Positions 1 to 64,000 of a DNA stretch of 64,000 bases are shown here, one piece after another (the first letter of the stretch is position 1; every line of letters starts with the position of its first letter). Under the pieces are notes generated by a model that was given only the letters and a program-made list of their open reading frames with translations, ran no database searches and was not told where the DNA came from. The translations under genes were made by a program, and so were the position numbers. Origin of the DNA: Parafrankia elaeagni (GTDB taxonomy: Bacteria; Actinomycetota; Actinomycetes; Frankiales; Frankiaceae); the NCBI RefSeq assembly GCF_000374165.1, contig NZ_KB893712.1, positions 62,001 to 126,000 on the forward strand. The letters are read 5' to 3'.

Positions 1-455
1 CCTTCGAAGCCGGCACCATGACCGACGCGCTCGCCGGTAGCCGCATCGAGAAACTCACCATCAAGATCAAGGAGCTGCAGGGCCGCCGGGCCGAACTCGT
101 CGACCACCTCGCCGACGACGCCACCCAGCCCATCCCACCCACCGCCGCGGACCTGACCCGCCTGTCCACCCAAATCGCCGACGCCATCCGCGACGGCGCG
201 CCCGCTACGCTGCGCCGCCTGACAGACGCCCTCGTCGCCGAGATCACCGTGACCAGCCGCAGCCACATCCAGCCCACGTTCCGCATCCCGACCCAGCCAG
301 CCGCACCTGCGGGCGGCAGCGACAACGGGCAGGACGGAACGCAACCATCCAGCGACGGTACGGAGGTTCGCGCAATACACGGATCGGTGCCCCCGGTAGG
401 AATCGAACCTACGACCTACCGCTTAGGAGATAATTCGGGTTTTGCGCTGTTCTGA
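1..455 (+). CDS. Large serine recombinase, C-terminal fragment (partial at window edge)
   Basis: The reading frame is open from the first base, so the protein starts outside the window. The visible part has the coiled-coil region that follows the zinc ribbon in large serine integrases (KLTIKIKELQGRRAELVDHL), then the typical end LVAEITVTSRSHIQPTFRIP. Family C-termini usually stop soon after 'I-P-T-F-R-V-P'. Here the frame runs on through about 50 residues that include a reverse-read tRNA piece (VGIEPTTYRL), so the natural stop has probably been replaced by integrated DNA. No catalytic serine domain is in view. It is probably the integrase of an element lying to the left. Confidence 0.7.
   Translation, partial: FEAGTMTDALAGSRIEKLTIKIKELQGRRAELVDHLADDATQPIPPTAADLTRLSTQIADAIRDGAPATLRRLTDALVAEITVTSRSHIQPTFRIPTQPAAPAGGSDNGQDGTQPSSDGTEVRAIHGSVPPVGIEPTTYRLGDNSGFALF
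388..429 (-). tRNA. 3'-half fragment of tRNA-Arg (anticodon CCU), probable attachment-site core
   Basis: Read on the minus strand, this stretch gives a seven-base anticodon loop CTCCTAA (anticodon CCT), a 3' anticodon stem GCGGT, a variable loop, a perfect T-arm (GTAGG TTCGATT CCTAC) and the acceptor strand CGGGGGC followed by ACC. The sequence that should pair with GCGGT is ATTAT, so the 5' half of the tRNA is missing. A tRNA 3' half starting at the anticodon loop is the usual shape of an integrase attachment core. It is not expected to be a functional tRNA. Confidence 0.75.
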
Positions 456-576
456 CCTGCGGAAGTGCAGGTCGCGTGTGAACGTCGCCACGAAAGTTAG
501 TACGTGCAGCGAATCGGCCCGCGGGGCGTCGTGGAGGACGCCTGGACCGCCAAGGGCAGGGGGTCGGGCAGGGCTC

Positions 577-1933
577 CGACAAAGTCGTGATCGGCGTGTC
601 GGCTGGACTGGTGGACGGGTAGCGGCTACGGCGAGGTGAGGGCGGCCCTGGGAACGGGCGAACGCGGCGCCCACGGGATGATCGAGGTTCCTACGCCATG
701 ATCATCGAAGAGTGGGGCCGCGTCCGTGTCTCCAGTGTCGCCTGTCCGGATTCCGGATGGTCAGCGGGCCCGCCTGGCGGCTCGGGTAGTCGAGCGGCCG
801 GCCGGGTTGCTCGCCGCGCTGGGCGGGGTGCGCGACCGGCGGAAGGCACGAGGGCGCAGGTTCGAGCTGGCGTCGGTGCTGACGCTGTGGCTCGCCGGGG
901 TGCTGGCGGGTCAGCAGACGTTCGCGGCGGTCTGGGAGTGGGCGGTCGACCTGCCGGCCGACCTGCTCGCGGGGTTCGGGCTGGCCCGTGGGGTGCCCTC
1001 GGAGCGGACGATCCGCCGCCTGGTCGAGGGAGCTGATCCGGCCGCGTTGGACGCGGCGCTCTCGGGCTGGATCGCGAAGGCCCAGGCGTCGGCGGACCCG
1101 CCCGCCGGGCCGCGGGGGCTGGCCTTCGACGGCAAGACCCTCAAAGGCGCCCGCTCGTTCACCGAGACGGGGGCGATGAGCCAGGAGGCGGTCGTCGAGG
1201 CGGTCTGGCACCACGGCGGGATCGCCGCCGGCCACCAACGGATCATCGGTGGGGACGAGATCGCCGCGGTCGAGGCGCTCGCCGGCCGGCTCGATCTGGC
1301 CGATGTTCTGGTCACGGCCGACTCGCTCCACAGCCACACCCGGCTCGCCCGGAAGATCCGGGCCAGGGGCGGCCACTGGCTTTTCGTGATCAAACTGAAT
1401 CAGCCGACCGTCCACGCGAACCTGACCCGGCTGCCCTGGAACCAGACCCCGGACCTGGTCACGACCTCGGAGAAGGGTCACGGACGGACCGAGGTCCGCT
1501 CGCTGAAGGCACTGACCATCACCACGCCGGGACTGGTCGGCTTCTGGGGCACGAAACAAGTCGTCCAACTGCGCCGCCGGACCCGGCGCAAGAAGACCGT
1601 CACCGCGGAGCCGACCTGGTCCGAAGAGGTGTTCTACCTGGTCACGAGCCTGCCCGCCGAACAGGGCCACCCCCGCTACCTCGCCGCCCGCGCCCGCGGT
1701 CACTGGTCGGTGGAAGCCGTCCACCACGTCCGCGACCGGACCCTCGACGAGGACCGCCACACCGTCCGCACGGGCAACGCCGCCCTCGCCTGGGCAATCG
1801 CCCGTGACACCGCCATCAGCGCGTTACGCCTCACCGGACACAGGAACATCGCGAAAGCCATGCGATCCACCGCCCGGAACCCCGAACGCGTCTTCCAGAT
1901 CATCGCCCTGATCAGCGAAAGAGGACTTTGACG
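577..1933. mobile_element. ISAs1-family insertion sequence (ends tentative)
   Basis: The transposase gene is flanked by short imperfect inverted ends: CGACAAAGTC at 577-586 and, reversed, CGTCAAAGTC at 1924-1933 (9 of 10 match). The right end overlaps the transposase stop codon, which is plausible for a compact IS. The match beyond ten bases is weak and I did not find a convincing target duplication, so the boundaries are provisional. Confidence 0.4.
726..1931 (+). CDS. ISAs1 family transposase
   Basis: This is a full-length DDE transposase of 401 residues, matching the usual ISAs1 length. It has the N-terminal DDE_Tnp_1-associated domain (about residues 20-110), the first catalytic Asp in AFDGKTLKGA, the second in VTADSLHSH and the glutamate region in HWSVEAVHHVRDRTLDEDRH. 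The GTG start at 726 gives the family-like N-terminus. No frameshift is seen, so the element may be active. It sits between the recombinase/tRNA scar and unrelated metabolic genes, consistent with an unstable insertion zone. Confidence 0.9.
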   Translation: MSPVSPVRIPDGQRARLAARVVERPAGLLAALGGVRDRRKARGRRFELASVLTLWLAGVLAGQQTFAAVWEWAVDLPADLLAGFGLARGVPSERTIRRLVEGADPAALDAALSGWIAKAQASADPPAGPRGLAFDGKTLKGARSFTETGAMSQEAVVEAVWHHGGIAAGHQRIIGGDEIAAVEALAGRLDLADVLVTADSLHSHTRLARKIRARGGHWLFVIKLNQPTVHANLTRLPWNQTPDLVTTSEKGHGRTEVRSLKALTITTPGLVGFWGTKQVVQLRRRTRRKKTVTAEPTWSEEVFYLVTSLPAEQGHPRYLAARARGHWSVEAVHHVRDRTLDEDRHTVRTGNAALAWAIARDTAISALRLTGHRNIAKAMRSTARNPERVFQIIALISERGL

Positions 1934-2129
1934 GCGCCCTGGCAGGTACCGGTCGCGGCCCGCGGCCGGGCTCCGCGGCCGGGCTCCGCCGCCGGCAGAT
2001 CGGCCGTGGGCAGAGTTCTGTTCTGTCCGCTGCCGGCGCAGTTCGACGGCCCGAAGCGGGGATACCGTCAGACCTGCCACGGACCTGGGCGAACCCGTCC
2101 AGGACCGGGTGGGAAGGGCATGGTTCGCG

Positions 2130-3725
2130 ATGTTGCCATATGCGACGGTCTGCCTCCTGACTGTGCTGGTCGCGGTCGGGGCGGTCCTGGCGCTGCTCGT
2201 CTCGGCCGGCTGGTGGGCGGGTGCGGCGCTCGCCACGGCGCTGCTGGCGCTCGCGGTGCACGACGTGACGCAGCGGCGGCACGCGATCCTGCGGTTCCAT
2301 CCTGTGCTGGGGCATCTGCGGTTCCTGCTGGAGAAGATCCGTCCGGAGATCCAGCAGTACTTCATCGAACGGAACTACGACGGCCGGCCGTTCGACCGCG
2401 ACACCCGCACAACCATCTACCAGCGTTCGAAGGGCACGCACGGCGATCAGGCATTCGGCACCGAACTGGACGTCAACGAGGTCGGCTACGAGTGGCTGCC
2501 GCACTCGACCATGCCCGTCCCCACAGTCCCCGGCGCCCCACAGCCGCGCGTCCGGGTCGGTGGGCCGGACTGCTCCCAGCCCTACGACATGGCGCTGCTC
2601 AACATCTCCGCGATGAGCTTCGGGGCGCTGTCGGCGAACGCGGTGCTGGCGATGAACAGCGGCGCCGCGGCCGGTGGCTTCGCCCACGACACCGGGGAGG
2701 GCGGCCTCACCGAGCTGCACCTGCGGTACGGCGCCGACCTGGTGTGGGAGATCGGCAGCGGCTACTTCGGCACCCGCACGCCCGACGGCGACTTCGACCC
2801 CGCCCGCTTCAAGGACGTCGCCGCGCTGCCGACGGTCCGCATGGTGGAGCTGAAACTGAGCCAGGGCGCGAAGCCCGGTCTCGGCGGTGTGCTGCCGGCG
2901 GCGAAGGTGACGCCCGAGATCGCCGCCGCCCGTGGGGTTCCCGTCGGCGTCGACTGTGTCAGCCCGGCCTTCCACCGGGTCTTCAGTACGCCACGCGAAC
3001 TCGTCCTGTTCATCGCGCGGATGCGGGAGCTCGCCTCGGGCAAGCCGGCCGGGTTCAAGCTCTGCGTGGGCACGCGCCGCGAGTTGCTCGCCATCTGCAA
3101 GGCCATGGTCGCCGAGGGCGTCACCCCGGACTTCATCGTGGTGGACGGCTCCGAGGGCGGCACCGGCGCGGCCCCGCTGGAGTACGAGGACCACGTCGGC
3201 ACCCCGCTGACCGAGGGGCTGATGGCGGTGCACAACGCCCTCGTCGGCGTGGGCCTGCGGGACCGGGTGCGGATCGGGGTGGGTGGCAAGGTCGCCCACG
3301 GCGTCGACATCGTCAAGCGGATCGCGCAGGGCGCCGACTACACCAACTCGGCGCGGGCGATGATGATGGCAACGGGCTGCATCCAGGCGCAGCGCTGCCA
3401 CACCAACACCTGCCCGGTCGGAGTGGCCACCCAGGATCCGCGCCGGGCGCGGGCGCTGGACGTCCCCGACAAGGCCGAGCGGGTCCGCCGCTACCAGGCG
3501 GCCACCGTGGACCAGGCGGTGCGGGTCATGGCCTCGCTGGGCTGCTCCAGCCCGGCCGAGCTCGGCCCCGGGATGCTGTTGCGCCGGATCACCCACAGCG
3601 ACACCCGCAGCTACGCCGACCTGTACGAATGGCTGGCCCCGGGCGAACTGCTCGCCGAGCCCCCTACCACCTGGGCCGCGGACTGGGCCGCCGCCGACCC
3701 CGACACCTTCCGCGTCCGGATGTGA
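2130..3725 (+). CDS. FMN-binding glutamate synthase family protein
   Basis: The protein (about 530 residues) begins with a hydrophobic N-terminal segment (two likely membrane helices, residues 1-45) and continues as a complete glutamate-synthase central/FMN domain. Key features are ISAMSFGALSANAV, the GEGG phosphate-binding turn (HDTGEGGLTELH), the catalytic segment FIVVDGSEGGTGAAP and the cysteine cluster MMMATGCIQAQRCHTNTCPVGV that binds the 3Fe-4S centre in GltB. There is no glutaminase domain, as in the stand-alone YerD/GltB2 group, so the true amino donor and acceptor are unknown. An alternative GTG start lies at 2109. It looks monocistronic and membrane-associated. Confidence 0.85.
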   Translation: MLPYATVCLLTVLVAVGAVLALLVSAGWWAGAALATALLALAVHDVTQRRHAILRFHPVLGHLRFLLEKIRPEIQQYFIERNYDGRPFDRDTRTTIYQRSKGTHGDQAFGTELDVNEVGYEWLPHSTMPVPTVPGAPQPRVRVGGPDCSQPYDMALLNISAMSFGALSANAVLAMNSGAAAGGFAHDTGEGGLTELHLRYGADLVWEIGSGYFGTRTPDGDFDPARFKDVAALPTVRMVELKLSQGAKPGLGGVLPAAKVTPEIAAARGVPVGVDCVSPAFHRVFSTPRELVLFIARMRELASGKPAGFKLCVGTRRELLAICKAMVAEGVTPDFIVVDGSEGGTGAAPLEYEDHVGTPLTEGLMAVHNALVGVGLRDRVRIGVGGKVAHGVDIVKRIAQGADYTNSARAMMMATGCIQAQRCHTNTCPVGVATQDPRRARALDVPDKAERVRRYQAATVDQAVRVMASLGCSSPAELGPGMLLRRITHSDTRSYADLYEWLAPGELLAEPPTTWAADWAAADPDTFRVRM

Positions 3726-4155
3726 CCCGGCCGCTCCGCCCGCGGTGGCTGGTTCCCGTGCCGTGCCCCGCCGACGTGGCCCGGGCCGTCCCCCAGCCGG
3801 CTCCCGGCTCCCGGCCCCCGCACACCGCTCGCCTGGCCCCGGTGTTCTTCGTCCGGGGGTCTGATCGCTATCAGCTGGACATCGCCTCGCAACATCAGGC
3901 GGCATCGGTTGCGCCAGGTTGACATTTACGTGTATTTGGACGCGTCCTGCCCACATGGGTGGCAACACGGCTCAGAACCACCCGGCCGGGTGCGCCTGCC
4001 ATAGTCCGCAGGTGCCAGCGGCCACAGCGGACAACACCCCTCGGCCTGCGTTGTCGTCTAAGATGACGGCCAAACTGCAAGCTTGCCGGCTGTTTCGTCG
4101 AGACCTGACGAGAAAGGGTCGCTGGTAACGCCGATCAAGGACGTTGGGGTAGCCG
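3726..4155. other. 430-bp gene-free stretch upstream of the defence cassette
   Basis: No reading frame here has coding character. The right half is visibly less GC-rich than the surroundings. It contains TTGACA at about 3920 and TAAGAT at 4059-4064 that could belong to promoters for the downstream cassette, but no well-spaced pair is visible. A short palindrome CTGATCGCTATCAG lies near 3861. Confidence 0.3.
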
Positions 4156-5448
4156 ATGCTGATCCGTTTCGAAGTTTGCAACTATCGTTCGATACTGGGT
4201 CCGGCCGAGTTGTCGATGGTGGCGGTCGATCAGGATCGTGCGGCGGCTCGGCGTGCTGACCTGCTCGGCCAGAGCCTGCTCGCCGTGGCTGCGATCTTCG
4301 GGCCCAACGCCTCCGGAAAGTCCAACGTCATCGCGGCCCTCGCCTGGCTGCGGGACGCGGTCCAGTACTCGTTGCGAACATGGGATCATGAGATCCCGAT
4401 CGAGCCCTTCGCGTTCGGGGACGGCCCCACGCAGCCCTCCGGCTTCGCCGTCGAGTCACTCATCAATGGTGTGCGTTTCGAATATGTCCTCGAGCTGGAC
4501 AGCGCGGCGGTGCGCTACGAGGGGCTTTTTCACTATCCAGAGAAGAAACGGCGTCGAATATTCGAGAGAGATGGCGCCGACCTCAAGCTGCAACGAGGTC
4601 TCGGCGGGTTGTCGGGCACTCGTGAGCTTCTTACCAACCAAACTCTTGCGCTTTCGGTCGCCCACCGTTTCGACGAGCCCCTCGTCTCGGGATTTGTCCG
4701 GGACCTCACCCGTACGCAGACCTTCGGTCTGCCGCGGCGCCCGCGGCTCTCGAGGGCCGGCGGGCCACACTGGCTTTCGTCGCGGAGCACGATCCGTTGG
4801 TTCGAGGATCCGCCGCCGACGGATCCGGCTGAACGGTCCGGTGTCGCGGACGCGCGACCGGTGGACCGGTCCCAGGCCCTCGCTTTACTGAAGATGGCAG
4901 ACCTGGGTATCGTCGATGTTCTCATCGACGAGGAGGAGGTGCGGTACCCGGCGCCGGCTGACAGCGGTTTCGTCCGCGCACAGAAGCGGGTGCGCCTCGT
5001 GCACGAGGCCGAGCAGGAGCAGGTCCCGCTGGATTTCTATGCCGAGTCCGAGGGCACTCGTACCTGGTTCCAGCTGATCGGGCCGGTACTGTTCGCCCTG
5101 CGCTCGGGTGGGCTGCTTCTGTTCGACGAACTGGATGCGAGCCTCCACCCGACGCTGTCCGCGCAGCTGATCAGACTCTTTCAGGATCCGGTTACGAATC
5201 CCAGGGGCGCGCAACTGATCTTCACATCGCACGACACGAGCCTGTTCAACCACCTCAACCGCGACGAGGTCTGGCTGACCGAGAAGACACGGTCGGGAAC
5301 AACGCGTCTCGGTGCGCTCGCCGAGTTTGCCGGCGAACGGGTCCGGCGGTCACGGAACCTCGAGACCGCGTATCTGCACGGCCGGTTCGGCGCGTTGCCG
5401 GACGTCGACCAGACGGGCCTTCTACGCGCGCTCGGTCTCATCGGGTAG
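4156..5448 (+). CDS. rloA: RloA/AbiL-type AAA family ATPase (phage-defence cassette)
   Basis: This 430-residue ATPase belongs to the AAA15/ATP-binding group used in abortive-infection systems. The N-terminus (MLIRFEVCNYRSI) is typical. Walker A is GPNASGKS at residues 49-56, Walker B and D-loop are LLLFDELDASLHP near residue 325, and the switch histidine lies in FTSHDTSLFN. It ends 4 bp before the GTG of the RloB-like gene, so the pair is almost certainly co-transcribed and coupled. In the family the ATPase is thought to sense infection and license the partner effector. Base composition is less GC-rich than neighbouring genes, suggesting recent acquisition. Confidence 0.85.
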   Translation: MLIRFEVCNYRSILGPAELSMVAVDQDRAAARRADLLGQSLLAVAAIFGPNASGKSNVIAALAWLRDAVQYSLRTWDHEIPIEPFAFGDGPTQPSGFAVESLINGVRFEYVLELDSAAVRYEGLFHYPEKKRRRIFERDGADLKLQRGLGGLSGTRELLTNQTLALSVAHRFDEPLVSGFVRDLTRTQTFGLPRRPRLSRAGGPHWLSSRSTIRWFEDPPPTDPAERSGVADARPVDRSQALALLKMADLGIVDVLIDEEEVRYPAPADSGFVRAQKRVRLVHEAEQEQVPLDFYAESEGTRTWFQLIGPVLFALRSGGLLLFDELDASLHPTLSAQLIRLFQDPVTNPRGAQLIFTSHDTSLFNHLNRDEVWLTEKTRSGTTRLGALAEFAGERVRRSRNLETAYLHGRFGALPDVDQTGLLRALGLIG

Positions 5449-5452
5449 CTGC

Positions 5453-6103
5453 GTGTCGATCCGTAGGTCGGGTCCGCGATCGTTACACAGAAGGACCCAG
5501 ATCCGGCCCGAGAAGAAAACTTTTGTGATCTTCTGTGAGGGCCGTCGCTCCGAGCCCGAGTACATTGCCGCGATCAAGCGGATCTCGGAGGTGGCGGCAC
5601 GGGCGGCCATCAACATCGTGATAGACGTGAGTCAGGGGGTCCCGTTGACCCTGGTCCGGAACGCCGTCGAGAGGAAGCGCGACCCCGAGATCGACGAATG
5701 TTGGTGCGTGTTCGATGTGGAGTGGCCCAGGAATCATCCGAACCTGAAACAGGCGATCAGCCTCGCGCGGGACCACGGTATCGGCGTGGCCATCTCGAAT
5801 CCCTGTTTCGAGCTGTGGCTGATCCTTCATTTCGAGGGACTTTCGAGATTCTCCGAAAACGCGGCGGTCGAGCGCAGGAGCAAGGAGCTCGACGGCCGTG
5901 CGGGCAAGGGAATCGACGCGGCACTGTACATGCCGCGGCGGAAGGACGCCGTACGTCGGGCCCGGGAGCTGGCTGCACGGCACGAGCGCAACGGTGTCGT
6001 CTTCCCGCACGACAACCCCTCCTCGTCGATGGCGGATCTGTTGGCCGCTATTGACCCCGACCTCGGGGAGCAGGAGTCGGCGCGGGACCGTCCTGACACG
6101 TAG
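5453..6103 (+). CDS. rloB: RloB domain protein, effector partner of RloA/AbiL system
   Basis: The GTG at 5453 gives a 216-residue protein with all hallmark RloB motifs: FVIFCEGRRSEPEYI near the N-terminus, CWCVFDVEWPRNH in the middle and ISNPCFELWLILHFE. These acidic clusters resemble a Toprim-like nuclease core. The gene follows the AAA ATPase with a 4-bp gap. Such pairs (AbiLi/AbiLii, RloA/RloB) are known abortive-infection modules, often found beside restriction systems. No restriction genes are visible here, so the cassette stands alone. The nuclease role is inferred from the family. Confidence 0.82.
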   Translation: MSIRRSGPRSLHRRTQIRPEKKTFVIFCEGRRSEPEYIAAIKRISEVAARAAINIVIDVSQGVPLTLVRNAVERKRDPEIDECWCVFDVEWPRNHPNLKQAISLARDHGIGVAISNPCFELWLILHFEGLSRFSENAAVERRSKELDGRAGKGIDAALYMPRRKDAVRRARELAARHERNGVVFPHDNPSSSMADLLAAIDPDLGEQESARDRPDT

Positions 6104-6222
6104 CTGCCGCAACGCGCGCCCGTCGAAGAGCCGGTTGTGAAAGTCTCCTGCCGCCGGACGTGGGCGGCCGCGAGGATCCTCGAGGGAGGGGCGGCGGTGG
6201 CCGACGCCCTAGACTTCGCTGG

Positions 6223-9200
6223 GTGGGTGTGAACCTCACCCTGCTGGACGGGGTGTGCTGGAACGGCATCCCGGTTGTCGGCGATCGCCAGCAGGCACTG
6301 CTCGCGGCGCTGGCGGCGGCCGGCGGGCGGGTGGTGCCGGCCGAGCGGCTGGCCGCCCTGGTCTGGCACGGGGAAGCGACCGCCAACGCGGCCAAGAACC
6401 TGCAGGTCGTGGTGTCGCGGGCGCGGGCGGTCCTCGGGGCCGGCGCGGTGGTCCGCGACGGAGCCGGCTATCGACTGGATCTACCGATCGGGCAGGTCGA
6501 CAGCTGCCTGCTGGCCCGGCTGGCGGCGCAGGCCGCCCAGCTGCTTGTGGGCGATCCGCTCGCTGCCGCGCAGGCGGCCCGAGAGGCCCTCGTCCTCGGC
6601 GCCCCCGACTCGCTCGCGGGGGCCCTGCCGGGACTCGCGGGGGCCCTGCCGGGAGAGGAAGGCCCGCTCGCGGAGCTGCGCCGGGCCGCGGCCCGTGATC
6701 TCGCCGCGGCGCGGGCGGTGCTGGCGCAGGCCTGCAGCCGGACCGGCGCGCACGCCGAGGCGCTGCCGCTGCTGACGGAGGCGGTGGCGGGCCGGCCCGA
6801 CGACGAGGGGCTGCTGGCCGATCTGCTGCGCAGCGAGGCGGCGGTGCGCGGCCCGGGCGCGGCACTGGAGCGGTACGAGCGTTACCGCCGCGACCTGCGG
6901 GACAGAGTGGGCGTCAGCCCCGGCGACGCGCTCGCGCGGGTGCACCGTGATCTCCTTGCCGCCGACCGCCCGGTCCGCGACGGCCTGCGCTACGACGCCA
7001 CCCGGCTGCTGGGGCGCGGGCGTGACGTCGAGCGGCTCCGGGCCATGCTCGCCAGCTCCCGGGTGGTGTCGATCATCGGGCCCGGTGGGCTGGGCAAGAC
7101 CCGGCTGGCGCATCTGCTGGCCCGCGACAGCCCGCTTCCGGTGGTGCGGGTGGTGGAACTGGTCGGTGTCACCGCGTCCGCGGACCTGCTCGGCGAGGTC
7201 GGTTCCGCGCTCGGCGTGCGGGACTCGGTCGGCAACCGCCGGGTTCTGACCCCGGAGCAGCACGCCGACCTGCGGGGCCGCATCGCCGCCCAGCTGGCGG
7301 GCGGCCCGAGTCTGCTCGTCCTCGACAACTGCGAGCATCTGGTCGGCGCGGTCGCCGAGCTGGTCGCGTTCCTCGTCGCCACGACGGCCGACCTGCGGGT
7401 GCTGACCACGAGCCGGGCGCCGCTGTCGATCAGCGCCGAGCGGGTCTACCCGCTCGGCACGCTGAGCCGGGCGGACGCCGTCGAGCTGTTCCGCGAGCGT
7501 GCCGTGGCGGCCCGGCCCGACGTCCGGCTCGGCGACGCGGCCGTGGCGTCGATCGTCGACCGGCTGGACGGGCTGCCGCTCGCCGTCGAACTGGCGGCCG
7601 CGCGGGTGCGGGTCATGTCCGTCGAGGAGATCGACCTGCGCCTCGCGGACCGGTTCGTCCTGCTGCGCGGCGGCGACCGCGGTGCTCCGGACCGGCACCG
7701 CACCCTGCTCGCGGTGATCGACTGGTCGTGGAACCTGCTCGCCGAGCCGGAGCGGCGGGCGCTGCGCTGGCTGTCGGTGTTCCGGGACGGTCTGACCCTG
7801 CGCACCGCGGAGGAGATGCTCGGCCCGGAGCTGGACCCCGTCGAGGTGGTGCAGAACCTCATCGACCAGTCGCTGCTGAGCGTGCGGGAGGTCTCCGGTC
7901 GGGCGCGCTACCAGATGCTGGAGACCGTCCGGGAGTTCGGCCTGCTGCGACTGGCGGAGACGGGGGAGACCGCGGCGGCCCGACGGGCCCGGCGGGCCTG
8001 GGCGCTCCGTTACGTCTCCCGTCACTGCGCCGACCTGTACGGCGAGCGGCAGTTCACCGCGATCGACGCCCTGGCCGCCGAGGAGGCCAACCTCGCGGAC
8101 GAGCTGCGGGCGGCGCTCGCCGAGGGAGCTGCGGGAGCTGAGGGCGCCGGGGGTGCCGAGGGTGCCGAGGGTGCCGAGGGTGCCGGGGGTGCCGGGGGAG
8201 ATGCGGAAGCGGCGGTGTCCATCGTCGCGGTCCTGGCCGGGTTCTGGGAGATGCGCGGCGAGCACACCCGGATCCTGGTGCTGATCGGGGCGATCAGCGC
8301 GGCGGTCCGCGGGTGGGAGCCCCCGCCGCGGGCGGTGCCCGCCGCGCTCGCCGCGGCGCTGGCCGTGCTGAGCTGCGCACTTCCCCTCACCGGCGCCGAT
8401 GTGGCGCCGCTGCGCGACCTCCTGGTCCGGTTCGGTCCGGACGCGGCGGAGGATCCCCGGGTGGCGGGCGGAGTGCGGGTGCTGCTGAGCGCCCACCCCG
8501 CGCACTGCGCGCCCGAGAGCCCGCAGCAGGTCCTGGAGCGGCTCGCGGAGGACACCGACCGGTACTGCGCCCTGATGGCGCTGACCTGGCTCCTGCATCT
8601 GTACGAGAACAGCGGTGACACGCGGACGGCGATGGCCACCGGGGAACGCGCGCTCGCGCTCATCCGGCCCGGCGACGGCCCGTGGCTCGAGGCGGGGCTG
8701 CGCACCCAGCTCGCGTCACTGACGATGCGGGTGGGGCAGACCGCCGCCAGCCATGGTCACATCGAGGCGGCGCTGCCCGTCCTGCAGCGGCTCGGCGCCC
8801 ACGACGACGCCGCCTATCTGCGGACGCTGCAGGCGGCGGACGCCATCCGCCGCGGCGCCCTCGACGACGCCGAGGGGATGCTGGCCGGGCTCGCCGAGTC
8901 GGGGGACCCGTACTCCTACGATGCGGGTTCCGGGGTGCTGCTCGGCGGCATGATGGCGGCGGTGGTCCGGGCCGAGCTGGCGACCGCCCGCGGCCAGACC
9001 GAGGACGGCCTGCGCCGCCACCTCCAGGTGGCGGACCAGACCCGGACGCTGCGGATGCCCGGGGTCGAGCAGACCGGCCTGGAGCCGTGGCTGCTGTTCG
9101 GCGAGGCGGTGGCCCTGGCCGCGTTCGCCCGGCACGCGGTCGACGCCGGGCAGCTCGCCGAGGGCGCGGGGCTCGCCTCGTCGTGCCTCCTGCGAAGCCG

Positions 9201-9672
9201 CAGGCTGCTGGGCCTGGACGAGGCGCACATCGACTACCCGGTGTTCGGCACGGCCCTGTTCGCCCTCGGGGCCTGGCTGCTGCGGGTCGGGCCGGCCGGC
9301 GACCAGGCCGCGGACGCGGCCTGGCTGCTGGCCGTGGCCCGGCGTTTCGGCTACTTCGCGCTGATCTCCCCGCTGGACTGGCACTGGGTGGAGGCGGCTG
9401 CGGAACAGCGGGCGCCGGGTGCGCTGGCCCGCGCCGAGGGGCAGATCGGCAGGCGGCGCAGCAGCGAGCTGCTCGGCGAGACCGACGCTCTGGTCGAGCG
9501 ACTGGCCGGGCAGGCCCCGCCGCCCGCCGTCCTACAGGCTCCGGCGGTAGCTGACGACCGACAGCGGCAGGAAGATGACGATCACCACCAGGCCGGTGAG
9601 CAGCGTCCAGCCGACCTGGGCGGTGATCGCGCCGTTGTTCGCCAGGTCCCGGGTCGCGGAGACGAGATGTGA
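6223..9672 (+). CDS. AfsR/SARP-like regulator with BTAD and NTPase domains
   Basis: This large protein (about 1150 residues) starts with an OmpR-type winged helix (VPAERLAALVWHGE, about residues 25-90), then the bacterial transcriptional activation domain to about residue 250. A STAND NTPase follows with Walker A GPGGLGKTRLAHLL, Walker B LLVLDNCEHLVG and the sensor TTSRAPLSISAERVYPL. The C-terminal half is TPR-like, interrupted by a low-complexity Gly/Ala/Glu linker near 8130-8205. GTG starts at 6223 and 6229 are both possible. Its last 46 codons overlap the opposite-strand ABC permease and look non-native (rich in D/Q/H/R), so the original stop may have been lost. It may regulate the adjacent exporter. 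Confidence 0.8.
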   Translation: MGVNLTLLDGVCWNGIPVVGDRQQALLAALAAAGGRVVPAERLAALVWHGEATANAAKNLQVVVSRARAVLGAGAVVRDGAGYRLDLPIGQVDSCLLARLAAQAAQLLVGDPLAAAQAAREALVLGAPDSLAGALPGLAGALPGEEGPLAELRRAAARDLAAARAVLAQACSRTGAHAEALPLLTEAVAGRPDDEGLLADLLRSEAAVRGPGAALERYERYRRDLRDRVGVSPGDALARVHRDLLAADRPVRDGLRYDATRLLGRGRDVERLRAMLASSRVVSIIGPGGLGKTRLAHLLARDSPLPVVRVVELVGVTASADLLGEVGSALGVRDSVGNRRVLTPEQHADLRGRIAAQLAGGPSLLVLDNCEHLVGAVAELVAFLVATTADLRVLTTSRAPLSISAERVYPLGTLSRADAVELFRERAVAARPDVRLGDAAVASIVDRLDGLPLAVELAAARVRVMSVEEIDLRLADRFVLLRGGDRGAPDRHRTLLAVIDWSWNLLAEPERRALRWLSVFRDGLTLRTAEEMLGPELDPVEVVQNLIDQSLLSVREVSGRARYQMLETVREFGLLRLAETGETAAARRARRAWALRYVSRHCADLYGERQFTAIDALAAEEANLADELRAALAEGAAGAEGAGGAEGAEGAEGAGGAGGDAEAAVSIVAVLAGFWEMRGEHTRILVLIGAISAAVRGWEPPPRAVPAALAAALAVLSCALPLTGADVAPLRDLLVRFGPDAAEDPRVAGGVRVLLSAHPAHCAPESPQQVLERLAEDTDRYCALMALTWLLHLYENSGDTRTAMATGERALALIRPGDGPWLEAGLRTQLASLTMRVGQTAASHGHIEAALPVLQRLGAHDDAAYLRTLQAADAIRRGALDDAEGMLAGLAESGDPYSYDAGSGVLLGGMMAAVVRAELATARGQTEDGLRRHLQVADQTRTLRMPGVEQTGLEPWLLFGEAVALAAFARHAVDAGQLAEGAGLASSCLLRSRRLLGLDEAHIDYPVFGTALFALGAWLLRVGPAGDQAADAAWLLAVARRFGYFALISPLDWHWVEAAAEQRAPGALARAEGQIGRRRSSELLGETDALVERLAGQAPPPAVLQAPAVADDRQRQEDDDHHQAGEQRPADLGGDRAVVRQVPGRGDEM

Positions 9673-10371
9673 CACCGGGTTGACCTTCGTGAAGGTCTCC
9701 AGCCAGCCCGGCAGGGTGTCAGCCGGCACGAACGCGTTGGACAGGAACGTCAGCGGGAACAGGATCATCATCGAGATGCCCTGCACGCCGCGGGCACTGC
9801 GGGCGAGCGTGCCGATCCAGGTGAACGCCCACGCGATCGCCCAGCCGGTGACCACCGCGAGCACCACCGCCCCGGCCACGCCGGGCACCCCGCCGCCGGG
9901 CCGGTAGCCGAGCAGCAGCCCCATCAGGTAGGTCAGCACCGCCGCGATCAGGTAGCGCACCAGGTCGGCGACCATCGGGCCGGCCAGTGGGGCGACCCTG
10001 GACATCGGCAGCGACCGGAACCGGTCGAAGACGCCCTTGTCCATGTCCTCCCGCAGCTGCACCCCGGTCGCCATGCAGGTGGTGAGGACCGTCTGGGCGA
10101 CGATGCCGGGGATCAGCAGCGGCAGGTAGCTGTCGACGTCCCCGGAGATCGCACCGCCGAAGACGTAGGCGAACATCGCTGTGAACAGCAGCGGCTGCAA
10201 TGCCACGTCGAAGAACTGCTCCGGATTGCGGCGCATCTTCTTCAGCGCCCGCCAGGCCATCGCGAGCGTCTGGGTGACGGTGTCGCGGATGCCGGGCCGA
10301 CCATGGGTGCGGGCGAGCGCCGTCGAGGCGTCCAGGACGGTGGCCGGCGCCTCCAGAACAGTCGTGCTCAT
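9532..10371 (-). CDS. DrrB-like ABC-2 type permease
   Basis: This 279-residue integral membrane protein of the daunorubicin-resistance (DrrB) group has six predicted helices. Recognisable segments are QPLLFTAMFAYVFGGAI, LREDMDKGVFDRFRSLPMSR (the conserved coupling region) and FLSNAFVPADTLPGWL. Its ATG overlaps the stop of the ATPase gene by 4 bp, so the two form one transporter operon. The 3' end converges on, and overlaps, the AfsR-like gene. The substrate is unknown; relatives export hydrophobic drugs or lipids. Confidence 0.88.
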   Translation of the reverse strand: MSTTVLEAPATVLDASTALARTHGRPGIRDTVTQTLAMAWRALKKMRRNPEQFFDVALQPLLFTAMFAYVFGGAISGDVDSYLPLLIPGIVAQTVLTTCMATGVQLREDMDKGVFDRFRSLPMSRVAPLAGPMVADLVRYLIAAVLTYLMGLLLGYRPGGGVPGVAGAVVLAVVTGWAIAWAFTWIGTLARSARGVQGISMMILFPLTFLSNAFVPADTLPGWLETFTKVNPVSHLVSATRDLANNGAITAQVGWTLLTGLVVIVIFLPLSVVSYRRSL

Positions 10372-11492
10372 CGGGCGACCTCCAGGGGGGTGACACTGCC
10401 GCGGTCGTCGGGGACGCCGACGGCGCCGGGGCCCGGCTCGCTGTCCGCGCTGTCCGCCCGGTTGGCAGGGGGGACATCATGGCCGGTGAGAGCGAGGAAC
10501 ACCTCGTCGAGGGTGGGCCGCGCGACGCTCACCGAGCGGATGGAGACGCCCACCGCCCGCAGGCCCGCGAGAACGTCTGCGGCCCGGTCGGCGTCGGGGA
10601 GCGGCGCGTTCATCCGGCCGGACTCGGGGGTGAGGACCGGCTCCTCGCCGAGGATGCGGCGCACCACCTCGGCGGCGGCGGCCTGGTCGGCCCCGGGGGC
10701 GAGCTGCACCTGCAGGGTCGACTCGCCCACCTGCGCCTTCAGATCGTCCGGCGTGCCCTCGGCGACCTTGCGGCCGTGGTCGATGACGCACACCCGGTCG
10801 GCGAGCTGGTCGGCCTCGTCCAGGTACTGGGTGGTGAGCAGCACGGTGGCGCCGTCGGCGACCAGGCCGCGGATCGTGTCCCACATCTGACCCCGGGTCC
10901 GCGGGTCGAGGCCGGTGGTCGGCTCGTCCAGGAAGATCAGCGGCGGGCGGGTGATCAGGGAGGCGGCGAGGTCCAGCCGGCGGCGCATGCCACCGGAGAA
11001 CTCGGAGATCCTGCGTTCGGCGGCCTCCTCGAGACCGAACTGCTCCAGCAGCCGGCGGGTGGTGGCGCGGGCCTCCGCCGCCTTCAGGCCCTGCAGGCGG
11101 CCGAACAGCCACAGGTTCTCGGACGCGGTGAGATCCTCGTCCACCGAGGCGTACTGGCCGGTGACGCCGATGAGCTGCCGCACCCGGTGCGGATGCGCGG
11201 CGACGTCGACCCCGAAGATCTCGGCCCGGCCGCTGTCGATCGACAGCAGTGTCGCCAGCATCTTCAGGGTCGTCGTCTTCCCGGCGCCGTTCGGGCCGAG
11301 CACACCGAAGATCTCGCCCTGGCGGACGTCGAGATCGATGCTGTCCACGGCGCGCTGGTCGCGGAACGTCTTGACCAGGCCGCGGGCCTGGACTGCGGGT
11401 GGGGCTCCCAAGGGATGTCCTCTCGGTGGCGGATGCGACACCTGGGAACCCTGGGCAGGGCCGGTTTCACCGCTCCTTCGCGGCGCATTCAC
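10368..11492 (-). CDS. DrrA-like ABC transporter ATP-binding protein
   Basis: This 374-residue nucleotide-binding subunit has Walker A GPNGAGKTTTLKML, Q-loop TGQYASVDEDLTASENL, signature SGGMRRRLDLAASL, Walker B LIFLDEPTTGLD and the DrrA-type C-terminal extension after the H-loop (LLTTQYLDEADQLADRVCVI). The first 30 residues are poorly conserved, and a start some 20 codons further in is possible. It is translationally coupled to the permease. The TetR gene lies directly upstream in the same orientation, separated by a 19-bp tandem repeat, and is the likely regulator. Confidence 0.9.
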   Translation of the reverse strand: MNAPRRSGETGPAQGSQVSHPPPRGHPLGAPPAVQARGLVKTFRDQRAVDSIDLDVRQGEIFGVLGPNGAGKTTTLKMLATLLSIDSGRAEIFGVDVAAHPHRVRQLIGVTGQYASVDEDLTASENLWLFGRLQGLKAAEARATTRRLLEQFGLEEAAERRISEFSGGMRRRLDLAASLITRPPLIFLDEPTTGLDPRTRGQMWDTIRGLVADGATVLLTTQYLDEADQLADRVCVIDHGRKVAEGTPDDLKAQVGESTLQVQLAPGADQAAAAEVVRRILGEEPVLTPESGRMNAPLPDADRAADVLAGLRAVGVSIRSVSVARPTLDEVFLALTGHDVPPANRADSADSEPGPGAVGVPDDRGSVTPLEVAR

Positions 11493-11543
11493 GAGGCTTC
11501 CGGGAGCCCGCGCCCCCGCAGGCCTGGTCCCGCGGGTCCGTGC

Positions 11544-11600
11544 TGTCAGCGCGGGTCGGACCTGTCAGCTTGGGTCGGACCTGTCAGCGCTGGTCGGACG
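11544..11600. repeat. Three 19-bp tandem repeats between tetR and the exporter operon
   Basis: The unit TGTCAGCGCGGGTCGGACC occurs three times head to tail with one to three mismatches. The third copy runs into the 3' end of the TetR gene. The array lies 50-100 bp upstream of the exporter ATPase start, where an operator would be expected. A role as TetR binding site is inference; it could also be a simple replication-slippage repeat, which this genome has elsewhere. Confidence 0.6.
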
Positions 11601-12207
11601 GTGCCTGGAAGCGGGTGGCGGGTTCTCCCGCCGCGAGGCTGTCGATCTGCTGCTGGATGAAGGAGACCACGGCCTCGTAGCCCGAGCCGAGGCCCACCTC
11701 GCCGTCGATGGCGATCAGCTGCGTGACGCCGACCATCACCAGCTGGGCCACCAGCGGCGGGCAGCGTTCCTCCGGGACGCCCAGATCCGCCAGCGCCGCG
11801 GTGAAGGCGTCCAGCTGGAGCTGCCGGTAACGGTGGTAGTACTCGACAATCGCCGAGCGGATCGCCTTGCGGTGGTTGGCGAGTGCCATGAACTCCAGGC
11901 TGAACGTGGTGGTGGTGAGGCCGACCTCGCGCAGCTCCCACAGCTGATGCAGTGTCGGCCGGGACCGGACGAGGTCCTGCAGCAGGTCGATCCCGACGTC
12001 CGCGCGGCGTCGGAACACCGCCAGGAACAGGTCGTCCATGGTGCGGAAGTAGTAGTGCACAAGCTGTGGTGCGAGTCCGGCCCGGGCACCGACGCGCCGC
12101 GAGGTGACCGCCGCATAGCCCTCCTCGATCAGGAGGTGCTCGGCGGCGTCGAGTAGTTGGTCGCGTGTGGTCGGCTCGGTCGGACCGGCCTGGTGCCTGC
12201 TGGCCAT
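11584..12207 (-). CDS. TetR family transcriptional regulator
   Basis: This 207-residue TetR regulator has its helix-turn-helix at the N-terminus: RDQLLDAAEHLLIEEGYAAV, then RRVGARAGLAPQLVHYYFRTMDD. The C-terminal ligand domain is not family-diagnostic. It is encoded immediately upstream of, and in the same direction as, the DrrAB-type exporter. This is the usual arrangement for a ligand-responsive repressor of an efflux pump, although the effector is unknown. Confidence 0.88.
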   Translation of the reverse strand: MASRHQAGPTEPTTRDQLLDAAEHLLIEEGYAAVTSRRVGARAGLAPQLVHYYFRTMDDLFLAVFRRRADVGIDLLQDLVRSRPTLHQLWELREVGLTTTTFSLEFMALANHRKAIRSAIVEYYHRYRQLQLDAFTAALADLGVPEERCPPLVAQLVMVGVTQLIAIDGEVGLGSGYEAVVSFIQQQIDSLAAGEPATRFQAPSDQR

Positions 12208-12288
12208 CCGATGTTCCTATCCCATGGGCGTCCGGCCGGGCGACTGGCCTCGTGATCTGCACTGTCGGGCGGGCGTCGACGGCCTGGT

Positions 12289-12340
12289 GCCCGGTCGGGT
12301 CAGCCCGGCGCGAGAGCGCGCCGGGCTGACCCGACCGGGC
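12289..12340 (-). terminator. Perfect 24-bp GC-rich hairpin, likely terminator
   Basis: Two perfectly complementary 24-base arms (12289-12312 and 12317-12340) enclose the four-base loop AGAG. The hairpin lies 34 bp past the stop of the AhpD-like gene on the minus strand and before the TetR gene. There is no T-tract, which is common for actinobacterial intrinsic terminators. Confidence 0.7.
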
Positions 12341-12373
12341 CGGACGAGATGCGCGTGTCGGGTTCCCGGCGGG

Positions 12374-13024
12374 TCAGGTTCCCAGGGCGGGGAGCGTGGG
12401 CGCGTCGATGGCCTCGGTCGGCGGCTCGGCCTGCAGCCCGACGTTGTTGAGGACCTGCGCGAGGCAGAGGTAACTGCCGATGACGAACGACAGTTCCAGC
12501 AGCTGTGGCTTGTCCAGGTGGGACGCGAGCACCTGCCAGGTCTCGTCGTCGACGCGGAACTGGTCGATCATCTGGTCGACGGCGGCCAGCATGGCACGCT
12601 CCAGCGGCGCCCAGAGGTCGGCGGCGGCGCCCTGCGGGATGGCGTGGATCTCCTCGCTGGTGACACCGCTGTGCCTGCCGATGCGCAGGTGATGCGTCCA
12701 CTCGTAGGACGAGCGGGTCCGCCAGGCCACGCGGAGAACGAGGAGTTCGCGGTGCCGCGGATCCAGCACCGAGTCCTTGCTGGCCAGCACCTCGGAGAAG
12801 GCGAGCCACGGTTCGGTCAGGCGGATGTGGTGGGCGAACAGGCGCAGCGAGGTCGGCATCGGCAGCGCGTCCGGGCGGCCCGAGAGGAAGAGCTCGGGGC
12901 GCCGTAAGTACTTCGGCAGCGTTTCCGCCGCGTCCTCGCTCCAGTCCTCGACGGGCAGCGGCTCGATCCGGGCCGGTGCTGGTGTCGCCTCGTGTGTAGT
13001 CTCCTGCGGCTGCCCCGTCGTCAT
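12374..13024 (-). CDS. Carboxymuconolactone decarboxylase / AhpD-like family protein
   Basis: This 216-residue all-helical protein has the CMD core: DPRHRELLVLRVAWRTRSSY followed by EWTHHLRIGRHSGVTSEEI, and a second helical pair near QLLELSFVIGSYLCLAQVLN. The CxxC pair used by AhpD peroxidase partners is absent, so it is closer to the decarboxylase-like branch of unknown substrate. It is a single gene closed by the hairpin at 12289-12340. No neighbour clarifies its role. Confidence 0.75.
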   Translation of the reverse strand: MTTGQPQETTHEATPAPARIEPLPVEDWSEDAAETLPKYLRRPELFLSGRPDALPMPTSLRLFAHHIRLTEPWLAFSEVLASKDSVLDPRHRELLVLRVAWRTRSSYEWTHHLRIGRHSGVTSEEIHAIPQGAAADLWAPLERAMLAAVDQMIDQFRVDDETWQVLASHLDKPQLLELSFVIGSYLCLAQVLNNVGLQAEPPTEAIDAPTLPALGT

Positions 13025-13210
13025 CGCCGGTCCAGCATGGTCGGCCTGCTCATCGCCGTTCTCATCTCGCCGTCCCGTCCCATCCGCGGCCGCTCACTGG
13101 CCGCCCTCGTCGGGCCTGCTGCCCGTGTGGTGGAGGAAACCGGTGCTCATCCCGGTCACAGCACTCGTCCGTCCGGATCAGGCCGTGATCGGGCTGTGAT
13201 CAGAAAATGA

Positions 13211-13525
13211 TCAGTCGGGCGCCGTGGCCCGCGGTGCGAAGCCCGACGCGATGACGGCGTTGCAGTCGGCCGCGGCCTGCCGGAGCGGCAGCGCGGCCTG
13301 GTAGCCCGCGGACCTGTACCATTCACGTGCTTTTTCGACCGACTCGTACTCGATGACGATCGTCCGGCGGCCCGGCCAGGAGCCTTCGAGGACCTCGACG
13401 TCATCGTCCACGACGAGCACCCGGCCGCCGTGCTCGGCGAGCGAGGCCCCGGAGAGCCTGCTGTACTCCGCCATGCCCGCCGGGTCGTGGATGGTCTCGG
13501 TCAGGATCACGTAGCCCTTCGGCAC
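13211..13525 (-). CDS. DUF1330 domain-containing protein
   Basis: The GTG at 13525 follows the strong ribosome site GAGGAG by six bases and gives 104 residues, the normal length of the family, starting with VPKGYVILTETIHDP. The protein has the ferredoxin-like alpha/beta fold of dimeric DUF1330 proteins, with RTIVIEYESVEKAREWYRS as the conserved core. Longer upstream starts are possible but lack the ribosome site. Function is unknown; the family is related to small oxygenase-like and stress proteins. Confidence 0.82.
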   Translation of the reverse strand: MPKGYVILTETIHDPAGMAEYSRLSGASLAEHGGRVLVVDDDVEVLEGSWPGRRTIVIEYESVEKAREWYRSAGYQAALPLRQAAADCNAVIASGFAPRATAPD

Positions 13526-13751
13526 CCGTTGCTCCTCACTCACGTTCCCGTTCCGGGAGTATGCAACGTCCATGCCGTTGCGGGCAGGAAAAACGGACCC
13601 TCGGTCCGTGTCGGTTGTCGGGCGTTGCGGCCAGCCGGCCAGCCGCGTGGGCCGCGTGGGCCGCGTGGGCCGGCCGACGGCGTTCGGGGCGTTACGCACC
13701 CGATCCAGGGCACGCCGAGGGGCAGCCGCATGGCGTACCCGGGGGAGGCCC

Positions 13752-14480
13752 ATGTTCTACGACACGGTGGAATCGACCTTTTACGCCTGGTGTGTGGAAC
13801 GTCTTCTCCGCTCCGCGGTGGCCGCCCCCCACCTGGCCGGCGGCATCGTCGAACTCGGCGCGGGCACCGGCCTGCCGGTCATCGAAGCCCTGTCGCGCTG
13901 CGAGGCGACGGTGCCGGTGCGCGGTTTCGAGCGTGACCCGGACTCCTTCCGCGTGGCCGTCCACCTCGTCGAGGCGAAGGGCCCGCCCGGCTACACGGTG
14001 GAACCCGGTGACTTCTTCGAGCGGGCTCTCGACGGTCCGGAACGGATCGCGGTCGCCAATCCGCCCTATCTGGCGGCGCCGGCCGACGACGCGGGCACGC
14101 CGGAGCTGTGGGGCGGTGAAAGCGGCGCGGAGGTCACCCGGCGCCTGCTGTCCGGGCCGTTCGACGTCCTGATGCTGATGGTCGCGTCGATCGCCGACCC
14201 GCTCGGGGTGATCGAGCATGCCCGGCTCGCGGGCTACACGGTGCAGGACTGGTCGGTGTGCCCCATCACGTTCGGCCCGCACAGCCGCCGGCCCGGTGTC
14301 CACGGGCGCATCGACGAGCTGCGCGCCGAGAGCCGGGCCTTCAGCTCCGGGACGGACTACCTGCTCGCCGGCGTCACCTGGCTGCGCACCGGGAGTGCCG
14401 ACGCCGGGAGTGCCGACGCCGGGCGGGCGGACGTCCTGCGCAGGGTCCTGACCGCCGGTGCGGAACCGAGGAGGATCTGA
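13752..14480 (+). CDS. SAM-dependent methyltransferase (NPPY type)
   Basis: The ATG at 13752 is preceded by GGGGGAGG and gives 242 residues. The class I fold is shown by IVELGAGTGLPVIEAL (motif I), an acidic residue after strand 2 (GFERDPDSFR) and VANPPYLAAP, the NPPY motif of enzymes that methylate amino or amide nitrogens on proteins, DNA or small molecules. Its stop overlaps the next start by one base (TGATG), so it is coupled to the haem-oxygenase-like gene. Near its end a 15-bp in-frame repeat encodes SADAG twice. Confidence 0.8.
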   Translation: MFYDTVESTFYAWCVERLLRSAVAAPHLAGGIVELGAGTGLPVIEALSRCEATVPVRGFERDPDSFRVAVHLVEAKGPPGYTVEPGDFFERALDGPERIAVANPPYLAAPADDAGTPELWGGESGAEVTRRLLSGPFDVLMLMVASIADPLGVIEHARLAGYTVQDWSVCPITFGPHSRRPGVHGRIDELRAESRAFSSGTDYLLAGVTWLRTGSADAGSADAGRADVLRRVLTAGAEPRRI

Positions 14481-15703
14481 TGCCCACGACCGGCACGTTT
14501 CCCGCGTTCCCCGCGTTCCCCGCGTTCCCCGCGGCGGCGGACGCGCCGGCCGAGGCGCTCCCGGGGGCGGAGGTGCGCTACGGGACAGTCCTGCTTCCCG
14601 ACCAGCTCAGGCCCGGACAGCTGCCGCGCCCCCGCGGGCCGCTCAGCGCCTTCGTCACCGACGCGCTGCGGCGGCCGGCGAGCAGCGACCTCGGACCCGC
14701 ACCCCCGCCGGCGGACGACGTCCTCTGCGGGGAGGACGGCGCACTCGCCCTCTACTGCCTGTACGAGCTGCACTACCGCGGCTTCGCCGGGGTCGACGAG
14801 CGGTGGGAGTGGGCTCCCTCCCTGCTGACCCTGCGCCACCGCCTGGAGGAGGAGCTGGAGGACCTGGTCCGTCGCGAGGCCGAGACGGTGCCGATGCCGG
14901 CGTGCGACCCGCGCGCCGGCGACTGCATCCCGGCGGCGCTGCGCGCGGTCATCGCCGGGCCGTCCGGCCCGTCGGTGTCGGCGTACCTGGCCGAGCAGGG
15001 CTCGCTCGAGCAGTTCCGGGAGTTCGCCATCCTCCGCTCGCCGCTGCAGCTCAAGGAGGCCGACCCGCACTCGTGGGCGATCCCGCGGCTGACCGGCCCG
15101 GCGAAGGCCGCGCTGGTCGAGATCCAGGCCGACGAGTACGGCAACGGCACCGCGCGGGACGTCCACCAGAACCTGTTCGGGGTGACGATGCTCGGCCTCG
15201 GCCTGGACGCGGGCTACGGCGCCTACCTCGACCGCGTGCCGGGCGCCGCGCTCGCGTCGGTGAACCTGGCCTCCTTCTTCGGCCTGCACCGGCGGCTGCG
15301 GGGGGCGCTCGTCGGCCACCTGGCGGTGTTCGAGATGACCTCCGTGGAGCCGATGGCAGCCTACGGTGCCGCGCTGCGCCGGCACGGGCTGCCGGCCGGC
15401 GCCCGCCACTTCTTCTCCGTGCACGTCGTGGCGGACGCCCACCACCAGACGCTCGCCGCGGAGGCGCTCGCGGGCAACCTCGTGCGCGGGGAGCCGCAGC
15501 TGGGTGCGGACGTGCTGCTCGGCGCCCGCGCGATCATGGCCGTGGAGGGGCGGTGGTCGGCCCGGGTCCTGGCGGCCTGGCGCGACGGCCGCTCGGCGCT
15601 GCTGCCGTCCGCAGGTCCGCCCGACGAGGCCCCACCCGACGAGGCCCCACCCGACGCTGACCGGTCGGACGCTGACCAGTCGGACGACTTCCCGAGGGAG
15701 TGA
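14480..15703 (+). CDS. Iron-containing redox enzyme (haem-oxygenase-like fold, HDO candidate)
   Basis: This 407-residue protein belongs to the Haem_oxygenas_2-type group. The ligand pattern of haem-oxygenase-like di-metal oxidases is visible: a Glu in EIQADEYGNG, a His nine to ten residues later in DVHQNLFG, a further Glu in AVFEMTSVEP and a His/Asp/His set in FFSVHVVADAHHQTL. The first 20 residues are a FPA repeat and the last 40 are acidic repeats, both of low complexity. It is coupled to the methyltransferase upstream and to the LLM oxidoreductase downstream. Known HDOs make nitro groups or cut C-C bonds; the substrate here is unknown. Confidence 0.75.
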   Translation: MPTTGTFPAFPAFPAFPAAADAPAEALPGAEVRYGTVLLPDQLRPGQLPRPRGPLSAFVTDALRRPASSDLGPAPPPADDVLCGEDGALALYCLYELHYRGFAGVDERWEWAPSLLTLRHRLEEELEDLVRREAETVPMPACDPRAGDCIPAALRAVIAGPSGPSVSAYLAEQGSLEQFREFAILRSPLQLKEADPHSWAIPRLTGPAKAALVEIQADEYGNGTARDVHQNLFGVTMLGLGLDAGYGAYLDRVPGAALASVNLASFFGLHRRLRGALVGHLAVFEMTSVEPMAAYGAALRRHGLPAGARHFFSVHVVADAHHQTLAAEALAGNLVRGEPQLGADVLLGARAIMAVEGRWSARVLAAWRDGRSALLPSAGPPDEAPPDEAPPDADRSDADQSDDFPRE

Positions 15704-15705
15704 TG

Positions 15706-16695
15706 ATGCGGATCGGATACAAGCTGATCACCGAGGGGTACGGCCCGAAGGAGATCGTCCGCCAGGCGAAGGCCGCCGAGGACGCCGGCTTCGACTTCGT
15801 CGAGCTGAGCGACCACTTCCACCCCTGGCTGGAGGAGCAGGGGCATTCCGCGTTCGCCTGGTCGCTGCTCGGCGCCATCGCGCAGTCCACCGACCGGGTC
15901 GGCCTGGCGACCGGCGTGACCTGCCCGACGATCCGCTACCACCCGGCCGTGATCGCGCAGGCGGCGGCGACGGTCGCCCTGCTCTCCGACGGCCGGTTCA
16001 CCCTCGGCCTGGGTTCCGGCGAGCGGCTCAACGAGCATGTCGTCGGGCGCGAGTTCCCCGCGGTGGCCCGGCGCCAGGCGATGCTGCGGGAGGCCGTCGA
16101 CATCATCCGGCTGCTGTGGAAGGGCGGGTATCAGTCGTACGACGGTCGCTACCTGCGGCTGGAGGACGCCCGCGTGTTCGACCTGCCCGCGGCGCCCCCG
16201 CCGATCGCCATCGCGGCCGGCGGAGCACGCTCCGCGCGGATGGCGGCGGAGTGCGGCGACGGGCTGTTCGCCACCGAGCCGAAACGGAGCCTCGTCGAGG
16301 CGTACACCGCCGCGGGCGGGGCGGGCCCGCGGTACGCCGAGGTGTCGGTGGCCTTCGCGGCGGACGAGCGGACCGCGCTGGACGCCGCGTTGCGGACGAC
16401 GCGCTGGGCGGTGACCGGCTGGAAGGTGATGAGCGAGCTGCCGAACCCGGCGAACTTCGCCGCCGCCACGACCACGGTGACCCAGGACGACCTGGCGGAA
16501 CATCTCGCCTACGGCCCCGACCCGGCCCGCTACCTCGCGGCCTGCGCACCGTACGCCGCGGCCGGCTTCGACCAGCTCGTCCTGATGAACTGCGGGCCTG
16601 ACCCGGATGCTTTCCCGGCGTTCTTCAGCTCCGAGCTCGCCGGACCGCTGCGCGCACTCGACGCCGATTCCGCGCGGCTGGTCTCGGCGTCCTGA
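15706..16695 (+). CDS. F420-dependent LLM-class oxidoreductase
   Basis: This is a luciferase-like monooxygenase-fold protein of about 330 residues. GFDFVELSDHFHPWLEEQGH and LATGVTCPTIRYHPAVIAQA match the F420-dependent glucose-6-phosphate-dehydrogenase-like group. FTLGLGSGERLNEH is the conserved cofactor-binding turn. Three in-frame starts occur in a row (GTG 15700, ATG 15703, ATG 15706); the ribosome site GAGGGAG at 15694-15700 favours the last. It is the third gene of a coupled trio with the methyltransferase and the HDO candidate, which suggests a short biosynthetic or degradative pathway. Confidence 0.85.
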   Translation: MRIGYKLITEGYGPKEIVRQAKAAEDAGFDFVELSDHFHPWLEEQGHSAFAWSLLGAIAQSTDRVGLATGVTCPTIRYHPAVIAQAAATVALLSDGRFTLGLGSGERLNEHVVGREFPAVARRQAMLREAVDIIRLLWKGGYQSYDGRYLRLEDARVFDLPAAPPPIAIAAGGARSARMAAECGDGLFATEPKRSLVEAYTAAGGAGPRYAEVSVAFAADERTALDAALRTTRWAVTGWKVMSELPNPANFAAATTTVTQDDLAEHLAYGPDPARYLAACAPYAAAGFDQLVLMNCGPDPDAFPAFFSSELAGPLRALDADSARLVSAS

Positions 16696-16774
16696 GAACG
16701 GCTGCGCCGGACGCACAGCGGCGTCCCGGCGGCGGTGAGCACTCCTTGCCCGGGTGTTAACGCCTCCGCGCGTT

Positions 16775-16790
16775 CGGGATAACAGTTCCT
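16775..16790 (+). promoter_or_regulatory. Candidate nitrogen-control site upstream of nirB
   Basis: CGGGATAACAGTTCCT lies just upstream of nirB. Nearly the same string, CGGGAAAACAGTTCTC, occurs at 47905-47920 in the narK/nitrate reductase intergenic region. A GTTAAC at 16756-16761 precedes it. The position and shared sequence suggest a common GlnR- or NnaR-type site. The assignment to a particular regulator is inference. Confidence 0.5.
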
Positions 16791-16845
16791 GGCGACCATG
16801 AGCGAAGCCGGGCCGTGGCGGATCCGGGCGCAGGTGGGGCTGGTC

Positions 16846-19506
16846 ATGGGAACGGATTCGGGCGGCCGTCTCGTCGTGGTCGGCAACGGCATGGTCGGCC
16901 AGCACTTCGTCGAGGCGCTGCGGGAGCGCGACATCGACCGGCGCTGGCAGGTCACCGTCTTCGGGGAGGAGGCGCGCCGGGCATACGACCGGGTGGCGCT
17001 GTCGTCGTACTTCGACGGCGCCGGCGCGGAGAGCCTGGACCTCGTCCCGGACGGCTGCTACGACGGGCACGGCTACACGCTGCACGTCGACGAGGCCGTC
17101 CTCGCGCTCGACCGTGCCGCCCGGACCGTCACCACCAGCCGCGGACGGATCGTGGGCTACGACGCGCTCGTGCTGGCGACCGGCTCCGCGCCGTTCGTCC
17201 CGCCGGTGGCCGGCGCCGACCTTCCGGACTGCTTCGTCTACCGGACGCTGGACGACCTGGACGCGATCCGCGCGGCCGCGCTCCGGGCAACCGCGCTCCG
17301 GGCAACCGCGCTCCGGGCGGCGACGCGGGGGAACGCTGCCGCACCGGCGGGTCTCGTGGTCGGGGGTGGTCTGCTCGGTCTGGAGGCCGCGCGGGCGCTG
17401 CGCCTGCTCGGGCTGGGCGTGCATGTGGTGGAGATGGCCCCGCGACTGATGCCGCTACAGGTCGACGAGGGCGGCGGGGCGCTGCTGCGGCGGCTCGTCG
17501 AGGAGCTCGGCGTCACCGTCCATCTCGGTACCCACGCCGCCTCGGTGGCCGGGACAGCGACACCCGGCCGGCCTGCTCCTCTGCTGGCCACTCTGGGCGA
17601 CGGTACCGAGCTGCCCGTCGACCTGGTGGTCTTCGCCGCCGGCGTGCGTCCCCGGGACCAGCTGGCACGGGCGGCGGGGCTGGTCGTCGGCGAGCGGGGT
17701 GGGGTGGCGGTCGACACCGGCTGCCGGACCGCCGACCCCGCGGTCTTCGCGATCGGGGAGTGCGCCTGCGTCGCCGGCCAGGTGTACGGGCTGGTGGCTC
17801 CCGGGTACGCGATGGGTTCCGTGCTCGTCGACCGGCTCCTCGGCGGGCGCTCCGAGTTCGGTGTCGCGGACACCGCCACGAAGCTCAAACTGCTCGGGGT
17901 GGACGTCGCGAGCTTCGGCGACGCGCTGGCCGTCACCGAAGGCGCGCTGGAGGTGACCGTCAACGATCCGGTCGCCGGTGCCTACGCCAAACTCGTCGTC
18001 TCCGACGACGCGACGACCCTGCTCGGCGGGGTGCTGGTCGGCGACGCCTCGAAATACGCATCGCTGCGTCCGCTGGTCGGCCGGCCGCTGCCCGGCGACC
18101 CGCTCGCGATGCTCGCGCCTCGCGGCGACGGGGGCGGGGGTGCGGTGGGCGTCGGCGCGCTGCCCGCCGACGCGATGGTCTGCTCCTGCCATGCCGTGAC
18201 GCGGGAGGCGATCGACACCGCGATCGTCGGCTCGGGGCTCACCACCGTCGCCGAGATCAAGGCCTGCACGAAGGCCGGCAGCGGCTGCGGATCGTGCGTC
18301 CCGATGCTCTCGACGCTGCTCACCGAGAGCGGAGTGACGGTCGGCAGGGCGCTGTGCGAGCACTTCGACCACTCGCGCGCGGAGCTGTTCGACCTCGTCC
18401 GCGTCCACCAGATCAGGACGTTCAGCGAGCTTGTCGGCCGATACGGCCGCGGCCGCGGATGTGACGTGTGCAAACCGGTCGTGGCCTCCGTTCTCGCCAG
18501 CCTCGGCAACGGCCACATCCTCGACGGCGAGCAGGCCGCCCTCCAGGACACCAACGACGCGTTCCTCGCCAACATCCAGCGCAACGGCACCTATTCGGTG
18601 GTGCCGAGAATTCCCGGCGGGGAGATAACACCGGAGAAGCTCGTCGCCCTCGGCCTGGTCGCCCGGGATTTCAACCTCTACACGAAGATCACTGGTGGGC
18701 AGCGCATCGACCTGCTCGGCGCCCGGGTGGAGCAGCTGCCGGCGATCTGGCGGCGGCTCGTCGACGCTGGATTCGAGTCCGGGCACGCCTACGGCAAGGC
18801 ACTGCGCACGGTGAAGTCCTGCGTCGGGTCGACCTGGTGCCGTTACGGCGTCCAGGACTCGCTCGCACTCGCCATCGAGCTCGAGCTGCGCTATCGGGGC
18901 ATCCGCTCACCACACAAGATCAAGGCCGGGGTGTCGGGGTGCGCCCGCGAGTGCGCCGAGGCGCGGAGCAAGGACATCGGCGTGATCGCCACCGAGAACG
19001 GGTGGAACCTCCACGTCGGCGGCAACGGCGGCTTCCGGCCGAGGCACGCCGACCTGCTGCTCACCGACGTCGACACCGAGACACTGATCCGCACGATCGA
19101 CCGGTTCATCATGTTCTACGTCCGCACCGCCGAGCGGCTGCAGCGGACGTCGGCCTGGGTCGAGTCGCTGTCGACCGGCCCCGGCGGTGAGCAGGTCGAC
19201 GGGCTGGACTACCTGCGTTCGGTCCTCGTCGACGACGCGCTGGGCATCGCCGCGGAGCTCGACGCGGCGATCGAGCGGCACGTCGGCGCGTACGAGGACG
19301 AGTGGGCCGCGGTGCTGGACGATCCGGTGCGCCTGCGCCGGTTCGTCTCGTTCGTCAACGCCCCGGACACCCCCGATCCGACGATCTCCTTCGTAACGGA
19401 GCGCGGCCAGCCCCGGCCGGCGTTTCTGGGCCTGCCGGCCGCCACCGCCCCGGCGGCCACCGCGGCCACCGCGGCCACCGCCGCCCCGGCCGCCCCGGCC
19501 CGATGA
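16846..19506 (+). CDS. nirB: Nitrite reductase [NAD(P)H] large subunit
   Basis: This is the cytoplasmic assimilatory nitrite reductase, reducing nitrite to ammonium. Domains in order: FAD/NAD(P)-binding region (RLVVVGNGMVGQHFVEAL; VVGGGLLGLEAARAL), a BFD-like [2Fe-2S] cysteine set (MVCSCHAVTRE, TKAGSGCGSCVPML), a second Cys pair (GRGCDVCKPVV), then the ferredoxin-like and sirohaem/4Fe-4S half with SCVGSTWCRYG and GVSGCARECAEA. I prefer ATG 16846 because the upstream ATG at 16798 would put the shared promoter motif only 8 bp from the start. A 15-bp repeat encodes ALRAT three times in a loop. It is followed by nirD. Confidence 0.93.
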   Translation: MGTDSGGRLVVVGNGMVGQHFVEALRERDIDRRWQVTVFGEEARRAYDRVALSSYFDGAGAESLDLVPDGCYDGHGYTLHVDEAVLALDRAARTVTTSRGRIVGYDALVLATGSAPFVPPVAGADLPDCFVYRTLDDLDAIRAAALRATALRATALRAATRGNAAAPAGLVVGGGLLGLEAARALRLLGLGVHVVEMAPRLMPLQVDEGGGALLRRLVEELGVTVHLGTHAASVAGTATPGRPAPLLATLGDGTELPVDLVVFAAGVRPRDQLARAAGLVVGERGGVAVDTGCRTADPAVFAIGECACVAGQVYGLVAPGYAMGSVLVDRLLGGRSEFGVADTATKLKLLGVDVASFGDALAVTEGALEVTVNDPVAGAYAKLVVSDDATTLLGGVLVGDASKYASLRPLVGRPLPGDPLAMLAPRGDGGGGAVGVGALPADAMVCSCHAVTREAIDTAIVGSGLTTVAEIKACTKAGSGCGSCVPMLSTLLTESGVTVGRALCEHFDHSRAELFDLVRVHQIRTFSELVGRYGRGRGCDVCKPVVASVLASLGNGHILDGEQAALQDTNDAFLANIQRNGTYSVVPRIPGGEITPEKLVALGLVARDFNLYTKITGGQRIDLLGARVEQLPAIWRRLVDAGFESGHAYGKALRTVKSCVGSTWCRYGVQDSLALAIELELRYRGIRSPHKIKAGVSGCARECAEARSKDIGVIATENGWNLHVGGNGGFRPRHADLLLTDVDTETLIRTIDRFIMFYVRTAERLQRTSAWVESLSTGPGGEQVDGLDYLRSVLVDDALGIAAELDAAIERHVGAYEDEWAAVLDDPVRLRRFVSFVNAPDTPDPTISFVTERGQPRPAFLGLPAATAPAATAATAATAAPAAPAR

Positions 19507-19523
19507 CGAGGGAGGACGCAGCG

Positions 19524-19847
19524 ATGACCTGGACCACCGTGTGCCGCTACGACGACCTGCTGCCGGAACGCGGCGTCGCGGCACTCGTCGGCGACCTGCA
19601 GCTCGCCCTGTTCCGCTGCCATGACGGGCAGCTCTTCGCGATCGGCAACTCCGACCCGTTCACCGGCGCCTGCGTGCTGGCCCGGGGCATCGTCGGGAGC
19701 CGGGCGGAGCGCCTGACGGTAGCGTCTCCTCTGCACAGACAGACCTTCGATCTGCGCACCGGAGAGTGCCTGGACGACGACGGTGTCTCCGTACCCGTCT
19801 ACGAGGTGCGCGCCCGCACGGGGATGGTGGAGGTGAAGGTGGCGTGA
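19524..19847 (+). CDS. nirD: Nitrite reductase small subunit
   Basis: This 107-residue protein starts at the ATG 19524, eight bases after GAGGGAGG. It has the Rieske-like fold without cluster ligands, as expected for NirD: LFRCHDGQLFAIGNSDPFTG and ASPLHRQTFDLRTGECLDD. It follows nirB by 17 bp and its stop overlaps the next GTG (GTGA), so all three genes form one unit. It acts as the partner subunit of NirB in the cytoplasm. Confidence 0.92.
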   Translation: MTWTTVCRYDDLLPERGVAALVGDLQLALFRCHDGQLFAIGNSDPFTGACVLARGIVGSRAERLTVASPLHRQTFDLRTGECLDDDGVSVPVYEVRARTGMVEVKVA

Positions 19848-20998
19848 CCGGCGGTTCCCTAGACGTCGAGCCCCTGGCCGGGTACACCGTCGGGATCACC
19901 GCGGCACGGCGGCGGGAGGAGTTCGGCGCCGCGCTCGAACGCCGCGGGGCGAAGGTGCTGTACGGCCCGGCGATCCGGATCGTCCCGCTGGCGGACGACA
20001 CCGAGCTGCGGCAGGCGACCGAGCGCTGCCTGACCGCGCCGCTGGACGTCGTCGTCGCCACCACCGGCATCGGCTTCCGCGGCTGGATGGAGGCCGCCGA
20101 CACCTGGGACCTGCTGGATCCGCTGACCAAGGCGATCGGCTCGGCTACCCTGCTGGCCCGCGGCCCGAAGGCCCGCGGCGCGATCCGCGCGACCGGCCTG
20201 CGCGAGGCCTGGTCACCGGAGTCGGAGTCGTCCAACGAGGTGCTGGAGCACCTGATCGAACGGCACGACCTCGAGGGCACCCGCATCGCCGTCCAGCTGC
20301 ACGGCGAACCGCTGCCCGACCTGATGGAGACGCTGCGGCTCGCCGGCGCGGACGTCATCGAGGTCCCGGTGTACCGGTGGATCGCACCCGAGGACACCAC
20401 GCCGCTGCGGCGGGTGATCGACGCGGTCGCCACCGTCGAGCTGGACGCGGTCGCGTTCACCAGCGCCCCCGCCGCCGTGAGTTTCCTGCGCGCCGCCGAC
20501 GACCAGGGCCTCGGCGAGGCCGTGCGGGAGGCGCTGCTCGGCCCGGTGGTGGCGAGCTGCGTCGGGCCGGTCACCGCCGGCCCGCTGCTGGCCCGGGGCA
20601 TCCCCGTCATCCAGCCGGGGCGGGCCCGGCTCGGCGCCCTGGTCCGGGAGATCGTCGAGCAGATCCCGCGCCGACGCGGGCAGCTGCTGCCCGCCGCCGA
20701 CCACTGGCTCGACATCCGCGGCCAGGCCACTGTCGTCGACGGGCGGCTCGTCCCACTCAGCCGCACCAGCATGGCGCTGCTGCGCCGCCTCGCCGGCCGC
20801 CCCGGTCACGTCGTCACCCGCCGCGAGCTGCTCCCACCCGGTGGCGGCGACGAGCACGCGGTCGAGGTCGCCGTGGGCCGGCTGCGTTCCGCGCTCGGCG
20901 ACCCCCGCATCATCCAGACCGTGGCCAAACGCGGCTACCGGCTCGCCTTCGAACCGGAACGCGGCGCCGACGCCTCCACCGACGACTGGCGCTACTGA
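19844..20998 (+). CDS. nnaR: HemD-like/winged-helix nitrate assimilation regulator (NnaR type)
   Basis: The 384-residue protein couples an N-terminal uroporphyrinogen-III-synthase-like region (GYTVGITAARRREEFGAAL; AVAFTSAPAAVSFLRAA; about residues 15-270) to a C-terminal OmpR-type winged helix (VVTRRELLPPGGGDEHAVEV, RIIQTVAKRGYRLAFE). This architecture is that of NnaR of Streptomyces, which cooperates with GlnR on nitrate/nitrite genes. The GTG at 19844 overlaps the nirD stop. It could also retain sirohaem-precursor synthesis, which NirB needs; the sequence cannot decide whether it is a regulator, an enzyme or both. Confidence 0.85.
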   Translation: MTGGSLDVEPLAGYTVGITAARRREEFGAALERRGAKVLYGPAIRIVPLADDTELRQATERCLTAPLDVVVATTGIGFRGWMEAADTWDLLDPLTKAIGSATLLARGPKARGAIRATGLREAWSPESESSNEVLEHLIERHDLEGTRIAVQLHGEPLPDLMETLRLAGADVIEVPVYRWIAPEDTTPLRRVIDAVATVELDAVAFTSAPAAVSFLRAADDQGLGEAVREALLGPVVASCVGPVTAGPLLARGIPVIQPGRARLGALVREIVEQIPRRRGQLLPAADHWLDIRGQATVVDGRLVPLSRTSMALLRRLAGRPGHVVTRRELLPPGGGDEHAVEVAVGRLRSALGDPRIIQTVAKRGYRLAFEPERGADASTDDWRY

Positions 20999-21084
20999 CC
21001 ACCTGCCGCCGGCCGCGACGAGCTCGTCGAACGGTTCGGCCGTGGCCTGCCGAAGAAGGCACGGGCCTGCTCCAGGAGATTCCC

Positions 21085-21120
21085 AGGACGATGGTCCTTA
21101 CTGCCCGGGATCAATGGGCC
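21085..21120 (+). promoter_or_regulatory. Two DevR/DosR-like boxes, 22 bp apart, upstream of a universal stress gene
   Basis: Box 1 AGGACGATGGTCCT (21085-21098) and box 2 GGGATCAATGGGCC (21107-21120) each fit the GGGAC-N4-GNCCC pattern at seven of nine arm positions. Their starts are 22 bp apart, two helical turns, about 110 bp upstream of the stress-protein start. The same spacing recurs at 22201, 33112 and 40396. Confidence 0.45.
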
Positions 21121-21231
21121 GGGCGCGGCCGAACAAAGGGCGGGTGATCCGCTCCGTCCACGGTGGGACATTCGAACGAGCGGAACGCGGACTGGCGGCT
21201 CCCGGTCGTCGGCGGAGACGGGTGGTAGGAC

Positions 21232-22122
21232 ATGGGTGGCGGGATTCTCGTCGGCGTGGATGGTTCGAAAGGTTCCGATGACGCGCTGCGGTGGGCGTTA
21301 CGGGAGGCGCGCCTGCGCGAGTGCTCCATTACCGCACTGCTGGCGTGGGGCGGGGACGGGCTGCAGCGGGAGGTGTACCGCCGAGCCCTCCAGACCGGCC
21401 CGACGGACCCCGCCGACCTCGAGACCGCGGCGTCCACCGCGCTGGACCAGGCCATCGGCCGCGCAGGCCTGTCAGGGGTCGAGGTGACCCGGCTCGTCGT
21501 CGACGCCTCGCCGGTGGCCGCGCTGGAGAACAGCTCGGTCGGAGCAGAGATGGTCGTCGTCGGGTCGCACGGTCACGGTCCGATCCACCGCGTGGTGACG
21601 GGTTCGGTCGCCCAGGGGGTGGTCAACCACGCGCGGATTCCGGTCGTCGTCGTCCGGGGAAAGGCCGAGGAGCACCCGACTTCGCGCCCGGTCGTCGTCG
21701 GTGTCGACGGTTCGGTCAACTCGGTCGGCGCGCTGCGCTGGGCCGCCGAGGCCGCCACCCTTCGCCGGGCGCCGCTGCGGGTCGTCCACGCACTGGGGCA
21801 TACGGAGGTGCTGTACCCGGAGCTGCTCCTCGCCGGGCAGTCGAGCCTGCTCCACCGGGCCGAGGAGGCCCTGGAGGAGATTGTGGCGAAGGGCCTGGCC
21901 GGGGCGGGCGGGATCATCGTCGACACGGTCGTCACGCCGGAGGCTCCCAGCCCGGTCCTGCTGCGTGAGGCCGAGGACGCGCAGCTTCTCGTCGTCGGTC
22001 ATCGCGGTCGGGGCGGCTTCGCCGAACTGCTGCTCGGCTCGGTGAGCCACCAGAGCATCCTGCACGCACGCTGCCCGGTGACCGTCGTGCCCAGCGAGGG
22101 CCGCGTCGCCGCCGCGATATGA
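21232..22122 (+). CDS. Universal stress protein, tandem UspA domains
   Basis: This 296-residue protein has two UspA domains (about 1-145 and 150-290). Each begins with the ATP-binding start (GILVGVDGSKGSDDALRWAL; VVVGVDGSVNSVGALRWAA) and ends with the G-x2-G-x9-G-S motif (GSHGHGPIHRVVTGS; GHRGRGGFAELLLGS), so both should bind ATP. It resembles Rv2623/Rv2005c of the mycobacterial DosR regulon. Two DosR-like boxes lie upstream. It is the first gene of the hypoxia-type block and faces the same way as the flavodoxin-like and phosphoketolase genes. Confidence 0.92.
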   Translation: MGGGILVGVDGSKGSDDALRWALREARLRECSITALLAWGGDGLQREVYRRALQTGPTDPADLETAASTALDQAIGRAGLSGVEVTRLVVDASPVAALENSSVGAEMVVVGSHGHGPIHRVVTGSVAQGVVNHARIPVVVVRGKAEEHPTSRPVVVGVDGSVNSVGALRWAAEAATLRRAPLRVVHALGHTEVLYPELLLAGQSSLLHRAEEALEEIVAKGLAGAGGIIVDTVVTPEAPSPVLLREAEDAQLLVVGHRGRGGFAELLLGSVSHQSILHARCPVTVVPSEGRVAAAI

Positions 22123-22200
22123 CTGCCCGCACGGCGATGCCGGCTGGGATCCGGTCGGGAACGCCGGCGTACCGGCACAATATCCGCGCCTCCGAGAGCC

Positions 22201-22239
22201 GGGACCAAAGTCACGAAACGCCGGGAACTACGGTCTCCC
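22201..22239 (+). promoter_or_regulatory. DevR/DosR-like box pair upstream of the flavodoxin-phosphoketolase unit
   Basis: GGGACCAAAGTCAC (22201-22214) matches eight of nine arm positions of GGGAC-N4-GNCCC and is one of the two best sites in the window. A weaker partner GGGAACTACGGTCT begins 22 bp downstream at 22223. The pair is about 100 bp from the downstream ATG at 22321. Confidence 0.5.
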
Positions 22240-22320
22240 GCGGCCGGGAAACGAAGTGTGAGAATAGAAGGGCCGGACTACCCATCCGGTACGGAGAACA
22301 ACGAACAGGCAGGCGCCGCG

Positions 22321-22845
22321 ATGGCCGTTCTGATTGTCACCGAATCCTGTTTCGGCAACACCCTCACGATTGCCCGTTCTGTCGCGGTGGGCCTCGCCAG
22401 TGCGGTTGGTGCCGACTCCGTCACCGTTGTCGGTCCTGACCAGACGGCGGCCGGGATTCCCGTCGATCTGGAGCTCCTGGTGGTCGGCGCACCTACCCAT
22501 GCTTTCTCGATGCCGAGGCAACAGTCCCGGCGCCAGGCTGTCGAGAAGGGTGCCACCGCGGGCGAGGAGCCGGGTGGCGGAATTCGGGAGTGGATCGAGC
22601 GGGCTGCCCCCCGGGCCGATCTGCGCGTCGTGTCGTTCGACACGTCGATGAAGATGCGCTTCCAGCCGGGCACCGCCTCGAAGGCAGTCTTCAGAGCTTT
22701 GCGGAAGCGCGGTTTCCAGCACGCCGAGCGGGGCCCGAGCTTCTACGTCACCGGGACGGAGGGGCCCCTGGTCGATGGCGAGGCGCAGCGGGCCGAGGAG
22801 TGGGGCGCACAGCTGGGGCGATCGCTGAGACAGGCCACGGTGTAG
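22321..22845 (+). CDS. Flavodoxin-like protein
   Basis: The ATG at 22321 gives 174 residues starting MAVLIVTESCFGNTLTIA, an FMN-phosphate-binding loop of flavodoxin type (T-E-S-x-F-G-N-T). The second FMN loop is LVVGAPTHAFSMPRQQSRR. Short flavodoxin-like proteins next to universal stress genes occur in other actinobacteria. It may carry electrons or protect under low oxygen, but its partner is unknown. A DosR-like box pair is upstream, and phosphoketolase follows after 64 bp in the same direction, probably in one transcript. Confidence 0.75.
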   Translation: MAVLIVTESCFGNTLTIARSVAVGLASAVGADSVTVVGPDQTAAGIPVDLELLVVGAPTHAFSMPRQQSRRQAVEKGATAGEEPGGGIREWIERAAPRADLRVVSFDTSMKMRFQPGTASKAVFRALRKRGFQHAERGPSFYVTGTEGPLVDGEAQRAEEWGAQLGRSLRQATV

Positions 22846-22909
22846 CGCTGAGGAGTGACCGCGGGCGGCGCCTGCTTCTGAGGAATCCGAACGGAAGGCG
22901 ATCAGTACC

Positions 22910-25285
22910 GTGACCGATCATCTGGACGAGTCCGAGCTGGGCAGGCTGATCGACTACTGGAACGCGGCGAACTACCTGACCGCGGCGCAGATCTACCTGA
23001 TGGACAACCCGCTGTTGCGCCGGCCGCTGAGCCGCGGCGACATCAAGCCGCGGCTGCTCGGGCACTGGGGGACGTCGCCGGCGCTGAACCTGGTCTACGC
23101 CCACCTGAACCGGCTGGTCCGCCGGACCGGTCAGGACGTCGTCTATGTCGCCGGCCCCGGGCACGGCGGGCCGGCGCTGGTCGCCAACACCTACCTGGAG
23201 GGCACCTACTCGGAGATCTATCCGGGTGTGTCGCCCGACGTCGCCGGGCTGACCCGGCTGGTGCGGCAGTTCTCGACCCCGGGCGGCATCCCCAGCCATG
23301 TCAGCGTCCCGACGCCGGGCTCGATCCACGAGGGCGGCGAGCTCGGCTACGCGCTCGTCCACGCCTTCGGCGCCGTGTTCGACCATCCCGATCTGCTGGT
23401 CGCCGCGGTGGTCGGCGACGGTGAGGCCGAGACCGGCCCACTGGAGGGCAGCTGGAAGGGCGTCGACTTCCTCAACCCGGCCCGGGACGGCGCGGTGCTG
23501 CCGATCCTCAACCTCAACGAGTACAAGATCGCCAACCCGACGGTGCTCGGCCGGCTTCCCCACGAGCGGCTGAACCAGCTCTTCGCCGGCCACGGCTACG
23601 ACGTCCTCTGGGTCGAGGGCGACGATGTCCGCGAGGTGCACCGCGCCTTCGACGCCGCGCTGACCACCGCGCACAGCCGCATCCGCGACATCCAGCGGAC
23701 GGCCCGGCAGCCGGGCCACACCGTCACCGAGGCGCCGATCTGGCCGATGATCGTGCTGCGGACGCCCAAGGGCTGGACCGGCCCGCACGAGGTGGACGGT
23801 GTCCTCGTCGAGGGCACGTTCCGCGCGCACCAGGTGCCGCTGGCGGGGGTGCGGGACAACCCCGAGCACCTCGCCCAGCTCGAGACCTGGCTCCGTTCCT
23901 ACGAGCCGGAGCGGCTGTTCGACGCCGACGGACGACTCGTCTCCGAGCTGGCCGCCCTCGCCCCGGAGGGCTCGGCGCGCCTCGGCGCCACCAGCTACGC
24001 CAACGGCGGCGTCCGCACCGAGCCGCTGCGGCTGCGTGACTGGCGGGCCCACGCGCTGAAGGTCGACCCGGCGCGGCGCGGCAGCCTCGTGCACGAGACG
24101 ACCCGGCCGCTGGGCGAGCTGCTGGCCGACGTCTACCGGGACAACCCGACCACGTTCCGGGTCTTCAGCCCGGACGAGCTGGCCAGCAACCGGCTCGGGG
24201 CGATCCTGGACGTCACCGACCGCTGCCTGGTCGCGCCGACCGACCCGCGCGACGACCGGGTCAGCCCGGCCGGCCGGGCGATGGAGGTCCTCTCCGAGCA
24301 CCTGTGCGAGGGCTGGCTGGAGGGCTACACCCTGACCGGCCGGCACGGCCTGTTCGCCACCTACGAGGCGTTCGCGATGGTGTCGGCGTCGATGCTCATC
24401 CAGCACACCAAGTGGCTCCAGGAGGCGAGCCGGCTGGCGTGGCGCGCCCCCGTGCCCAGCCTGAACGTCCTGCTCACCAGCACCTGCTGGCGCAATGACC
24501 ACAACGGCTTCTCCCACCAGGGGCCGGGGCTCATCGACACGGCCGTGCCGCTCTCACCCGGGGTCGTCCGGGTCTGGCTGCCGCCGGACGCGAACAGCCT
24601 GCTCTCGGTCGCCGACCACTGCCTGCGCAGCCGCGACCACGTCAACCTGATCGTCGCCGACAAGCAGCCGCACCTGCAGTACCTGAGCGCCGACGAGGCC
24701 GACGAGCACGCCGCCCGCGGCGGATCGGTCTGGGACTGGGCCGGTACCGAGGTCGACCTCGGCCGGGAGCCCGACGTGGTCCTCGCCGGGATCGGTGACG
24801 TGCCGACGCTGGAGATCCTCGCGGCCACGGACCTGCTCCGCCGATACGTGCCCGGCCTGGCCGTCCGGGTCGTCAACGTCATGGACCTGATGGCCCTGCT
24901 GCGTTCGGACCTGCATCCGCACGGGTTCTCGACGCCGATGTTCCGCGCGCTGTTCACCGATGCGACGGACGTCGTCGTCGGCTTCCACGGCTACAGCCGG
25001 GCCGTCCACCAGCTGCTGCACGGCCGGGCGAACCCGCAGCGGTTCCATGTTCGCGGGTTCACCGAGCAGGGCACGACGACGACTCCGTTCGACATGGTCG
25101 TCCGCAACGGCCTGAGCCGCTATCACCTGGCCCAGCTCGCCGTGGAGTTCGCCCGGACGACCCGTCCCGGCACGGACCGCCTGGTCAGTCACTGCCAGGA
25201 GCAGCTGACCCGCCACCACGCCCACGTCACCGAGCACTTCGAGGACCTGCCCGAGGTTCGGGAGTGGACCTGGTCGGGCACCTGA
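22910..25285 (+). CDS. xfp: Phosphoketolase (xylulose-5-P/fructose-6-P)
   Basis: This full-length 791-residue thiamine-diphosphate enzyme splits xylulose-5-P or fructose-6-P with phosphate to acetyl-P plus a shorter sugar phosphate. It has the XFP N-terminal signature HWGTSPALNLVYAHLNR, the phosphate loop GPGHGGPALVANTYLEG, the TPP/Mg motif VGDGEAETGPLEGSW, and HNGFSHQGPG in the second domain, whose C-terminal region supplies the family ending. It gives ATP-saving acetyl-phosphate without oxidation, which fits a low-oxygen block. GTG start. No acetate kinase is in view. Confidence 0.95.
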   Translation: MTDHLDESELGRLIDYWNAANYLTAAQIYLMDNPLLRRPLSRGDIKPRLLGHWGTSPALNLVYAHLNRLVRRTGQDVVYVAGPGHGGPALVANTYLEGTYSEIYPGVSPDVAGLTRLVRQFSTPGGIPSHVSVPTPGSIHEGGELGYALVHAFGAVFDHPDLLVAAVVGDGEAETGPLEGSWKGVDFLNPARDGAVLPILNLNEYKIANPTVLGRLPHERLNQLFAGHGYDVLWVEGDDVREVHRAFDAALTTAHSRIRDIQRTARQPGHTVTEAPIWPMIVLRTPKGWTGPHEVDGVLVEGTFRAHQVPLAGVRDNPEHLAQLETWLRSYEPERLFDADGRLVSELAALAPEGSARLGATSYANGGVRTEPLRLRDWRAHALKVDPARRGSLVHETTRPLGELLADVYRDNPTTFRVFSPDELASNRLGAILDVTDRCLVAPTDPRDDRVSPAGRAMEVLSEHLCEGWLEGYTLTGRHGLFATYEAFAMVSASMLIQHTKWLQEASRLAWRAPVPSLNVLLTSTCWRNDHNGFSHQGPGLIDTAVPLSPGVVRVWLPPDANSLLSVADHCLRSRDHVNLIVADKQPHLQYLSADEADEHAARGGSVWDWAGTEVDLGREPDVVLAGIGDVPTLEILAATDLLRRYVPGLAVRVVNVMDLMALLRSDLHPHGFSTPMFRALFTDATDVVVGFHGYSRAVHQLLHGRANPQRFHVRGFTEQGTTTTPFDMVVRNGLSRYHLAQLAVEFARTTRPGTDRLVSHCQEQLTRHHAHVTEHFEDLPEVREWTWSGT

Positions 25286-25293
25286 AGACAGGG

Positions 25294-26187
25294 CTAGTCG
25301 GCTGCCCGGACGACGGCGACCGGGCAGCCGGCGTGGTGCACGCACTGGTGGCTGACGGAGCCGAGGAGCAGCCCGGCGAACCCGCCGTGGCCACGGGCGC
25401 CGACGACGAGCAGACTCGCGTCGGTGGACATCCGGAGCAGGCCCGCCGCCGCCGCGCTCTCGACCAGCACCTGCTCGACCCGCAGGTCGGTGTTCTCCTT
25501 CTGGATCTGCGCGACGCAGTCGTCCAGCAGCGCCCGCGCCGCCTTCCTCAGGGTCGGGAGGTCCAGCCCTGCGTACCCCCCCGGGTAGAGCGGGGCCGCC
25601 GGTAGCCAGGAGTGCACCACACGCAGGCTGGTCTCACGTGACCTGGCCTGCGACGCGGCCACCCGCAGCGCCGCGACCGAGGCCGCGGAACCGTCCACAC
25701 CGACGACCACCGGACCCGTCGGCCGGAGGTGGCCGGACCGCACGACGACCACCGTCGGCCGTGCCCTGTGCAGGCAGATGTCGGTGACCGAACCGGCGAA
25801 CAGGCGGTGCTTGCGGTTGGCCCCGTGCAGGCCCAGGACCAGCATCTCCGCCTCGGCCGAGGCGTCGAGCAGCGCCTCGGCGGCGTCCCGGCGCTCCACC
25901 CTCTCGACCATCGCGGTGGGCCGGGTGAGCCGCGCCGCGCGGCCGATCGCGGTCTGCAGCAGGTGGTAGGACGCGGCCTCGGTCTCGTGTTCGCCCGCCG
26001 TCCCGGCGCCGGCCTTCTCCGCGCCCGCCGTCGCGGTCACCGCGGACACGGCGGGCGGGCAGTGCTTCGGATCCCAGGCGAGCAGCACCGTGAGCGGGCA
26101 GTCCTGCCGGCCCGCCTGCGCCATCGCCCACCGCAGCGCCTCCTCTGCGTCGGCCGACCCGTCCACTCCGACCACGATTCCGGTCAT
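25294..26187 (-). CDS. Universal stress protein, tandem UspA domains
   Basis: The ATG at 26187 follows AAGGAG and gives 297 residues. The two domains start MTGIVVGVDGSADAEEALRW and PVVVGVDGSAASVAALRVA. The first ATP loop is changed (LGLHGANRKHRLFAGS), while the second is intact (GARGHGGFAGLLLGS), so one domain may have lost tight ATP binding. The gene converges on phosphoketolase and follows the Rv2004c-like gene on the minus strand. The intergenic space holds seven 10-bp tandem repeats. Rv2005c and Rv2004c are likewise neighbours in M. tuberculosis. Confidence 0.92.
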   Translation of the reverse strand: MTGIVVGVDGSADAEEALRWAMAQAGRQDCPLTVLLAWDPKHCPPAVSAVTATAGAEKAGAGTAGEHETEAASYHLLQTAIGRAARLTRPTAMVERVERRDAAEALLDASAEAEMLVLGLHGANRKHRLFAGSVTDICLHRARPTVVVVRSGHLRPTGPVVVGVDGSAASVAALRVAASQARSRETSLRVVHSWLPAAPLYPGGYAGLDLPTLRKAARALLDDCVAQIQKENTDLRVEQVLVESAAAAGLLRMSTDASLLVVGARGHGGFAGLLLGSVSHQCVHHAGCPVAVVRAAD

Positions 26188-26250
26188 CGCATTCTCTCCT
26201 TCACTGCGGAAGCGCATGTTCTGGGCTGGCGGGTGTTCCGGCGGCGGTGC

Positions 26251-26320
26251 CGGTCAGCGTCAGTCGGCGTCATTTGGCGCCGGTCGGCGCCGGTCGGCGT
26301 CAGTCGGCGTCAGTCGGCGA
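26251..26320. repeat. Seven 10-bp tandem repeats upstream of a universal stress gene
   Basis: Units such as CGGTCGGCGT and CAGTCGGCGT follow each other seven times at exactly 10-bp period, with one or two changes per unit. The array covers the end of the phosphotransferase/ATPase gene (stop at 26310-26312) and the leader of the stress protein. One unit per helical turn could phase a protein-binding face or bend DNA. Slippage alone is also possible. Confidence 0.7.
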
Positions 26321-27809
26321 TCCGTGCCGCGGCGGCGACCGTCTCCGGGACGGAGGCCGTGGTGTCGACGTCGACCGCGGTCGGCCAGGGGTCGGCCTGG
26401 TGCGCCATCGACGCGTACACCGCACCGGTCGCGTCCGAGGCGTCCGCGCCGGTGCCGCACGCCCGCACGGCGCGGCGCGACGCGATGCGGGCGACGGCGA
26501 TCCGCGTCGGCGCCACGCAGCGCACCTGCGTCAGGTCGGCGCCGGTCTCCTTCGCCGCCTCGGCCGCGAGCTCCCGGAACGGCCGGGATGACCACGAGGC
26601 GTCGAGGACGACGCTCTGCCCGCGCTCCAGCGCCCGCCGGGCTCTCGTGACCAGCTCGGCGTAGCTGCGCTCGGTGGACTCGGCGCTGTAGATACCGGTT
26701 CCGGGGGCGACATCGATCGCGACGTGCGGGGCGAGACCGGCGAGCTCCTTGCGCACCACGTCCGAGCGCAGCAGGGCCCACTCGTCCTGCGCGGCGACCA
26801 GACCGCTCGCCAGTGTCGACTTGCCCGTGCCGGGCAGCCCGCCGACCAGCACCAGCCGCACCCGGCCTCGACGGAGGTGCGCCAGCGCGATGTCGGCGAG
26901 CCGGCGGGCCTCCTCGGCGGCGTCCGGATCGCCCTGATGGTCGCGGATGCAGGCGATGCGTACCCGGACGAACGCCCGGTAGGCGATGTAGAGGTGCTCC
27001 AGCGACGCCGGATGGGTCTCGCCGGAGAACTCGCGGTACGCGTCGAGGAAGGTCCGGGCCGCGGCCGGGGCGCCGAGCCGCTCCAGGTCCATCGCGAGGA
27101 AGGCGACGTCGGCGAGAACGTCTCCGACCCGCAGTTGGCGGTCGAAGTTGATGCAGTCCAGGACGCGGGGGCCGTCGTCCAGGCAGTAGATGTCGTCGGC
27201 GAGCAGGTCACCGTGCCCGTCGCGGATGCGGCCGGCCCGCTGCCGCTCCGCCAGCAGGGGGCCCCTCCCGGCCAGGTACCGCAGGGCCAGCCGGCCGATC
27301 TCGTCGACGGTGCCGGCGTCCAGGATCGAGCCGCGGAAGGGTGCCACGGCGTTCATCGCCGTCAGCCACAACGCCTCCAGGTTGGCGAGCCCACCGGTCC
27401 GGGAGATCTCCGGCGAGGTCTCGCAGCGCTCGTGGAAGGCCGCCATCGTGCGGGCGATCGCGCGCAGCTCGCCGGTCAGGTCGGCGCCGCCGCGCACCAG
27501 TTCCGAGAGCCTGCGGTCGGCGGGCATCCGGCGCATCACGACCATGTGGTCGCGCGGCCGACCGCTCTCGTCCCGGATGTCGGCGACGCCGAGGTAGACG
27601 TCCGGGGCCAGCCGACGGTTGAGGCGCACCTCGTCCTCGCAGGCCGCCAGCCGCGCCTGCCGGGTCCTGAGGTCCACGAAGCCGAGGTCGACCGGCTTGC
27701 GCAGCTTGTAGACGCGGTCCTCGGTCAGGAAGAGGATCGCGGTGTGCGTCTCCACGGTCTCCCGGCTGTCGAGACGAAGCTCCTGCACCGAACTCTCCTG
27801 AACCAGCAT
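26310..27809 (-). CDS. Bifunctional phosphotransferase-like / P-loop ATPase protein (Rv2004c-like)
   Basis: The 499-residue protein joins an aminoglycoside-phosphotransferase-like domain (about 1-310; HTAILFLTEDRVYKLRKPVD, catalytic loop RDGHGDLLADDIYCLDDGP, metal region DCINFDRQLRVGDVLADVAF) to a small kinase-like P-loop domain (about 325-499; Walker A GGLPGTGKSTLA, then VVLDASWSSRPFRELAA). The same fusion is Rv2004c, a member of the DosR regulon. The substrate is unknown. It is the upstream gene of a pair with the stress protein at 25294. A paralogue with a damaged Walker A is at 31474. Confidence 0.88.
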   Translation of the reverse strand: MLVQESSVQELRLDSRETVETHTAILFLTEDRVYKLRKPVDLGFVDLRTRQARLAACEDEVRLNRRLAPDVYLGVADIRDESGRPRDHMVVMRRMPADRRLSELVRGGADLTGELRAIARTMAAFHERCETSPEISRTGGLANLEALWLTAMNAVAPFRGSILDAGTVDEIGRLALRYLAGRGPLLAERQRAGRIRDGHGDLLADDIYCLDDGPRVLDCINFDRQLRVGDVLADVAFLAMDLERLGAPAAARTFLDAYREFSGETHPASLEHLYIAYRAFVRVRIACIRDHQGDPDAAEEARRLADIALAHLRRGRVRLVLVGGLPGTGKSTLASGLVAAQDEWALLRSDVVRKELAGLAPHVAIDVAPGTGIYSAESTERSYAELVTRARRALERGQSVVLDASWSSRPFRELAAEAAKETGADLTQVRCVAPTRIAVARIASRRAVRACGTGADASDATGAVYASMAHQADPWPTAVDVDTTASVPETVAAAARIAD

Positions 27810-28107
27810 CGACGCCTCCAGACGTGTTCGGGACGAAATGCGTCACGACCATCGACGTACGGTGATCCGGGCCCGGCCGAGTAATCCGCGCCCCGGGATC
27901 GTCCGCCGTGGTCCGACTCCCTCCGCGGAAGACGATGCCCCTTTCGGGCCGGGCCGTCAGGGGACGATCGGGACGCCGGCCCGCCCGACCTCCTGCCCCG
28001 TGCCGGCGGGACCTTCGTCGGTCCCGGCGATCCTCCCGCCGGGCCACGCTGGGGGGGCACTTCACGCCGCCCCCGAACGGGGGGCGGCCAACAGCCAGGA
28101 GGCAGCC
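27810..28107. promoter_or_regulatory. Divergent promoter region with a DosR-like box at 28008-28021
   Basis: This 298-bp space separates the Rv2004c-like gene (minus) from a stress-protein gene (plus). GGGACCTTCGTCGG at 28008-28021 matches seven of nine arm positions of GGGAC-N4-GNCCC. It is also the left part of a longer inverted repeat GGGACC-TTCGTC-GGTCCC. A weaker CCGACCTCCTGCCC starts 23 bp earlier, at 27985. Another GGGAC occurs at 27830. No small gene is apparent. Confidence 0.45.
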
Positions 28108-29025
28108 GTGAGCACCGAACCCATCCGGGAGATCCTCGTCGGCATCGACGGCTCCGCAGGTTCCGAAGCCGCGCTGCGCTGGGCCTACCGGCTGGCCGAG
28201 GTCGAGCGGCGCCCGGTCACGGCCCTGCTGGGATGGACCGCGGACGGCCTGCCTCGGCCGGTCTACCAGGCGGCCGCCGCCGCGGAGCACGGCGCTCTCG
28301 CGGCGGCGGCGGCCCAGATGCTCGACCGGACGATCGCCCGCGTCCCGGCACCGCGGCCGGCGGTCGAGCTGCGCAGGCTCGTCGTCGACCAGGACCCGGT
28401 GGACGCCCTCGTCGCCCAGGCCAAGAACGCCGCGGTGACCGTGGTCGGGGCACGCGGCCCGGGCCTGGCCCACCGCATCTTCGCCGGTTCGGTCGCCCAC
28501 CGGCTCCTGCACCGTTCCTCCGGCCCGGTCGTGGTCGTCCGCGGGACAGCCGACGAGGCCGGTCACGCCGACGAGGCCGGCCCCGCGGACGAGGCCGCCC
28601 CGCAGGACCGGCGGCCGGTCGTGGTCGGCGTCGACGGCTCGGAGCCGTCGCAGGCGGCCGTCCGCTGGGCCGCCGCGCAGGCCGCCGAGCGTGGGGCGCC
28701 GCTGCACCTGGTGCACGGCTACCGGGTCAACATCACCAGCTTCGGACTGGCCGTGGACGAGTTCTACCCCTCGCTGCGCACCGACGCCGAGCGGCTCCTC
28801 GCCGACGTCGCGACCGCCGATCTCGACGACGAGGCCGACCTCGAGGTCCGTCAGCTCGCGGTCGACGACACCCCGACCCGCGCGCTGCTGCACGCGTCGG
28901 CCGACGCCCAGCTTCTCGTGATCGGGACCCGGGGGCGCGGCGGCTTCGCCGAACTGGTGCTCGGCTCCACCGCGCACCAGTGCGTGCTGCACGCGGACTG
29001 CCCGGTCGCCGTCCTCCACGCCTGA
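28108..29025 (+). CDS. Universal stress protein, tandem UspA domains
   Basis: The GTG at 28108 follows AGGAGG and gives 305 residues. Both UspA domains look competent: ILVGIDGSAGSEAALRWA with GARGPGLAHRIFAGS, then VVVGVDGSEPSQAAVRWA with GTRGRGGFAELVLGS. Between them is a low-complexity acidic linker with a DEAG repeat. It is divergent from the Rv2004c-like gene and followed after 63 bp by a CoA-transferase on the same strand. A DosR-like box sits about 90 bp upstream. Confidence 0.92.
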   Translation: MSTEPIREILVGIDGSAGSEAALRWAYRLAEVERRPVTALLGWTADGLPRPVYQAAAAAEHGALAAAAAQMLDRTIARVPAPRPAVELRRLVVDQDPVDALVAQAKNAAVTVVGARGPGLAHRIFAGSVAHRLLHRSSGPVVVVRGTADEAGHADEAGPADEAAPQDRRPVVVGVDGSEPSQAAVRWAAAQAAERGAPLHLVHGYRVNITSFGLAVDEFYPSLRTDAERLLADVATADLDDEADLEVRQLAVDDTPTRALLHASADAQLLVIGTRGRGGFAELVLGSTAHQCVLHADCPVAVLHA

Positions 29026-29088
29026 GGCCGGGTGGATTCCCGGCCGACAGCCCTCGCGACGGCCCGGCGAAGCCGGGACGATACGGGT

Positions 29089-30369
29089 ATGCGCACCGTG
29101 AGCGAGAATCTGCTGGCGGATCTGATCGCCGCCCGCCTGGCCGGCCACGGCGACCAGCCGCCGAAGGTGGTCGCGGCCGGCAACTTCGCGACCCCGACCG
29201 TCGCCCTGGGCGCGCTCGACCGCGCCCTGGCCGGTTACCGCCTGTTCGTCCTCAACGCCCAGCACGGCGTCCCGAACCGGGCAGGCGTGATCCCGGTGAC
29301 GCCGTTCGTCGGCCCCGGGATGCGGGGTCACCCGGGTCTGGAGTACCTGCCCAGCCGTCTCAGCCTGGTTCCGCGGCTGCTCGCGGGCGCGCACCGCCCC
29401 GACGTGGTCGTCCTGCACACCAGCCGCCCGGTCGACGGACAGGTGTCGATGGGCACCGAGGTCAACATCCTTCCCGCGGCGGTGGAGGCGGCCCGGGCGG
29501 CCGGCGGTCTGGTCGTCGCCCAGCTCAACCGCGCGATGCCCTACACGTTCGGCGACGGTGAGATCTCCTGCGACGCCGTCGACCTGGCGGTCGAGGTCGA
29601 CCTGCCGCTGGCCAGCCCCACCCCACGGCCGGCCGGCGACGTCCAGCGGGAGATCGGCGGCAGAGTCGCCGCGCTGGTGGCCGACGGTGCCACCCTGCAG
29701 CTCGGCATCGGGGCGGTGCCCGATGCCACGCTCGCCTCGCTCACGGGCCGCCGCGGGCTGCGGGTGTGGACCGAGACGTTCTCCGACGGTGTCCTCGCGC
29801 TCGACCGGGCGGGCGCCCTCGACCCGGACGCAGGCCTGGTGACCAGCTTCGTGTTCGGCTCGGACGAGCTGTACACGTGGCTTGACCGCAACCCCCGGGT
29901 GCGCCTGCTGCGCACCGAGACCGTCAACGACCCCGCCGTCATCGCCCGCCAGCACGCGATGACCTCGATCAACACCGCGCTCCAGATCGACCTGCACGCC
30001 CAGGCGAACGCCTCGTACATCCGCGGCACGGTGTGGTCGGGATTCGGGGGGCAGCCGGACTTCGTCGTGGGCGCCCTGCACGCACGGGACGGGCGGGCGG
30101 TCATCGCCCTGCCCAGCTGGCATCCCAGGGCCGACGTGTCCACGGTCGTGCCCGCGCTGACCGAACCCACGACCAGCTTCCAGCACAGTCATGTCGTCAG
30201 CGAGCAGGGCATCGCCGCGCTGTGGGGGAGCAGCCAGCAGCAGCAGGCCCGCGACCTCGTCGAGAAGGTCGCGCATCCCCGCGCCCGCCCCGCTCTCGCC
30301 GAGGCCGGTGGTGCCCGGCCACGCGGGGAGACCCGGCCATGCGGGGAGACCCGGTCGCACGTGGCCTGA
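29089..30369 (+). CDS. Acetyl-CoA hydrolase / 4-hydroxybutyrate-type CoA-transferase
   Basis: This 426-residue protein of the AcH/CoA-transferase family exchanges CoA between acetate-type acids. The catalytic glutamate is expected in VWTETFSDGVLAL. Other family marks are LQLGIGAVPDATLASL, GMRGHPGLEYLPSR and HVVSEQGIAALWG near the end. The tail after about residue 405 is a seven-codon repeat (PRGETRP/PCGETRS) of no known function. It could return acetyl groups from acetyl-P/acetate metabolism to CoA during low-oxygen growth. It is downstream of a stress-protein gene and converges on the nitroreductase. Confidence 0.82.
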   Translation: MRTVSENLLADLIAARLAGHGDQPPKVVAAGNFATPTVALGALDRALAGYRLFVLNAQHGVPNRAGVIPVTPFVGPGMRGHPGLEYLPSRLSLVPRLLAGAHRPDVVVLHTSRPVDGQVSMGTEVNILPAAVEAARAAGGLVVAQLNRAMPYTFGDGEISCDAVDLAVEVDLPLASPTPRPAGDVQREIGGRVAALVADGATLQLGIGAVPDATLASLTGRRGLRVWTETFSDGVLALDRAGALDPDAGLVTSFVFGSDELYTWLDRNPRVRLLRTETVNDPAVIARQHAMTSINTALQIDLHAQANASYIRGTVWSGFGGQPDFVVGALHARDGRAVIALPSWHPRADVSTVVPALTEPTTSFQHSHVVSEQGIAALWGSSQQQQARDLVEKVAHPRARPALAEAGGARPRGETRPCGETRSHVA

Positions 30370-30377
30370 CCGGGAGG

Positions 30378-31385
30378 TCAGCCGGCTGTGTCGAGGACTT
30401 CGGAGAGCGGGCGGCGCGGGGTCGCCGGCAGTGCGGGGGCGGACGGGTCCGGGTAGCCCACCCGCAGGATCATCTGGGCGGCCCCGCTCCCGCCGGTGGT
30501 GTGCCGGACGAGGCCGCGGGTCGCCTCGATGTCGATCGCCTGGCCGAGCGGTGAGGTGGCCAGGCCCGCGGCCGTCGCGGCGAGCAGCACCCGGCCGAGC
30601 GCCCGCCCCGCGCGGAGCCGGTCCGCCACGGCGTCGGCGTCGGTGCCGAGCACCAGCACGCCCGGGTGCTCCACCTCCAGCTGGCGCAGCCGCTGGCCGG
30701 CCTCGCCGACGACGTCCAGCTCGCGGAGCGGGAACTCCGACTGGCGCGGCTGCCCGGAGCCGACCACCGCGCTGCGCGGGATGCCGTCGGGCGCGTTCGG
30801 ATCAGTGCGGCTCCACTCCCGCAGCTCCGCCCGGTAGGCCGGATCGTGCGTCTCGATCCAGTCCGCCCGCGCCAGCAGCACCGACAGCTCCACCCGGGCA
30901 TCCGGGTCGACGAGTGCGACCAGCCAACCTCCCTCCGCCTCGGCCGCCCGCCGCAGGACACGGGTCAGCTCGGCCGGGAGGTCGGCGGGGTCGAACGGGC
31001 GGCGCTCGGTGTGCCGGCGGGTGATCGCCGCGGTGAGCGCCGCCTCGTCCTCCGTGGGCGGTCGGCGGCCCACCACCCGGAGGGTGGCCAGCCTCCCCGT
31101 GGTGATGTCGGCGCCGTCCGGCAGCTCGTCGACCACCACGTCGAGCCCGGCGGTGCGCAGCGTCAGCCACGCGTTGAGCAGCGCCGCGCCGCAGCTCACC
31201 ACCAGCTGCCGATGGTCCGGGTCGACGACGGGGACCGCGCGGGCCAGATCCGCGGACAGCTCCAGGGTGTCCTCGCGCAGCCGCCACCGCCACGGCTGGG
31301 AGTTGTGGATCGACGGGGCGAGGACCGCGGCCTCCACCGCGGCCCGCCCCTGATCGGCGGATATCACCATCCCGCGTGTGACCAT
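30378..31385 (-). CDS. Nitroreductase family protein (Acg-like)
   Basis: This 335-residue FMN-fold protein has the Acg group signature APSIHNSQPWRWRL near the N-terminus, the double-domain length (M. tuberculosis Acg/Rv2032 and Rv3131 are about 330) and the FMN-contact region RAGRALGRVLLAATAAGLAT. Acg-type proteins keep FMN but are blocked for normal nitroreductase turnover and may store flavin. They belong to the DosR regulon. Initiation at ATG 31370 (MVISADQG) is an alternative. It converges on the CoA-transferase and lies downstream of the second phosphotransferase/ATPase gene. Confidence 0.87.
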   Translation of the reverse strand: MVTRGMVISADQGRAAVEAAVLAPSIHNSQPWRWRLREDTLELSADLARAVPVVDPDHRQLVVSCGAALLNAWLTLRTAGLDVVVDELPDGADITTGRLATLRVVGRRPPTEDEAALTAAITRRHTERRPFDPADLPAELTRVLRRAAEAEGGWLVALVDPDARVELSVLLARADWIETHDPAYRAELREWSRTDPNAPDGIPRSAVVGSGQPRQSEFPLRELDVVGEAGQRLRQLEVEHPGVLVLGTDADAVADRLRAGRALGRVLLAATAAGLATSPLGQAIDIEATRGLVRHTTGGSGAAQMILRVGYPDPSAPALPATPRRPLSEVLDTAG

Positions 31386-31473
31386 GCGCTCACTCTCCTC
31401 TGCGCTCGGGTCTGCGTCCCGGCAGTGTTGTCCGCGGTCATTGTCATCCTGTCGCCGTCATCCCGTCATCCCG

Positions 31474-33054
31474 TCATCCCGTCGCCCGCCGCGCGGCCCG
31501 CAGGACGCCCTCGGGTGTGCCGGCGTGTGGAAGGGTCCTCGCCTCGGGCCAGGGATCGGCGGAAGGCGGCTCACCTGCGAACCCGGAACCGGAGGACGGG
31601 CTGACCGGTCGGAGGACCGGTGCCGGCTGCGCCGCTGGCCGGGGGTGAGCCGCAGGCGCGCACCGGAGCTGGACGAGGTCGGCCGCGGTGGCATGGGCCA
31701 GCGCCGCCGCGCGGCGGCGGTCGCGGCGCAGGGCCCACGGCGCGTCGAGGACGACGGTCTCGCCGCGCTCGGCCGCGATGCGCGCGTTCCGCAGCAGCTC
31801 GTCGTACCCCGCGTCGGCGTCGTCACCGGACGCGCTGTCCGGACCGCTGTCGGCGGCCCCGGCGGCCCCGGCGGCTCCGGCGGCTCCGGCGGACGGAGTC
31901 CCGGTGGCCGGGTTCTCGGCGCGCAGCAGTGTCCATCCCTCCGCGTCGGCCAGCGCCGCGGCCAGCTGGCTGCGCCCCGACTCCTCGGGCCCGCCGACGA
32001 GCACGAGCCGCACCCGCCCGCGGCGCAGGCTCGACAGGGCCAGAGCGGCGAGTGCGCGTGCCTCGGCCGCGGCGGAGCTGTTGCCCTGGGCGTGCCGGGT
32101 GCAGGCGACCTTGCAGCGGACGAACGCCCGGTAGGCGACGTAGAGCTGCTCCAGCGATCCGGGATGGCTCTCCGCCGCGTACTCGCGGTAACGGTCGAGG
32201 AAGAAGGCGGCGAGATCGGGGCGGCCGAGGCGTTCGAGGTCCATCGCGAGGAACGCGACGTCCGCGAGGACGTCCCCGACACGCAGGCGCTGGTCGAACT
32301 CCAGGCAGTCCAGGACGCGGGGGCCGTCATCGAGGCAGTAGATGTCGTCGGCGAGCAGGTCGCCGTGGCCGTCCCGGATCAGTCCGCGGCGCTGGCGCTC
32401 CCGAAGCAGGGGTTCGCGCCCGTCCAGGTAGCGGGCGGCGAGGCGGCCGACGGCGTCGATGGTGGCGGGGTCGAGAACGGTGCCGACGTAGGGCTGGACG
32501 CCTGCCATGCCCTCGTCCCAGAGTCGGCGCAGCGCGGTGGGAGAGGCGGCGTCGGTGATCTGGGCGGAGGTCTCGCAGCGGCTGTGGAAGCCGGCGAGCA
32601 GGCGGGCCACGGCCCGCAGCTGTCCGGTGACGTCGCTGCCGGCGACGACGAGGGCGGACAGCCGGCGATCGGCCGGGAGACGCCGCATGACGACCATGTG
32701 GTCGCAGAGGTCGCCGTCGGGGCCGACCACGTCGGCGACACCGAGATAGACGTCCGGCGCCAGTCTCCGGTTGAGGTCCACCTCGGCGTGGCAGGCGGCT
32801 CGGCGTGCCTCCCGCGTGCGGAAGTCCAGGAACCCCAGGTCGGCCGGCTTCTTGGTCTTGTAGACCCGGTCGCCCATGAAGACCAGGACGGAGGTGTGCG
32901 TCTCGACCAGCCGGGCCGGCCGCACCGCCGCGTCCGGGGCCGGAACCGGGGCCGGGGATCCGGCTGGACCCGGCCGCGGCGGTACCGAGGCCACCGCCCG
33001 TTCCGGGGCTGCCGCCGAGGTAGGGACCGTGCCTGCTGCTGTCGCCACACCCAT
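31474..33054 (-). CDS. Phosphotransferase-like protein with degenerate P-loop domain (Rv2004c paralogue)
   Basis: The 526-residue paralogue of the protein at 26310 starts at ATG 33054 after an Ala/Pro-rich leader. The phosphotransferase half is intact (HTSVLVFMGDRVYKTKKPAD; RDGHGDLLADDIYCLDDGP; VGDVLADVAFLAMDLERLG). In the C-terminal half the Walker A is GGPEESGRSQLA, so the lysine is replaced by arginine. An Ala-Gly repeat (PSAGAAGAAGAAGAA) is inserted after it. ATP binding there is doubtful. A DosR-like box pair lies 58 bp upstream. Confidence 0.82.
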   Translation of the reverse strand: MGVATAAGTVPTSAAAPERAVASVPPRPGPAGSPAPVPAPDAAVRPARLVETHTSVLVFMGDRVYKTKKPADLGFLDFRTREARRAACHAEVDLNRRLAPDVYLGVADVVGPDGDLCDHMVVMRRLPADRRLSALVVAGSDVTGQLRAVARLLAGFHSRCETSAQITDAASPTALRRLWDEGMAGVQPYVGTVLDPATIDAVGRLAARYLDGREPLLRERQRRGLIRDGHGDLLADDIYCLDDGPRVLDCLEFDQRLRVGDVLADVAFLAMDLERLGRPDLAAFFLDRYREYAAESHPGSLEQLYVAYRAFVRCKVACTRHAQGNSSAAAEARALAALALSSLRRGRVRLVLVGGPEESGRSQLAAALADAEGWTLLRAENPATGTPSAGAAGAAGAAGAADSGPDSASGDDADAGYDELLRNARIAAERGETVVLDAPWALRRDRRRAAALAHATAADLVQLRCAPAAHPRPAAQPAPVLRPVSPSSGSGFAGEPPSADPWPEARTLPHAGTPEGVLRAARRATG

Positions 33055-33111
33055 GCCTCGACCCTGCCCCCGAAACGCTCCGGGTACCGCATTCCTGAGT
33101 AGCACGGACGG

Positions 33112-33147
33112 GGTTCCAAGGTCCCGGACGAGCAGGACCAAAGAAGG
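33112..33147 (-). promoter_or_regulatory. DevR/DosR-like box pair upstream of the Rv2004c paralogue
   Basis: Read on the minus strand, 33125-33112 is GGGACCTTGGAACC, matching eight of nine arm positions of GGGAC-N4-GNCCC and one of the two best matches in the window. A second, weaker site (AGGACCAAAGAAGG on the plus strand) starts exactly 22 bp away, at 33134. The better box lies 58 bp from the gene start, a typical activator position. Confidence 0.5.
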
Positions 33148-33245
33148 GGTCCCAGGCCCGCGAGGACCGCCGCGGAAGACCACCCCGGGCCCCCTGGGGC
33201 TGGGCTTGGGCCTGGGCTTGGGCCTGGTCCGCGGCACCGCCGCGT

Positions 33246-34916
33246 TCAGGGATGCCGCTCCTTCGAGTGCAGGCGGTGGGCCGCGGTGGCGGCACGCATG
33301 GTGGGAAAGATCATCTCGGGCTGGACCTTCGCGGTCAGCCCGTACGCGGCGAGGTCGTCGAGCAGGTCGTGTTTGACGTGGGCCAGACCGAAGGTGATGC
33401 CCCGGCCGGTCACCTCGGCACGCAGCTCCTCGAGCGCGTCGAGAGCCGTGATGTCGACCTCGACGATGGCCTCCATGTTCAGGACGAACCAGTCGACGTC
33501 GTCGGTGCACGCGTCGAGGGCCGCGAGTGCCCGGCGGCGGAAGTTCTCGGCGTTGGCGAAGAAGAGCGGCGAGTCGTACCGGTAGGCGAACAGCCCCGGC
33601 ACGGTGAGAGCACTCGGGTAGTCGTCCACGTCGTGCATCCCGTCCAGGCCGGGGACCTGCCCGAGCACCGCGTCATGCGGCCGGGCGACCCGGGCCAGCA
33701 GGTCCAGCAGCGAGACACCGATGGCCACCAGGACCCCGTACAGGATGTCGAAGACCAGCACGCCGCCGGCGGCGGTGAGCGCGAGCGCCAGCTCGCTGCG
33801 CCGGAACGAGGCGAGCCGCCGGAACCCGGCGACGTCGATCAGGCGGACCGCGGCGAAGATGATGATCGCGCCGAGCGTCGCCCTCGGGAACATCGCCAGC
33901 GCGGGGCGCCCGAAGGCGAGGACCAGGGCGACGGCGGCCAGGGCGACCAGGGAGTACACCTGGGTGTGCGCGCCGCTGGACGCCGCGAGCGCGGTGCGGC
34001 TCCCGCTGCTGCTGACCGGGAAGCCCTGCCCTGCTCCCGCTCCCAGGTTCGCCGCCCCCAGGGCGAACAGCTCCCGGTTGGCATCGATGCGGTGGCTGTC
34101 GCGACCGCCGAAGGCGCGGGCGGTGAGCATGTTGTCGGCGAACCCGACGAAGAGGATGCCGAGCGCGGACGGTGCGAGGTCGACGAGGTCGGAGCCCGTG
34201 GGCAGCACCGGATGCGGGAGGCCGGCCTCGAGGTCACCCACGACGCGGACGCCGTGCCCGTCGAGGCCGAACACCCAGACCGCGAAGGTCGCGATCATGA
34301 TCACGATGAGGGGGCTCGGCAGCCGGGGCGTCCAGCGGTGGAGTGCGACGAGCAGGGCGAGGGACGCGGCGGAGACCGCGAGAGTGCCGAGATGCAGGTG
34401 GTTCAGCGAACCGGCGAACGAGTGGAGTTCCCCGTACAGGCTCCCGCTGTCGACCGGGACGCCGGTCACCTTCTCCATCTGCCCGACGATCATGATGACC
34501 GCCACGCCGGCGAGGTACCCGACGAGGATCGGCCGGGAGAGCAGGTGGGCGATGACGCCGAGCCGGGCGACCCCGGCGGCGATCGCGAGAACCCCGACCC
34601 CCACGGCGAGTGTGGCGGCCAGAGTGGCGTGCCGGCTCGGATCACCCGCCGCCAGCGGGGCGACAGCGGCCGCCGTCATCAGCGCCGTGGTGGATTCCGG
34701 GCCCACCGACAGCAGCCGCGACGACCCGAGGGCCGCGTAGGCGACGATGGCGGGCGCGATCGCCCACAGGCCCGCCACAGGCGCCACGCCCGCGAGTGCG
34801 CCGTAGGCCATGACCTGCGGGATCAGGTAGGCGGCCACCGTCAGGCCGCTTGCGACATCCCCTCGTACCCACCGGCGGGAGTAACGCGGCAGGGGCGGCA
34901 GGCGCAGGTGGTACAC
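33246..34916 (-). CDS. SulP family anion permease with STAS domain
   Basis: This 556-residue membrane transporter has about eleven helices in the first 400 residues (GDVASGLTVAAYLIPQVMAY is the SulP signature; GFADNMLTARAFGGRD and FPVSSSGSRTALAASSGAHT are conserved loops), then a cytoplasmic STAS domain (VLNMEAIVEVDITALDALEE). Members move sulfate, bicarbonate or other anions. Rv1739c, next to the DosR genes narK2/Rv1738, is a relative. The GTG at 34916 is the most likely start. It is divergent from the DevR gene. Confidence 0.9.
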   Translation of the reverse strand: MYHLRLPPLPRYSRRWVRGDVASGLTVAAYLIPQVMAYGALAGVAPVAGLWAIAPAIVAYAALGSSRLLSVGPESTTALMTAAAVAPLAAGDPSRHATLAATLAVGVGVLAIAAGVARLGVIAHLLSRPILVGYLAGVAVIMIVGQMEKVTGVPVDSGSLYGELHSFAGSLNHLHLGTLAVSAASLALLVALHRWTPRLPSPLIVIMIATFAVWVFGLDGHGVRVVGDLEAGLPHPVLPTGSDLVDLAPSALGILFVGFADNMLTARAFGGRDSHRIDANRELFALGAANLGAGAGQGFPVSSSGSRTALAASSGAHTQVYSLVALAAVALVLAFGRPALAMFPRATLGAIIIFAAVRLIDVAGFRRLASFRRSELALALTAAGGVLVFDILYGVLVAIGVSLLDLLARVARPHDAVLGQVPGLDGMHDVDDYPSALTVPGLFAYRYDSPLFFANAENFRRRALAALDACTDDVDWFVLNMEAIVEVDITALDALEELRAEVTGRGITFGLAHVKHDLLDDLAAYGLTAKVQPEMIFPTMRAATAAHRLHSKERHP

Positions 34917-34968
34917 GGAGCACGTCACTCCCGGTCGGTGGTGGTACAGGGCCTGGAGCGGCCCGGGA

Positions 34969-35026
34969 CGGTCTGGTGGGGCGTCAGACCGCCGGGACCA
35001 GTACGTCTCGCCGGGACCAGTACGTC
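34969..35026. promoter_or_regulatory. Inverted repeat and 17-bp direct repeat in the sulP-devR divergent region
   Basis: CGGTCTG (34969-34975) and CAGACCG (34985-34991) form a seven-base inverted repeat. Right after it GCCGGGACCAGTACGTC occurs twice (34991-35007 and 35010-35026), period 19 bp. Each copy contains a GGGAC half-site but lacks the GNCCC partner at the DosR spacing. These are plausible operators for devR or sulP, but the binding protein is unknown. Confidence 0.4.
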
Positions 35027-35111
35027 CAGTCTGCCGCCCGTGCCGGCACGCCCCTGGTCTGCGCACCGAACTGTTCCCCGGACAGTGCCAAAGGTCGTAG
35101 TGTCGCGGTCT

Positions 35112-35750
35112 ATGGAGAAGATCCGGGTGTTCGTCCTCGACGACCACGAGATCGTGCGGAACGGTCTGCGTCAGACGCTCGCCCGGCATGACGACATCGA
35201 GCTCGTCGGAGAGGCCGGGCTGGCCGCGGAGGCGCTGCGGCGCATACCCGCGCTGCGCCCGGACGTGGCGGTGCTGGACGGGCGGCTGCCGGACGGCAGC
35301 GGCATCGACGTCTGCCGTGAGGTGCGGTCCACCCTGCCGGACGTGGCGTGTCTGATCCTGACGTCGTACGACGACGACGAGGCGCTGTTCTCGGCGATCA
35401 TGGCCGGGGCGGCCGGCTACGTGCTGAAGGAGATCCGGGGCAACGACCTGGTGGGCGCGATCCGGGCGGTGGCGTCGGGGCAGTCGCTGCTGGCGCCCTC
35501 GGTGACCCGCCGGGTGCTGGAGCGGCTGCGGGAGGGCCCGCACCAGGATCCCGCGCTGGCCTCGCTGAACCAGCGTGAGCGGGAGATCCTGCAGCTGATC
35601 GCGGACGGTCTGACGAACCGGCAGATCGGTACCCGGCTGGGTCTCTCGGAGAAGACCGTGAAGAACTACGTGTCGAGCATCCTGGAGAAGCTCGGCCTGG
35701 CCAGCCGCACGCAGGCCGCCGTCTACCTGATGAAGCAGGCCGGCGAGTAA
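35112..35750 (+). CDS. devR: NarL/FixJ response regulator, DevR/DosR-like
   Basis: This 212-residue two-component regulator has a receiver domain with Asp10-Asp11, phospho-acceptor Asp56 in AVLDGRLPDGSGI and the DosR-like stretch CLILTSYDDDEALF. The LuxR-type DNA-binding domain (LNQREREILQLIADGLTNRQ) has recognition helix EKTVKNYVS, identical to that of M. tuberculosis DosR, where the K-N pair contacts the GGGAC box. It therefore should read a similar box. It stands alone here; the cognate-looking kinase is about 5 kb downstream. Start at ATG 35112 has no strong ribosome site. Confidence 0.9.
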   Translation: MEKIRVFVLDDHEIVRNGLRQTLARHDDIELVGEAGLAAEALRRIPALRPDVAVLDGRLPDGSGIDVCREVRSTLPDVACLILTSYDDDEALFSAIMAGAAGYVLKEIRGNDLVGAIRAVASGQSLLAPSVTRRVLERLREGPHQDPALASLNQREREILQLIADGLTNRQIGTRLGLSEKTVKNYVSSILEKLGLASRTQAAVYLMKQAGE

Positions 35751-35820
35751 CCACCACGGGCGCTCCGCCGCGAGGCGGTGCCCGTGCCCGGCGGCGGTTC
35801 GTCCGCCGGTGGCCGCCGAC

Positions 35821-35857
35821 GGGACCTTCCTCCTGGTTCCGCCGCGACCTTCGCCTT
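35821..35857 (+). promoter_or_regulatory. Possible DosR-like box pair upstream of a lipoprotein gene
   Basis: GGGACCTTCCTCCT (35821-35834) and GCGACCTTCGCCTT (35844-35857) share 11 of 14 bases and are 23 bp apart. The first has a full GGGAC arm, the second a weaker one. They lie 63-100 bp upstream of the ATG at 35920. Confidence 0.35.
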
Positions 35858-35919
35858 CCTCCCCGCCCCTCCGGACGGGAACATCGGTGGTGTACCGGAT
35901 GGTCGAGGAGGCGGAAGTC

Positions 35920-36633
35920 ATGAAGACCATGGCCTGGACGTCGGCGGGCGGCGGTCTGGTGCGGGCCACGGTGGGAATACTCCTCACCGGTGTCCTACTG
36001 GGGCTGGTGAGCTGCGGCGGCGGCGGTTCCGACAACCGTGGATCGGGCGGTGGAGGCTCCGCGGCCACCGCCTCTCCCGCTCCCTCGGCGGGTCGGACCT
36101 CCACTCCGTCGCCTGCCCCACCGTCGCCTGCCCCGTCGCGAACCACGGCCGGCCCCGCGCCTGCGCCGTCCCCGACGGACGCGCCGCGGCCGGTCGTCTG
36201 GTCGAGTGAGCCGCGCCATGTGGACCACGCCCTGCCCGGCTCGGCGACGGTAGTCGGGGTGCGCAGCGGGCACAACGTGGCTGTCGGCATCGCCTTCGAC
36301 CGGCTGGTGATCGAGTTCGCGGACCAGGTCCCCGGCTACGACGTGCGGTACGTCCCCGACGTGCGCTCCCCGGGCGAGGGCGCGGTGGTCGCCCTGCGAG
36401 GCCAGGCATTCATGGAGGTGGTGCTCTTTCCCGCCGTGGCCCACGACGAGGCCGGACAACCGACGCTGCGTACCCCGTCCACCGGCGGTGGCCATCCCTC
36501 GCTCGTCCAGTACCGGATCACCGGCGACTACGAGGGATACGTCCACCTCGGCCTGGGCGTGGACGACCGGGTCGGCTTCCGGGTGCTCGAACTGTCGAAC
36601 CCGCCACGGCTGGCGATCGACCTGGCGGCATGA
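35920..36633 (+). CDS. Lipoprotein with AMIN-like domain
   Basis: The ATG at 35920 gives 237 residues with a signal peptide and lipobox (LLGLVSC, Cys at about residue 28), then a Ser/Pro/Thr-rich linker to about residue 90. The remaining 145 residues (FDRLVIEFADQVPGYDVRYV; GLGVDDRVGFRVLELSNPPR) form an AMIN-like beta domain known from actinobacterial surface lipoproteins. It probably sits on the outer face of the membrane and binds cell-wall components. It lies between devR and a stress-protein gene on the same strand. Confidence 0.78.
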   Translation: MKTMAWTSAGGGLVRATVGILLTGVLLGLVSCGGGGSDNRGSGGGGSAATASPAPSAGRTSTPSPAPPSPAPSRTTAGPAPAPSPTDAPRPVVWSSEPRHVDHALPGSATVVGVRSGHNVAVGIAFDRLVIEFADQVPGYDVRYVPDVRSPGEGAVVALRGQAFMEVVLFPAVAHDEAGQPTLRTPSTGGGHPSLVQYRITGDYEGYVHLGLGVDDRVGFRVLELSNPPRLAIDLAA

Positions 36634-36721
36634 GGCCCGCCCCGCCCGCGGTGGCAACACCGCCCGCGGCGGTCAGGGCGAGGCGCGGGTGACGCGCCGA
36701 CGATGCGGGGGAGGCTGAGTG

Positions 36722-37846
36722 ATGGTGGCGGCATCGCCTCGTTGGAGGGCCTCGGCGAGGCCTGGCCACGCGACGGACGACCAGGAGGAGCCGCCAGCCG
36801 GCGGCACCGACGCTGCGCGTGACGACGGCGAGGCTGTCCGCGGCCGGGACGACGACGAGACTGTCCACGACGACGAGGTCGGCTGGCCGGACGGGCCCGG
36901 CCGGGACATCGTGGTCGGGCTCGACGGTTCCGCGGACTCGGAGCGCGCGCTGCACTGGGCCGTCCGGGAAGCCGTGCTCCGCGGGACCGGTGTGCGCGCG
37001 GTGCTGGCCTGGGCGTCCGCCGGACCGACACAGGACGGATCGCGCCCGCCACCGTCGACGTCGCCGGAACATCCGCGGTGGACGGCCCAGTGGATCCTCA
37101 ACGAGGCGGTGGACCGGGTGCGTGCGGACGAGCCGTACGCCCGGATCGTGGCCCGGACCGTCTTCGGGCCTCCCGTGCGGATGTTGCTGGCCGAGGCCGA
37201 CGGCGCCGAGATGCTCGTCGTGGGTGCCCGCGGCGCCACCCCGGCCGACCGCATGCTGACCGGCTCGGTCAGCCTCGCCTGCCTGCACGGCGCGGCTGTC
37301 CCGGTCGTCATCGTGCACGGCGGCAGCGCCGGCTGGGAGGGCCACCGCCCGATCGTCGTGGGTGTCGACGGCTCGGCCTCCTCCCGGATCGCGCTCGCCT
37401 GGGCTGTTCGGGAGGCACGGCTGCGGGCCGCCCGGCTACGGGTCGTGCATGTCTGGACGCCGCCGCCCCCGCTGGGGGACGGGGCCGGCGCGGCAGGCGA
37501 GGAGATGTTCCACGCCGCCGCCCGTGCGCTCCTTGACGATGCCGTGCGCGTCCTGCGCGGACCGGCCGGCGCCGGAGTCGAGGCGGAACCGGTGCTGGTG
37601 CGGGGTGGGGTGAGTCGCGAACTCATCAGTGAGGCCGCCCGGGCGCAGATGCTGGTTCTCGGCGCCCGGGGCCGGGGTGGTTTCGCGGGACTCGTGCTCG
37701 GCTCCACGAGCTCGCAGTGCGTGGCGCACGCCGGTTGCCCGGTCGCCGTGGTGCGCGGGGCCGCCGGTGGCGCCGCGCCGGAGGGACCGAGAGTCCTGGC
37801 GGACCGGGAGACAGGTCGCCCGAGGACCCACACGCCGGTGACGTGA
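36722..37846 (+). CDS. Universal stress protein, tandem UspA domains with N-terminal extension
   Basis: This 374-residue protein has about 60 extra acidic, disordered residues in front of two UspA domains: IVVGLDGSADSERALHWAV with GARGATPADRMLTGS, then IVVGVDGSASSRIALAWAV with GARGRGGFAGLVLGS. The first ATP loop keeps the spacing but is less typical. A later start nearer the first domain is possible. It follows the lipoprotein by 88 bp, probably in the same transcript. In M. tuberculosis a Usp gene (Rv3134c) is also linked to devR. Confidence 0.88.
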   Translation: MVAASPRWRASARPGHATDDQEEPPAGGTDAARDDGEAVRGRDDDETVHDDEVGWPDGPGRDIVVGLDGSADSERALHWAVREAVLRGTGVRAVLAWASAGPTQDGSRPPPSTSPEHPRWTAQWILNEAVDRVRADEPYARIVARTVFGPPVRMLLAEADGAEMLVVGARGATPADRMLTGSVSLACLHGAAVPVVIVHGGSAGWEGHRPIVVGVDGSASSRIALAWAVREARLRAARLRVVHVWTPPPPLGDGAGAAGEEMFHAAARALLDDAVRVLRGPAGAGVEAEPVLVRGGVSRELISEAARAQMLVLGARGRGGFAGLVLGSTSSQCVAHAGCPVAVVRGAAGGAAPEGPRVLADRETGRPRTHTPVT

Positions 37847-38051
37847 TCCGGGTGGGGAGTCGGATGAGGATGGCGCACATGTCGTCCGCGCCGAACTGCC
37901 GGGAATCGACCCCGAGCGCGCCGTCGAGGCCAGGACCGCGGTCCGGTGCGTCAAGGTCCAGCGGGGCTGGCCGCTTCCCCCGTCAATGATGCGGTTGTCC
38001 CCACGGGCGTCCCACCGGCTCTGCCGGCACGCCCGCTGGCCCGGGCCGCTC

Positions 38052-38282
38052 TCACGGCGACCCGGCCCCTCGGGCCGCAGGGGCCAGGTACTCCCGCCGC
38101 CAGGCTCGCCACAGCTCGTCGGCGCCCCAGACCAGGACGGGCAGCGGCAGGAGGAGCAGGAGATCGGACGGCGGCACCGACGCCGTGCCGAGTGGACCAT
38201 GAAGCGGGGGCACGTAGACCACCAGGGCGGCGAACCCGACCTCGTCGAACCGGGCGGGAGCGTACCGTGCCCACCTGCCTTC
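38052..38282 (-). pseudogene. C-terminal remnant of a P-type cation ATPase (CtpF-like)
   Basis: This minus-strand frame has no convincing start of its own. It encodes ALVVYVPPLHGPLGTASV, then a hydrophobic helix LLLLLPLPVLVWGADELWRA and WRREYLAP before TGA at 38052. This is the ending of PacL/CtpF-type P-type ATPases (last membrane helices and the W-G-x-D-E-x-x-R tail). Phosphorylation and nucleotide domains are absent. CtpF (Rv1997) is a DosR-regulon gene, so this looks like the eroded tail of another member. It is in frame with, but separated by a stop from, the small gene upstream. Confidence 0.6.
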
Positions 38283-38606
38283 TCAGTGTGAAAGGGCGAA
38301 GACCTTGGCCGGGGCGCTGACAGGCAGGCCGGCCTGGTCGTGGACCGCCGCCTCCAGGGCGCGCAACCGGTCCGCCGACGCGCGGAGGTGATGGGCGCAG
38401 AGAAGGATCTGCTGGGCCGGCCGTCCGTCCCGGCCCGGGAGAAGGACCTGCGCCACCGGCTCGCTCGGGCAGCAGCACGACCGGGCGGCAGGATCGATCG
38501 GCGGACGGGTGGCCACCGGGTCGGAAGGTGCCGTGGGCGACTCGTCGGGGGTCGGCTGACCCAGGAGTGGCGTCTGGTGGAGGCGCTTCGCGCCCAGGAG
38601 CCTCAT
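38283..38606 (-). CDS. Small Cys-containing hypothetical protein
   Basis: The ATG at 38606 gives 107 residues. The second half has SCCCPSEPVAQVLLPG and QQILLCAHHLRASADRLRAL, an arrangement (Cys pair, short strand, C-A-H-H) reminiscent of small zinc-binding actinobacterial proteins. The first half is Pro/Thr-rich. It follows the CBS-DUF1918 gene by about 100 bp on the same strand and could be co-transcribed. Its stop directly abuts the P-type ATPase remnant in the same frame. Function unknown. Confidence 0.5.
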   Translation of the reverse strand: MRLLGAKRLHQTPLLGQPTPDESPTAPSDPVATRPPIDPAARSCCCPSEPVAQVLLPGRDGRPAQQILLCAHHLRASADRLRALEAAVHDQAGLPVSAPAKVFALSH

Positions 38607-38703
38607 GTCCTGCGATGCCTTTCGTCTCGGGGTCTGGACGACGGATCGACGGGGTCTGCCGGCCGCGGGCCGGCAGCAGTCCTCCGCCGCTGTTGACCGG
38701 CGT

Positions 38704-39381
38704 CTACCTGCCCTGATCGTCGTAGTGGTGGATCCACGCGTCCGGGCCCGGATACATGTAGGTGCGCCGGCCGTCGGACCAGCGGACCAGGAACGGGGGG
38801 TCGCCGGCGGGCGTCGCGACCTCGAGGATCTCCCCGTCGCGTTTCGGGCTCGCCCCGACCCCCGTGTGGATGACGATGGCGTCTCCGACGCGGGCCTGCC
38901 AGCGGGCGAGGGCGCGGGTCTGTGGGCGCAGCGCGCTGAGGGGCAGGGGCAGGCCGCCTTCGTGACGGGGGTGCCCGATCTCCTCCGCGGCCACGGCGAC
39001 CAGCTCCGCGGTCCGCGGATCCGTCGTGGCCGCCAGCAGATCATCGAGGCTGACCACACCGACGACGGTGTCCCCGTCGGTCACGGCCAGGCGGCGGATC
39101 GCGTGCTCCGCGAAGACGCCACCCACCTCCTCCCAGGTCGCCGACCGTGCAACGCTCACCACCCCGCAGGTCATGACAGCGTCGATCCGGCCGTCGAGCG
39201 GGACGGCGCCGGCGACGACCCTCAGGGCCAGGTCGCGGTCCGTCACGATTCCGGCCGGGCGCTCTGCGTCGGTGACGATCAGCGATCCCACTCCCGCCCG
39301 GTCCATCAGCTTCGCGGCTTCCCGGATGGGCGTCTGCGACGGCACTGTCACCGGTGCGCTGAACGTGATCTCCTGCTTCAT
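38704..39381 (-). CDS. CBS-domain pair fused to DUF1918
   Basis: The 225-residue protein starts with two CBS motifs (PIREAAKLMDRAGVGSLIVT, GIVTDRDLALRVV; then EHAIRRLAVTDGDTVVGVVS), about residues 1-125, similar to hypoxic response protein 1 (Rv2626c). The last 60 residues are a DUF1918 module (ARVGDAIVIHTGVGASPKRD; FLVRWSDGRRTYMYPGPDAW), as in Rv0569. Both are separate DosR-regulon proteins in M. tuberculosis. A strong ribosome site (GGAGGAA) precedes the ATG. It is downstream of the SpoIIE-like gene. Confidence 0.88.
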   Translation of the reverse strand: MKQEITFSAPVTVPSQTPIREAAKLMDRAGVGSLIVTDAERPAGIVTDRDLALRVVAGAVPLDGRIDAVMTCGVVSVARSATWEEVGGVFAEHAIRRLAVTDGDTVVGVVSLDDLLAATTDPRTAELVAVAAEEIGHPRHEGGLPLPLSALRPQTRALARWQARVGDAIVIHTGVGASPKRDGEILEVATPAGDPPFLVRWSDGRRTYMYPGPDAWIHHYDDQGR

Positions 39382-39453
39382 GCCAGGTTCCTCCTGTTTT
39401 CGCGGTTCGGCGGCTGGGCAAAGCCCGAGCCACCAGCCGAACTCGGCGCCGGA

Positions 39454-40239
39454 CTACCTCGTCAGCGCCGCACCGGCGGAGGCCCGCATGCCCGCCATGG
39501 TCGCGGTGGCGCGGAGGCCACCATGTGCTCGGTCACTGCGGTCACTGTCAGCGGGGCGCGAGAGCAGCAGGCCGGAACGGTCGTCGGCGCCACGCTGGGT
39601 AAAGGCCTCGACCTCGGCGAAGAGGCGCTCGATGACGCCGGCCCGGCTTTTTTCCGTGTTCTTGTGACTGCCTGCTGTCACAAGTCGTTCGAGTCCGAAC
39701 TCGGAACCCGCCGTGTTCCTCGCCTCGGCCAGGCCGTCGGTGTAGAGGAGCAGGGACTCCCCCGGCCCCAGCCGCAGTGTCCGGTTCGACCAGAGGGCCG
39801 TGCCGGCGAAGAGATCGGACAGCAGCGGCCCTGTCGGGCCGAGCAGCCGGACGGCAGCCGGGCCGCCTGTCTCCGCGGGCTGGCCGCCCAGCACGACGGG
39901 GGCGGGATGGCCGGCGTTCGCGTAGGTCACCGTGCCGTCGGCCTCGGCGACGGCGACGAAGGCGGTGGCGTACATCTCGCCCATGTCACCGAGGGCCGCG
40001 ACCTCCGCCAGAGCGCCGGCGAGGGCTCGGCCGGGGGCGGTTCCCAGCAGGAGCCGGTCTCGCAGCAGGCGGCTCAGCAGCAGAGCGAGCGCCGCCGCCT
40101 GGCCGTCGTGACCGGCGGCGTCGCCCATGCTGATCGCCAGCCGTCCCCCCGCGAGCCGCAGGACGTCGATCCAGTCGCCGCCCGGCGAACCCGGCTGCGC
40201 GGGGCGTACCCGCCAGGATGCGTTGAGGCCGTTCGTCAC
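39454..40239 (-). CDS. PP2C/SpoIIE-type serine phosphatase domain protein
   Basis: This 261-residue single-domain phosphatase has the metal-binding motifs SMGDAAGHDGQAAALALLLS, ATAFVAVAEADGTVTYANAG, HPAPVVL and LLLYTDGLAEARN. The Asp residues in GDAAGHD and YTDG should hold Mn/Mg. No sensory domain is attached and no anti-sigma or anti-anti-sigma gene is beside it, so the substrate is unknown. It is divergent from the DevS-like kinase gene and shares its promoter region, and the CBS-DUF1918 gene follows 72 bp downstream. Confidence 0.82.
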   Translation of the reverse strand: MTNGLNASWRVRPAQPGSPGGDWIDVLRLAGGRLAISMGDAAGHDGQAAALALLLSRLLRDRLLLGTAPGRALAGALAEVAALGDMGEMYATAFVAVAEADGTVTYANAGHPAPVVLGGQPAETGGPAAVRLLGPTGPLLSDLFAGTALWSNRTLRLGPGESLLLYTDGLAEARNTAGSEFGLERLVTAGSHKNTEKSRAGVIERLFAEVEAFTQRGADDRSGLLLSRPADSDRSDRAHGGLRATATMAGMRASAGAALTR

Positions 40240-40531
40240 CGGGCACCTCCGTGATCATCGCCGGTCATCACGTCCGGCGTGGTGGCGTCCCCCGGCGCGA
40301 ACGACGTTCTGCACTGGACTCCCACCGGCTGCTGCCTTTCGGGCCCGCAGGAGTGGACGCATCACCAGCATCGACATCACTCCGGACTGTCGACAGGGAC
40401 TTTCGGCAGGCGGCCGGCAGGGCAACGTCCCGGACGGAGGCCGCCCGACGGCGGGGCCGCGGGGCGGTCGGCTGTCGTCGGGCCATCGCGAAAAGGGACC
40501 GGGCAGCGTCACCTTCGCGTATCGTGCTGGC
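40240..40531. promoter_or_regulatory. Divergent promoter region with DevR/DosR-like box pair at 40396-40431
   Basis: GGGACTTTCGGCAG (40396-40409) keeps GGGACTT and G-N-C of the mycobacterial consensus. Exactly 22 bp further, CAGGGCAACGTCCC (40418-40431) provides a perfect GTCCC half-site. They sit about 100 bp before the kinase start and 160 bp before the phosphatase start, so either or both may be controlled. If real, the kinase is under DevR feedback. Confidence 0.5.
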
Positions 40532-42379
40532 GTGGCCGCAAGATCAAAATCCTCTGTCTCACCCGGGTGGGATGAGGCGCATGCGCCCGGCCCGCAGGCC
40601 ACCCCGGCCGCCGGGCCGGCACTGCCGCCGGGAGACGGGCTGACGTTCCCCGCGGTGGCCAGGCTGGAGCTTGACGACCTGCTCAGCCAGCTGGTCGATC
40701 GGGCCCAGGACGTGCTGGCCACGCAAGGGCGGTTGCGCGGGCTGCTCCAGGCCAACCAGGTCGTCGCCACCGACCTGCGGCTGTCCGTCCTGCTGCGGCG
40801 CGTTGTCGAGGTCGCCTGCGACCTGCTCGGCGCCCGCTACGGCGCACTGGGCGTCATCGCGCCCGACCGCACGCTGGAGGAGTTCGTCCACGTCGGCATG
40901 GACGAGTCGGCCGTCGAGCGGATCGGGCATCTGCCGACCGGGCACGGTCTGCTGGGCCTGCTCATCGACGACCCCCGCCCGCGCCGTGTCGACGGCATCG
41001 CCGGTGCCGCCGGCTCCCAGGGCTTCCCGGCGGGTCATCCGCCGATGACGACCTTCCTCGGGGTGCCGATCATCGTGCGGGGGGAGGTGTTCGGCAACCT
41101 CTATCTGACCGACAAGCACGGCGGCGTTCCCTTCACCGCCGAGGACGAGGAGCTCGCCCTCGCTCTGGCGGCCAACGCCGGCGTGGCGATCGCGAACGCG
41201 CGGCTCTACCACGAGTCGCAGCAGCGGCATCTGTGGATGACCGCGTCGGCGGAGGTCGCCCGGTTGCTGATGGCCGGCGCCGACGACGCGCTCACCGCCG
41301 CAGCGCGCCGGGTTCAGGACGTCGCCGACGCGTCCTTCGTCGCTCTCGCGCTGCGCGCGGGTGACCACGCCGACCCGGAGGGAGACCTGGGCCACGGCGG
41401 GTACGTCCGGGTGGCCGTGGCGCTCACGGCGTTCGCCGCCGACGGCGGGGCTGACGTCCCGGCCGGGGGCGACGCCGAGCGCGTCGGTCGTCTCATCCCG
41501 CTGGAGCACACGCTGACCGGGCGGGTGATCGGCGAGCGGCAGGCCCTGCGCGTCGACGAGGCGGAACTCGACGCGGTCCCGGACGAGCGCGGGCCGCACA
41601 CCGGGCCGCTTCTCGTCCTTCCTCTCGTCACCGGGGCCGAGCAGTGCATCGGCGCCCTGCTCGTCGGGCGGGACCGCGGCGCGCGCGCCTTCACCGACAG
41701 CGACCTCGACATGGCCGCCGGCTTCGCCGGCCACATCGCCGTCGCCCTCGAGCTCGCCCGGACCAAGGCCGACCAGGAACGGCTGAGGGTCCTCGCCGAC
41801 CGCGGCCGCATCGCCCGTGACCTGCACGACCATGTCATCCAGCGGATGTTCGCCGTCGCCCTCGGCATGCAGGATCTCGCGCAGTACGAGAACCCGTCGA
41901 ACGCCGAGCGGCTCAGCGGCTACGTCGAGGACATCGACGCCACCATCAAGGACATCCGTCGCTCCATCTTCGAGCTGCGCGGGCAGGGGCCCGCCAGGCG
42001 CGGCCACCTGCACGCCGGCCTCAGGAAGATCGCCGCGGAGGTGGGGCCCGCCCTCGGTTTCGCCCCCGCCCTGCGCCTGACCGGCCCCCTCGACACCGTC
42101 GTCGACGACCAGCTCACCGACCACCTCCTCGCCGTGGCCCGGGAAGCCCTGACCAACGCCGCCCGGCACGCCCATGCCACGCGGGTCGAGATCCGGGTGG
42201 CGGTGGAAGGGGACACGGTCACCCTCGAGGCCGTTGACGACGGCGTCGGCCTCGGTGAGACCGCACGCCGCAGTGGCCTGGACAACCTGCGGGCACGGGC
42301 CGAAGGTCTCGGCGGCACCTTCACCGCGGAGGCCGCACCCGCCGGCGGGACCCGGCTGCGCTGGACCGCTCCGCTCTGA
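40532..42379 (+). CDS. devS: Haem-type GAF-GAF sensor histidine kinase, DevS/DosT-like
   Basis: This 615-residue cytoplasmic kinase has GAF-A about residues 80-225, GAF-B 245-400, a HisKA_3 dimer/phosphoacceptor helix (RIARDLHDHVIQRMFAVALG, His432) and an HATPase region (EALTNAARHA; DDGVGLGETARRSGLDNLRA). GAF-A matches mycobacterial DevS closely: RIGHLPTGHGLLGLLIDDP and GFPAGHPPMTTFLGVPI. His169 there aligns with haem-ligand His149 of DevS, and Tyr191 (FGNLYLTDK) with Tyr171. It should therefore bind haem and sense O2/NO/CO. The GTG 40532 start is uncertain. Partner devR is at 35112. Confidence 0.88.
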   Translation: MAARSKSSVSPGWDEAHAPGPQATPAAGPALPPGDGLTFPAVARLELDDLLSQLVDRAQDVLATQGRLRGLLQANQVVATDLRLSVLLRRVVEVACDLLGARYGALGVIAPDRTLEEFVHVGMDESAVERIGHLPTGHGLLGLLIDDPRPRRVDGIAGAAGSQGFPAGHPPMTTFLGVPIIVRGEVFGNLYLTDKHGGVPFTAEDEELALALAANAGVAIANARLYHESQQRHLWMTASAEVARLLMAGADDALTAAARRVQDVADASFVALALRAGDHADPEGDLGHGGYVRVAVALTAFAADGGADVPAGGDAERVGRLIPLEHTLTGRVIGERQALRVDEAELDAVPDERGPHTGPLLVLPLVTGAEQCIGALLVGRDRGARAFTDSDLDMAAGFAGHIAVALELARTKADQERLRVLADRGRIARDLHDHVIQRMFAVALGMQDLAQYENPSNAERLSGYVEDIDATIKDIRRSIFELRGQGPARRGHLHAGLRKIAAEVGPALGFAPALRLTGPLDTVVDDQLTDHLLAVAREALTNAARHAHATRVEIRVAVEGDTVTLEAVDDGVGLGETARRSGLDNLRARAEGLGGTFTAEAAPAGGTRLRWTAPL

Positions 42380-42380
42380 C

Positions 42381-42440
42381 CCGGGGCCACTTCGTCCGAA
42401 TCGGGGCCACTTCGTCCGACTCGGGGTCACTTCGCCGTCC
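42381..42440. repeat. Three 20-bp tandem repeats between convergent genes
   Basis: The unit TCGGGGCCACTTCGTCCGAC occurs three times with exact 20-bp period and few changes. It starts two bases after the kinase stop and runs into the 3' end of the PEP synthase gene, supplying its last codons and stop. It does not form a clear hairpin. Confidence 0.7.
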
Positions 42441-44883
42441 ACCCGCCGGCATCCTGGAGGGCGCCGGCCCGGGCCGCGTCCAGCAGGACACGGCGTTCCG
42501 CGCCGGCGATGGACCACGCCGCCGCCGCGACGGCGTCCGGGTCGACCGACACGGAGGTGATGCCGAGCCGGACGAGCCGTTCGATGTAGTCGGGCCTGGT
42601 GGACGGGGCCTGGCCGCACAGGGACGAGGTGAGGCCGTTGTCCCGGCAGGCCGTGATGATGCGGGCGATGGTGTCCAGGACCGCCGGGTCTGCCTCGTCG
42701 AACAGCTCGGCGCAGGTCTCGGAGTCACGGTCGACACCGAGCACGAGCTGGGTCAGATCGTTGGAACCGATGGAGACGCCGTCGATCCCGAGCCCGGCGT
42801 AGGCGGGAATCCAGTAGGCGGCCGAGGGTACCTCGGCCATCACCCAGCGGAGCATGTCCCGGTGTTCGCCGAGCGGGCTGGCGTCGACCGCCTTCAGGCA
42901 GGCCTCGAGCTCCCAGGCGGTGCGCACGAACGGGATCATGAGGTGCAGGTTGGGGGTGCGCTCCCGCACGGCGGCGAGCACCTCCAGCTCGGCCGCGAAG
43001 ACGGCGGGGTCATGGACGTAGCGGAAGCAGCCGCGGTAGCCGATCATCGGGTTGGCCTCGACCGGCTCGTAGCGCTCACCGCCGGTGAGCCCGCGGAACT
43101 CGTTGGTGCGGAAGTCCGTGGCGCGGTAGACGACCGGCCGAGGCGCGAAGGCACAAGTGATCCGCGCGAGTGACGCCGCCATCCGCTCCACGAACTCCGC
43201 GCGCCGCCCCAGCTCCAGCAGGTGGCGGGGGTGCAGGCCGTCGAGGGCGTCGGCGAGCAGGAACTCCGCGCGCAGCAGGCCCACCCCCGCGACGGGCAGA
43301 GCCGCGAGCCGTTCCGCGTGATCGGCGACGGAGAGGTTCACGTAGAGCCTGGTGGCGGTCGGTTCGATGGTCCTCCCCGCCAGCGGAGGCTGGGGCGGGA
43401 CCGCCAGCACGCCCGGGGCCGCCCCGTTCGGGCCGACATGCGACGGGGCGACCGTCACCACGGTCCTGCGGGGATTCGCCAGTGTCTTCGCGGTTCTCTC
43501 CACGCCTGCGCCGCCTGCGCTCTCGACCACTCCCAGGGCCCCGTCGACAACGATGTCGTCGCCGGTACGCAGGGTGGACGTCGCGGTGCGCGTCCCGACG
43601 ACGCAGGGGACACCGAGCTCGCGAGCGACGATCGCGGCGTGGCAGGTGACTCCGCCGCTGTCGGTGACCACGGCGGCGGCGCGGCGGATCACGGGCACCC
43701 AGTCCGGGGAGGTCATCGCCGCGACCAGGACCTCTCCGGTAATGAAGGCGGCGGCCTCGCCGGGCGAGGTGAGGACGCGGACTCTTCCGCCGGCCCGTCC
43801 CGGCGCGCCGCCCCGGCCGGTCAGCAGCACCGTGCCGGAGGGCGTCGCACCAGGGCGTGACAGCTCACCCGGACCGGACGCGCCGGACGCGCCGGACGCG
43901 CCGACCGGGCCGTCCGCGGCTGCCGCCCCCCGGGGCACGCCGGTGGTGACGGGGCGGGTCTGCACGATGTGGATGTGGCGGCCCTCGATCGCCCACTCCA
44001 TGTCCTGCGCCCCGCCGAAATGCTCCTCCACCTGCAGAGCGAGCCTGGCCAGGCCCAGGATCTCGTCGGCGGACAGGACCCGCCGAACGTCCTGCGTCGG
44101 TATGCCCACAGCCAGGTCATGACCGTCGGCGCCACGGACTATCTGGTGGTTCTGCGCGCCGGTCCGAGCATTGACGAGCTGCAGACCGTTCTTGTCCACG
44201 ACGTACGTGTCCGGGATGACCTCGCCGCCGACGACCACCTCACCCAGCCCGAAGGCCGCCTCGATGACGATGCGGGACCTGTCGCCGGTCATCGGGTCGG
44301 CCGAGAACATCACGCCCGACCGCTCCGCGTCGACCATCCGCTGGATCACGACCGCGATTTCCGGTTCGGCCACCAGGCGGCGGCTGGCCCGGTAGGCGAC
44401 GGCCCGCGGCCCGTACAGCGAGGCCCAGCACTCGCGAACGCGCGCCAGGAGTTCCGCCTCACCGCAGACGTTGGTGAACGTGCTGTTCATGCCCGCGAAG
44501 GAGGTGCCGGCCGCGTCCTCGGTCGTCGCCGACGACCGCACCGCCACCGGGCCGCCGCCCAGTTCCCGGTACGCCTCCGAGATCGCCCGGCGTAGCGGTT
44601 CCGGGACGGGCGCCGCCGCGATGCGTGCCCGTAACTCCCCGGCGACCTGCGCGAGCTGCGCCTGGTCGTCAGGGTCGATCCCCGCGGCGCGGGCGGCGAT
44701 CTCGGAGCGCATCCGGGCCGCGTCGACGACGTCGAGGTACGCGGACACCGCGATCACAAAACCAGGAGGCACGGGCAACCCGGCACGGGTCAGCTCGCCG
44801 AGGTTCGCGCCCTTGCCCCCGACCTGGCCGACGTCGCCCGTGCCGATCTCCCTGAACCACGCGATCCACCGTCGCTCGCTCAC
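42427..44883 (-). CDS. ppsA: Phosphoenolpyruvate synthase (pyruvate, water dikinase)
   Basis: This 818-residue enzyme makes PEP from pyruvate and ATP. The N-terminal ATP-grasp half has [11 protein letters not shown] and [20 protein letters not shown], the phosphohistidine domain has the catalytic His in [20 protein letters not shown], and the C-terminal TIM barrel has [17 protein letters not shown] and the catalytic Cys in [10 protein letters not shown] Gly/Ala/Ser-rich linker ([14 protein letters not shown]) joins ATP-grasp and phospho-His domains. Its start overlaps the CBS-BON stop by 4 bp, suggesting linked regulation by adenylate-sensing CBS domains. It converges on devS. Confidence 0.93.
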
Positions 44884-45515
44884 CGGTCCTCCTCCCTGCC
44901 GCGTGCTTCGGCCGCACCGACCGGTTGGGCGATCTCCAGGCCCAGCACCCCCGGGACGTCACACACCAGCCGCCGCAGCAACGCGACGTCCGTGGTCTCG
45001 ACGTCCGAGATCCGAACCCGCCCGTGCAGGACCTCGATCCGTGGCGAACCACGCACCCCGGCCGCCTCCACCGCGCCGCGGACGTCCTCGGCGACCACCC
45101 TGTCCGGGCGGGCGAGCAGCCGGAGCAGATCGCTGCGGCTGATGATGCCGACCAGCGTCCCCGTTCCGTCCAGGATCGGCACGCGCGAGATGTGCTGGGC
45201 CAGCATGATGCCGACGATGTCCGCGATGTCGGTGTCGACACCGGCCGTGACGACCGGCGACGACATCACCTCGCCGACAGTGCCCGGTGCGGCCGGTCGC
45301 GGACTGCGGTCACGGCGGGCGTGCAGCCTCGAGTCAGGCCGGGCCTCGAGTGCGATGAAGTCCGCCTCGGTCACAATGCCGACCAGCTCGCCCTGCGGGG
45401 AAACCACCGGCGCGGCGCCGACTCCCCGCAGGGTGAGAAGCCGGGCGACGTCCTTCACCGGCACGTCGGGGGTCACGATGCTGAGCTTTCGCGTCATCAG
45501 TTCTCCGGCACGCAT
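44880..45515 (-). CDS. CBS-domain pair with BON domain
   Basis: This 211-residue protein has a CBS pair ([69 protein letters not shown]) and a C-terminal BON domain (about 145-205; [33 protein letters not shown]). CBS pairs bind adenylates; BON domains often contact membranes or phospholipid. It is the first gene of a coupled pair with PEP synthase. A possible DosR-like site AGGACTTCAGATCA is 50 bp upstream (45565-45578). Confidence 0.87.
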
Positions 45516-45564
45516 TGCCGCCGCCTCTCCGAAATCACCTCGGGTCCGTGTCCGCGCGAGACGA

Positions 45565-45578
45565 AGGACTTCAGATCA
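45565..45578 (+). promoter_or_regulatory. Possible DosR-like box upstream of the CBS-BON/ppsA pair
   Basis: AGGACTTCAGATCA keeps GGACTT, the spaced G and one C of GGGACTTNNGNCCC (8 of 11 informative positions) at 50 bp from the CBS-BON start. It overlaps the end of the DoxX remnant. A weak GGGTC-CGTG half-site pair is 23 bp nearer the gene. Confidence 0.3.
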
Positions 45579-45861
45579 GGTAGGGCCGGCCGCGGGTGAG
45601 AGCCGTGCGCTCCCACCAGCCCCCGAGACCGTCGGTGGGGCTGCCGCCGTTGACCCACGCCTGGGCCGAGGGGGTCTCGTGGCCCAGGCCGAACAGATTG
45701 TCGAGGAAGGCCCACAGGAAGATCCAGCCAAGGCTGACCCGGGTGGCCGTGAGTAGGACGTCGGTGGCGACGCTGTGGCGTCCCGGGTGGTGGCGGCGGT
45801 TGAGGTCGGCCAGGGGTGAGCGGACGGCGGCGGTGGCCTTCGTACCGGTGGTGGCAGGCAT
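45571..45861 (-). pseudogene. DoxX-like membrane protein with large internal deletion
   Basis: The 96-residue frame begins as a DoxX-type protein (RVSLGWIFLWAFLDNLFGLG then ETPSAQAWVNGGSPTDG) and passes straight into a tail GLGGWWERTALTRGRPYLI that resembles the end of full-length relatives (G-L-G-x-W-W-E). Full-length members are about 180-200 residues with four helices; here only the first helix remains. An in-frame deletion of roughly 90-100 codons explains this. It is probably non-functional, though the frame is open and has a start (ATG 45861). It lies between the CBS-BON gene and narK. Confidence 0.65.
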
Positions 45862-46004
45862 CGTGTCCTCCTCGATCGGGATGACCATCAGCATGTCGGG
45901 GGCCGAACGTCCGTCCGAGTGAGCTACCTCCCGCCACCTGTGGGCGGATGGTCCTGGTCCGGACGGGACCGCCGGGCACAGATGGAAACCCCTGCTGGCG
46001 CGTG

Positions 46005-46277
46005 TCATCGGGTGAGGAGGTCGCGGATCACCTGGGTGATCTCGTCGGGCGCCTCCTCCGCCATGAAGTGGCCTGCGTGGGTGAGGCGGTGGTCGAGGTC
46101 GGGTGCCCAGGCCCGCCAGAGGGCAGCGGCGTCGAAGCCGAGCCGGGCGCCCCAGTCCTGCTGCACGACGGAGACGGGCATCGCGAGCTGTGAGCCCGCG
46201 TCGAGATCGGCCTGGTCGTGCGTCACGTCGACGCCCGCGGACGCGCGCCACCGCTCGCGGGTGCCGATGCGATTCTG
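46005..46277 (-). pseudogene. C-terminal remnant of an alpha/beta hydrolase (haloacetate dehalogenase-like)
   Basis: Immediately after narK, in another frame, about 85 codons encode ASAGVDVTHDQADLDAGSQL, WGARLGFDAAALWRAWAPDL and HAGHFMAEEAPDEITQVI. This is the end of haloacetate-dehalogenase-type hydrolases, including the catalytic His in GHF(M/L)xEEAPDE. The nucleophile domain and any start codon are missing. The upstream edge of similarity meets the narK 3' end, so the remnant may have been cut when narK arrived. Confidence 0.6.
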
Positions 46278-46282
46278 GCGGC

Positions 46283-47791
46283 TCAGTTCGTGGTCGTTGC
46301 CAGTGTCTGCGCTGACGCTGACGTCGAGGCTGGTGCCGGTGCCGGTGCCGGTGCCGAGGCCGGCTGGGCGGGCAGGGCGGGCTGGGAGCCGGCGGCGCCG
46401 CGGCGCAGGTAGCACAGCCAGGTGACGCCGGCCATCACGACGAACAGGCCGACGTAGACCCACAGGGCCGGGGCGATCGTCCCGTAGGCCCTGTTCGACT
46501 CGGCATACACGATCGGCACCAGGAAGCCGCCGAAGGCGCCGACCGCCGAGCAGATGCCGATGGCACCGGCAGCCTCCCGGCGGGCCCGGAGCATGGCGTC
46601 CGGGGTCCCGCCGTTGCGGGCTCCGCGGGCGGCGAAGATCGCCGGGATCATGCGGTACGTCGACCCGTTCCCGATGCCGCTGGCGAGGAACAGCAGCATG
46701 AACGAGGCGAAGAAGAGCCCGAAACTGGGCCGGTCGAGGATGCCTCCCCGAGGGCCGATCGAGGCGACCGCGCCGAGACCGCCCAGCGTCATGACGCCGA
46801 AGGCGGCGACGGTCACCTTCGCGCCGCCGATCCGGTCGCCGAGCTTCCCGCCGAGCGGGCGGGCGACCGAGCCGACCAGCGCGCCGAGGAAGCCGTAGCT
46901 CAGCGCGACGTCCGGCCGGTCGAACAGAGCGGGGTTCTTCAGCAGCGCGGGAAACGCCGACGAATAGCCGATGAAGGAACCGAAGGTGCCGATGTAGAGA
47001 AAGGACATGATCCAGGTCTGGCCGCGCCTGGCCGCAGACGCGGTCGAGCCGAAATCGGCCTTCGCCTCGGAGAGGTTGTCCATGAACAGCAGTGCCCCGA
47101 CCGCCGCGACGACCGCCAGCGGAATGTAGATGAGACCGATCCGGGCCAGTGCGGTACCGGTCCCGGCGGCGATGACGACCGCGCCGAGCTTCTGGATCAC
47201 GGCGACCCCGAGATTGCCGCCGGCCGCGTTGAGCCCGAGCGCCCATCCCTTCTCCTTCTCCGGGTAGAAGAAGGAGATGTTCGTCATGGACGAGGCGAAG
47301 TTCCCGCCGCCGACCCCGGCCACGGCGGCGACCGCCAGCAGCGCGCCGAACGACAGCTCGGGGTGGCGTACCGCCCACATCATCAGCACACAGGGCACGA
47401 CCAGCAGCAGCGCGGAGAAGACCGTCCAGTTGCGGCCGCCGAAGACGGGCACCGCGAAGGTGTAGGGCAGGCGGAGGAAGGCCCCGACCCCGGAGGGGAC
47501 GGCGACGAGCCAGAGCTGCTGGTCGATGGTCAGCGCGAAGCCGGCGGGACCCGGCCCGCCGTCGGCGTCCGCACCCATCTTGATGACGAGAATGCTCCAC
47601 ATCACCCAGACGGAGAACCCGAAGTGCTCGGCCAGGACGGAGAGCACGAGATTGCGGCGGGCGATCCGCCGGCCGGTCCTCTCCCAGAACACGGGATCTT
47701 CCGGGTGCCAGTCGTCGATCCAGCGTCCGGACCGCCCGGACTGACCGGACCGCCGGCCCGGGCGCTTCCTGTCAACGGGGGCTGTTCTCAT
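46283..47791 (-). CDS. narK: Nitrate/nitrite transporter (NarK family)
   Basis: This 502-residue MFS transporter with twelve helices carries the NarK-type loops: GGNFASSMTNISFFYPEKEK (nitrate signature 1) and the region around SGIGNGSTYRMIPAIFAARG (signature 2). The C-terminal 30 residues are an Ala-Pro repeat. It imports nitrate or exchanges nitrate/nitrite. It is divergent from the nitrate reductase gene, which suggests an assimilatory role, although NarK2 of M. tuberculosis is DosR-controlled. Confidence 0.92.
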   Translation of the reverse strand: MRTAPVDRKRPGRRSGQSGRSGRWIDDWHPEDPVFWERTGRRIARRNLVLSVLAEHFGFSVWVMWSILVIKMGADADGGPGPAGFALTIDQQLWLVAVPSGVGAFLRLPYTFAVPVFGGRNWTVFSALLLVVPCVLMMWAVRHPELSFGALLAVAAVAGVGGGNFASSMTNISFFYPEKEKGWALGLNAAGGNLGVAVIQKLGAVVIAAGTGTALARIGLIYIPLAVVAAVGALLFMDNLSEAKADFGSTASAARRGQTWIMSFLYIGTFGSFIGYSSAFPALLKNPALFDRPDVALSYGFLGALVGSVARPLGGKLGDRIGGAKVTVAAFGVMTLGGLGAVASIGPRGGILDRPSFGLFFASFMLLFLASGIGNGSTYRMIPAIFAARGARNGGTPDAMLRARREAAGAIGICSAVGAFGGFLVPIVYAESNRAYGTIAPALWVYVGLFVVMAGVTWLCYLRRGAAGSQPALPAQPASAPAPAPAPASTSASAQTLATTTN

Positions 47792-48232
47792 GGGGGCTCC
47801 TCGGGCCGATCCGCGAAACATCGGGCAGAAACATCGGGCAGGACGTGTCGCGACGGCACGTTAGGAAGCCGCTGTTTCGCGGCACCCGGCCAGCCATTAC
47901 ACGGCGGGAAAACAGTTCTCTCACCGGCCGGCCGGCAGCGGTGAGCACCCTGCGGCGGAGGAGGCGGAACGGCTGGTGCGAGCACCCGGCCGAACCAGGC
48001 CCCGAGCGAGGCGGTGCCGCCCGGCGCCGCCTCCCCGCCGGAACTCACCAGGCCCTGCCGGTGGTGGTGCGGTGGTCGTCACCGACGGCCGGCCCGGGTG
48101 TGACACCGGTGAAACGCGCCTCTCCTACGGTCGGGACGCGACGCGCCAGCCGCATCCGACAGCGCCGGCCGCATTCGTCGACAGCGCCGGCCGCCGACGA
48201 CGGCGGCCTTCGTCAGGAAGGGGAGAGGCCCG
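47792..48232. promoter_or_regulatory. narK / nitrate reductase divergent promoter region
   Basis: This 441-bp region has no gene. It contains GAAACATCGGGCA twice in tandem (about 47815-47840, 13-bp period). It also has CGGGAAAACAGTTCTC at 47905-47920, shared with the nirB upstream region, preceded by ATTAC so that ATTAC-N7-GAAAA resembles a GlnR half-box pair. This fits nitrogen-status control; which protein binds is inference. Confidence 0.5.
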
Positions 48233-51200
48233 GTGTCCGCAGCCCGGACGAGGACCGTGTGCTCGTACTGCGGGGTCGGCTGCGGCATGGTCCTCGACCT
48301 CGCCGCGGAGCCGGACGGCCGCCGCCGGGTCACCCGGGTGAGCGGGGACAGGGAACACCCCGCGAACCGCGGCCGGCTGTGCACGAAGGGCGCGACCAGC
48401 GCCGACCTGCTGGCGGCACCGGGCCGGCTGGCGACGGCACGGATACGCCGCGAGCGCGGCGGGGAGCTGACCGACCTCCCCCTGGACGAGGCGATCGGCA
48501 CTGTCGCCAGCCGGCTGCGGTCGATCATCGACGAGCACGGCCCGGACGCCGTCGCGCTGTACGTCTCGGGCCAGCTGACGCTGGAGGCGCAGTACCTGGC
48601 GAACAAACTGGCGAAGGGCTTCCTGCGTACCAACCGGATCGAGTCGAACTCGCGGCTGTGCATGGCCAGTGCGGGCAGCGGCTACAAGCTGTCGCTCGGC
48701 GCCGACGGCCCGCCCGGCTCCTACGACGACCTCGACCACGCCGACGTGTTCCTGGTCATCGGGTCGAACATGGCCGAGTGCCATCCCGTCCTGTTCCTGC
48801 GGTTGATGGAACGGGTCCGGGCCGGTGCCCGGCTGATCGTCGTCGACCCGCGCCGCACCGCCACCGCCGAGAAGGCCGACCTGTTCCTCCAGATCCGTCC
48901 GGGCACGGACCTCGCCCTGCTCAACGGCCTGCTCCACCTGCTGACCGAGGGCGGCCACCTGGACGCGGCGTTCATCGCCGAGCACACCAGCGGCTGGGAG
49001 GAGCTGCCTCCGTTTCTGGCCGACTACCCACCGGCCACGGTCGCCGCGCTGACCGGGCTGGCCGAGGAGGATCTGCGCCGGGCCGCCGCCTGGATCGCCG
49101 CGGCCGGGAACACCTGGATGAGCTGCTGGACGATGGGCCTCAACCAGAGCACCCACGGCACCTGGAACACCAACGCACTGGTCAACCTGCACCTGGCGAC
49201 GGGGGCGATCTGCCGGCCCGGCGCCGGGCCGTTCTCGCTCACCGGCCAGCCCAACGCGATGGGCGGCCGGGAGATGGGGTACATGGGGCCGGGCCTGCCC
49301 GGCCAGCGCTCGGTCCTCGTCGAGGCCGACCGCGCCTTCGTCGAGCAGCGGTGGGGCGTGGCGCCCGGCACGCTGCGCCCGGACGCCGGCCGGGGCACGA
49401 TCGACATGTTCGAGCAGCTGGCCGCGGGACGGATCAGGGCCTGCTGGATCATCTGCACCAACCCGGTGGCGTCGGTCGGCAACCGGGCCACCGTCCTCGC
49501 CGGTCTCGCGGCGGCCGAGCTGGTCGTCGTCCAGGACGCCTTCGGCGACACCGAGACGAACGCCCACGCCGACGTGCTCCTGCCGGCGGCGACCTGGGGC
49601 GAGACCGACGGCATCATGATTAATTCCGAGCGGAACCTGACCCTGGCCCGCCAGGTCGTCGACCCGCCGGGGGAGGCGCTGCCCGACTGGCAGATCGTCG
49701 CCCGGGTCGCCGCCGCGCTGGGGTTCGCGGACGCCTTCACCTACGCCTCCGCCGAGGAGGTCTTCGCCGAGATCCGCGAGTTCGCCAACCCGGAGACCGG
49801 CTACGACCTGCGGGGCGTCGACCACGAGCGGCTGCGCACCGGCCCGGTGCAGTGGCCGGCCCCGCCGGGTGCCGCCGACCGCAACCCGATCCGCTACCGC
49901 AACGACGGTGTCAGCCAGCCGCTGCTGGAACGGCCCGACGGCACCCGCCCGCGGCTGCGCTTCCCGACGCCGACCGGCCGCGCGGTCTTCCACGCCCGGC
50001 CGCACCTGCCGCCCGCCGAACTGCCCGACGACGACTACCCCTTCCTGCTCAACACCGGACGGCTGGCGCACCAGTGGCACACCCTCACCCGGACCGGCAA
50101 AATCGCCAGACTGAACCGGCTGAACCCCGGCCCGTTCGTCGAGATCAACCCGTCCGATGCCGAGACGCTGGGCATCGCCGCCGGTGACCGGGTTGAGCTC
50201 GCCTCCCGCCGTGGCCGCGCCGTGCTGCCCGCGGTCGTCACCGACCGGGTGCGCCCGGGTGGTTGCTTCGCCCCGTTCCACTGGAACGACCTGTTCGGCG
50301 ACCAGCTCAGCGTCAACGCGGTCACCAGTGACGCCGTCGACCCGATCTCGTTCCAGCCCGAGCTGAAGGCCTGCGCGGTCGCGCTGACCAGGGTCGCCGG
50401 TCCGCCGGTGGATATCCCGCCCGCGGACCGGGAGCCCGCGGATCGGGAGCCCGCGGAGCGTGGCACCGGCCATGCGCTGGGTGAGGCGCTCGGCCTCGAT
50501 CTGACCCCACCGGATCTCACGGAACCCCAGCGGCGGTACCTCGCCGGGTTCCTCGCGGCGCTGGCCGCCGCGCCGCCGGCCCAGGGTGACCCGCCGCGCC
50601 TGCCCGCGGACGCGCCCTTCGACGCGGGACGCCGGCAGTGGGTGGACGGTTTTCTCGCCGGAGGCTACGGCGTCGCCGGCGGGCACGGCGCCGCTCTCCC
50701 CACCGCCCCGTTCATTCCGGTCCAGACGCGGCGTGACGTCGCTGCGACCGGCGGGACTGCGACCGGCGGGACTGTGGCCGGCGGGGCTGCCGACGCCGGG
50801 GCACGCCCGGTGAGCGTGCTGTGGGCTTCACAGACCGGCAACGCCGAGGACGCCGCCGCCGTGATCCGGGACCGGCTGCGGGAGGCGGGCTGGCAGGTCC
50901 GCGTCGACGCCATGGCGGCGCCGGCCGGCGAGCTGCTCGTGGCACCGGGTGACCTGCTGGTGGTGACCAGTACCTTCGGTGACGGCGACGCCCCCGACAA
51001 CGGCACGGTCTTCTGGGACGCGCTGCGTGGCGTGGACGCGCCTCGCCTGGAGGGCCGCCGCTACGCCGTGCTCGCGCTCGGCGACTCCAGCTACGCGGAC
51101 TTCTGCGGTCACGGGCGTCGCCTCGACGAGCGGCTGGCCGAACTCGGCGCGACCCGGCTCGTCGGCCGCGTCGACTGCGAGCCCCACTACCGTGACGCCC

Positions 51201-52423
51201 TGGACGGCTGGCTGGAACAGGTCCTGGCCGCCCTCGCCGCCGTGCCCGTCGCCGCCGTGCCTGCCACCGCCGTGTCTGCCACCCGGACCGCCACACCGCC
51301 GCCGGCGGGGGACCGCGGTCCCTGGGCGGCACCGCTGATCGACAACCGGCTGCTGAGCCTGGCGGGCTCGGCCAAGGAGGTCCGCCGGGTCACCGTCGAC
51401 CTGACGGGCAGCGGGCTGGAGTACGCCGCCGGTGACGCGCTGGGTGTCTGGCCCACGAACAACCCGTCCCTGGTCGACGAGTGGCTCGCCGTGACCGGCC
51501 TCGCCCCGGACACCGAGGTCGAGACCGGCGACGGTGGGCGGGCGCCGCTCGCCGAGGCGTTGCGGAACCGCCTGGACATCACCACCGTCCGGCCGGAGCT
51601 GCTGCGTTTCGTGGCCGAACGGGCCGGTGACAGTCGCCTGCGCACGCTGCTGCGTCCCGACAACCAGCTTGAGCTCGCGAAGTGGACGTGGGGACGCCAG
51701 GCCGTCGACGTCCTGGCCGAACACCCGGTGCGGGCCGATGCCACGGAGTGGATGACGGTGCTGCGGCCGCTGCGGCCGCGGCTGTACTCGATCTCGTCCT
51801 CGCCGCTCGTGGAGCCGCGGACGGTGAGCCTCACCGTGTCGGTCGTCCGCTTCGCGGGCGCCGGCGACCGCGCTCGCGGCGGTGTGTGCTCGACGTATCT
51901 CGCCGACGCGGAGCCGGGGCACCCGGTGCGGGTCTTCGTGAAACGGGCCCCGCACTTCCGCCTGCCACCCGACGACGCCACGCCGGCCATCATGATCGGC
52001 GCCGGGACCGGTATCGCGCCGTACATCGGGTTCCTGCAGGATCGCCACGCCCGCGGCGCGCCCGGCCCGAACTGGCTGTTCTTCGGCGAACAGCGGCGGG
52101 CCACCGATTTCTACTATGCCGACGAGCTGGCCGCGTTCGCCGCGTCCGGGGCCCTCGCCCGGCTGGATCTCGCCTTCTCCCGGGACCAGCGCGCCAAGGT
52201 CTACGTCCAGGACCGGATGCGTGAACACGGTGCGCAGATGTGGACCTGGCTGGCCGAGGGCGCCCACGTCTACGTGTGCGGCGACGCCGTCCGGATGGCG
52301 CGGGACGTGGACCGGGCGCTGCGCGATGTCGTCGCCACCTGTGGCGGGCTCGGCCCCGACGGCGCGGCTGCCTATGTCCGCCAGCTCGCCGCCGACCGGC
52401 GCTATGTCCGCGACGTGTACTGA
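48233..52423 (+). CDS. Assimilatory nitrate reductase fused to a CysJ-like flavoprotein reductase
   Basis: This 1396-residue cytoplasmic enzyme reduces nitrate to nitrite. Residues 1-720 are the molybdopterin part: 4Fe-4S ligands [11 protein letters not shown] and RGRLCTKG, the probable Mo-ligand Cys in [11 protein letters not shown], then the MGD-binding domains ([28 protein letters not shown]). After a Gly/Ala/Thr linker with five-residue repeats come a flavodoxin domain ([16 protein letters not shown], about 857-1000) and an FAD/NADPH reductase domain ([40 protein letters not shown]). NADPH can thus feed the Mo site within one chain. GTG start. Confidence 0.92.
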
Positions 52424-52654
52424 CGGTCGTGACGCTCGGTGCCCCCGCTGGCGATCAGCGACCGGACCTGTGAGGTTCCCGGGGGGGGGCGTCGGTTCCT
52501 CGCGCGGGATCCTGCGGCCCGGGCCCGCGGGCCCGATGGTTTCGGGCTGATGAAGAGCAACGCGTGCGCCGGACGGCCGTACGCGCGGCGTGCCAGCATC
52601 CCATCACGAAGTACGACACCGACCAGAGCACGACGTGGACCGAAGGGCGGGCAC

Positions 52655-53167
52655 ATGCTGACGATGTTCTGCTTCGACGGACTTGCCGTGGTTGTCGAGG
52701 ACCTCTACTTCGTCGACCCGGAACCGACACCTGGCCAGGAGGGCCCGGAGCGGGGCGTGCGGGTGGAGCTGAGACTCGTCGAACGTCTGCCGTGGCGGGG
52801 CTCGGTCTACGCCTCGCAGCGGGTCGTCGTCGACGACGCGGTGTTCCGGGTGGACCTGCTCGAGTCGGTCGCGAGCGGGCCGGGCAGCCGCGACCGCGTC
52901 CATCACCATCCCACGATGCGGGACAACGAGCCGAGCGACCGGGTCTTCGACCCGTGGCTCACCGAGGACCCGGTCGGGTGGCTGGAGGCCCGCCTCGCCG
53001 ACCCGATGGGGCTGCTCGCCGGGGCGGGCGTCCCTGACCTCGACCTCTATCAGCAGGCTGTCGCCGGGCTGCGGGACTCGCTGCCCGAGATCACCCGCTC
53101 CGTCGCCACGATGCTGGAGAAGGTGCGCATCGGCCGGCTGGCCACGGTGCCGGGCCGCGCGGCCTGA
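52655..53167 (+). CDS. Conserved-looking hypothetical protein
   Basis: The ATG at 52655 gives 170 residues with no motif I recognise. It begins MLTMFCFDGLAVVVEDLYFV, has an amphipathic beta-rich first half (VRVELRLVERLPWRGSVYAS) and an acidic, helical second half ending in a basic stretch. No signal peptide or membrane helix is present. Codon usage is normal for the region. It is a single gene between nitrate reductase and a repeat array. Confidence 0.6.
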   Translation: MLTMFCFDGLAVVVEDLYFVDPEPTPGQEGPERGVRVELRLVERLPWRGSVYASQRVVVDDAVFRVDLLESVASGPGSRDRVHHHPTMRDNEPSDRVFDPWLTEDPVGWLEARLADPMGLLAGAGVPDLDLYQQAVAGLRDSLPEITRSVATMLEKVRIGRLATVPGRAA

Positions 53168-53233
53168 GCGCCCGCGGCCTGGGCGCCCGCGGCCTGGGCG
53201 CCCGCGGCCTGGGCGCCCGCCGGCCTGAGTACC
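53158..53233. repeat. 15-bp tandem repeat array (about five units)
   Basis: The unit GCGGCCTGGGCGCCC is repeated about five times with small changes, beginning at the stop of the hypothetical gene and ending before the convergent amidohydrolase. Units are not self-complementary enough to act as a terminator. Probably slippage-generated. Confidence 0.75.
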
Positions 53234-53332
53234 CGCGGGTGGACGGCTCCGGGTTGGACGGACACGCGGTGTGAGTACCGCGCGCCCCGCCCGCGCCCGG
53301 GGCCGGCCGGTCGTGAACCTGACGTTTCGGCG

Positions 53333-54622
53333 CTACCGCTGGGGTGCGGAGGAGGCCAGGGCCTGGTAGGCGGCGAGCTTCTCGCCACGCTCGTAGGTGC
53401 GGTGGCTCAGCGCACGGATCGTGACGTCGTGGCCCTCGGCCCGGGCCCGCAGCGCGCCGACCGTGGCCTGTTCGCGCGGGACGTGGGAGAACGGGTCGAA
53501 GGAGTACCAGCGCAGGGCGTTCTCGTAGGTCATCCGGTTGATGTCCGGGTCGGGGACGGCGAACTTGTCCATCACCGCGCCCAGCTCCTCCGGGGCACCC
53601 GGCCACATCGAGTCGCTGTGCGGGTAGTCGCATTCCCAGGCGATGTTGTCGATGCCGATGTGGTGGCGCAGCTCGACCCCGAGCGGGTCACTGATGAAAC
53701 AGGTCAGGAAATGCTCGCGGAACACCTCGGACGGGAGCCGGCCGCCGAAGTCCTGCATCGTCCAGGTGGAATGCATGTCGAAGGTGCGGTCGACGCGCTC
53801 CAGGAAGTAGGGGATCCAGCCCGTCCCGCCTTCGGACAGCGCGATCCTGATGTCCGGGAAGTTCTTGATGACCGGCGACCACAGCAGGTCCGCCGCGGCC
53901 GAGACGATGTTCATCGGCTGCAGGGTGATCAGGACGTCCGGTGGTGAGTCGGGCGCCGGGATCGTCAGCTTGCCGGACGAGCCGATGTGGATCGACAGCA
54001 CGGTGTTCGTGTCGCACACCGCGCGCCACAGCGGGTTCCAGTACGTGTCGTGGAAGCTGGGGTAGCCCAGCGCCGCCGGGTTCTCGGTGAACGTCAGCGA
54101 GTGGCATCCCTTCGCCGCCGCCCGGCGCACCTCGAGGGCGCAGAGCTCGGCGTCCCAGATGACGGGCAGGGCCATCGGGATGAAGCGCCCCGGGTGCGCC
54201 CCGCACCACTCGTCGATGTGCCAGTCGTTGTACGCCTGCACCAGGGCCAGGGAGAAGTCCGGGTCCTCGGTGGCGAAAAGCCGCGCCGCGAAACCCGGGA
54301 ACGACGGGAAGTTCATCGAGGCGAGAATGCCGCCGGCGTCCATGTCCTTGACCCGCTCGTCGACCTGGTAGCAGCCGGGGCGGATCTCGTCCAGGGCCTG
54401 TGGTTCTAAGCCGTACTCCTCCTTCGGTCGCCCTGCCACCGCGTTCAGGGCGACGTTGGGGACGATGGTGTCCCGGAACTTCCAGGCGTCGGCGCCGCCC
54501 GGCAGGCTGATGACGTGCGGCGCGTCGGCCTTGTACCGCTCCGGGAGGTGGTTTGCGAACATGTCGGGCGGTTCGACGATGTGGTCGTCAACGCTGACCA
54601 GAATCATGTCGTCATGGCGCAT
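53333..54622 (-). CDS. Amidohydrolase family protein (amidohydrolase_2 / ACMSD-like)
   Basis: This 429-residue TIM-barrel metal hydrolase or decarboxylase has VSVDDHIVEPPDMFANHLPE at the N-terminus (first metal motif, with D-x-H), VLSIHIGSSG (metal His), SEGGTGWIPYFLERVDRTFD and WECDYPHSDSMWPG (catalytic Asp). It belongs to the actinobacterial group near aminocarboxymuconate-semialdehyde decarboxylase, whose substrates are mostly unknown. It faces the repeat array and has no operon partner. Confidence 0.88.
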   Translation of the reverse strand: MRHDDMILVSVDDHIVEPPDMFANHLPERYKADAPHVISLPGGADAWKFRDTIVPNVALNAVAGRPKEEYGLEPQALDEIRPGCYQVDERVKDMDAGGILASMNFPSFPGFAARLFATEDPDFSLALVQAYNDWHIDEWCGAHPGRFIPMALPVIWDAELCALEVRRAAAKGCHSLTFTENPAALGYPSFHDTYWNPLWRAVCDTNTVLSIHIGSSGKLTIPAPDSPPDVLITLQPMNIVSAAADLLWSPVIKNFPDIRIALSEGGTGWIPYFLERVDRTFDMHSTWTMQDFGGRLPSEVFREHFLTCFISDPLGVELRHHIGIDNIAWECDYPHSDSMWPGAPEELGAVMDKFAVPDPDINRMTYENALRWYSFDPFSHVPREQATVGALRARAEGHDVTIRALSHRTYERGEKLAAYQALASSAPQR

Positions 54623-54732
54623 GGGAGTCCTTTCGCGGGTGCGGGACGGACCGGCGGGCCGGCGGTCGGCCTTTCGTGACAGCCGGGCCCGCCGTCCCGT
54701 GGCACCTACTCTCCCCTGTTACGTCGGTCACG

Positions 54733-56034
54733 TCATGGGGTCGCGGCGCCTTCCTTCAATGCCGACACGGCGGGCACCAGGACGTCCGTGGTGCCCGCCG
54801 GCCCCGACGAGCAGGCCGCGACGGCGGCTGCGGCCAGGTCTCGCCGGGCGGCGGGCAGCCCGGGGTAGGCCGGTACGAAGACCAGGCCGGTGAGCATCCG
54901 GGTGGCGCCCGGCGGAGCGGGTTCGACCGCGGCGATCTGGCTGGTGGCCGGGGTCGCGTCGACGCCGGCGGCCCGCAGCCCGCGGACGGCCCGGTCCGGG
55001 TCGTCGACGACGACGGGGAAGACCCAGTGAGTGTGCCGCGCCGCGGTGGCGCCGGGCCTGAAAACCCCCGGCGGGAGCACGGCCGCGAAGGCCTCGCCGG
55101 CCTCGGTGCGGCTGGCCAGCCGGTGCGCGGGGAAGTGGGCCAGCCGCCGGGCCACGGTCCGGGCAAGCGCGTCGCAGGGCCTGCGCCGCAGCCACCGGGT
55201 GAAGCCGGGCTCGTCCCCGGGGACCCGGGAACGAACCAGCGCGGTCGGGTCGCACCTGCGCCCGCCACCGAAAAGGAGGCCGTACGGCACCGGGCGGGAC
55301 GCAACCAGCGCGACCATGCAGGTGAGCACCTTCACCGCGTACGCCCGCCGGGACTGCACGGGCCAGCCCGCGTGCCGGGCGCGCATGGCGGCGGCGAGCG
55401 CTGGCCGGCGCACCCACGTGACCGCTCCACCCATCGCGGTCGCGGTCTTGAGCAGCCCGAAGCTGAACAGGGACACGTCGGCCCGCGGATCGCCCCGGTC
55501 GTCGGGGCCCTGGATGGACTGGGCGCAGTCCTCGACGAGAAGCAGCCCGCGGTCGTGCGCTGTCCGCGCGGCGGCGTCCAGCGACGACCGCGCGCCGAAA
55601 AGATGGGTGACGACGAGGGCGCGGGTCAGATCGGTGACCGCCGAGTCCAGCGCCGTCTCGTCGACGGCGAGGGTGCCGGGGTCGATGTCCACGGGGACGG
55701 CGCGCAGACCGTGCAGCTCGATGATCCGCACCATGTCCGGGTGGGTCACCGCGGAGATGACGACCTCGCTCCCCGCCGGAAGCTCCGCCGCGCTCAGCAG
55801 CAGATGGAAGGCGGACCGCACGGACAGGCACAACAGGCCGTCCTCGGTCCGGCTGCCCCTGGTGTCGGCCCTGCCCCCGGTGTCGGCCCTCGTCCCGGCC
55901 GGGAGCAGGGAACCCGTGCTGTCCGGCGCCGGCCACCCGGCGGCCCCGGGCCAGCCCCCGGCCGCCAGAGCGAACAGGGCGAAGACGCCATCAGCGATGG
56001 TCGCGTCGATGCGGTGCCTGACGAAGAGAGCCAC
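54733..56034 (-). CDS. DegT/DnrJ/EryC1-type aminotransferase family protein
   Basis: The GTG at 56034 gives 433 residues of the PLP fold-type I DegT group. Cofactor marks are SEVVISAVTHPDMVRIIELH, LLLVEDCAQSIQG (PLP-stacking/Asp region) and SLFSFGLLKTATAMGGAV, with the presumed Schiff-base lysine in the family position. A 45-residue insertion with a GRADTRGS-type repeat precedes the core. Such proteins usually aminate nucleotide sugars, but no sugar genes are nearby, and a divergent role is possible. Confidence 0.75.
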   Translation of the reverse strand: MALFVRHRIDATIADGVFALFALAAGGWPGAAGWPAPDSTGSLLPAGTRADTGGRADTRGSRTEDGLLCLSVRSAFHLLLSAAELPAGSEVVISAVTHPDMVRIIELHGLRAVPVDIDPGTLAVDETALDSAVTDLTRALVVTHLFGARSSLDAAARTAHDRGLLLVEDCAQSIQGPDDRGDPRADVSLFSFGLLKTATAMGGAVTWVRRPALAAAMRARHAGWPVQSRRAYAVKVLTCMVALVASRPVPYGLLFGGGRRCDPTALVRSRVPGDEPGFTRWLRRRPCDALARTVARRLAHFPAHRLASRTEAGEAFAAVLPPGVFRPGATAARHTHWVFPVVVDDPDRAVRGLRAAGVDATPATSQIAAVEPAPPGATRMLTGLVFVPAYPGLPAARRDLAAAAVAACSSGPAGTTDVLVPAVSALKEGAATP

Positions 56035-56143
56035 AGAACGCTGCCTATCAGGCCAGACCGCCGAATATCGGGCCGGGTGCGACGCGGCCGTTGCGCATAC
56101 GGCCCGCGACGGCAGGTCCCGGAGTCTCCGTGTCTCCACGACC

Positions 56144-57493
56144 TCAGGCGCGGATGTTCCCGACCAGGGCCGAGTGATGGAGGAACCAGTCCCTGGCCAG
56201 GGTGGCCACCGTCTCCAGCGCGCCGGGCTCGGTGAACAGGTGGGTGGCCCCCGGCACCACCGTGAGCTGGTTCTCGCACCGCAGCTGCGTCTGGGCACGC
56301 CGGTTCAGGTCGAGCACGACGTCGTCCTGCCCGCCGACGATGAGCAGGGTCGGGGCGGTGACCAGAGCCAGCTTCGGGGCAGCCAGGTCGGGGCGCCCGC
56401 CGCGGGAGACGACGGCGCTGATGCGTGGGCCGAGTTCGGCGGCAGCCCACAATGCGGCCGCGGAACCGGTGCTGGCACCGAAGAAGCCGGTGGGGAGACG
56501 GGCGGTGGTCGGCTGCTGGCCCAGCCACCGGGTGACCTCGACGAGCCGTCGCGCGAGCGTGCCGATGTCGAACACGTTCGTGCGGTCGGCTTCCTCGTCC
56601 GGGGTGAGCAGGTCGAACAGCAGCGTGGCCAGGCGGGCGGAACCGAGGACCTGGGCCACGTGGCGGTTGCGCGGACTGTGCCGGCTGCTGCCGCTGCCGT
56701 GGGCGAACACGACCAGCCCGCACGGATGTTCCGGCACCGTGAGCTGCCCGGTGAGTCGTGCCGCGCCGGCGGGGACGGTGACCTCGATCCGCTGGCCCGT
56801 GCCCGTGCCCGTGCTTCCTCCTGCGTCGGGACCGGGCATCCGGGCGGGCTCCGGCGGGGCGGCCAGCGCGGCCTGCCGTAGCAGGTCCGTCACCTCCTCA
56901 TCGGGTGTCTGGGCGAAGTCGGCGTAGAACGAGCCGATGGCGAAGAACTCCTCCGGGGCGGCCAGACAGACCACCTCGTCGGCGTCCTGGCGCAGCCAGG
57001 CGATCCGGTCCGGCGGGGCGACCGGCGCGGCCAGCACCACGCGGGCGGCGCCGGCGGCACGGACCGCCCGGCAGGCGGCGGAGGCTGTCGCACCGGTGGC
57101 GATGCCGTCGTCCACCACGACCACCGTGCGGCCGGCCAGCGGAACCCGCGGGCGTGACCCGCGGAAGCGGCGGATCCGCCGGTCCAGCTCCACCCGCTCG
57201 CGGGCTTCGACGGCGGCGAGGTCCGCCGGGCTGATGGCCAGGTGCCGGGTCTCGTCGTTGATGACCCGCACGTCGCCCTCGGCGATGGCACCCATCGCCA
57301 GCTCCGGCTGGAAGGGCACACCCAGCTTGCGGACCACGATGACGTCCAGCGGCGCGCCCAGCACCCGCGCGACGTGGTAGGCGACCGACACCCCGCCGCG
57401 GGGGAGGCCGACGACCACCACGTCCGGTCCGCGCAGGTACGCCAACCGCCTGCCGAGCTCGCGACCCGCGTGTCCGCGATCACGGAAGAGCAT
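56144..57493 (-). CDS. Phosphoribosyltransferase / dienelactone-hydrolase-like fusion (Rv0571c-like)
   Basis: In this 449-residue fusion, residues 1-215 form a PRTase with the PRPP loop TVVVVDDGIATGATASAACR and LPRGGVSVAYHVARVLGAPL. Residues 230-449 are an alpha/beta hydrolase with GLVVFAHGSGSSRHSPRNR, nucleophile elbow GFFGASTGSAAALW (Ser) and a late His in GATHLFTEPG. Rv0571c of the M. tuberculosis DosR regulon has the same fusion. The substrate is unknown. It is transcribed away from the Hsp20 gene, 119 bp upstream on the same strand. Confidence 0.88.
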   Translation of the reverse strand: MLFRDRGHAGRELGRRLAYLRGPDVVVVGLPRGGVSVAYHVARVLGAPLDVIVVRKLGVPFQPELAMGAIAEGDVRVINDETRHLAISPADLAAVEARERVELDRRIRRFRGSRPRVPLAGRTVVVVDDGIATGATASAACRAVRAAGAARVVLAAPVAPPDRIAWLRQDADEVVCLAAPEEFFAIGSFYADFAQTPDEEVTDLLRQAALAAPPEPARMPGPDAGGSTGTGTGQRIEVTVPAGAARLTGQLTVPEHPCGLVVFAHGSGSSRHSPRNRHVAQVLGSARLATLLFDLLTPDEEADRTNVFDIGTLARRLVEVTRWLGQQPTTARLPTGFFGASTGSAAALWAAAELGPRISAVVSRGGRPDLAAPKLALVTAPTLLIVGGQDDVVLDLNRRAQTQLRCENQLTVVPGATHLFTEPGALETVATLARDWFLHHSALVGNIRA

Positions 57494-57612
57494 CTCGTCG
57501 CTCCCTTCCGCCTCCTGGCGGTCTGTGCGCCCGGTGGCCCGTCCGCCCCTGAAACCCCCTGTTCCTCCTGCCCCGCCGCCAGCCGTCCGAACATCGGTGC
57601 CCCGGTCGTGGG

Positions 57613-58131
57613 TCAGCCCCGCTGCTGCGTGGATCCCGCCTCGGCCGCCGCGGTGGGTCCGGAGATGCTGATGTGGTGGGGCTCGCTGCGGCGGGCCTTC
57701 GGGAGCCGGACGGTCAGCACGCCGCAGTCCAGAGCCGCGGTCACCGTGTCCGGGTTGACCTCGCCGGGGAGCGTGATCTGCTGTTCGAACCGACCTGTCC
57801 GGCGGCCCTGCCGGCGCAGCGTCCCCTCACGTTCCCGCGCCCTGATCTCGCCGCTGATGGACAGCTCGTTGTCCCGCAGGTCGATCGAAAGGTCGTCGGC
57901 CCGGATACCGGGTGTCTCCAGTTCGACGATGAACGCCTCGTCGGTCTCCTCGATGTCCACCGCGGCCGTTCGGCTGCCCATGGCCCCGTAAGGCCGGTGC
58001 TCACCACCACCACCGACGACGTCGCCGAGCAGGCTGCCCATCCGGCTCCAGGCGTCCTCGATCTCGCGGAACGGGTCGAAGCGGACGGTGGGCAGCGGAC
58101 GGCTGGCCCCGGCGCGCACAGGCTGAGTCAT
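57613..58131 (-). CDS. Hsp20 / alpha-crystallin family small heat-shock protein
   Basis: This 172-residue small chaperone has an N-terminal region (TVRFDPFREIEDAWSRMGSL), an alpha-crystallin domain (AVDIEETDEAFIVELETPGI; FEQQITLPGEVNPDTVTAAL; DCGVLTVRLPKA) and a short tail with HHISI resembling the I-x-I anchor. It is the counterpart of HspX/Acr, the most strongly DosR-induced mycobacterial protein. It is divergent from dnaK. A weak DosR-like site GGAACCATCGTCGG is 48 bp upstream (58179-58192). Confidence 0.92.
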   Translation of the reverse strand: MTQPVRAGASRPLPTVRFDPFREIEDAWSRMGSLLGDVVGGGGEHRPYGAMGSRTAAVDIEETDEAFIVELETPGIRADDLSIDLRDNELSISGEIRAREREGTLRRQGRRTGRFEQQITLPGEVNPDTVTAALDCGVLTVRLPKARRSEPHHISISGPTAAAEAGSTQQRG

Positions 58132-58468
58132 GATGCGTAGACCCCCTTGACTGTGACTTGGCGCTCTTGTCTGACTACGGAACCATCGTCGGTCGGGCCT
58201 GCCTGGCCGGCAAGCGGATGCCCGTCCGGCGGATGCCCGTCCGGCGGGTGGCGGTCCGCCCTGCGTGTGCCGGCGCGGGCCGACACCGGCTGGTTCGCCA
58301 TGCGTGCCGGTCCGCCGTTTCCGTTTTCGGGCCGGCGGTAGGTGGTACCGGTCTGTCAGGTGGCAGTGCCACGGTTCCCCGCACACGCGCATCTGCGTGC
58401 ATATGTCCACGCATATGTCGGAGGGGAGAAAGCGTCTCGTACCGGAAGGCTCTCGTCGGGAGGACATC
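58132..58468. promoter_or_regulatory. hsp20-dnaK divergent promoter region
   Basis: This 337-bp region has no gene. It contains GGAACCATCGTCGG (58179-58192), similar to the box at 28008, a 15-bp tandem repeat CGGATGCCCGTCCGG twice near 58217-58246, and GCATATGTC repeated at 58399-58407 and 58411-58419, 50-70 bp before dnaK. I see no HAIR element (CTTGAGT-N7-ACTCAAG), so HspR control is not supported here. Confidence 0.45.
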
Positions 58469-60328
58469 GTGGGAAAGGCCGTGGGAATAGACCTCGGTAC
58501 GACGAACTCGGTCATAGCGGTTGTCGAGGGCGGTCAGCCCACCGTCGTTCCCAATGCGGAGGGCTCCCGTACGACACCGTCGGTGGTCGCGTTCACGGAG
58601 AGCGGTGAACGCCTCGTGGGGGAACTGGCGCGCCGGCAGTCGATCCTGAACCCGAAGGGCACGGTCACCTCGGTCAAGCGGTTCATCGGCCGCCGTTACA
58701 GCGAGGTCTCCAGCGAGCGCAGGACCGTCACCTTCGACCTCGAGCCGGGCAGGGACGACGCCGTCCGGATCGCCGTGCGCGGGCGGCAGTACGCGCCCGA
58801 GGAGATCTCGGCGATGGTGCTGCGGAAACTGGCGGACGACGCCGGCCGGTTCCTGGGGGAGCGGGTCACCGAGGCGGTGATCACCGTGCCGGCCTACTTC
58901 AACGACGCCCAGCGGCAGGCCACGAAGGACGCCGGCCGGATCGCGGGCCTGGAGGTGCTGCGGATCATCAACGAGCCGACCGCCGCGGCGCTCGCCTACG
59001 GGCTGGACAAACGGTCGCACGAGACCGTGCTGGTCTTCGACCTGGGCGGCGGCACGTTCGACGTGTCCGTTCTCGACGTCGGTGACGGCATCGTCGAGGT
59101 GCGGGCCACCGCGGGTGACACCCATCTGGGCGGAAACGACTGGGACCGGCGCCTGGTGGACCTTCTCGCCGACGACTTCCAGAAGACGTCCGGCATCGAC
59201 CTGAGGATGGATCCGCAGGCACTGCAACGGCTCTTCGAAGCGGCGGAGAAAGCCAAGACCGAACTCTCCTCGGTGACGCAGGCACAGATCAACCTGCCGT
59301 TCATCACCGCCGACGCGAACGGTCCGAAGCATCTCAACACCACCCTCACCCGGGCACAGTTCGAGGCGAGCACGTCCGACCTGCTCGAGCGGTGCATGCC
59401 CGCGCTGCGGCAGGCGATGAAGGACGCCAAGACCGCGCAGGGGGACATCGACGAGGTCATCCTGGTCGGTGGCGCCACCCGGATGCCGGCGGTCCAGGCC
59501 GCCGTCCGCCGTTTCGCGGGGGGCAGGGACCCGAACATGACCGTGAACCCGGACGAGGTCGTCGCGGTCGGGGCGGCCGTGCAGGCCGCGGTGCTCAGGG
59601 GCGAGGTCTCCGACGTCCTGCTGCTGGACGTCACCCCGCTCTCCCTCGGCGTGGAGACACTCGGCGGGGTCAGCACCACGGTGATCGAGCGGAACACGAC
59701 AATCCCGGCGCGCCGCAGCGAGACGTTCTCGACCGCGGAGGACAACCAGTCCGCCGTCGACATCGTGGTGCTGCAGGGCGAGCGCGAGATGGCCGCGGAC
59801 AACCGGACCCTCGGCCGGTTCCGCCTGGAGGGTGTCCGCCCCGCGCCGCGCGGCCAGGCCGAGGTCGACGTCACCTACGACATCGACGCGAACGGCATCC
59901 TCAACGTCACCGCGAAGGACAGGGAAACCGGCGCGGAGCAGCGGATCACCATCTCCGACAACACCAACCTCCCGCCGGACGAGATCGAGCGGATGGTGGC
60001 CGACGCGGAACGCAACCGGGCGCAGGACAGCACCCGGCGGGAGAACGCCGACGCCCGCAACCAGCTCGACTCGATCGTCTACCAGGTCGAGCGGCGGATC
60101 TCCGAGCTCGGTGACCAGGTGCCCGTGCACGAGAAGGCCCGTGCCGAACAGCTGGTCAGCGACGCGCGCCGCGCGCTCGACGAGAACGCCGACGTCGAGC
60201 GGGTCCGCCCGCTGGTGAACGATCTGCAGCAGATCCTGTTCGGCCTCCCGCCCGTCGGCGTCCGGCAGACGGCGTCGGCCGCCGACGATGTGATCGACGC
60301 CGACTTCACCACCCGTGACGATGACTGA
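58469..60328 (+). CDS. dnaK: Chaperone protein DnaK (Hsp70)
   Basis: The GTG at 58469 follows GGGAGG by six bases and gives 619 residues, the usual length. The ATPase domain has [18 protein letters not shown], the phosphate-2 region [20 protein letters not shown] and [16 protein letters not shown]. The substrate domain starts near residue 390 ([17 protein letters not shown]) and the end DDVIDADF is typical. It refolds proteins with GrpE and a J-protein, whose genes follow with overlapping stops and starts. Confidence 0.95.
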
Positions 60329-60815
60329 GCCGTCCGGCCTGGCGGCCGAGCTGGAGGAATGCCAGGCCAGACAGCTGCGCACCCTCGCCGACTTCGACAA
60401 CTACCGCCGCCGGGCCGGGCGGGAGCTCGACGCGGCCCGGTCGGCCGAGCGGGACAGAGTCGTCCTCGCCTGGATTCCGGTCCTCGACCATCTCGACCTG
60501 GCTCTGGAGCACGCGGCCGCCGACCCCGGCGCGCTGGTCGACGGCGTCCGCGGCGTGCGTCAGCTCGCGCTGGACGCGCTGCGGGTCAGCGGCGTCAGCC
60601 GGCTGGACGACGAAGCCGGCCCGTTCAACCCGAAGCGGCACGAGGTCGGGGCGGTGGTCGACGCCTCGACCATGCCGGAGCCGCCACCCGCCGGCACCGT
60701 CGTCGAGGTCCTGCGCCCCGGGTTCGCCGCGGACGGGCGGCTGCTGCGCCCCGCGACCGTCGCCGTGAGCGCCGGGCCGCAGGCGGACGCGCCGCAGGAG
60801 GAAGCGCCGTCATGA
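60321..60815 (+). CDS. grpE: Nucleotide exchange factor GrpE
   Basis: This 164-residue protein has a short N-terminal helix ([20 protein letters not shown], the GrpE signature), then [20 protein letters not shown], the C-terminal wing that touches DnaK. The long coiled-coil tail of typical GrpE is shortened. The ATG at 60321 (or GTG 60315) overlaps the dnaK stop by 8-14 bp, and its own stop overlaps the J-protein ATG by 4 bp. It releases ADP from DnaK. Confidence 0.9.
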
Positions 60816-61834
60816 GCGGCAGGCGCACCGGGCCGGCGACCAGCCAGGACTTCTACCAGGTCCTGGGGGTGGCACGGGACGCGGATGCGGACGCCATCCA
60901 GCGGGCCTACCGCCGGCTCGCGCGGAAGTACCACCCGGACATCAACTCCGACCCGTCGGCGGAGGAACGATTCAAGGACGTGTCCGAGGCGTATGACGTG
61001 CTGTCCGATCCGCGGACGCGGGCCCGCTACGACCGCTTCGGCCCCGACTTCCGCCGGGTGCCCGAGGGGGCCGAGGGCGCCGAGGCCTGGGCCGGTCGCC
61101 CGGGCGGCGGCCCCGGCGGCGCAGCCGCCGGCAGTGGTGCGGGTGGCAGCGGTGCGGGTGGCGGTGCCGGTTTCGGCTTCGGCGCTGGTCCGCGCGGCGG
61201 TGGGTTCGGGTTCGGGGGGTTCGATTTCGCCGACCTGTTCGGCGCGGGTGCGCAGGGGTTCGCCCGCCGCGGCCGGGCCGGGGCGGTCCCCGGCGCCGAC
61301 CAGGAGGCCGAGGTCCAGGCGACGCTCGGTGAGGCGTACCAGGGCGGGCGGCGCCGGGTGGTCCTGCCGGGCGCCGACGGCCCGCGTGAGATCGAGGTGA
61401 CGATCCCGGCCGGGATCCGCGACGGCCAGCGGCTGCGGCTGGCCGGGCAGGGCGGCCGGGGGCGTGGCGGCGGCCCGGCAGGTGACCTGTACCTGGTGGT
61501 GCGGCTGCTGGCCGACCCGCGGTTCCGGGCGGAGGGCCGGGACGTCCACACCGATCTGCTGCTCGCTCCCTGGGAGGCCGCGCTCGGCACGACGGTCGCG
61601 TTGGACACCCCGGACGGGCAGCGGGTGAGCCTCGCCGTGCCGGCGGGGACGCCCAGCGGCCGTGCGCTGCGCCTGCGCGGACGGGGCCTGCCGGCCTCCG
61701 GACCGGGGGCGGACGCCGGTGACCTGTACGCACACGCCCGGATCATGGTGCCGCCGAAGCCGACCGAGCGGGAGAACGAGCTGTTCCGCCAGCTGGCCCG
61801 GGACTCGTCCTTCAACCCCAGGGGGCCGTCATGA
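60812..61834 (+). CDS. cbpA: J-domain protein of CbpA type (DnaJ without zinc finger)
   Basis: This 340-residue co-chaperone has a J domain at residues 12-75 (FYQVLGVARDADADAIQRAY, HPD motif in KYHPDINSDP) and a Gly/Phe-rich linker (80-145, with a Gly-Ala repeat). It lacks the CxxCxGxG zinc finger, so the two C-terminal beta domains follow directly (GGRRRVVLPGADGPREIEVT; LRLRGRGLPA). This is the CbpA/DnaJ2 layout. It overlaps grpE and the CbpM gene by 4 bp each. Confidence 0.92.
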   Translation: MSGRRTGPATSQDFYQVLGVARDADADAIQRAYRRLARKYHPDINSDPSAEERFKDVSEAYDVLSDPRTRARYDRFGPDFRRVPEGAEGAEAWAGRPGGGPGGAAAGSGAGGSGAGGGAGFGFGAGPRGGGFGFGGFDFADLFGAGAQGFARRGRAGAVPGADQEAEVQATLGEAYQGGRRRVVLPGADGPREIEVTIPAGIRDGQRLRLAGQGGRGRGGGPAGDLYLVVRLLADPRFRAEGRDVHTDLLLAPWEAALGTTVALDTPDGQRVSLAVPAGTPSGRALRLRGRGLPASGPGADAGDLYAHARIMVPPKPTERENELFRQLARDSSFNPRGPS

Positions 61835-62223
61835 CGACGCTGCTGGTCCGTATCCGCCCGCCCGGCACCGGCGTCGGAGCCGATGCCGGTCTCGGCTCCG
61901 ACGCCGGTGCCGGGCGAGACAGCCCGGTGCCGGGACTCGACCTGGAGGCGTTCGGCCTCGCCTCCGGGCTGCACCCCGATCTGGTCCGCCGCCTCGTCGC
62001 GCTCGGCCTGCTCGACGCCGAGCCCGACGCGTCCGGGCGCTACGTCCTCGCCGCACGGGCGGTGGCGCGCGCCGGGCGCATCGAGCGGCTTCGTCGTGAC
62101 CTGGGGATCACCTACACGGCGACCGGGGTCGTCCTCGACCTGCTCGACCGCATCGACGAGCTGGAACGCCTGCTGCGGGCCCGGCCGGCGCGCGGCGAGG
62201 CGCACCGGCCGCCCGTCAGCTGA
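61831..62223 (+). CDS. cbpM: Chaperone modulator CbpM / MerR-like protein
   Basis: This 130-residue protein has a low-complexity Gly/Ala/Asp N-terminus (GVGADAGLGSDAGAGRD), then a MerR-like helix region (LEAFGLASGLHPDLVRRLVA, LGLLDAEPDASGRYVLAARA) and a dimerising helix (TGVVLDLLDRIDELERLLRA). CbpM proteins bind the J domain of CbpA and inhibit it, and the gene partners cbpA here with a 4-bp overlap. HspR-like repressor function is the alternative. Confidence 0.8.
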   Translation: MTTLLVRIRPPGTGVGADAGLGSDAGAGRDSPVPGLDLEAFGLASGLHPDLVRRLVALGLLDAEPDASGRYVLAARAVARAGRIERLRRDLGITYTATGVVLDLLDRIDELERLLRARPARGEAHRPPVS

Positions 62224-62246
62224 CCGTGCCGGGCCCGCTGCCCGGC

Positions 62247-62471
62247 CTACCGGTTGCTGACCACCTTCGCCGACGACCTGGCGGGATGGTGGAGCTGGTC
62301 GTGGGTATCGGCCCAGGCGTACGCCTCGGCGGCGACCCGGGTGAAGGAGGCGGGCCCGAGCCGGCACTCGGCGCAGGACACCCCGAACAGACGACTGAAC
62401 GTCCGCCCGCCGAACGTGGGCGTGGGGTCGGACTCGCGGGAGGCGTCGGAACGACGGCGGAAAAGTCCCAT
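62247..62471 (-). CDS. Small hypothetical protein with CxxC
   Basis: The ATG at 62471 gives 74 residues: MGLFRRRSDASRESDP, then FSRLFGVSCAECRLGPASFT and AEAYAWADTHDQLHHPA. The single CxxC and following charged, His-rich part could bind a metal, but no family is recognised. It converges on the chaperone operon, ending 24 bp past cbpM. Coding status rests on frame, start and composition only. Confidence 0.4.
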   Translation of the reverse strand: MGLFRRRSDASRESDPTPTFGGRTFSRLFGVSCAECRLGPASFTRVAAEAYAWADTHDQLHHPARSSAKVVSNR

Positions 62472-62670
62472 CAGATCGACCTCGAGGGCGACCCACCTGC
62501 CGATGGTGGACGACCGGTGACCTCTCCGGTGGCGGGTCGGCTGGTGCCGGCCGCCAGGTCGCCGTCCCGGGGCCCCGGGACGGGCAGCGTGGTCAAACAC
62601 CGCAGGTTCATCTCGCGATGGTAGGACGAAGCCGGCCCGGACTCGACCGGTAAGGCCTGTACGGCATGTG

Positions 62671-63450
62671 TCAGCCGTGTCGGCTGCCCTCGACCTCGAA
62701 GACATCCGGTGCGGTCTCGCGGGAGGTCGAGCGCACCCGGTGTGCCCACTCGTTCCGCGGCCAGGTGGTCGCCGCGGACCAGCGGAGCCGGTCGAGCCGG
62801 GCCGCGCACAGCACCGCCTCACCGAGTTCGGTGCCCCGGGCGTCGGCGCCGCGCAGGTCCACCCGGTGCAGCCGGGCCCCGGCCAGCCGCAGGCCGCGCA
62901 GGTCGGCCGTGCGCAGGTCGGCCGTGTCGAGGATCGCGTCCGTCGCGTCCGCCCCCGCCAGGACGGCGCCGCGCAGGATGGTCGCGCCGGCGTCGGCGTC
63001 GCGCAGGTCGGCGCGACCGAGGAACGCCCCGCGCAGGTCGACGTCGCGCAGGTACGCCCCGCGCAGGTCGGCGCCACGCAGGTCCGCGCCGGTGAGGTAG
63101 GTGCCGACGAGCATGGCCCCGCTGAGGTCCGCACCGGCCAGCACCGCGCCGCTCAGGTCGGTGTCCCGCAGGTCGGCGCCGCGCAGCTGGGTGCCCCGCA
63201 GGTCGGTGCCGCGCAGGTCCGCGCCGCTCAGATAGGCCCCGCGCAGGTCGGCCCCGCGCAGCCCGCGGCCGCTGAAGACCCGGCCGGCCAGGTCGGCGCC
63301 GGCGAGCTCGGCCGCGGCGCCCCGCCGGCCGGGCCACAGGCCACGGCGGGTCGAGAGGCCACGGCGGGTCGAGGCGGCTCCGGATAACCGGTCCGCGACC
63401 ACCCCGGTGCCGCCTGAGCGGCCCCGGCCGGTGCGATTGTCGCGCGTCAT
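62671..63450 (-). CDS. Pentapeptide repeat protein
   Basis: The ATG at 63450 gives 260 residues. After about 45 basic residues come roughly 30 A-(D/x)-L-(R/x)-x pentapeptides (ADLRGAYLSGADLRGTDLRG is typical), predicted to fold as a right-handed quadrilateral beta-helix. The last 50 residues (RWSAATTWPRNEWAHRVRST) form a non-repeat cap. MfpA/Qnr proteins of this class mimic DNA and protect gyrase, but most members have unknown partners. A longer start at 63540 would overlap pheA and is less likely. Confidence 0.85.
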   Translation of the reverse strand: MTRDNRTGRGRSGGTGVVADRLSGAASTRRGLSTRRGLWPGRRGAAAELAGADLAGRVFSGRGLRGADLRGAYLSGADLRGTDLRGTQLRGADLRDTDLSGAVLAGADLSGAMLVGTYLTGADLRGADLRGAYLRDVDLRGAFLGRADLRDADAGATILRGAVLAGADATDAILDTADLRTADLRGLRLAGARLHRVDLRGADARGTELGEAVLCAARLDRLRWSAATTWPRNEWAHRVRSTSRETAPDVFEVEGSRHG

Positions 63451-63536
63451 GACAGGTGAGATTAGCCACACAACCGGCTTCGGGGGAACTGTTACGCCAC
63501 CTTCGGCTGCTCCGTCACCGGGAGCGGACGTGGTGG

Positions 63537-64000
63537 TCACAGCTCCGGCAGCTCACCGATGCCGTCGATGCAGCGGGCGACCCAGGCGGCTGACCTGGCG
63601 AACTCGTGGTTCGCGAGGCGCGGGTCGGTCGCGGGGGCGGTCCGGTCGGCGCGGGCATAGGAGCCGAGGAAGCGGATTCTGCTGCTGATCCGGTGCAGCC
63701 CCGTCAGTGCCTCCCGGACCGGGCGGTCGGTGACGTGCCCCTCGGCGTCGATCGAGAAGGAGTACCGGCCGAGTCCCTCGCCGGTCGGCCGCGACTCGAT
63801 CCGCAGCAGGTTCACCCCGCGCACGGCCCACTCCGCCAGCAGCGCCAGCAGCGCCCCCGGCTCGTCGGCGGCCGGCCAGACCACGATGGACGTCTTGTCC
63901 ATGCCGGTCGGCGCGGCGACGCGGCCGGGACGTCCGAGCAGCACGAAGCGTGTCATCGCGTCGGGAGCGTCGTTGATCTCGGTGATCAGCGCCTCCAGCC
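63537..64000 (-). CDS. pheA: Prephenate dehydratase, C-terminal part (runs off the window)
   Basis: The minus-strand frame is open to the last base and continues LEALITEINDAPDAMTRFVL before the first internal Met, so the start is outside. The visible part is the end of the catalytic domain (TRFVLLGRP) and the ACT regulatory domain (KTSIVVWPAADEPGALLALL; GVNLLRIESRPTGEGLGRYS), where phenylalanine binds. The enzyme converts prephenate to phenylpyruvate. It ends 86 bp after the pentapeptide gene's start on the same strand. Confidence 0.9.
   Translation of the reverse strand, partial: LEALITEINDAPDAMTRFVLLGRPGRVAAPTGMDKTSIVVWPAADEPGALLALLAEWAVRGVNLLRIESRPTGEGLGRYSFSIDAEGHVTDRPVREALTGLHRISSRIRFLGSYARADRTAPATDPRLANHEFARSAAWVARCIDGIGELPEL

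Follow-up and report, generated by a model that had tools for sequence, protein, structure and literature searches.

Parafrankia elaeagni is a nitrogen-fixing plant-root bacterium that carries low-oxygen "dormancy" genes like those of Mycobacterium tuberculosis and Streptomyces. We analysed a stretch of 64,000 nucleotides from its 7.59 Mb genome (G000; contig NZ_KB893712.1), referred to here as the window, in which a sequence-only reading had placed a single DosR/DevR-type island at 21085-62223. The question raised by this locus is which of these genes belong to a DevR-type system and which are only its neighbours. In our analysis, the segment at 21.0-46.2 kb is probably a DevR/OsdR-type module of a soil and root-nodule Frankia, occupying a slot of variable content that separates hemD from narK in a nitrate-assimilation and chaperone locus. 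Protein matches, the conservation of gene neighbourhoods and DevR-box sequences all speak for the predicted DevR/DevS-type module outside the mycobacteria.

Gene content of the module

The features of the module and its left edge are as follows.

19766-20998, + strand, HemD with a fused winged-helix domain, part of the left backbone and left module edge (Pfam HEM4 and Trans_reg_C)
21232-22122, + strand, Usp1, two Usp domains (Pfam)
22321-22845, + strand, flavodoxin-like protein, identified by eye (no match in Pfam or NCBIfam)
22910-25285, + strand, phosphoketolase XFP (Pfam)
25294-26217, - strand, Usp2, two Usp domains (Pfam)
26310-27809, - strand, Rv2004c-like AAA_33 protein a (Pfam)
28117-29025, + strand, Usp3, two Usp domains (Pfam)
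29032-30369, + strand, acetyl-CoA hydrolase/transferase family protein (Pfam)
30378-31385, - strand, Acg-family FMN oxidoreductase, Rv3131 type (NF047509 above cut-off)
31474-33054, - strand, Rv2004c-like protein b, start uncertain (domain)
33246-34865, - strand, SulP transporter with STAS domain, start uncertain (domain)
34990-35026, no strand, pair of direct repeats (18 bp each, 19 bp apart) carrying GGGAC half-sites, upstream of devR (sequence)
35112-35750, + strand, devR, NarL/DevR-type response regulator (Pfam Response_reg and GerE, PDB match)
35809-36633, + strand, AMIN-like domain protein (domain)
36878-37846, + strand, Usp4, two Usp domains (domain)
38103-38240, - strand, C-terminal piece of a P-type ATPase, the "CtpF remnant" (match below cut-off)
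38704-39381, - strand, CBS-CBS-DUF1918 fusion (domains)
39454-40239, - strand, SpoIIE/PP2C-type phosphatase (domain)
40530-42379, + strand, devS, GAF-GAF-HisKA_3-HATPase with heme-type GAF-A, start uncertain (domains, PDB matches, alignment)
42427-44883, - strand, PEP synthase/PPDK-type protein (domain)
44880-45515, - strand, two-CBS protein, Rv2626c-like by domain (domains)
45574-45909, - strand, DoxX-like short membrane protein, named by eye, right module end (no family match)

The sequence-only reading had listed at least a dozen gene types of the DosR regulon. This list was mostly right, but the unit drawn around them was too large. All four Usp genes encode two Usp domains, and the Acg nitroreductase scored 315 bits against the NCBIfam model NF047509 (cut-off 199). 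Both Rv2004c-like genes encode AAA_33 proteins with a 57% match to each other; we call them Rv2004c-like on the basis of this domain. The CBS and DUF1918 types were recovered as the fusion protein and the second protein with two CBS domains. SulP, Hsp20, phosphoketolase, CoA-transferase and PEP synthase were all found by domain, as were DnaK, GrpE, the CbpA-like and CbpM-like proteins, the phosphoribosyltransferase-hydrolase fusion called Rv0571c-like, and NarK, whose NCBIfam matches fall below the cut-offs. The proposed CtpF remnant is present as a P-type ATPase C-terminal fragment of 46 residues whose match (46 profile positions, 23.2 bits, E 2.3e-4) does not reach the cut-off; the ATPase core domain PF00122 has no match anywhere in the window. 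The clustering of Usp genes, with 4 of the 7 in the genome lying within 25.3 kb, is more than chance (naive P = 4e-9, which ignores tandem duplication).

The devR product has a receiver and a LuxR-type HTH domain and is closest to DevR among NarL-family regulators, with M. tuberculosis DevR as its best PDB match (3c3w, 221.6 bits; VraR 150.9; NarL 112.8). Its AVLD and EKTVKNYVS motifs, present in all six copies, align with DevR; we take the Asp of the former to be the phospho-acceptor and the latter to be the recognition helix. The proposed sensor, located 4.8 kb away in a separate operon, was likewise confirmed by its two GAF, HisKA_3 and HATPase domains, and its best PDB matches were the GAF domains of DevS and DosT. 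Three of the genome's four full-length DevS-like proteins, and all 5 relatives aligned, retain a His in GAF-A and a Tyr 22 residues further on; presumably these two residues correspond to DevS His149 (ligand) and Tyr171 (distal). We assign this product to the DevS/DosT/OsdK-type kinases, with a predicted heme-type GAF-A.

Dispersed devR copies

These families are not confined to this locus. The genome contains six devR-like genes, one in the module and five at further loci, each beside partners of the same families. Within each of three genomes of the same genus, representing two lineages (G001, G003 and G005), the devR copies are 99-100% identical and their partners have diverged. This near-identity points to concerted evolution, probably by gene conversion.

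Alternatively, the near-identical copies could be an assembly artefact, in which repeats collapsed during short-read assembly. Four contigs of G003 end at devR, so that the assembler may have put one repeated piece in each, and the pairing of upstream with downstream contigs is ambiguous there; the copies in G001 and G005 likewise lie at contig ends. However, collapse requires a near-identical starting sequence, and in G000 the module copy differs from the C103 copy by 12%. Moreover, a few differences are present among the copies over their overlaps (0-4 mismatches in G001, 0-1 in G005), and the G003 flanks already differ one or two bases beyond the gene. We consider this artefact unlikely.

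Returning to gene conversion, we tentatively propose that the dormancy regulator of Parafrankia may be a dispersed multi-copy switch, kept alike by conversion limited to the coding region and pooling several heme sensors, although we lean somewhat against this full form. Each devR copy would then come with a promoter and a partner of its own (Acg, Rv2004c-like, CBS-DUF1918 or DevS), and the various loci, each wired differently, would feed one regulon with a single DNA-binding and phosphorylation specificity. A case in which the dispersed copies of a response regulator stay alike and their promoters and partners diverge is relevant to how two-component systems avoid cross-talk or put it to use.

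Families recurring beside devR

We surveyed the neighbourhoods of devR relatives at 80 loci with flanks of up to 10 kb (24 of the 80 loci were shorter than 19 kb), together with 20 control stretches. DevS (53/80), Usp (34/80), Acg (26/80) and phosphoketolase (15/80) recurred beside devR across a range of actinobacteria and were each found in 0 of 20 controls. Other families were sparse, including the two-CBS protein (8/80, the whole of the CBS/DUF1918 count), Rv2004c-like (4/80), PEP synthase (2/80), SulP (1/80) and CoA-transferase (1/80). The CBS-DUF1918 fusion, the phosphatase and the AMIN-like protein were found within 10 kb of devR at none of the 80 loci. The nitrate, Rv0571c-like, Hsp20 and dnaK-operon genes also gave 0/80, with the flanks of at most 10 kb falling short of the 11-25 kb that separate them from devR here. 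The survey thus separates the families that recur beside devR from listed genes that merely neighbour it here.

Gene order and content vary among relatives. At this locus, the sister genome G002 is without the CBS-DUF1918 fusion, the phosphatase, PEP synthase, the second CBS protein and the DoxX-like protein, so the block is not fixed. We had considered these five genes as gains in G000 and dropped this idea; since four of the five have relatives near devR in G020, the comparison suggests that G002 lost them.

An older nitrate and chaperone backbone

The module is flanked by the following backbone genes, in addition to hemD.

16798-19506, + strand, NirB-type nitrite reductase, left backbone (Pfam Pyr_redox_2, NIR_SIR and Fer2_BFD)
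46283-47821, - strand, NarK nitrate/nitrite transporter, right backbone (NCBIfam below cut-off)
48233-52423, + strand, molybdopterin nitrate reductase fused to flavodoxin reductase, right backbone (domains)
56144-57493, - strand, phosphoribosyltransferase-hydrolase fusion, Rv0571c-like by domain (domains)
57613-58131, - strand, Hsp20 (domain)
58469-62223, + strand, dnaK-grpE-cbpA-cbpM (domains)

Three genomes of the same genus (G001, G005 and G006) lack the DevR module at this place, and nirB-hemD leads on to narK, nitrate reductase and the Rv0571c-like gene; these genes are therefore older backbone. Of the chaperone genes, dnaK then follows in G005, at the edge of the stretch examined there, and in G006, where the operon is whole; in G001 it would lie past the contig end. 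Hsp20 is in the backbone block of G002 and G005 and is unmatched in that of G006. We toned down the reading of an insertion into a bare nas operon, because the hemD-narK slot holds other genes in G001, G005 and G006.

These arrangements bear on the original proposal that all of 21085-62223 is one DevR regulon island into which nitrate and chaperone genes were recruited. Every named gene type is indeed present there, and the literature places NarK2 and Rv0571c in the M. tuberculosis DosR regulon (PMC5309233) and hspX under DevR control (PMC5069765). However, the three genomes without the module and the 0/80 count, within its flanks, stand against it, and under a crude gene mask the right-hand part has no intergenic DevR box of at least 12 bits. 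We regard a single 40-kb island as improbable; the right-hand 16 kb are separable from the DevR module.

Predicted DevR boxes and proposed joint regulation

Two strong boxes were predicted in the module with a trained matrix.

21082-21101, no strand, predicted DevR box, 18.6 bits, centre at about -140 of Usp1
22198-22217, no strand, predicted DevR box, 18.6 bits, centre at about -113 of the flavodoxin-like gene

They occupy 2 of 16 module intergenic gaps (threshold 12 bits). At least one site of 18.5 bits or more arose in 0.1% of 2000 first-order shuffled sets of module intergenic DNA, and 400 kb of control DNA had no site of at least 16 bits. The Usp1 box recurs with its centre at -124 to -147 in G002, G003, G005 and G006 (18.7-19.6 bits), in G020 (15.7) and weakly in G001 (12.4). 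The second box is identical in G002 and reaches only 8.5 bits in G003. DevR-box sequences also lie upstream of dispersed genes in this genome. The remaining 14 gaps, including that of devR, have no site above 11 bits; upstream of devR, the canonical box is absent and the direct repeats at 34990-35026 are present. Most module genes may therefore be transcribed by read-through, rely on weak or different sites, or escape DevR.

Across 69 non-Frankia loci, the spacing of the DevR box was enriched: the spacer of 4 gave 63 intergenic hits versus 4-15 for ten other spacers. Among the Frankiaceae as a group, the box was hardly enriched: under the crude mask, 11 loci had 4 intergenic sites of at least 12 bits (permuted mean 1.3, largest 5), and six satellite stretches of this genome had 1 (0.8 permuted). 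The bare GGGAC-N4-GTCCC with at most 2 mismatches gave 62 matches in the whole window versus 121.7 expected by shuffling, and was thus not enriched; exact 5-base palindromes were swamped by other repeats, with GGGAC-N4 outside the top 15 in either set. A matrix built from the OsdR Table 1 sites had its top matches mostly inside genes by position, and the trained matrix was used instead; the crude gene mask labelled some intergenic sites as coding.

The proposal of joint regulation is favoured by the boxes at two module units and by the alike placement of the Usp1 box in relatives, but not by the 14 empty gaps. Joint DevR control of the listed genes is only partly supported by these predicted sites, and control of every one by a single DevR goes beyond the evidence because strong boxes precede only two units. 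The scarcity of boxes, the differing gene order and content, and the several module genes unlinked to devR elsewhere would also suit a loose grouping of stress genes, brought together by chance or hitch-hiking, that lacks shared control by DevR. Against this stand the recurrence of the four core families next to devR in various actinobacteria and the similar placement of the Usp1 box in relatives; we give such a grouping little chance.

Proposed working and comparison with known systems

For the DevR/OsdR-type module, we propose that loss of O2, or binding of NO or CO, at the DevS heme would lead to phosphorylation of DevR, which would bind the boxes upstream of Usp1 and of flavodoxin-phosphoketolase. 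It may also act at dispersed sites, namely the C56 Rv2004c-DevS pair, the C114 Usp gene and perhaps the C103 Acg/devR gap. The putative stress and low-oxygen set comprises the four Usp proteins, Acg, CBS-DUF1918, the two-CBS protein, and the Rv2004c-like, flavodoxin-like, phosphoketolase, CoA-transferase and PEP synthase proteins; its output would be slowed growth and carbon shifted through phosphoketolase. Plant symbionts that fix nitrogen and must handle oxygen would thereby join the bacteria with a DevR/OsdR dormancy system.

A block outside the mycobacteria was already known, since PMC5069765 describes SCO0167-SCO0219 as the core regulon of OsdR/OsdK in Streptomyces coelicolor. Open-licence papers containing both Frankia and DevR had neither word in title or abstract. 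The OsdR/OsdK cluster is the closest known system. Both have a DevR-type regulator and a DevS-type kinase amid Usp, nitroreductase, PPDK and nitrate transporter genes, a palindromic box with identical spacing in front of a Usp gene and of other genes, and a clustered rather than scattered layout. Unlike OsdR/OsdK, in Parafrankia the nitrate genes belong to a backbone that can be separated, devR and devS do not form a single operon and the regulator is multi-copy. A possible further difference is the presence of phosphoketolase, Rv2004c-like, CoA-transferase and SulP genes in the Parafrankia module. With the M. tuberculosis DosR/DevR regulon, given as about 50 genes in nine blocks in PMC5309233, the Parafrankia module shares the regulator and sensor families, the Usp, Acg/Rv3131, CBS, DUF1918 and Rv2004c-type genes and the box spacing. 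The layouts differ: M. tuberculosis has nine scattered blocks and one DosR, whereas Parafrankia has one 25-kb module with small devR satellites and six devR-like genes.

Span of the DevR module

Nearly all genes named in the sequence-only reading were borne out by Pfam and NCBIfam domain searches of the window, with the Acg protein matching above the NCBIfam cut-off and M. tuberculosis proteins as the closest solved structures to the window DevR and DevS. DUF1918 and two CBS domains form one fused protein, and the names flavodoxin-like and DoxX-like come from reading the translation by eye only. The supposed CtpF remnant was retained as an ATPase fragment of 46 profile positions, but its match fell below the cut-off and the P-type ATPase core domain had no match anywhere in the window.

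In three same-genus relatives (G006, G005 and G001), narK, the nitrate reductase gene and the Rv0571c-like gene come after nirB-hemD, separated from it by 2.4 to 5.4 kb that carry other genes. dnaK is next in the G006 block, together with grpE, cbpA and cbpM, and lies at the edge of the stretch examined in G005; among these blocks only that of G005 gave matches to DegT-like and Hsp20 genes, and the G001 contig stops after the Rv0571c-like gene. The hemD-narK slot is filled by the DevR module in the window and in the sister genome G002. DevS and Usp pieces were found on other contigs in G001, G005 and G006, accompanied by devR in G001 and G005. The relative G003 has DevS/Usp-type pieces, and its nitrate reductase search gave no match at threshold. 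Because the slot lacks the module in G001, G005 and G006, the module is confined to ~21.0-46.2 kb of the window, the remainder of the span being backbone. The single island proposed for 21085-62223 was thus kept in its DevR part, and its right part is separable in these three genomes. Five genes of the window's module are missing from G002; four of them have relatives near devR in genome G020.

Across genomes, the hemD-narK interval (window 20998 to 46283; L188, L190-L192) is a slot of variable content, holding the DevR module, a CoA-transferase with an esterase-type gene, or amine-oxidase and enoyl-CoA-hydratase-type genes (names by eye). Nitrate reductase and a flavodoxin/FAD/NAD reductase share a single 1396-residue frame (window 48233-52423), whose match is split into two pieces in G006, G002 and G010.

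Gene company of devR

We counted module families in 80 loci around devR relatives from named genomes, 24 of them shorter than 19 kb, scoring a family as present when its best match spanned >40% of the query with an E value no higher than 1e-8.

Module families in 80 devR loci.
DevS, 53
Usp, 34
Acg, 26
Phosphoketolase, 15
Two-CBS, 8
Flavodoxin-like, 7
DoxX-like, 7
Rv2004c-like, 4 (3 in Frankiaceae)
PEP synthase, 2
SulP, 1
CoA-transferase, 1

At the same threshold the CBS-DUF1918 fusion, phosphatase and AMIN-like protein each scored 0/80, as did NirB, HemD, NarK, nitrate reductase, amidohydrolase, DegT, Rv0571c-like, Hsp20 and the dnaK operon. CBS-DUF1918 relatives near devR were seen on own-genome contig C81, on C3 of G002, and in G003, G015 and G020. 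Twenty 20-kb control stretches, drawn from five genomes, held no counted module family except AMIN-like, in one; controls and loci are imperfectly matched, since the controls represent four same-family genomes and one other and the loci the wider actinobacteria.

A DevR-type cluster outside the mycobacteria was already known: the S. coelicolor OsdR cluster, which comprises Usp, nitroreductase, PPDK and nitrate genes with a box of the same kind (PMC5069765). The claim of such a block outside mycobacteria is supported here for the DevR module, but not as the first case. Among the matches listed from open-licence papers, we found neither a Frankia DevR module nor concerted devR copies.

Predicted DevR boxes

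In the 80 loci the GGGMC/GKCCC pair occurred 116 times with spacer 4, against 24-45 at other spacers from 0 to 12; in intergenic regions of 69 non-Frankia loci the counts were 63 against 4-15 at ten other spacers. Within the window, spacer 4 was not enriched (4 vs 0-4), and module promoters held no such pair. A matrix trained on the 69 loci (130 sites) predicted two 18.6-bit module sites, one upstream of Usp1 and one upstream of flavodoxin-phosphoketolase. Among 2000 first-order shuffled sets, one per thousand reached 18.5 bits even once, and a 400 kb control gave 4 sites of at least 12 bits, of which 1 reached 14 bits and none reached 16. The Usp1 site is found again at a similar distance in G002, G003, G005, G006 and G020, and weakly in G001; the flavodoxin site, compared in G002 and G003, recurs in G002 only (8.5 bits in G003). 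The other 14 module gaps, including the devR promoter, gave nothing >11 bits, which counts against module-wide DevR control. Unlike the window devR, those of G014, G015 and G020 have promoter sites.

Further DevR-box-like sites in the own genome.
C56, ~314 bases before the Rv2004c-DevS pair, 17.2 bits
C114, before a Usp gene, 14.9 bits
C103, two sites between Acg and devR, ~12 bits each
C43 flank outside the window, L127 5628-5647, 16.8 bits
C43 flank outside the window, L126 1237-1256, 14.1 bits

The 16.8-bit flank site is also present in G002 (L131 11165). Just upstream of devR, window 34990-35026 holds a direct repeat of 18 bp in two copies separated by 19 bp, with GGGAC half-sites; this repeat was not found upstream of devR in G002, though its devR is 98% identical.

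devR-like loci and predicted signal sensing in the own genome

Frankia sp. BMG5.12 is a nitrogen-fixing isolate that can infect Elaeagnus and Myrica (PMC3709149). In the own genome (7,589,313 bases, 135 contigs), which holds the window at 62001-126000 of contig C43, six genes resemble devR with an identity of at least 69%, module copy included.

devR-like genes outside the module.
C103, 93%, between Acg and Rv2004c-like
C81, 92%, adjoining CBS-DUF1918
C99, 70%, adjoining an Rv2004c-like gene
C89, 69%, adjoining an Rv2004c-like gene, DevS also present
C2, 69%, adjoining DevS without the heme His

The Rv2004c-like genes at C99 and C89 look damaged, one with an in-frame TGA and the other in two pieces (L121 3465-4826, L122 1567-3198). 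The GAF-A His is kept in 3 of the 4 full-length DevS-like proteins and a Tyr 22 residues past that position in all four; we take these to be His149 and Tyr171 of DevS, and infer O2/NO sensing. The C2 kinase (L123 7902-9668) reads GAPGF instead of GHPPM, and, lacking the GAF-A heme His, probably senses something else.

Homogeneous devR copies in relatives

Three same-genus genomes each carry dispersed devR copies that share 99-100% identity within the genome, with divergent flanks and partner genes.

Near-identical devR copies.
First set, L141 (G003, contig C123) 4-639; L133 11921-12558; L134 2-639; L142 4-639
Second set, L132, L143, L147
Third set, L144, L145, L146

G003 carries one identical reading frame on four contigs (two upstream, two downstream) beside module-type and satellite-type partners, and the flanking sequences are unrelated from two bases ahead of the ATG and immediately past the stop. 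Over their overlaps, copies differ by 0-1 bases in G005 and 0-4 in G001; since G001 and G005 are 98-100% alike, these are two lineages, not three. In the own genome, devR DNA identity is 88% between module and C103 and 94% between C103 and C81 (similarly 87% and 95% in G002), so the module copy is not homogenised in this lineage.

Partner genes retain two old lineages, module and satellite. In quick trees, module Rv2004c of the own genome, G002 and G003 cluster (support 98), as do satellite Rv2004c of the own genome, G002, G001 and G003 (99). Satellite Acg of the own genome, G002, G003 and G006 (86) falls apart from module Acg of the own genome and G002 (99, with G015), in a tree with a long-branch warning and G001 and G005 Acg placed without resolution. 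The devR tree, built without the partial G001 copies, groups the copies of G003 with one another and likewise those of G005 (100/99). Forcing module copies into one clade was rejected (AU p 0.012), with groups named from synteny but after the identity table was known, and one identical pair left free. Slow evolution of devR does not simply account for this, because between the own genome and G003 devR is 89% identical, against 90-93% for module Rv2004c_a, Usp2 and phosphoketolase and 81% for Rv2004c_b. Subject to the caveat that short-read assembly may have collapsed a repeat, the homogeneity of dispersed devR copies thus points to concerted evolution, for which gene conversion is the simplest cause.
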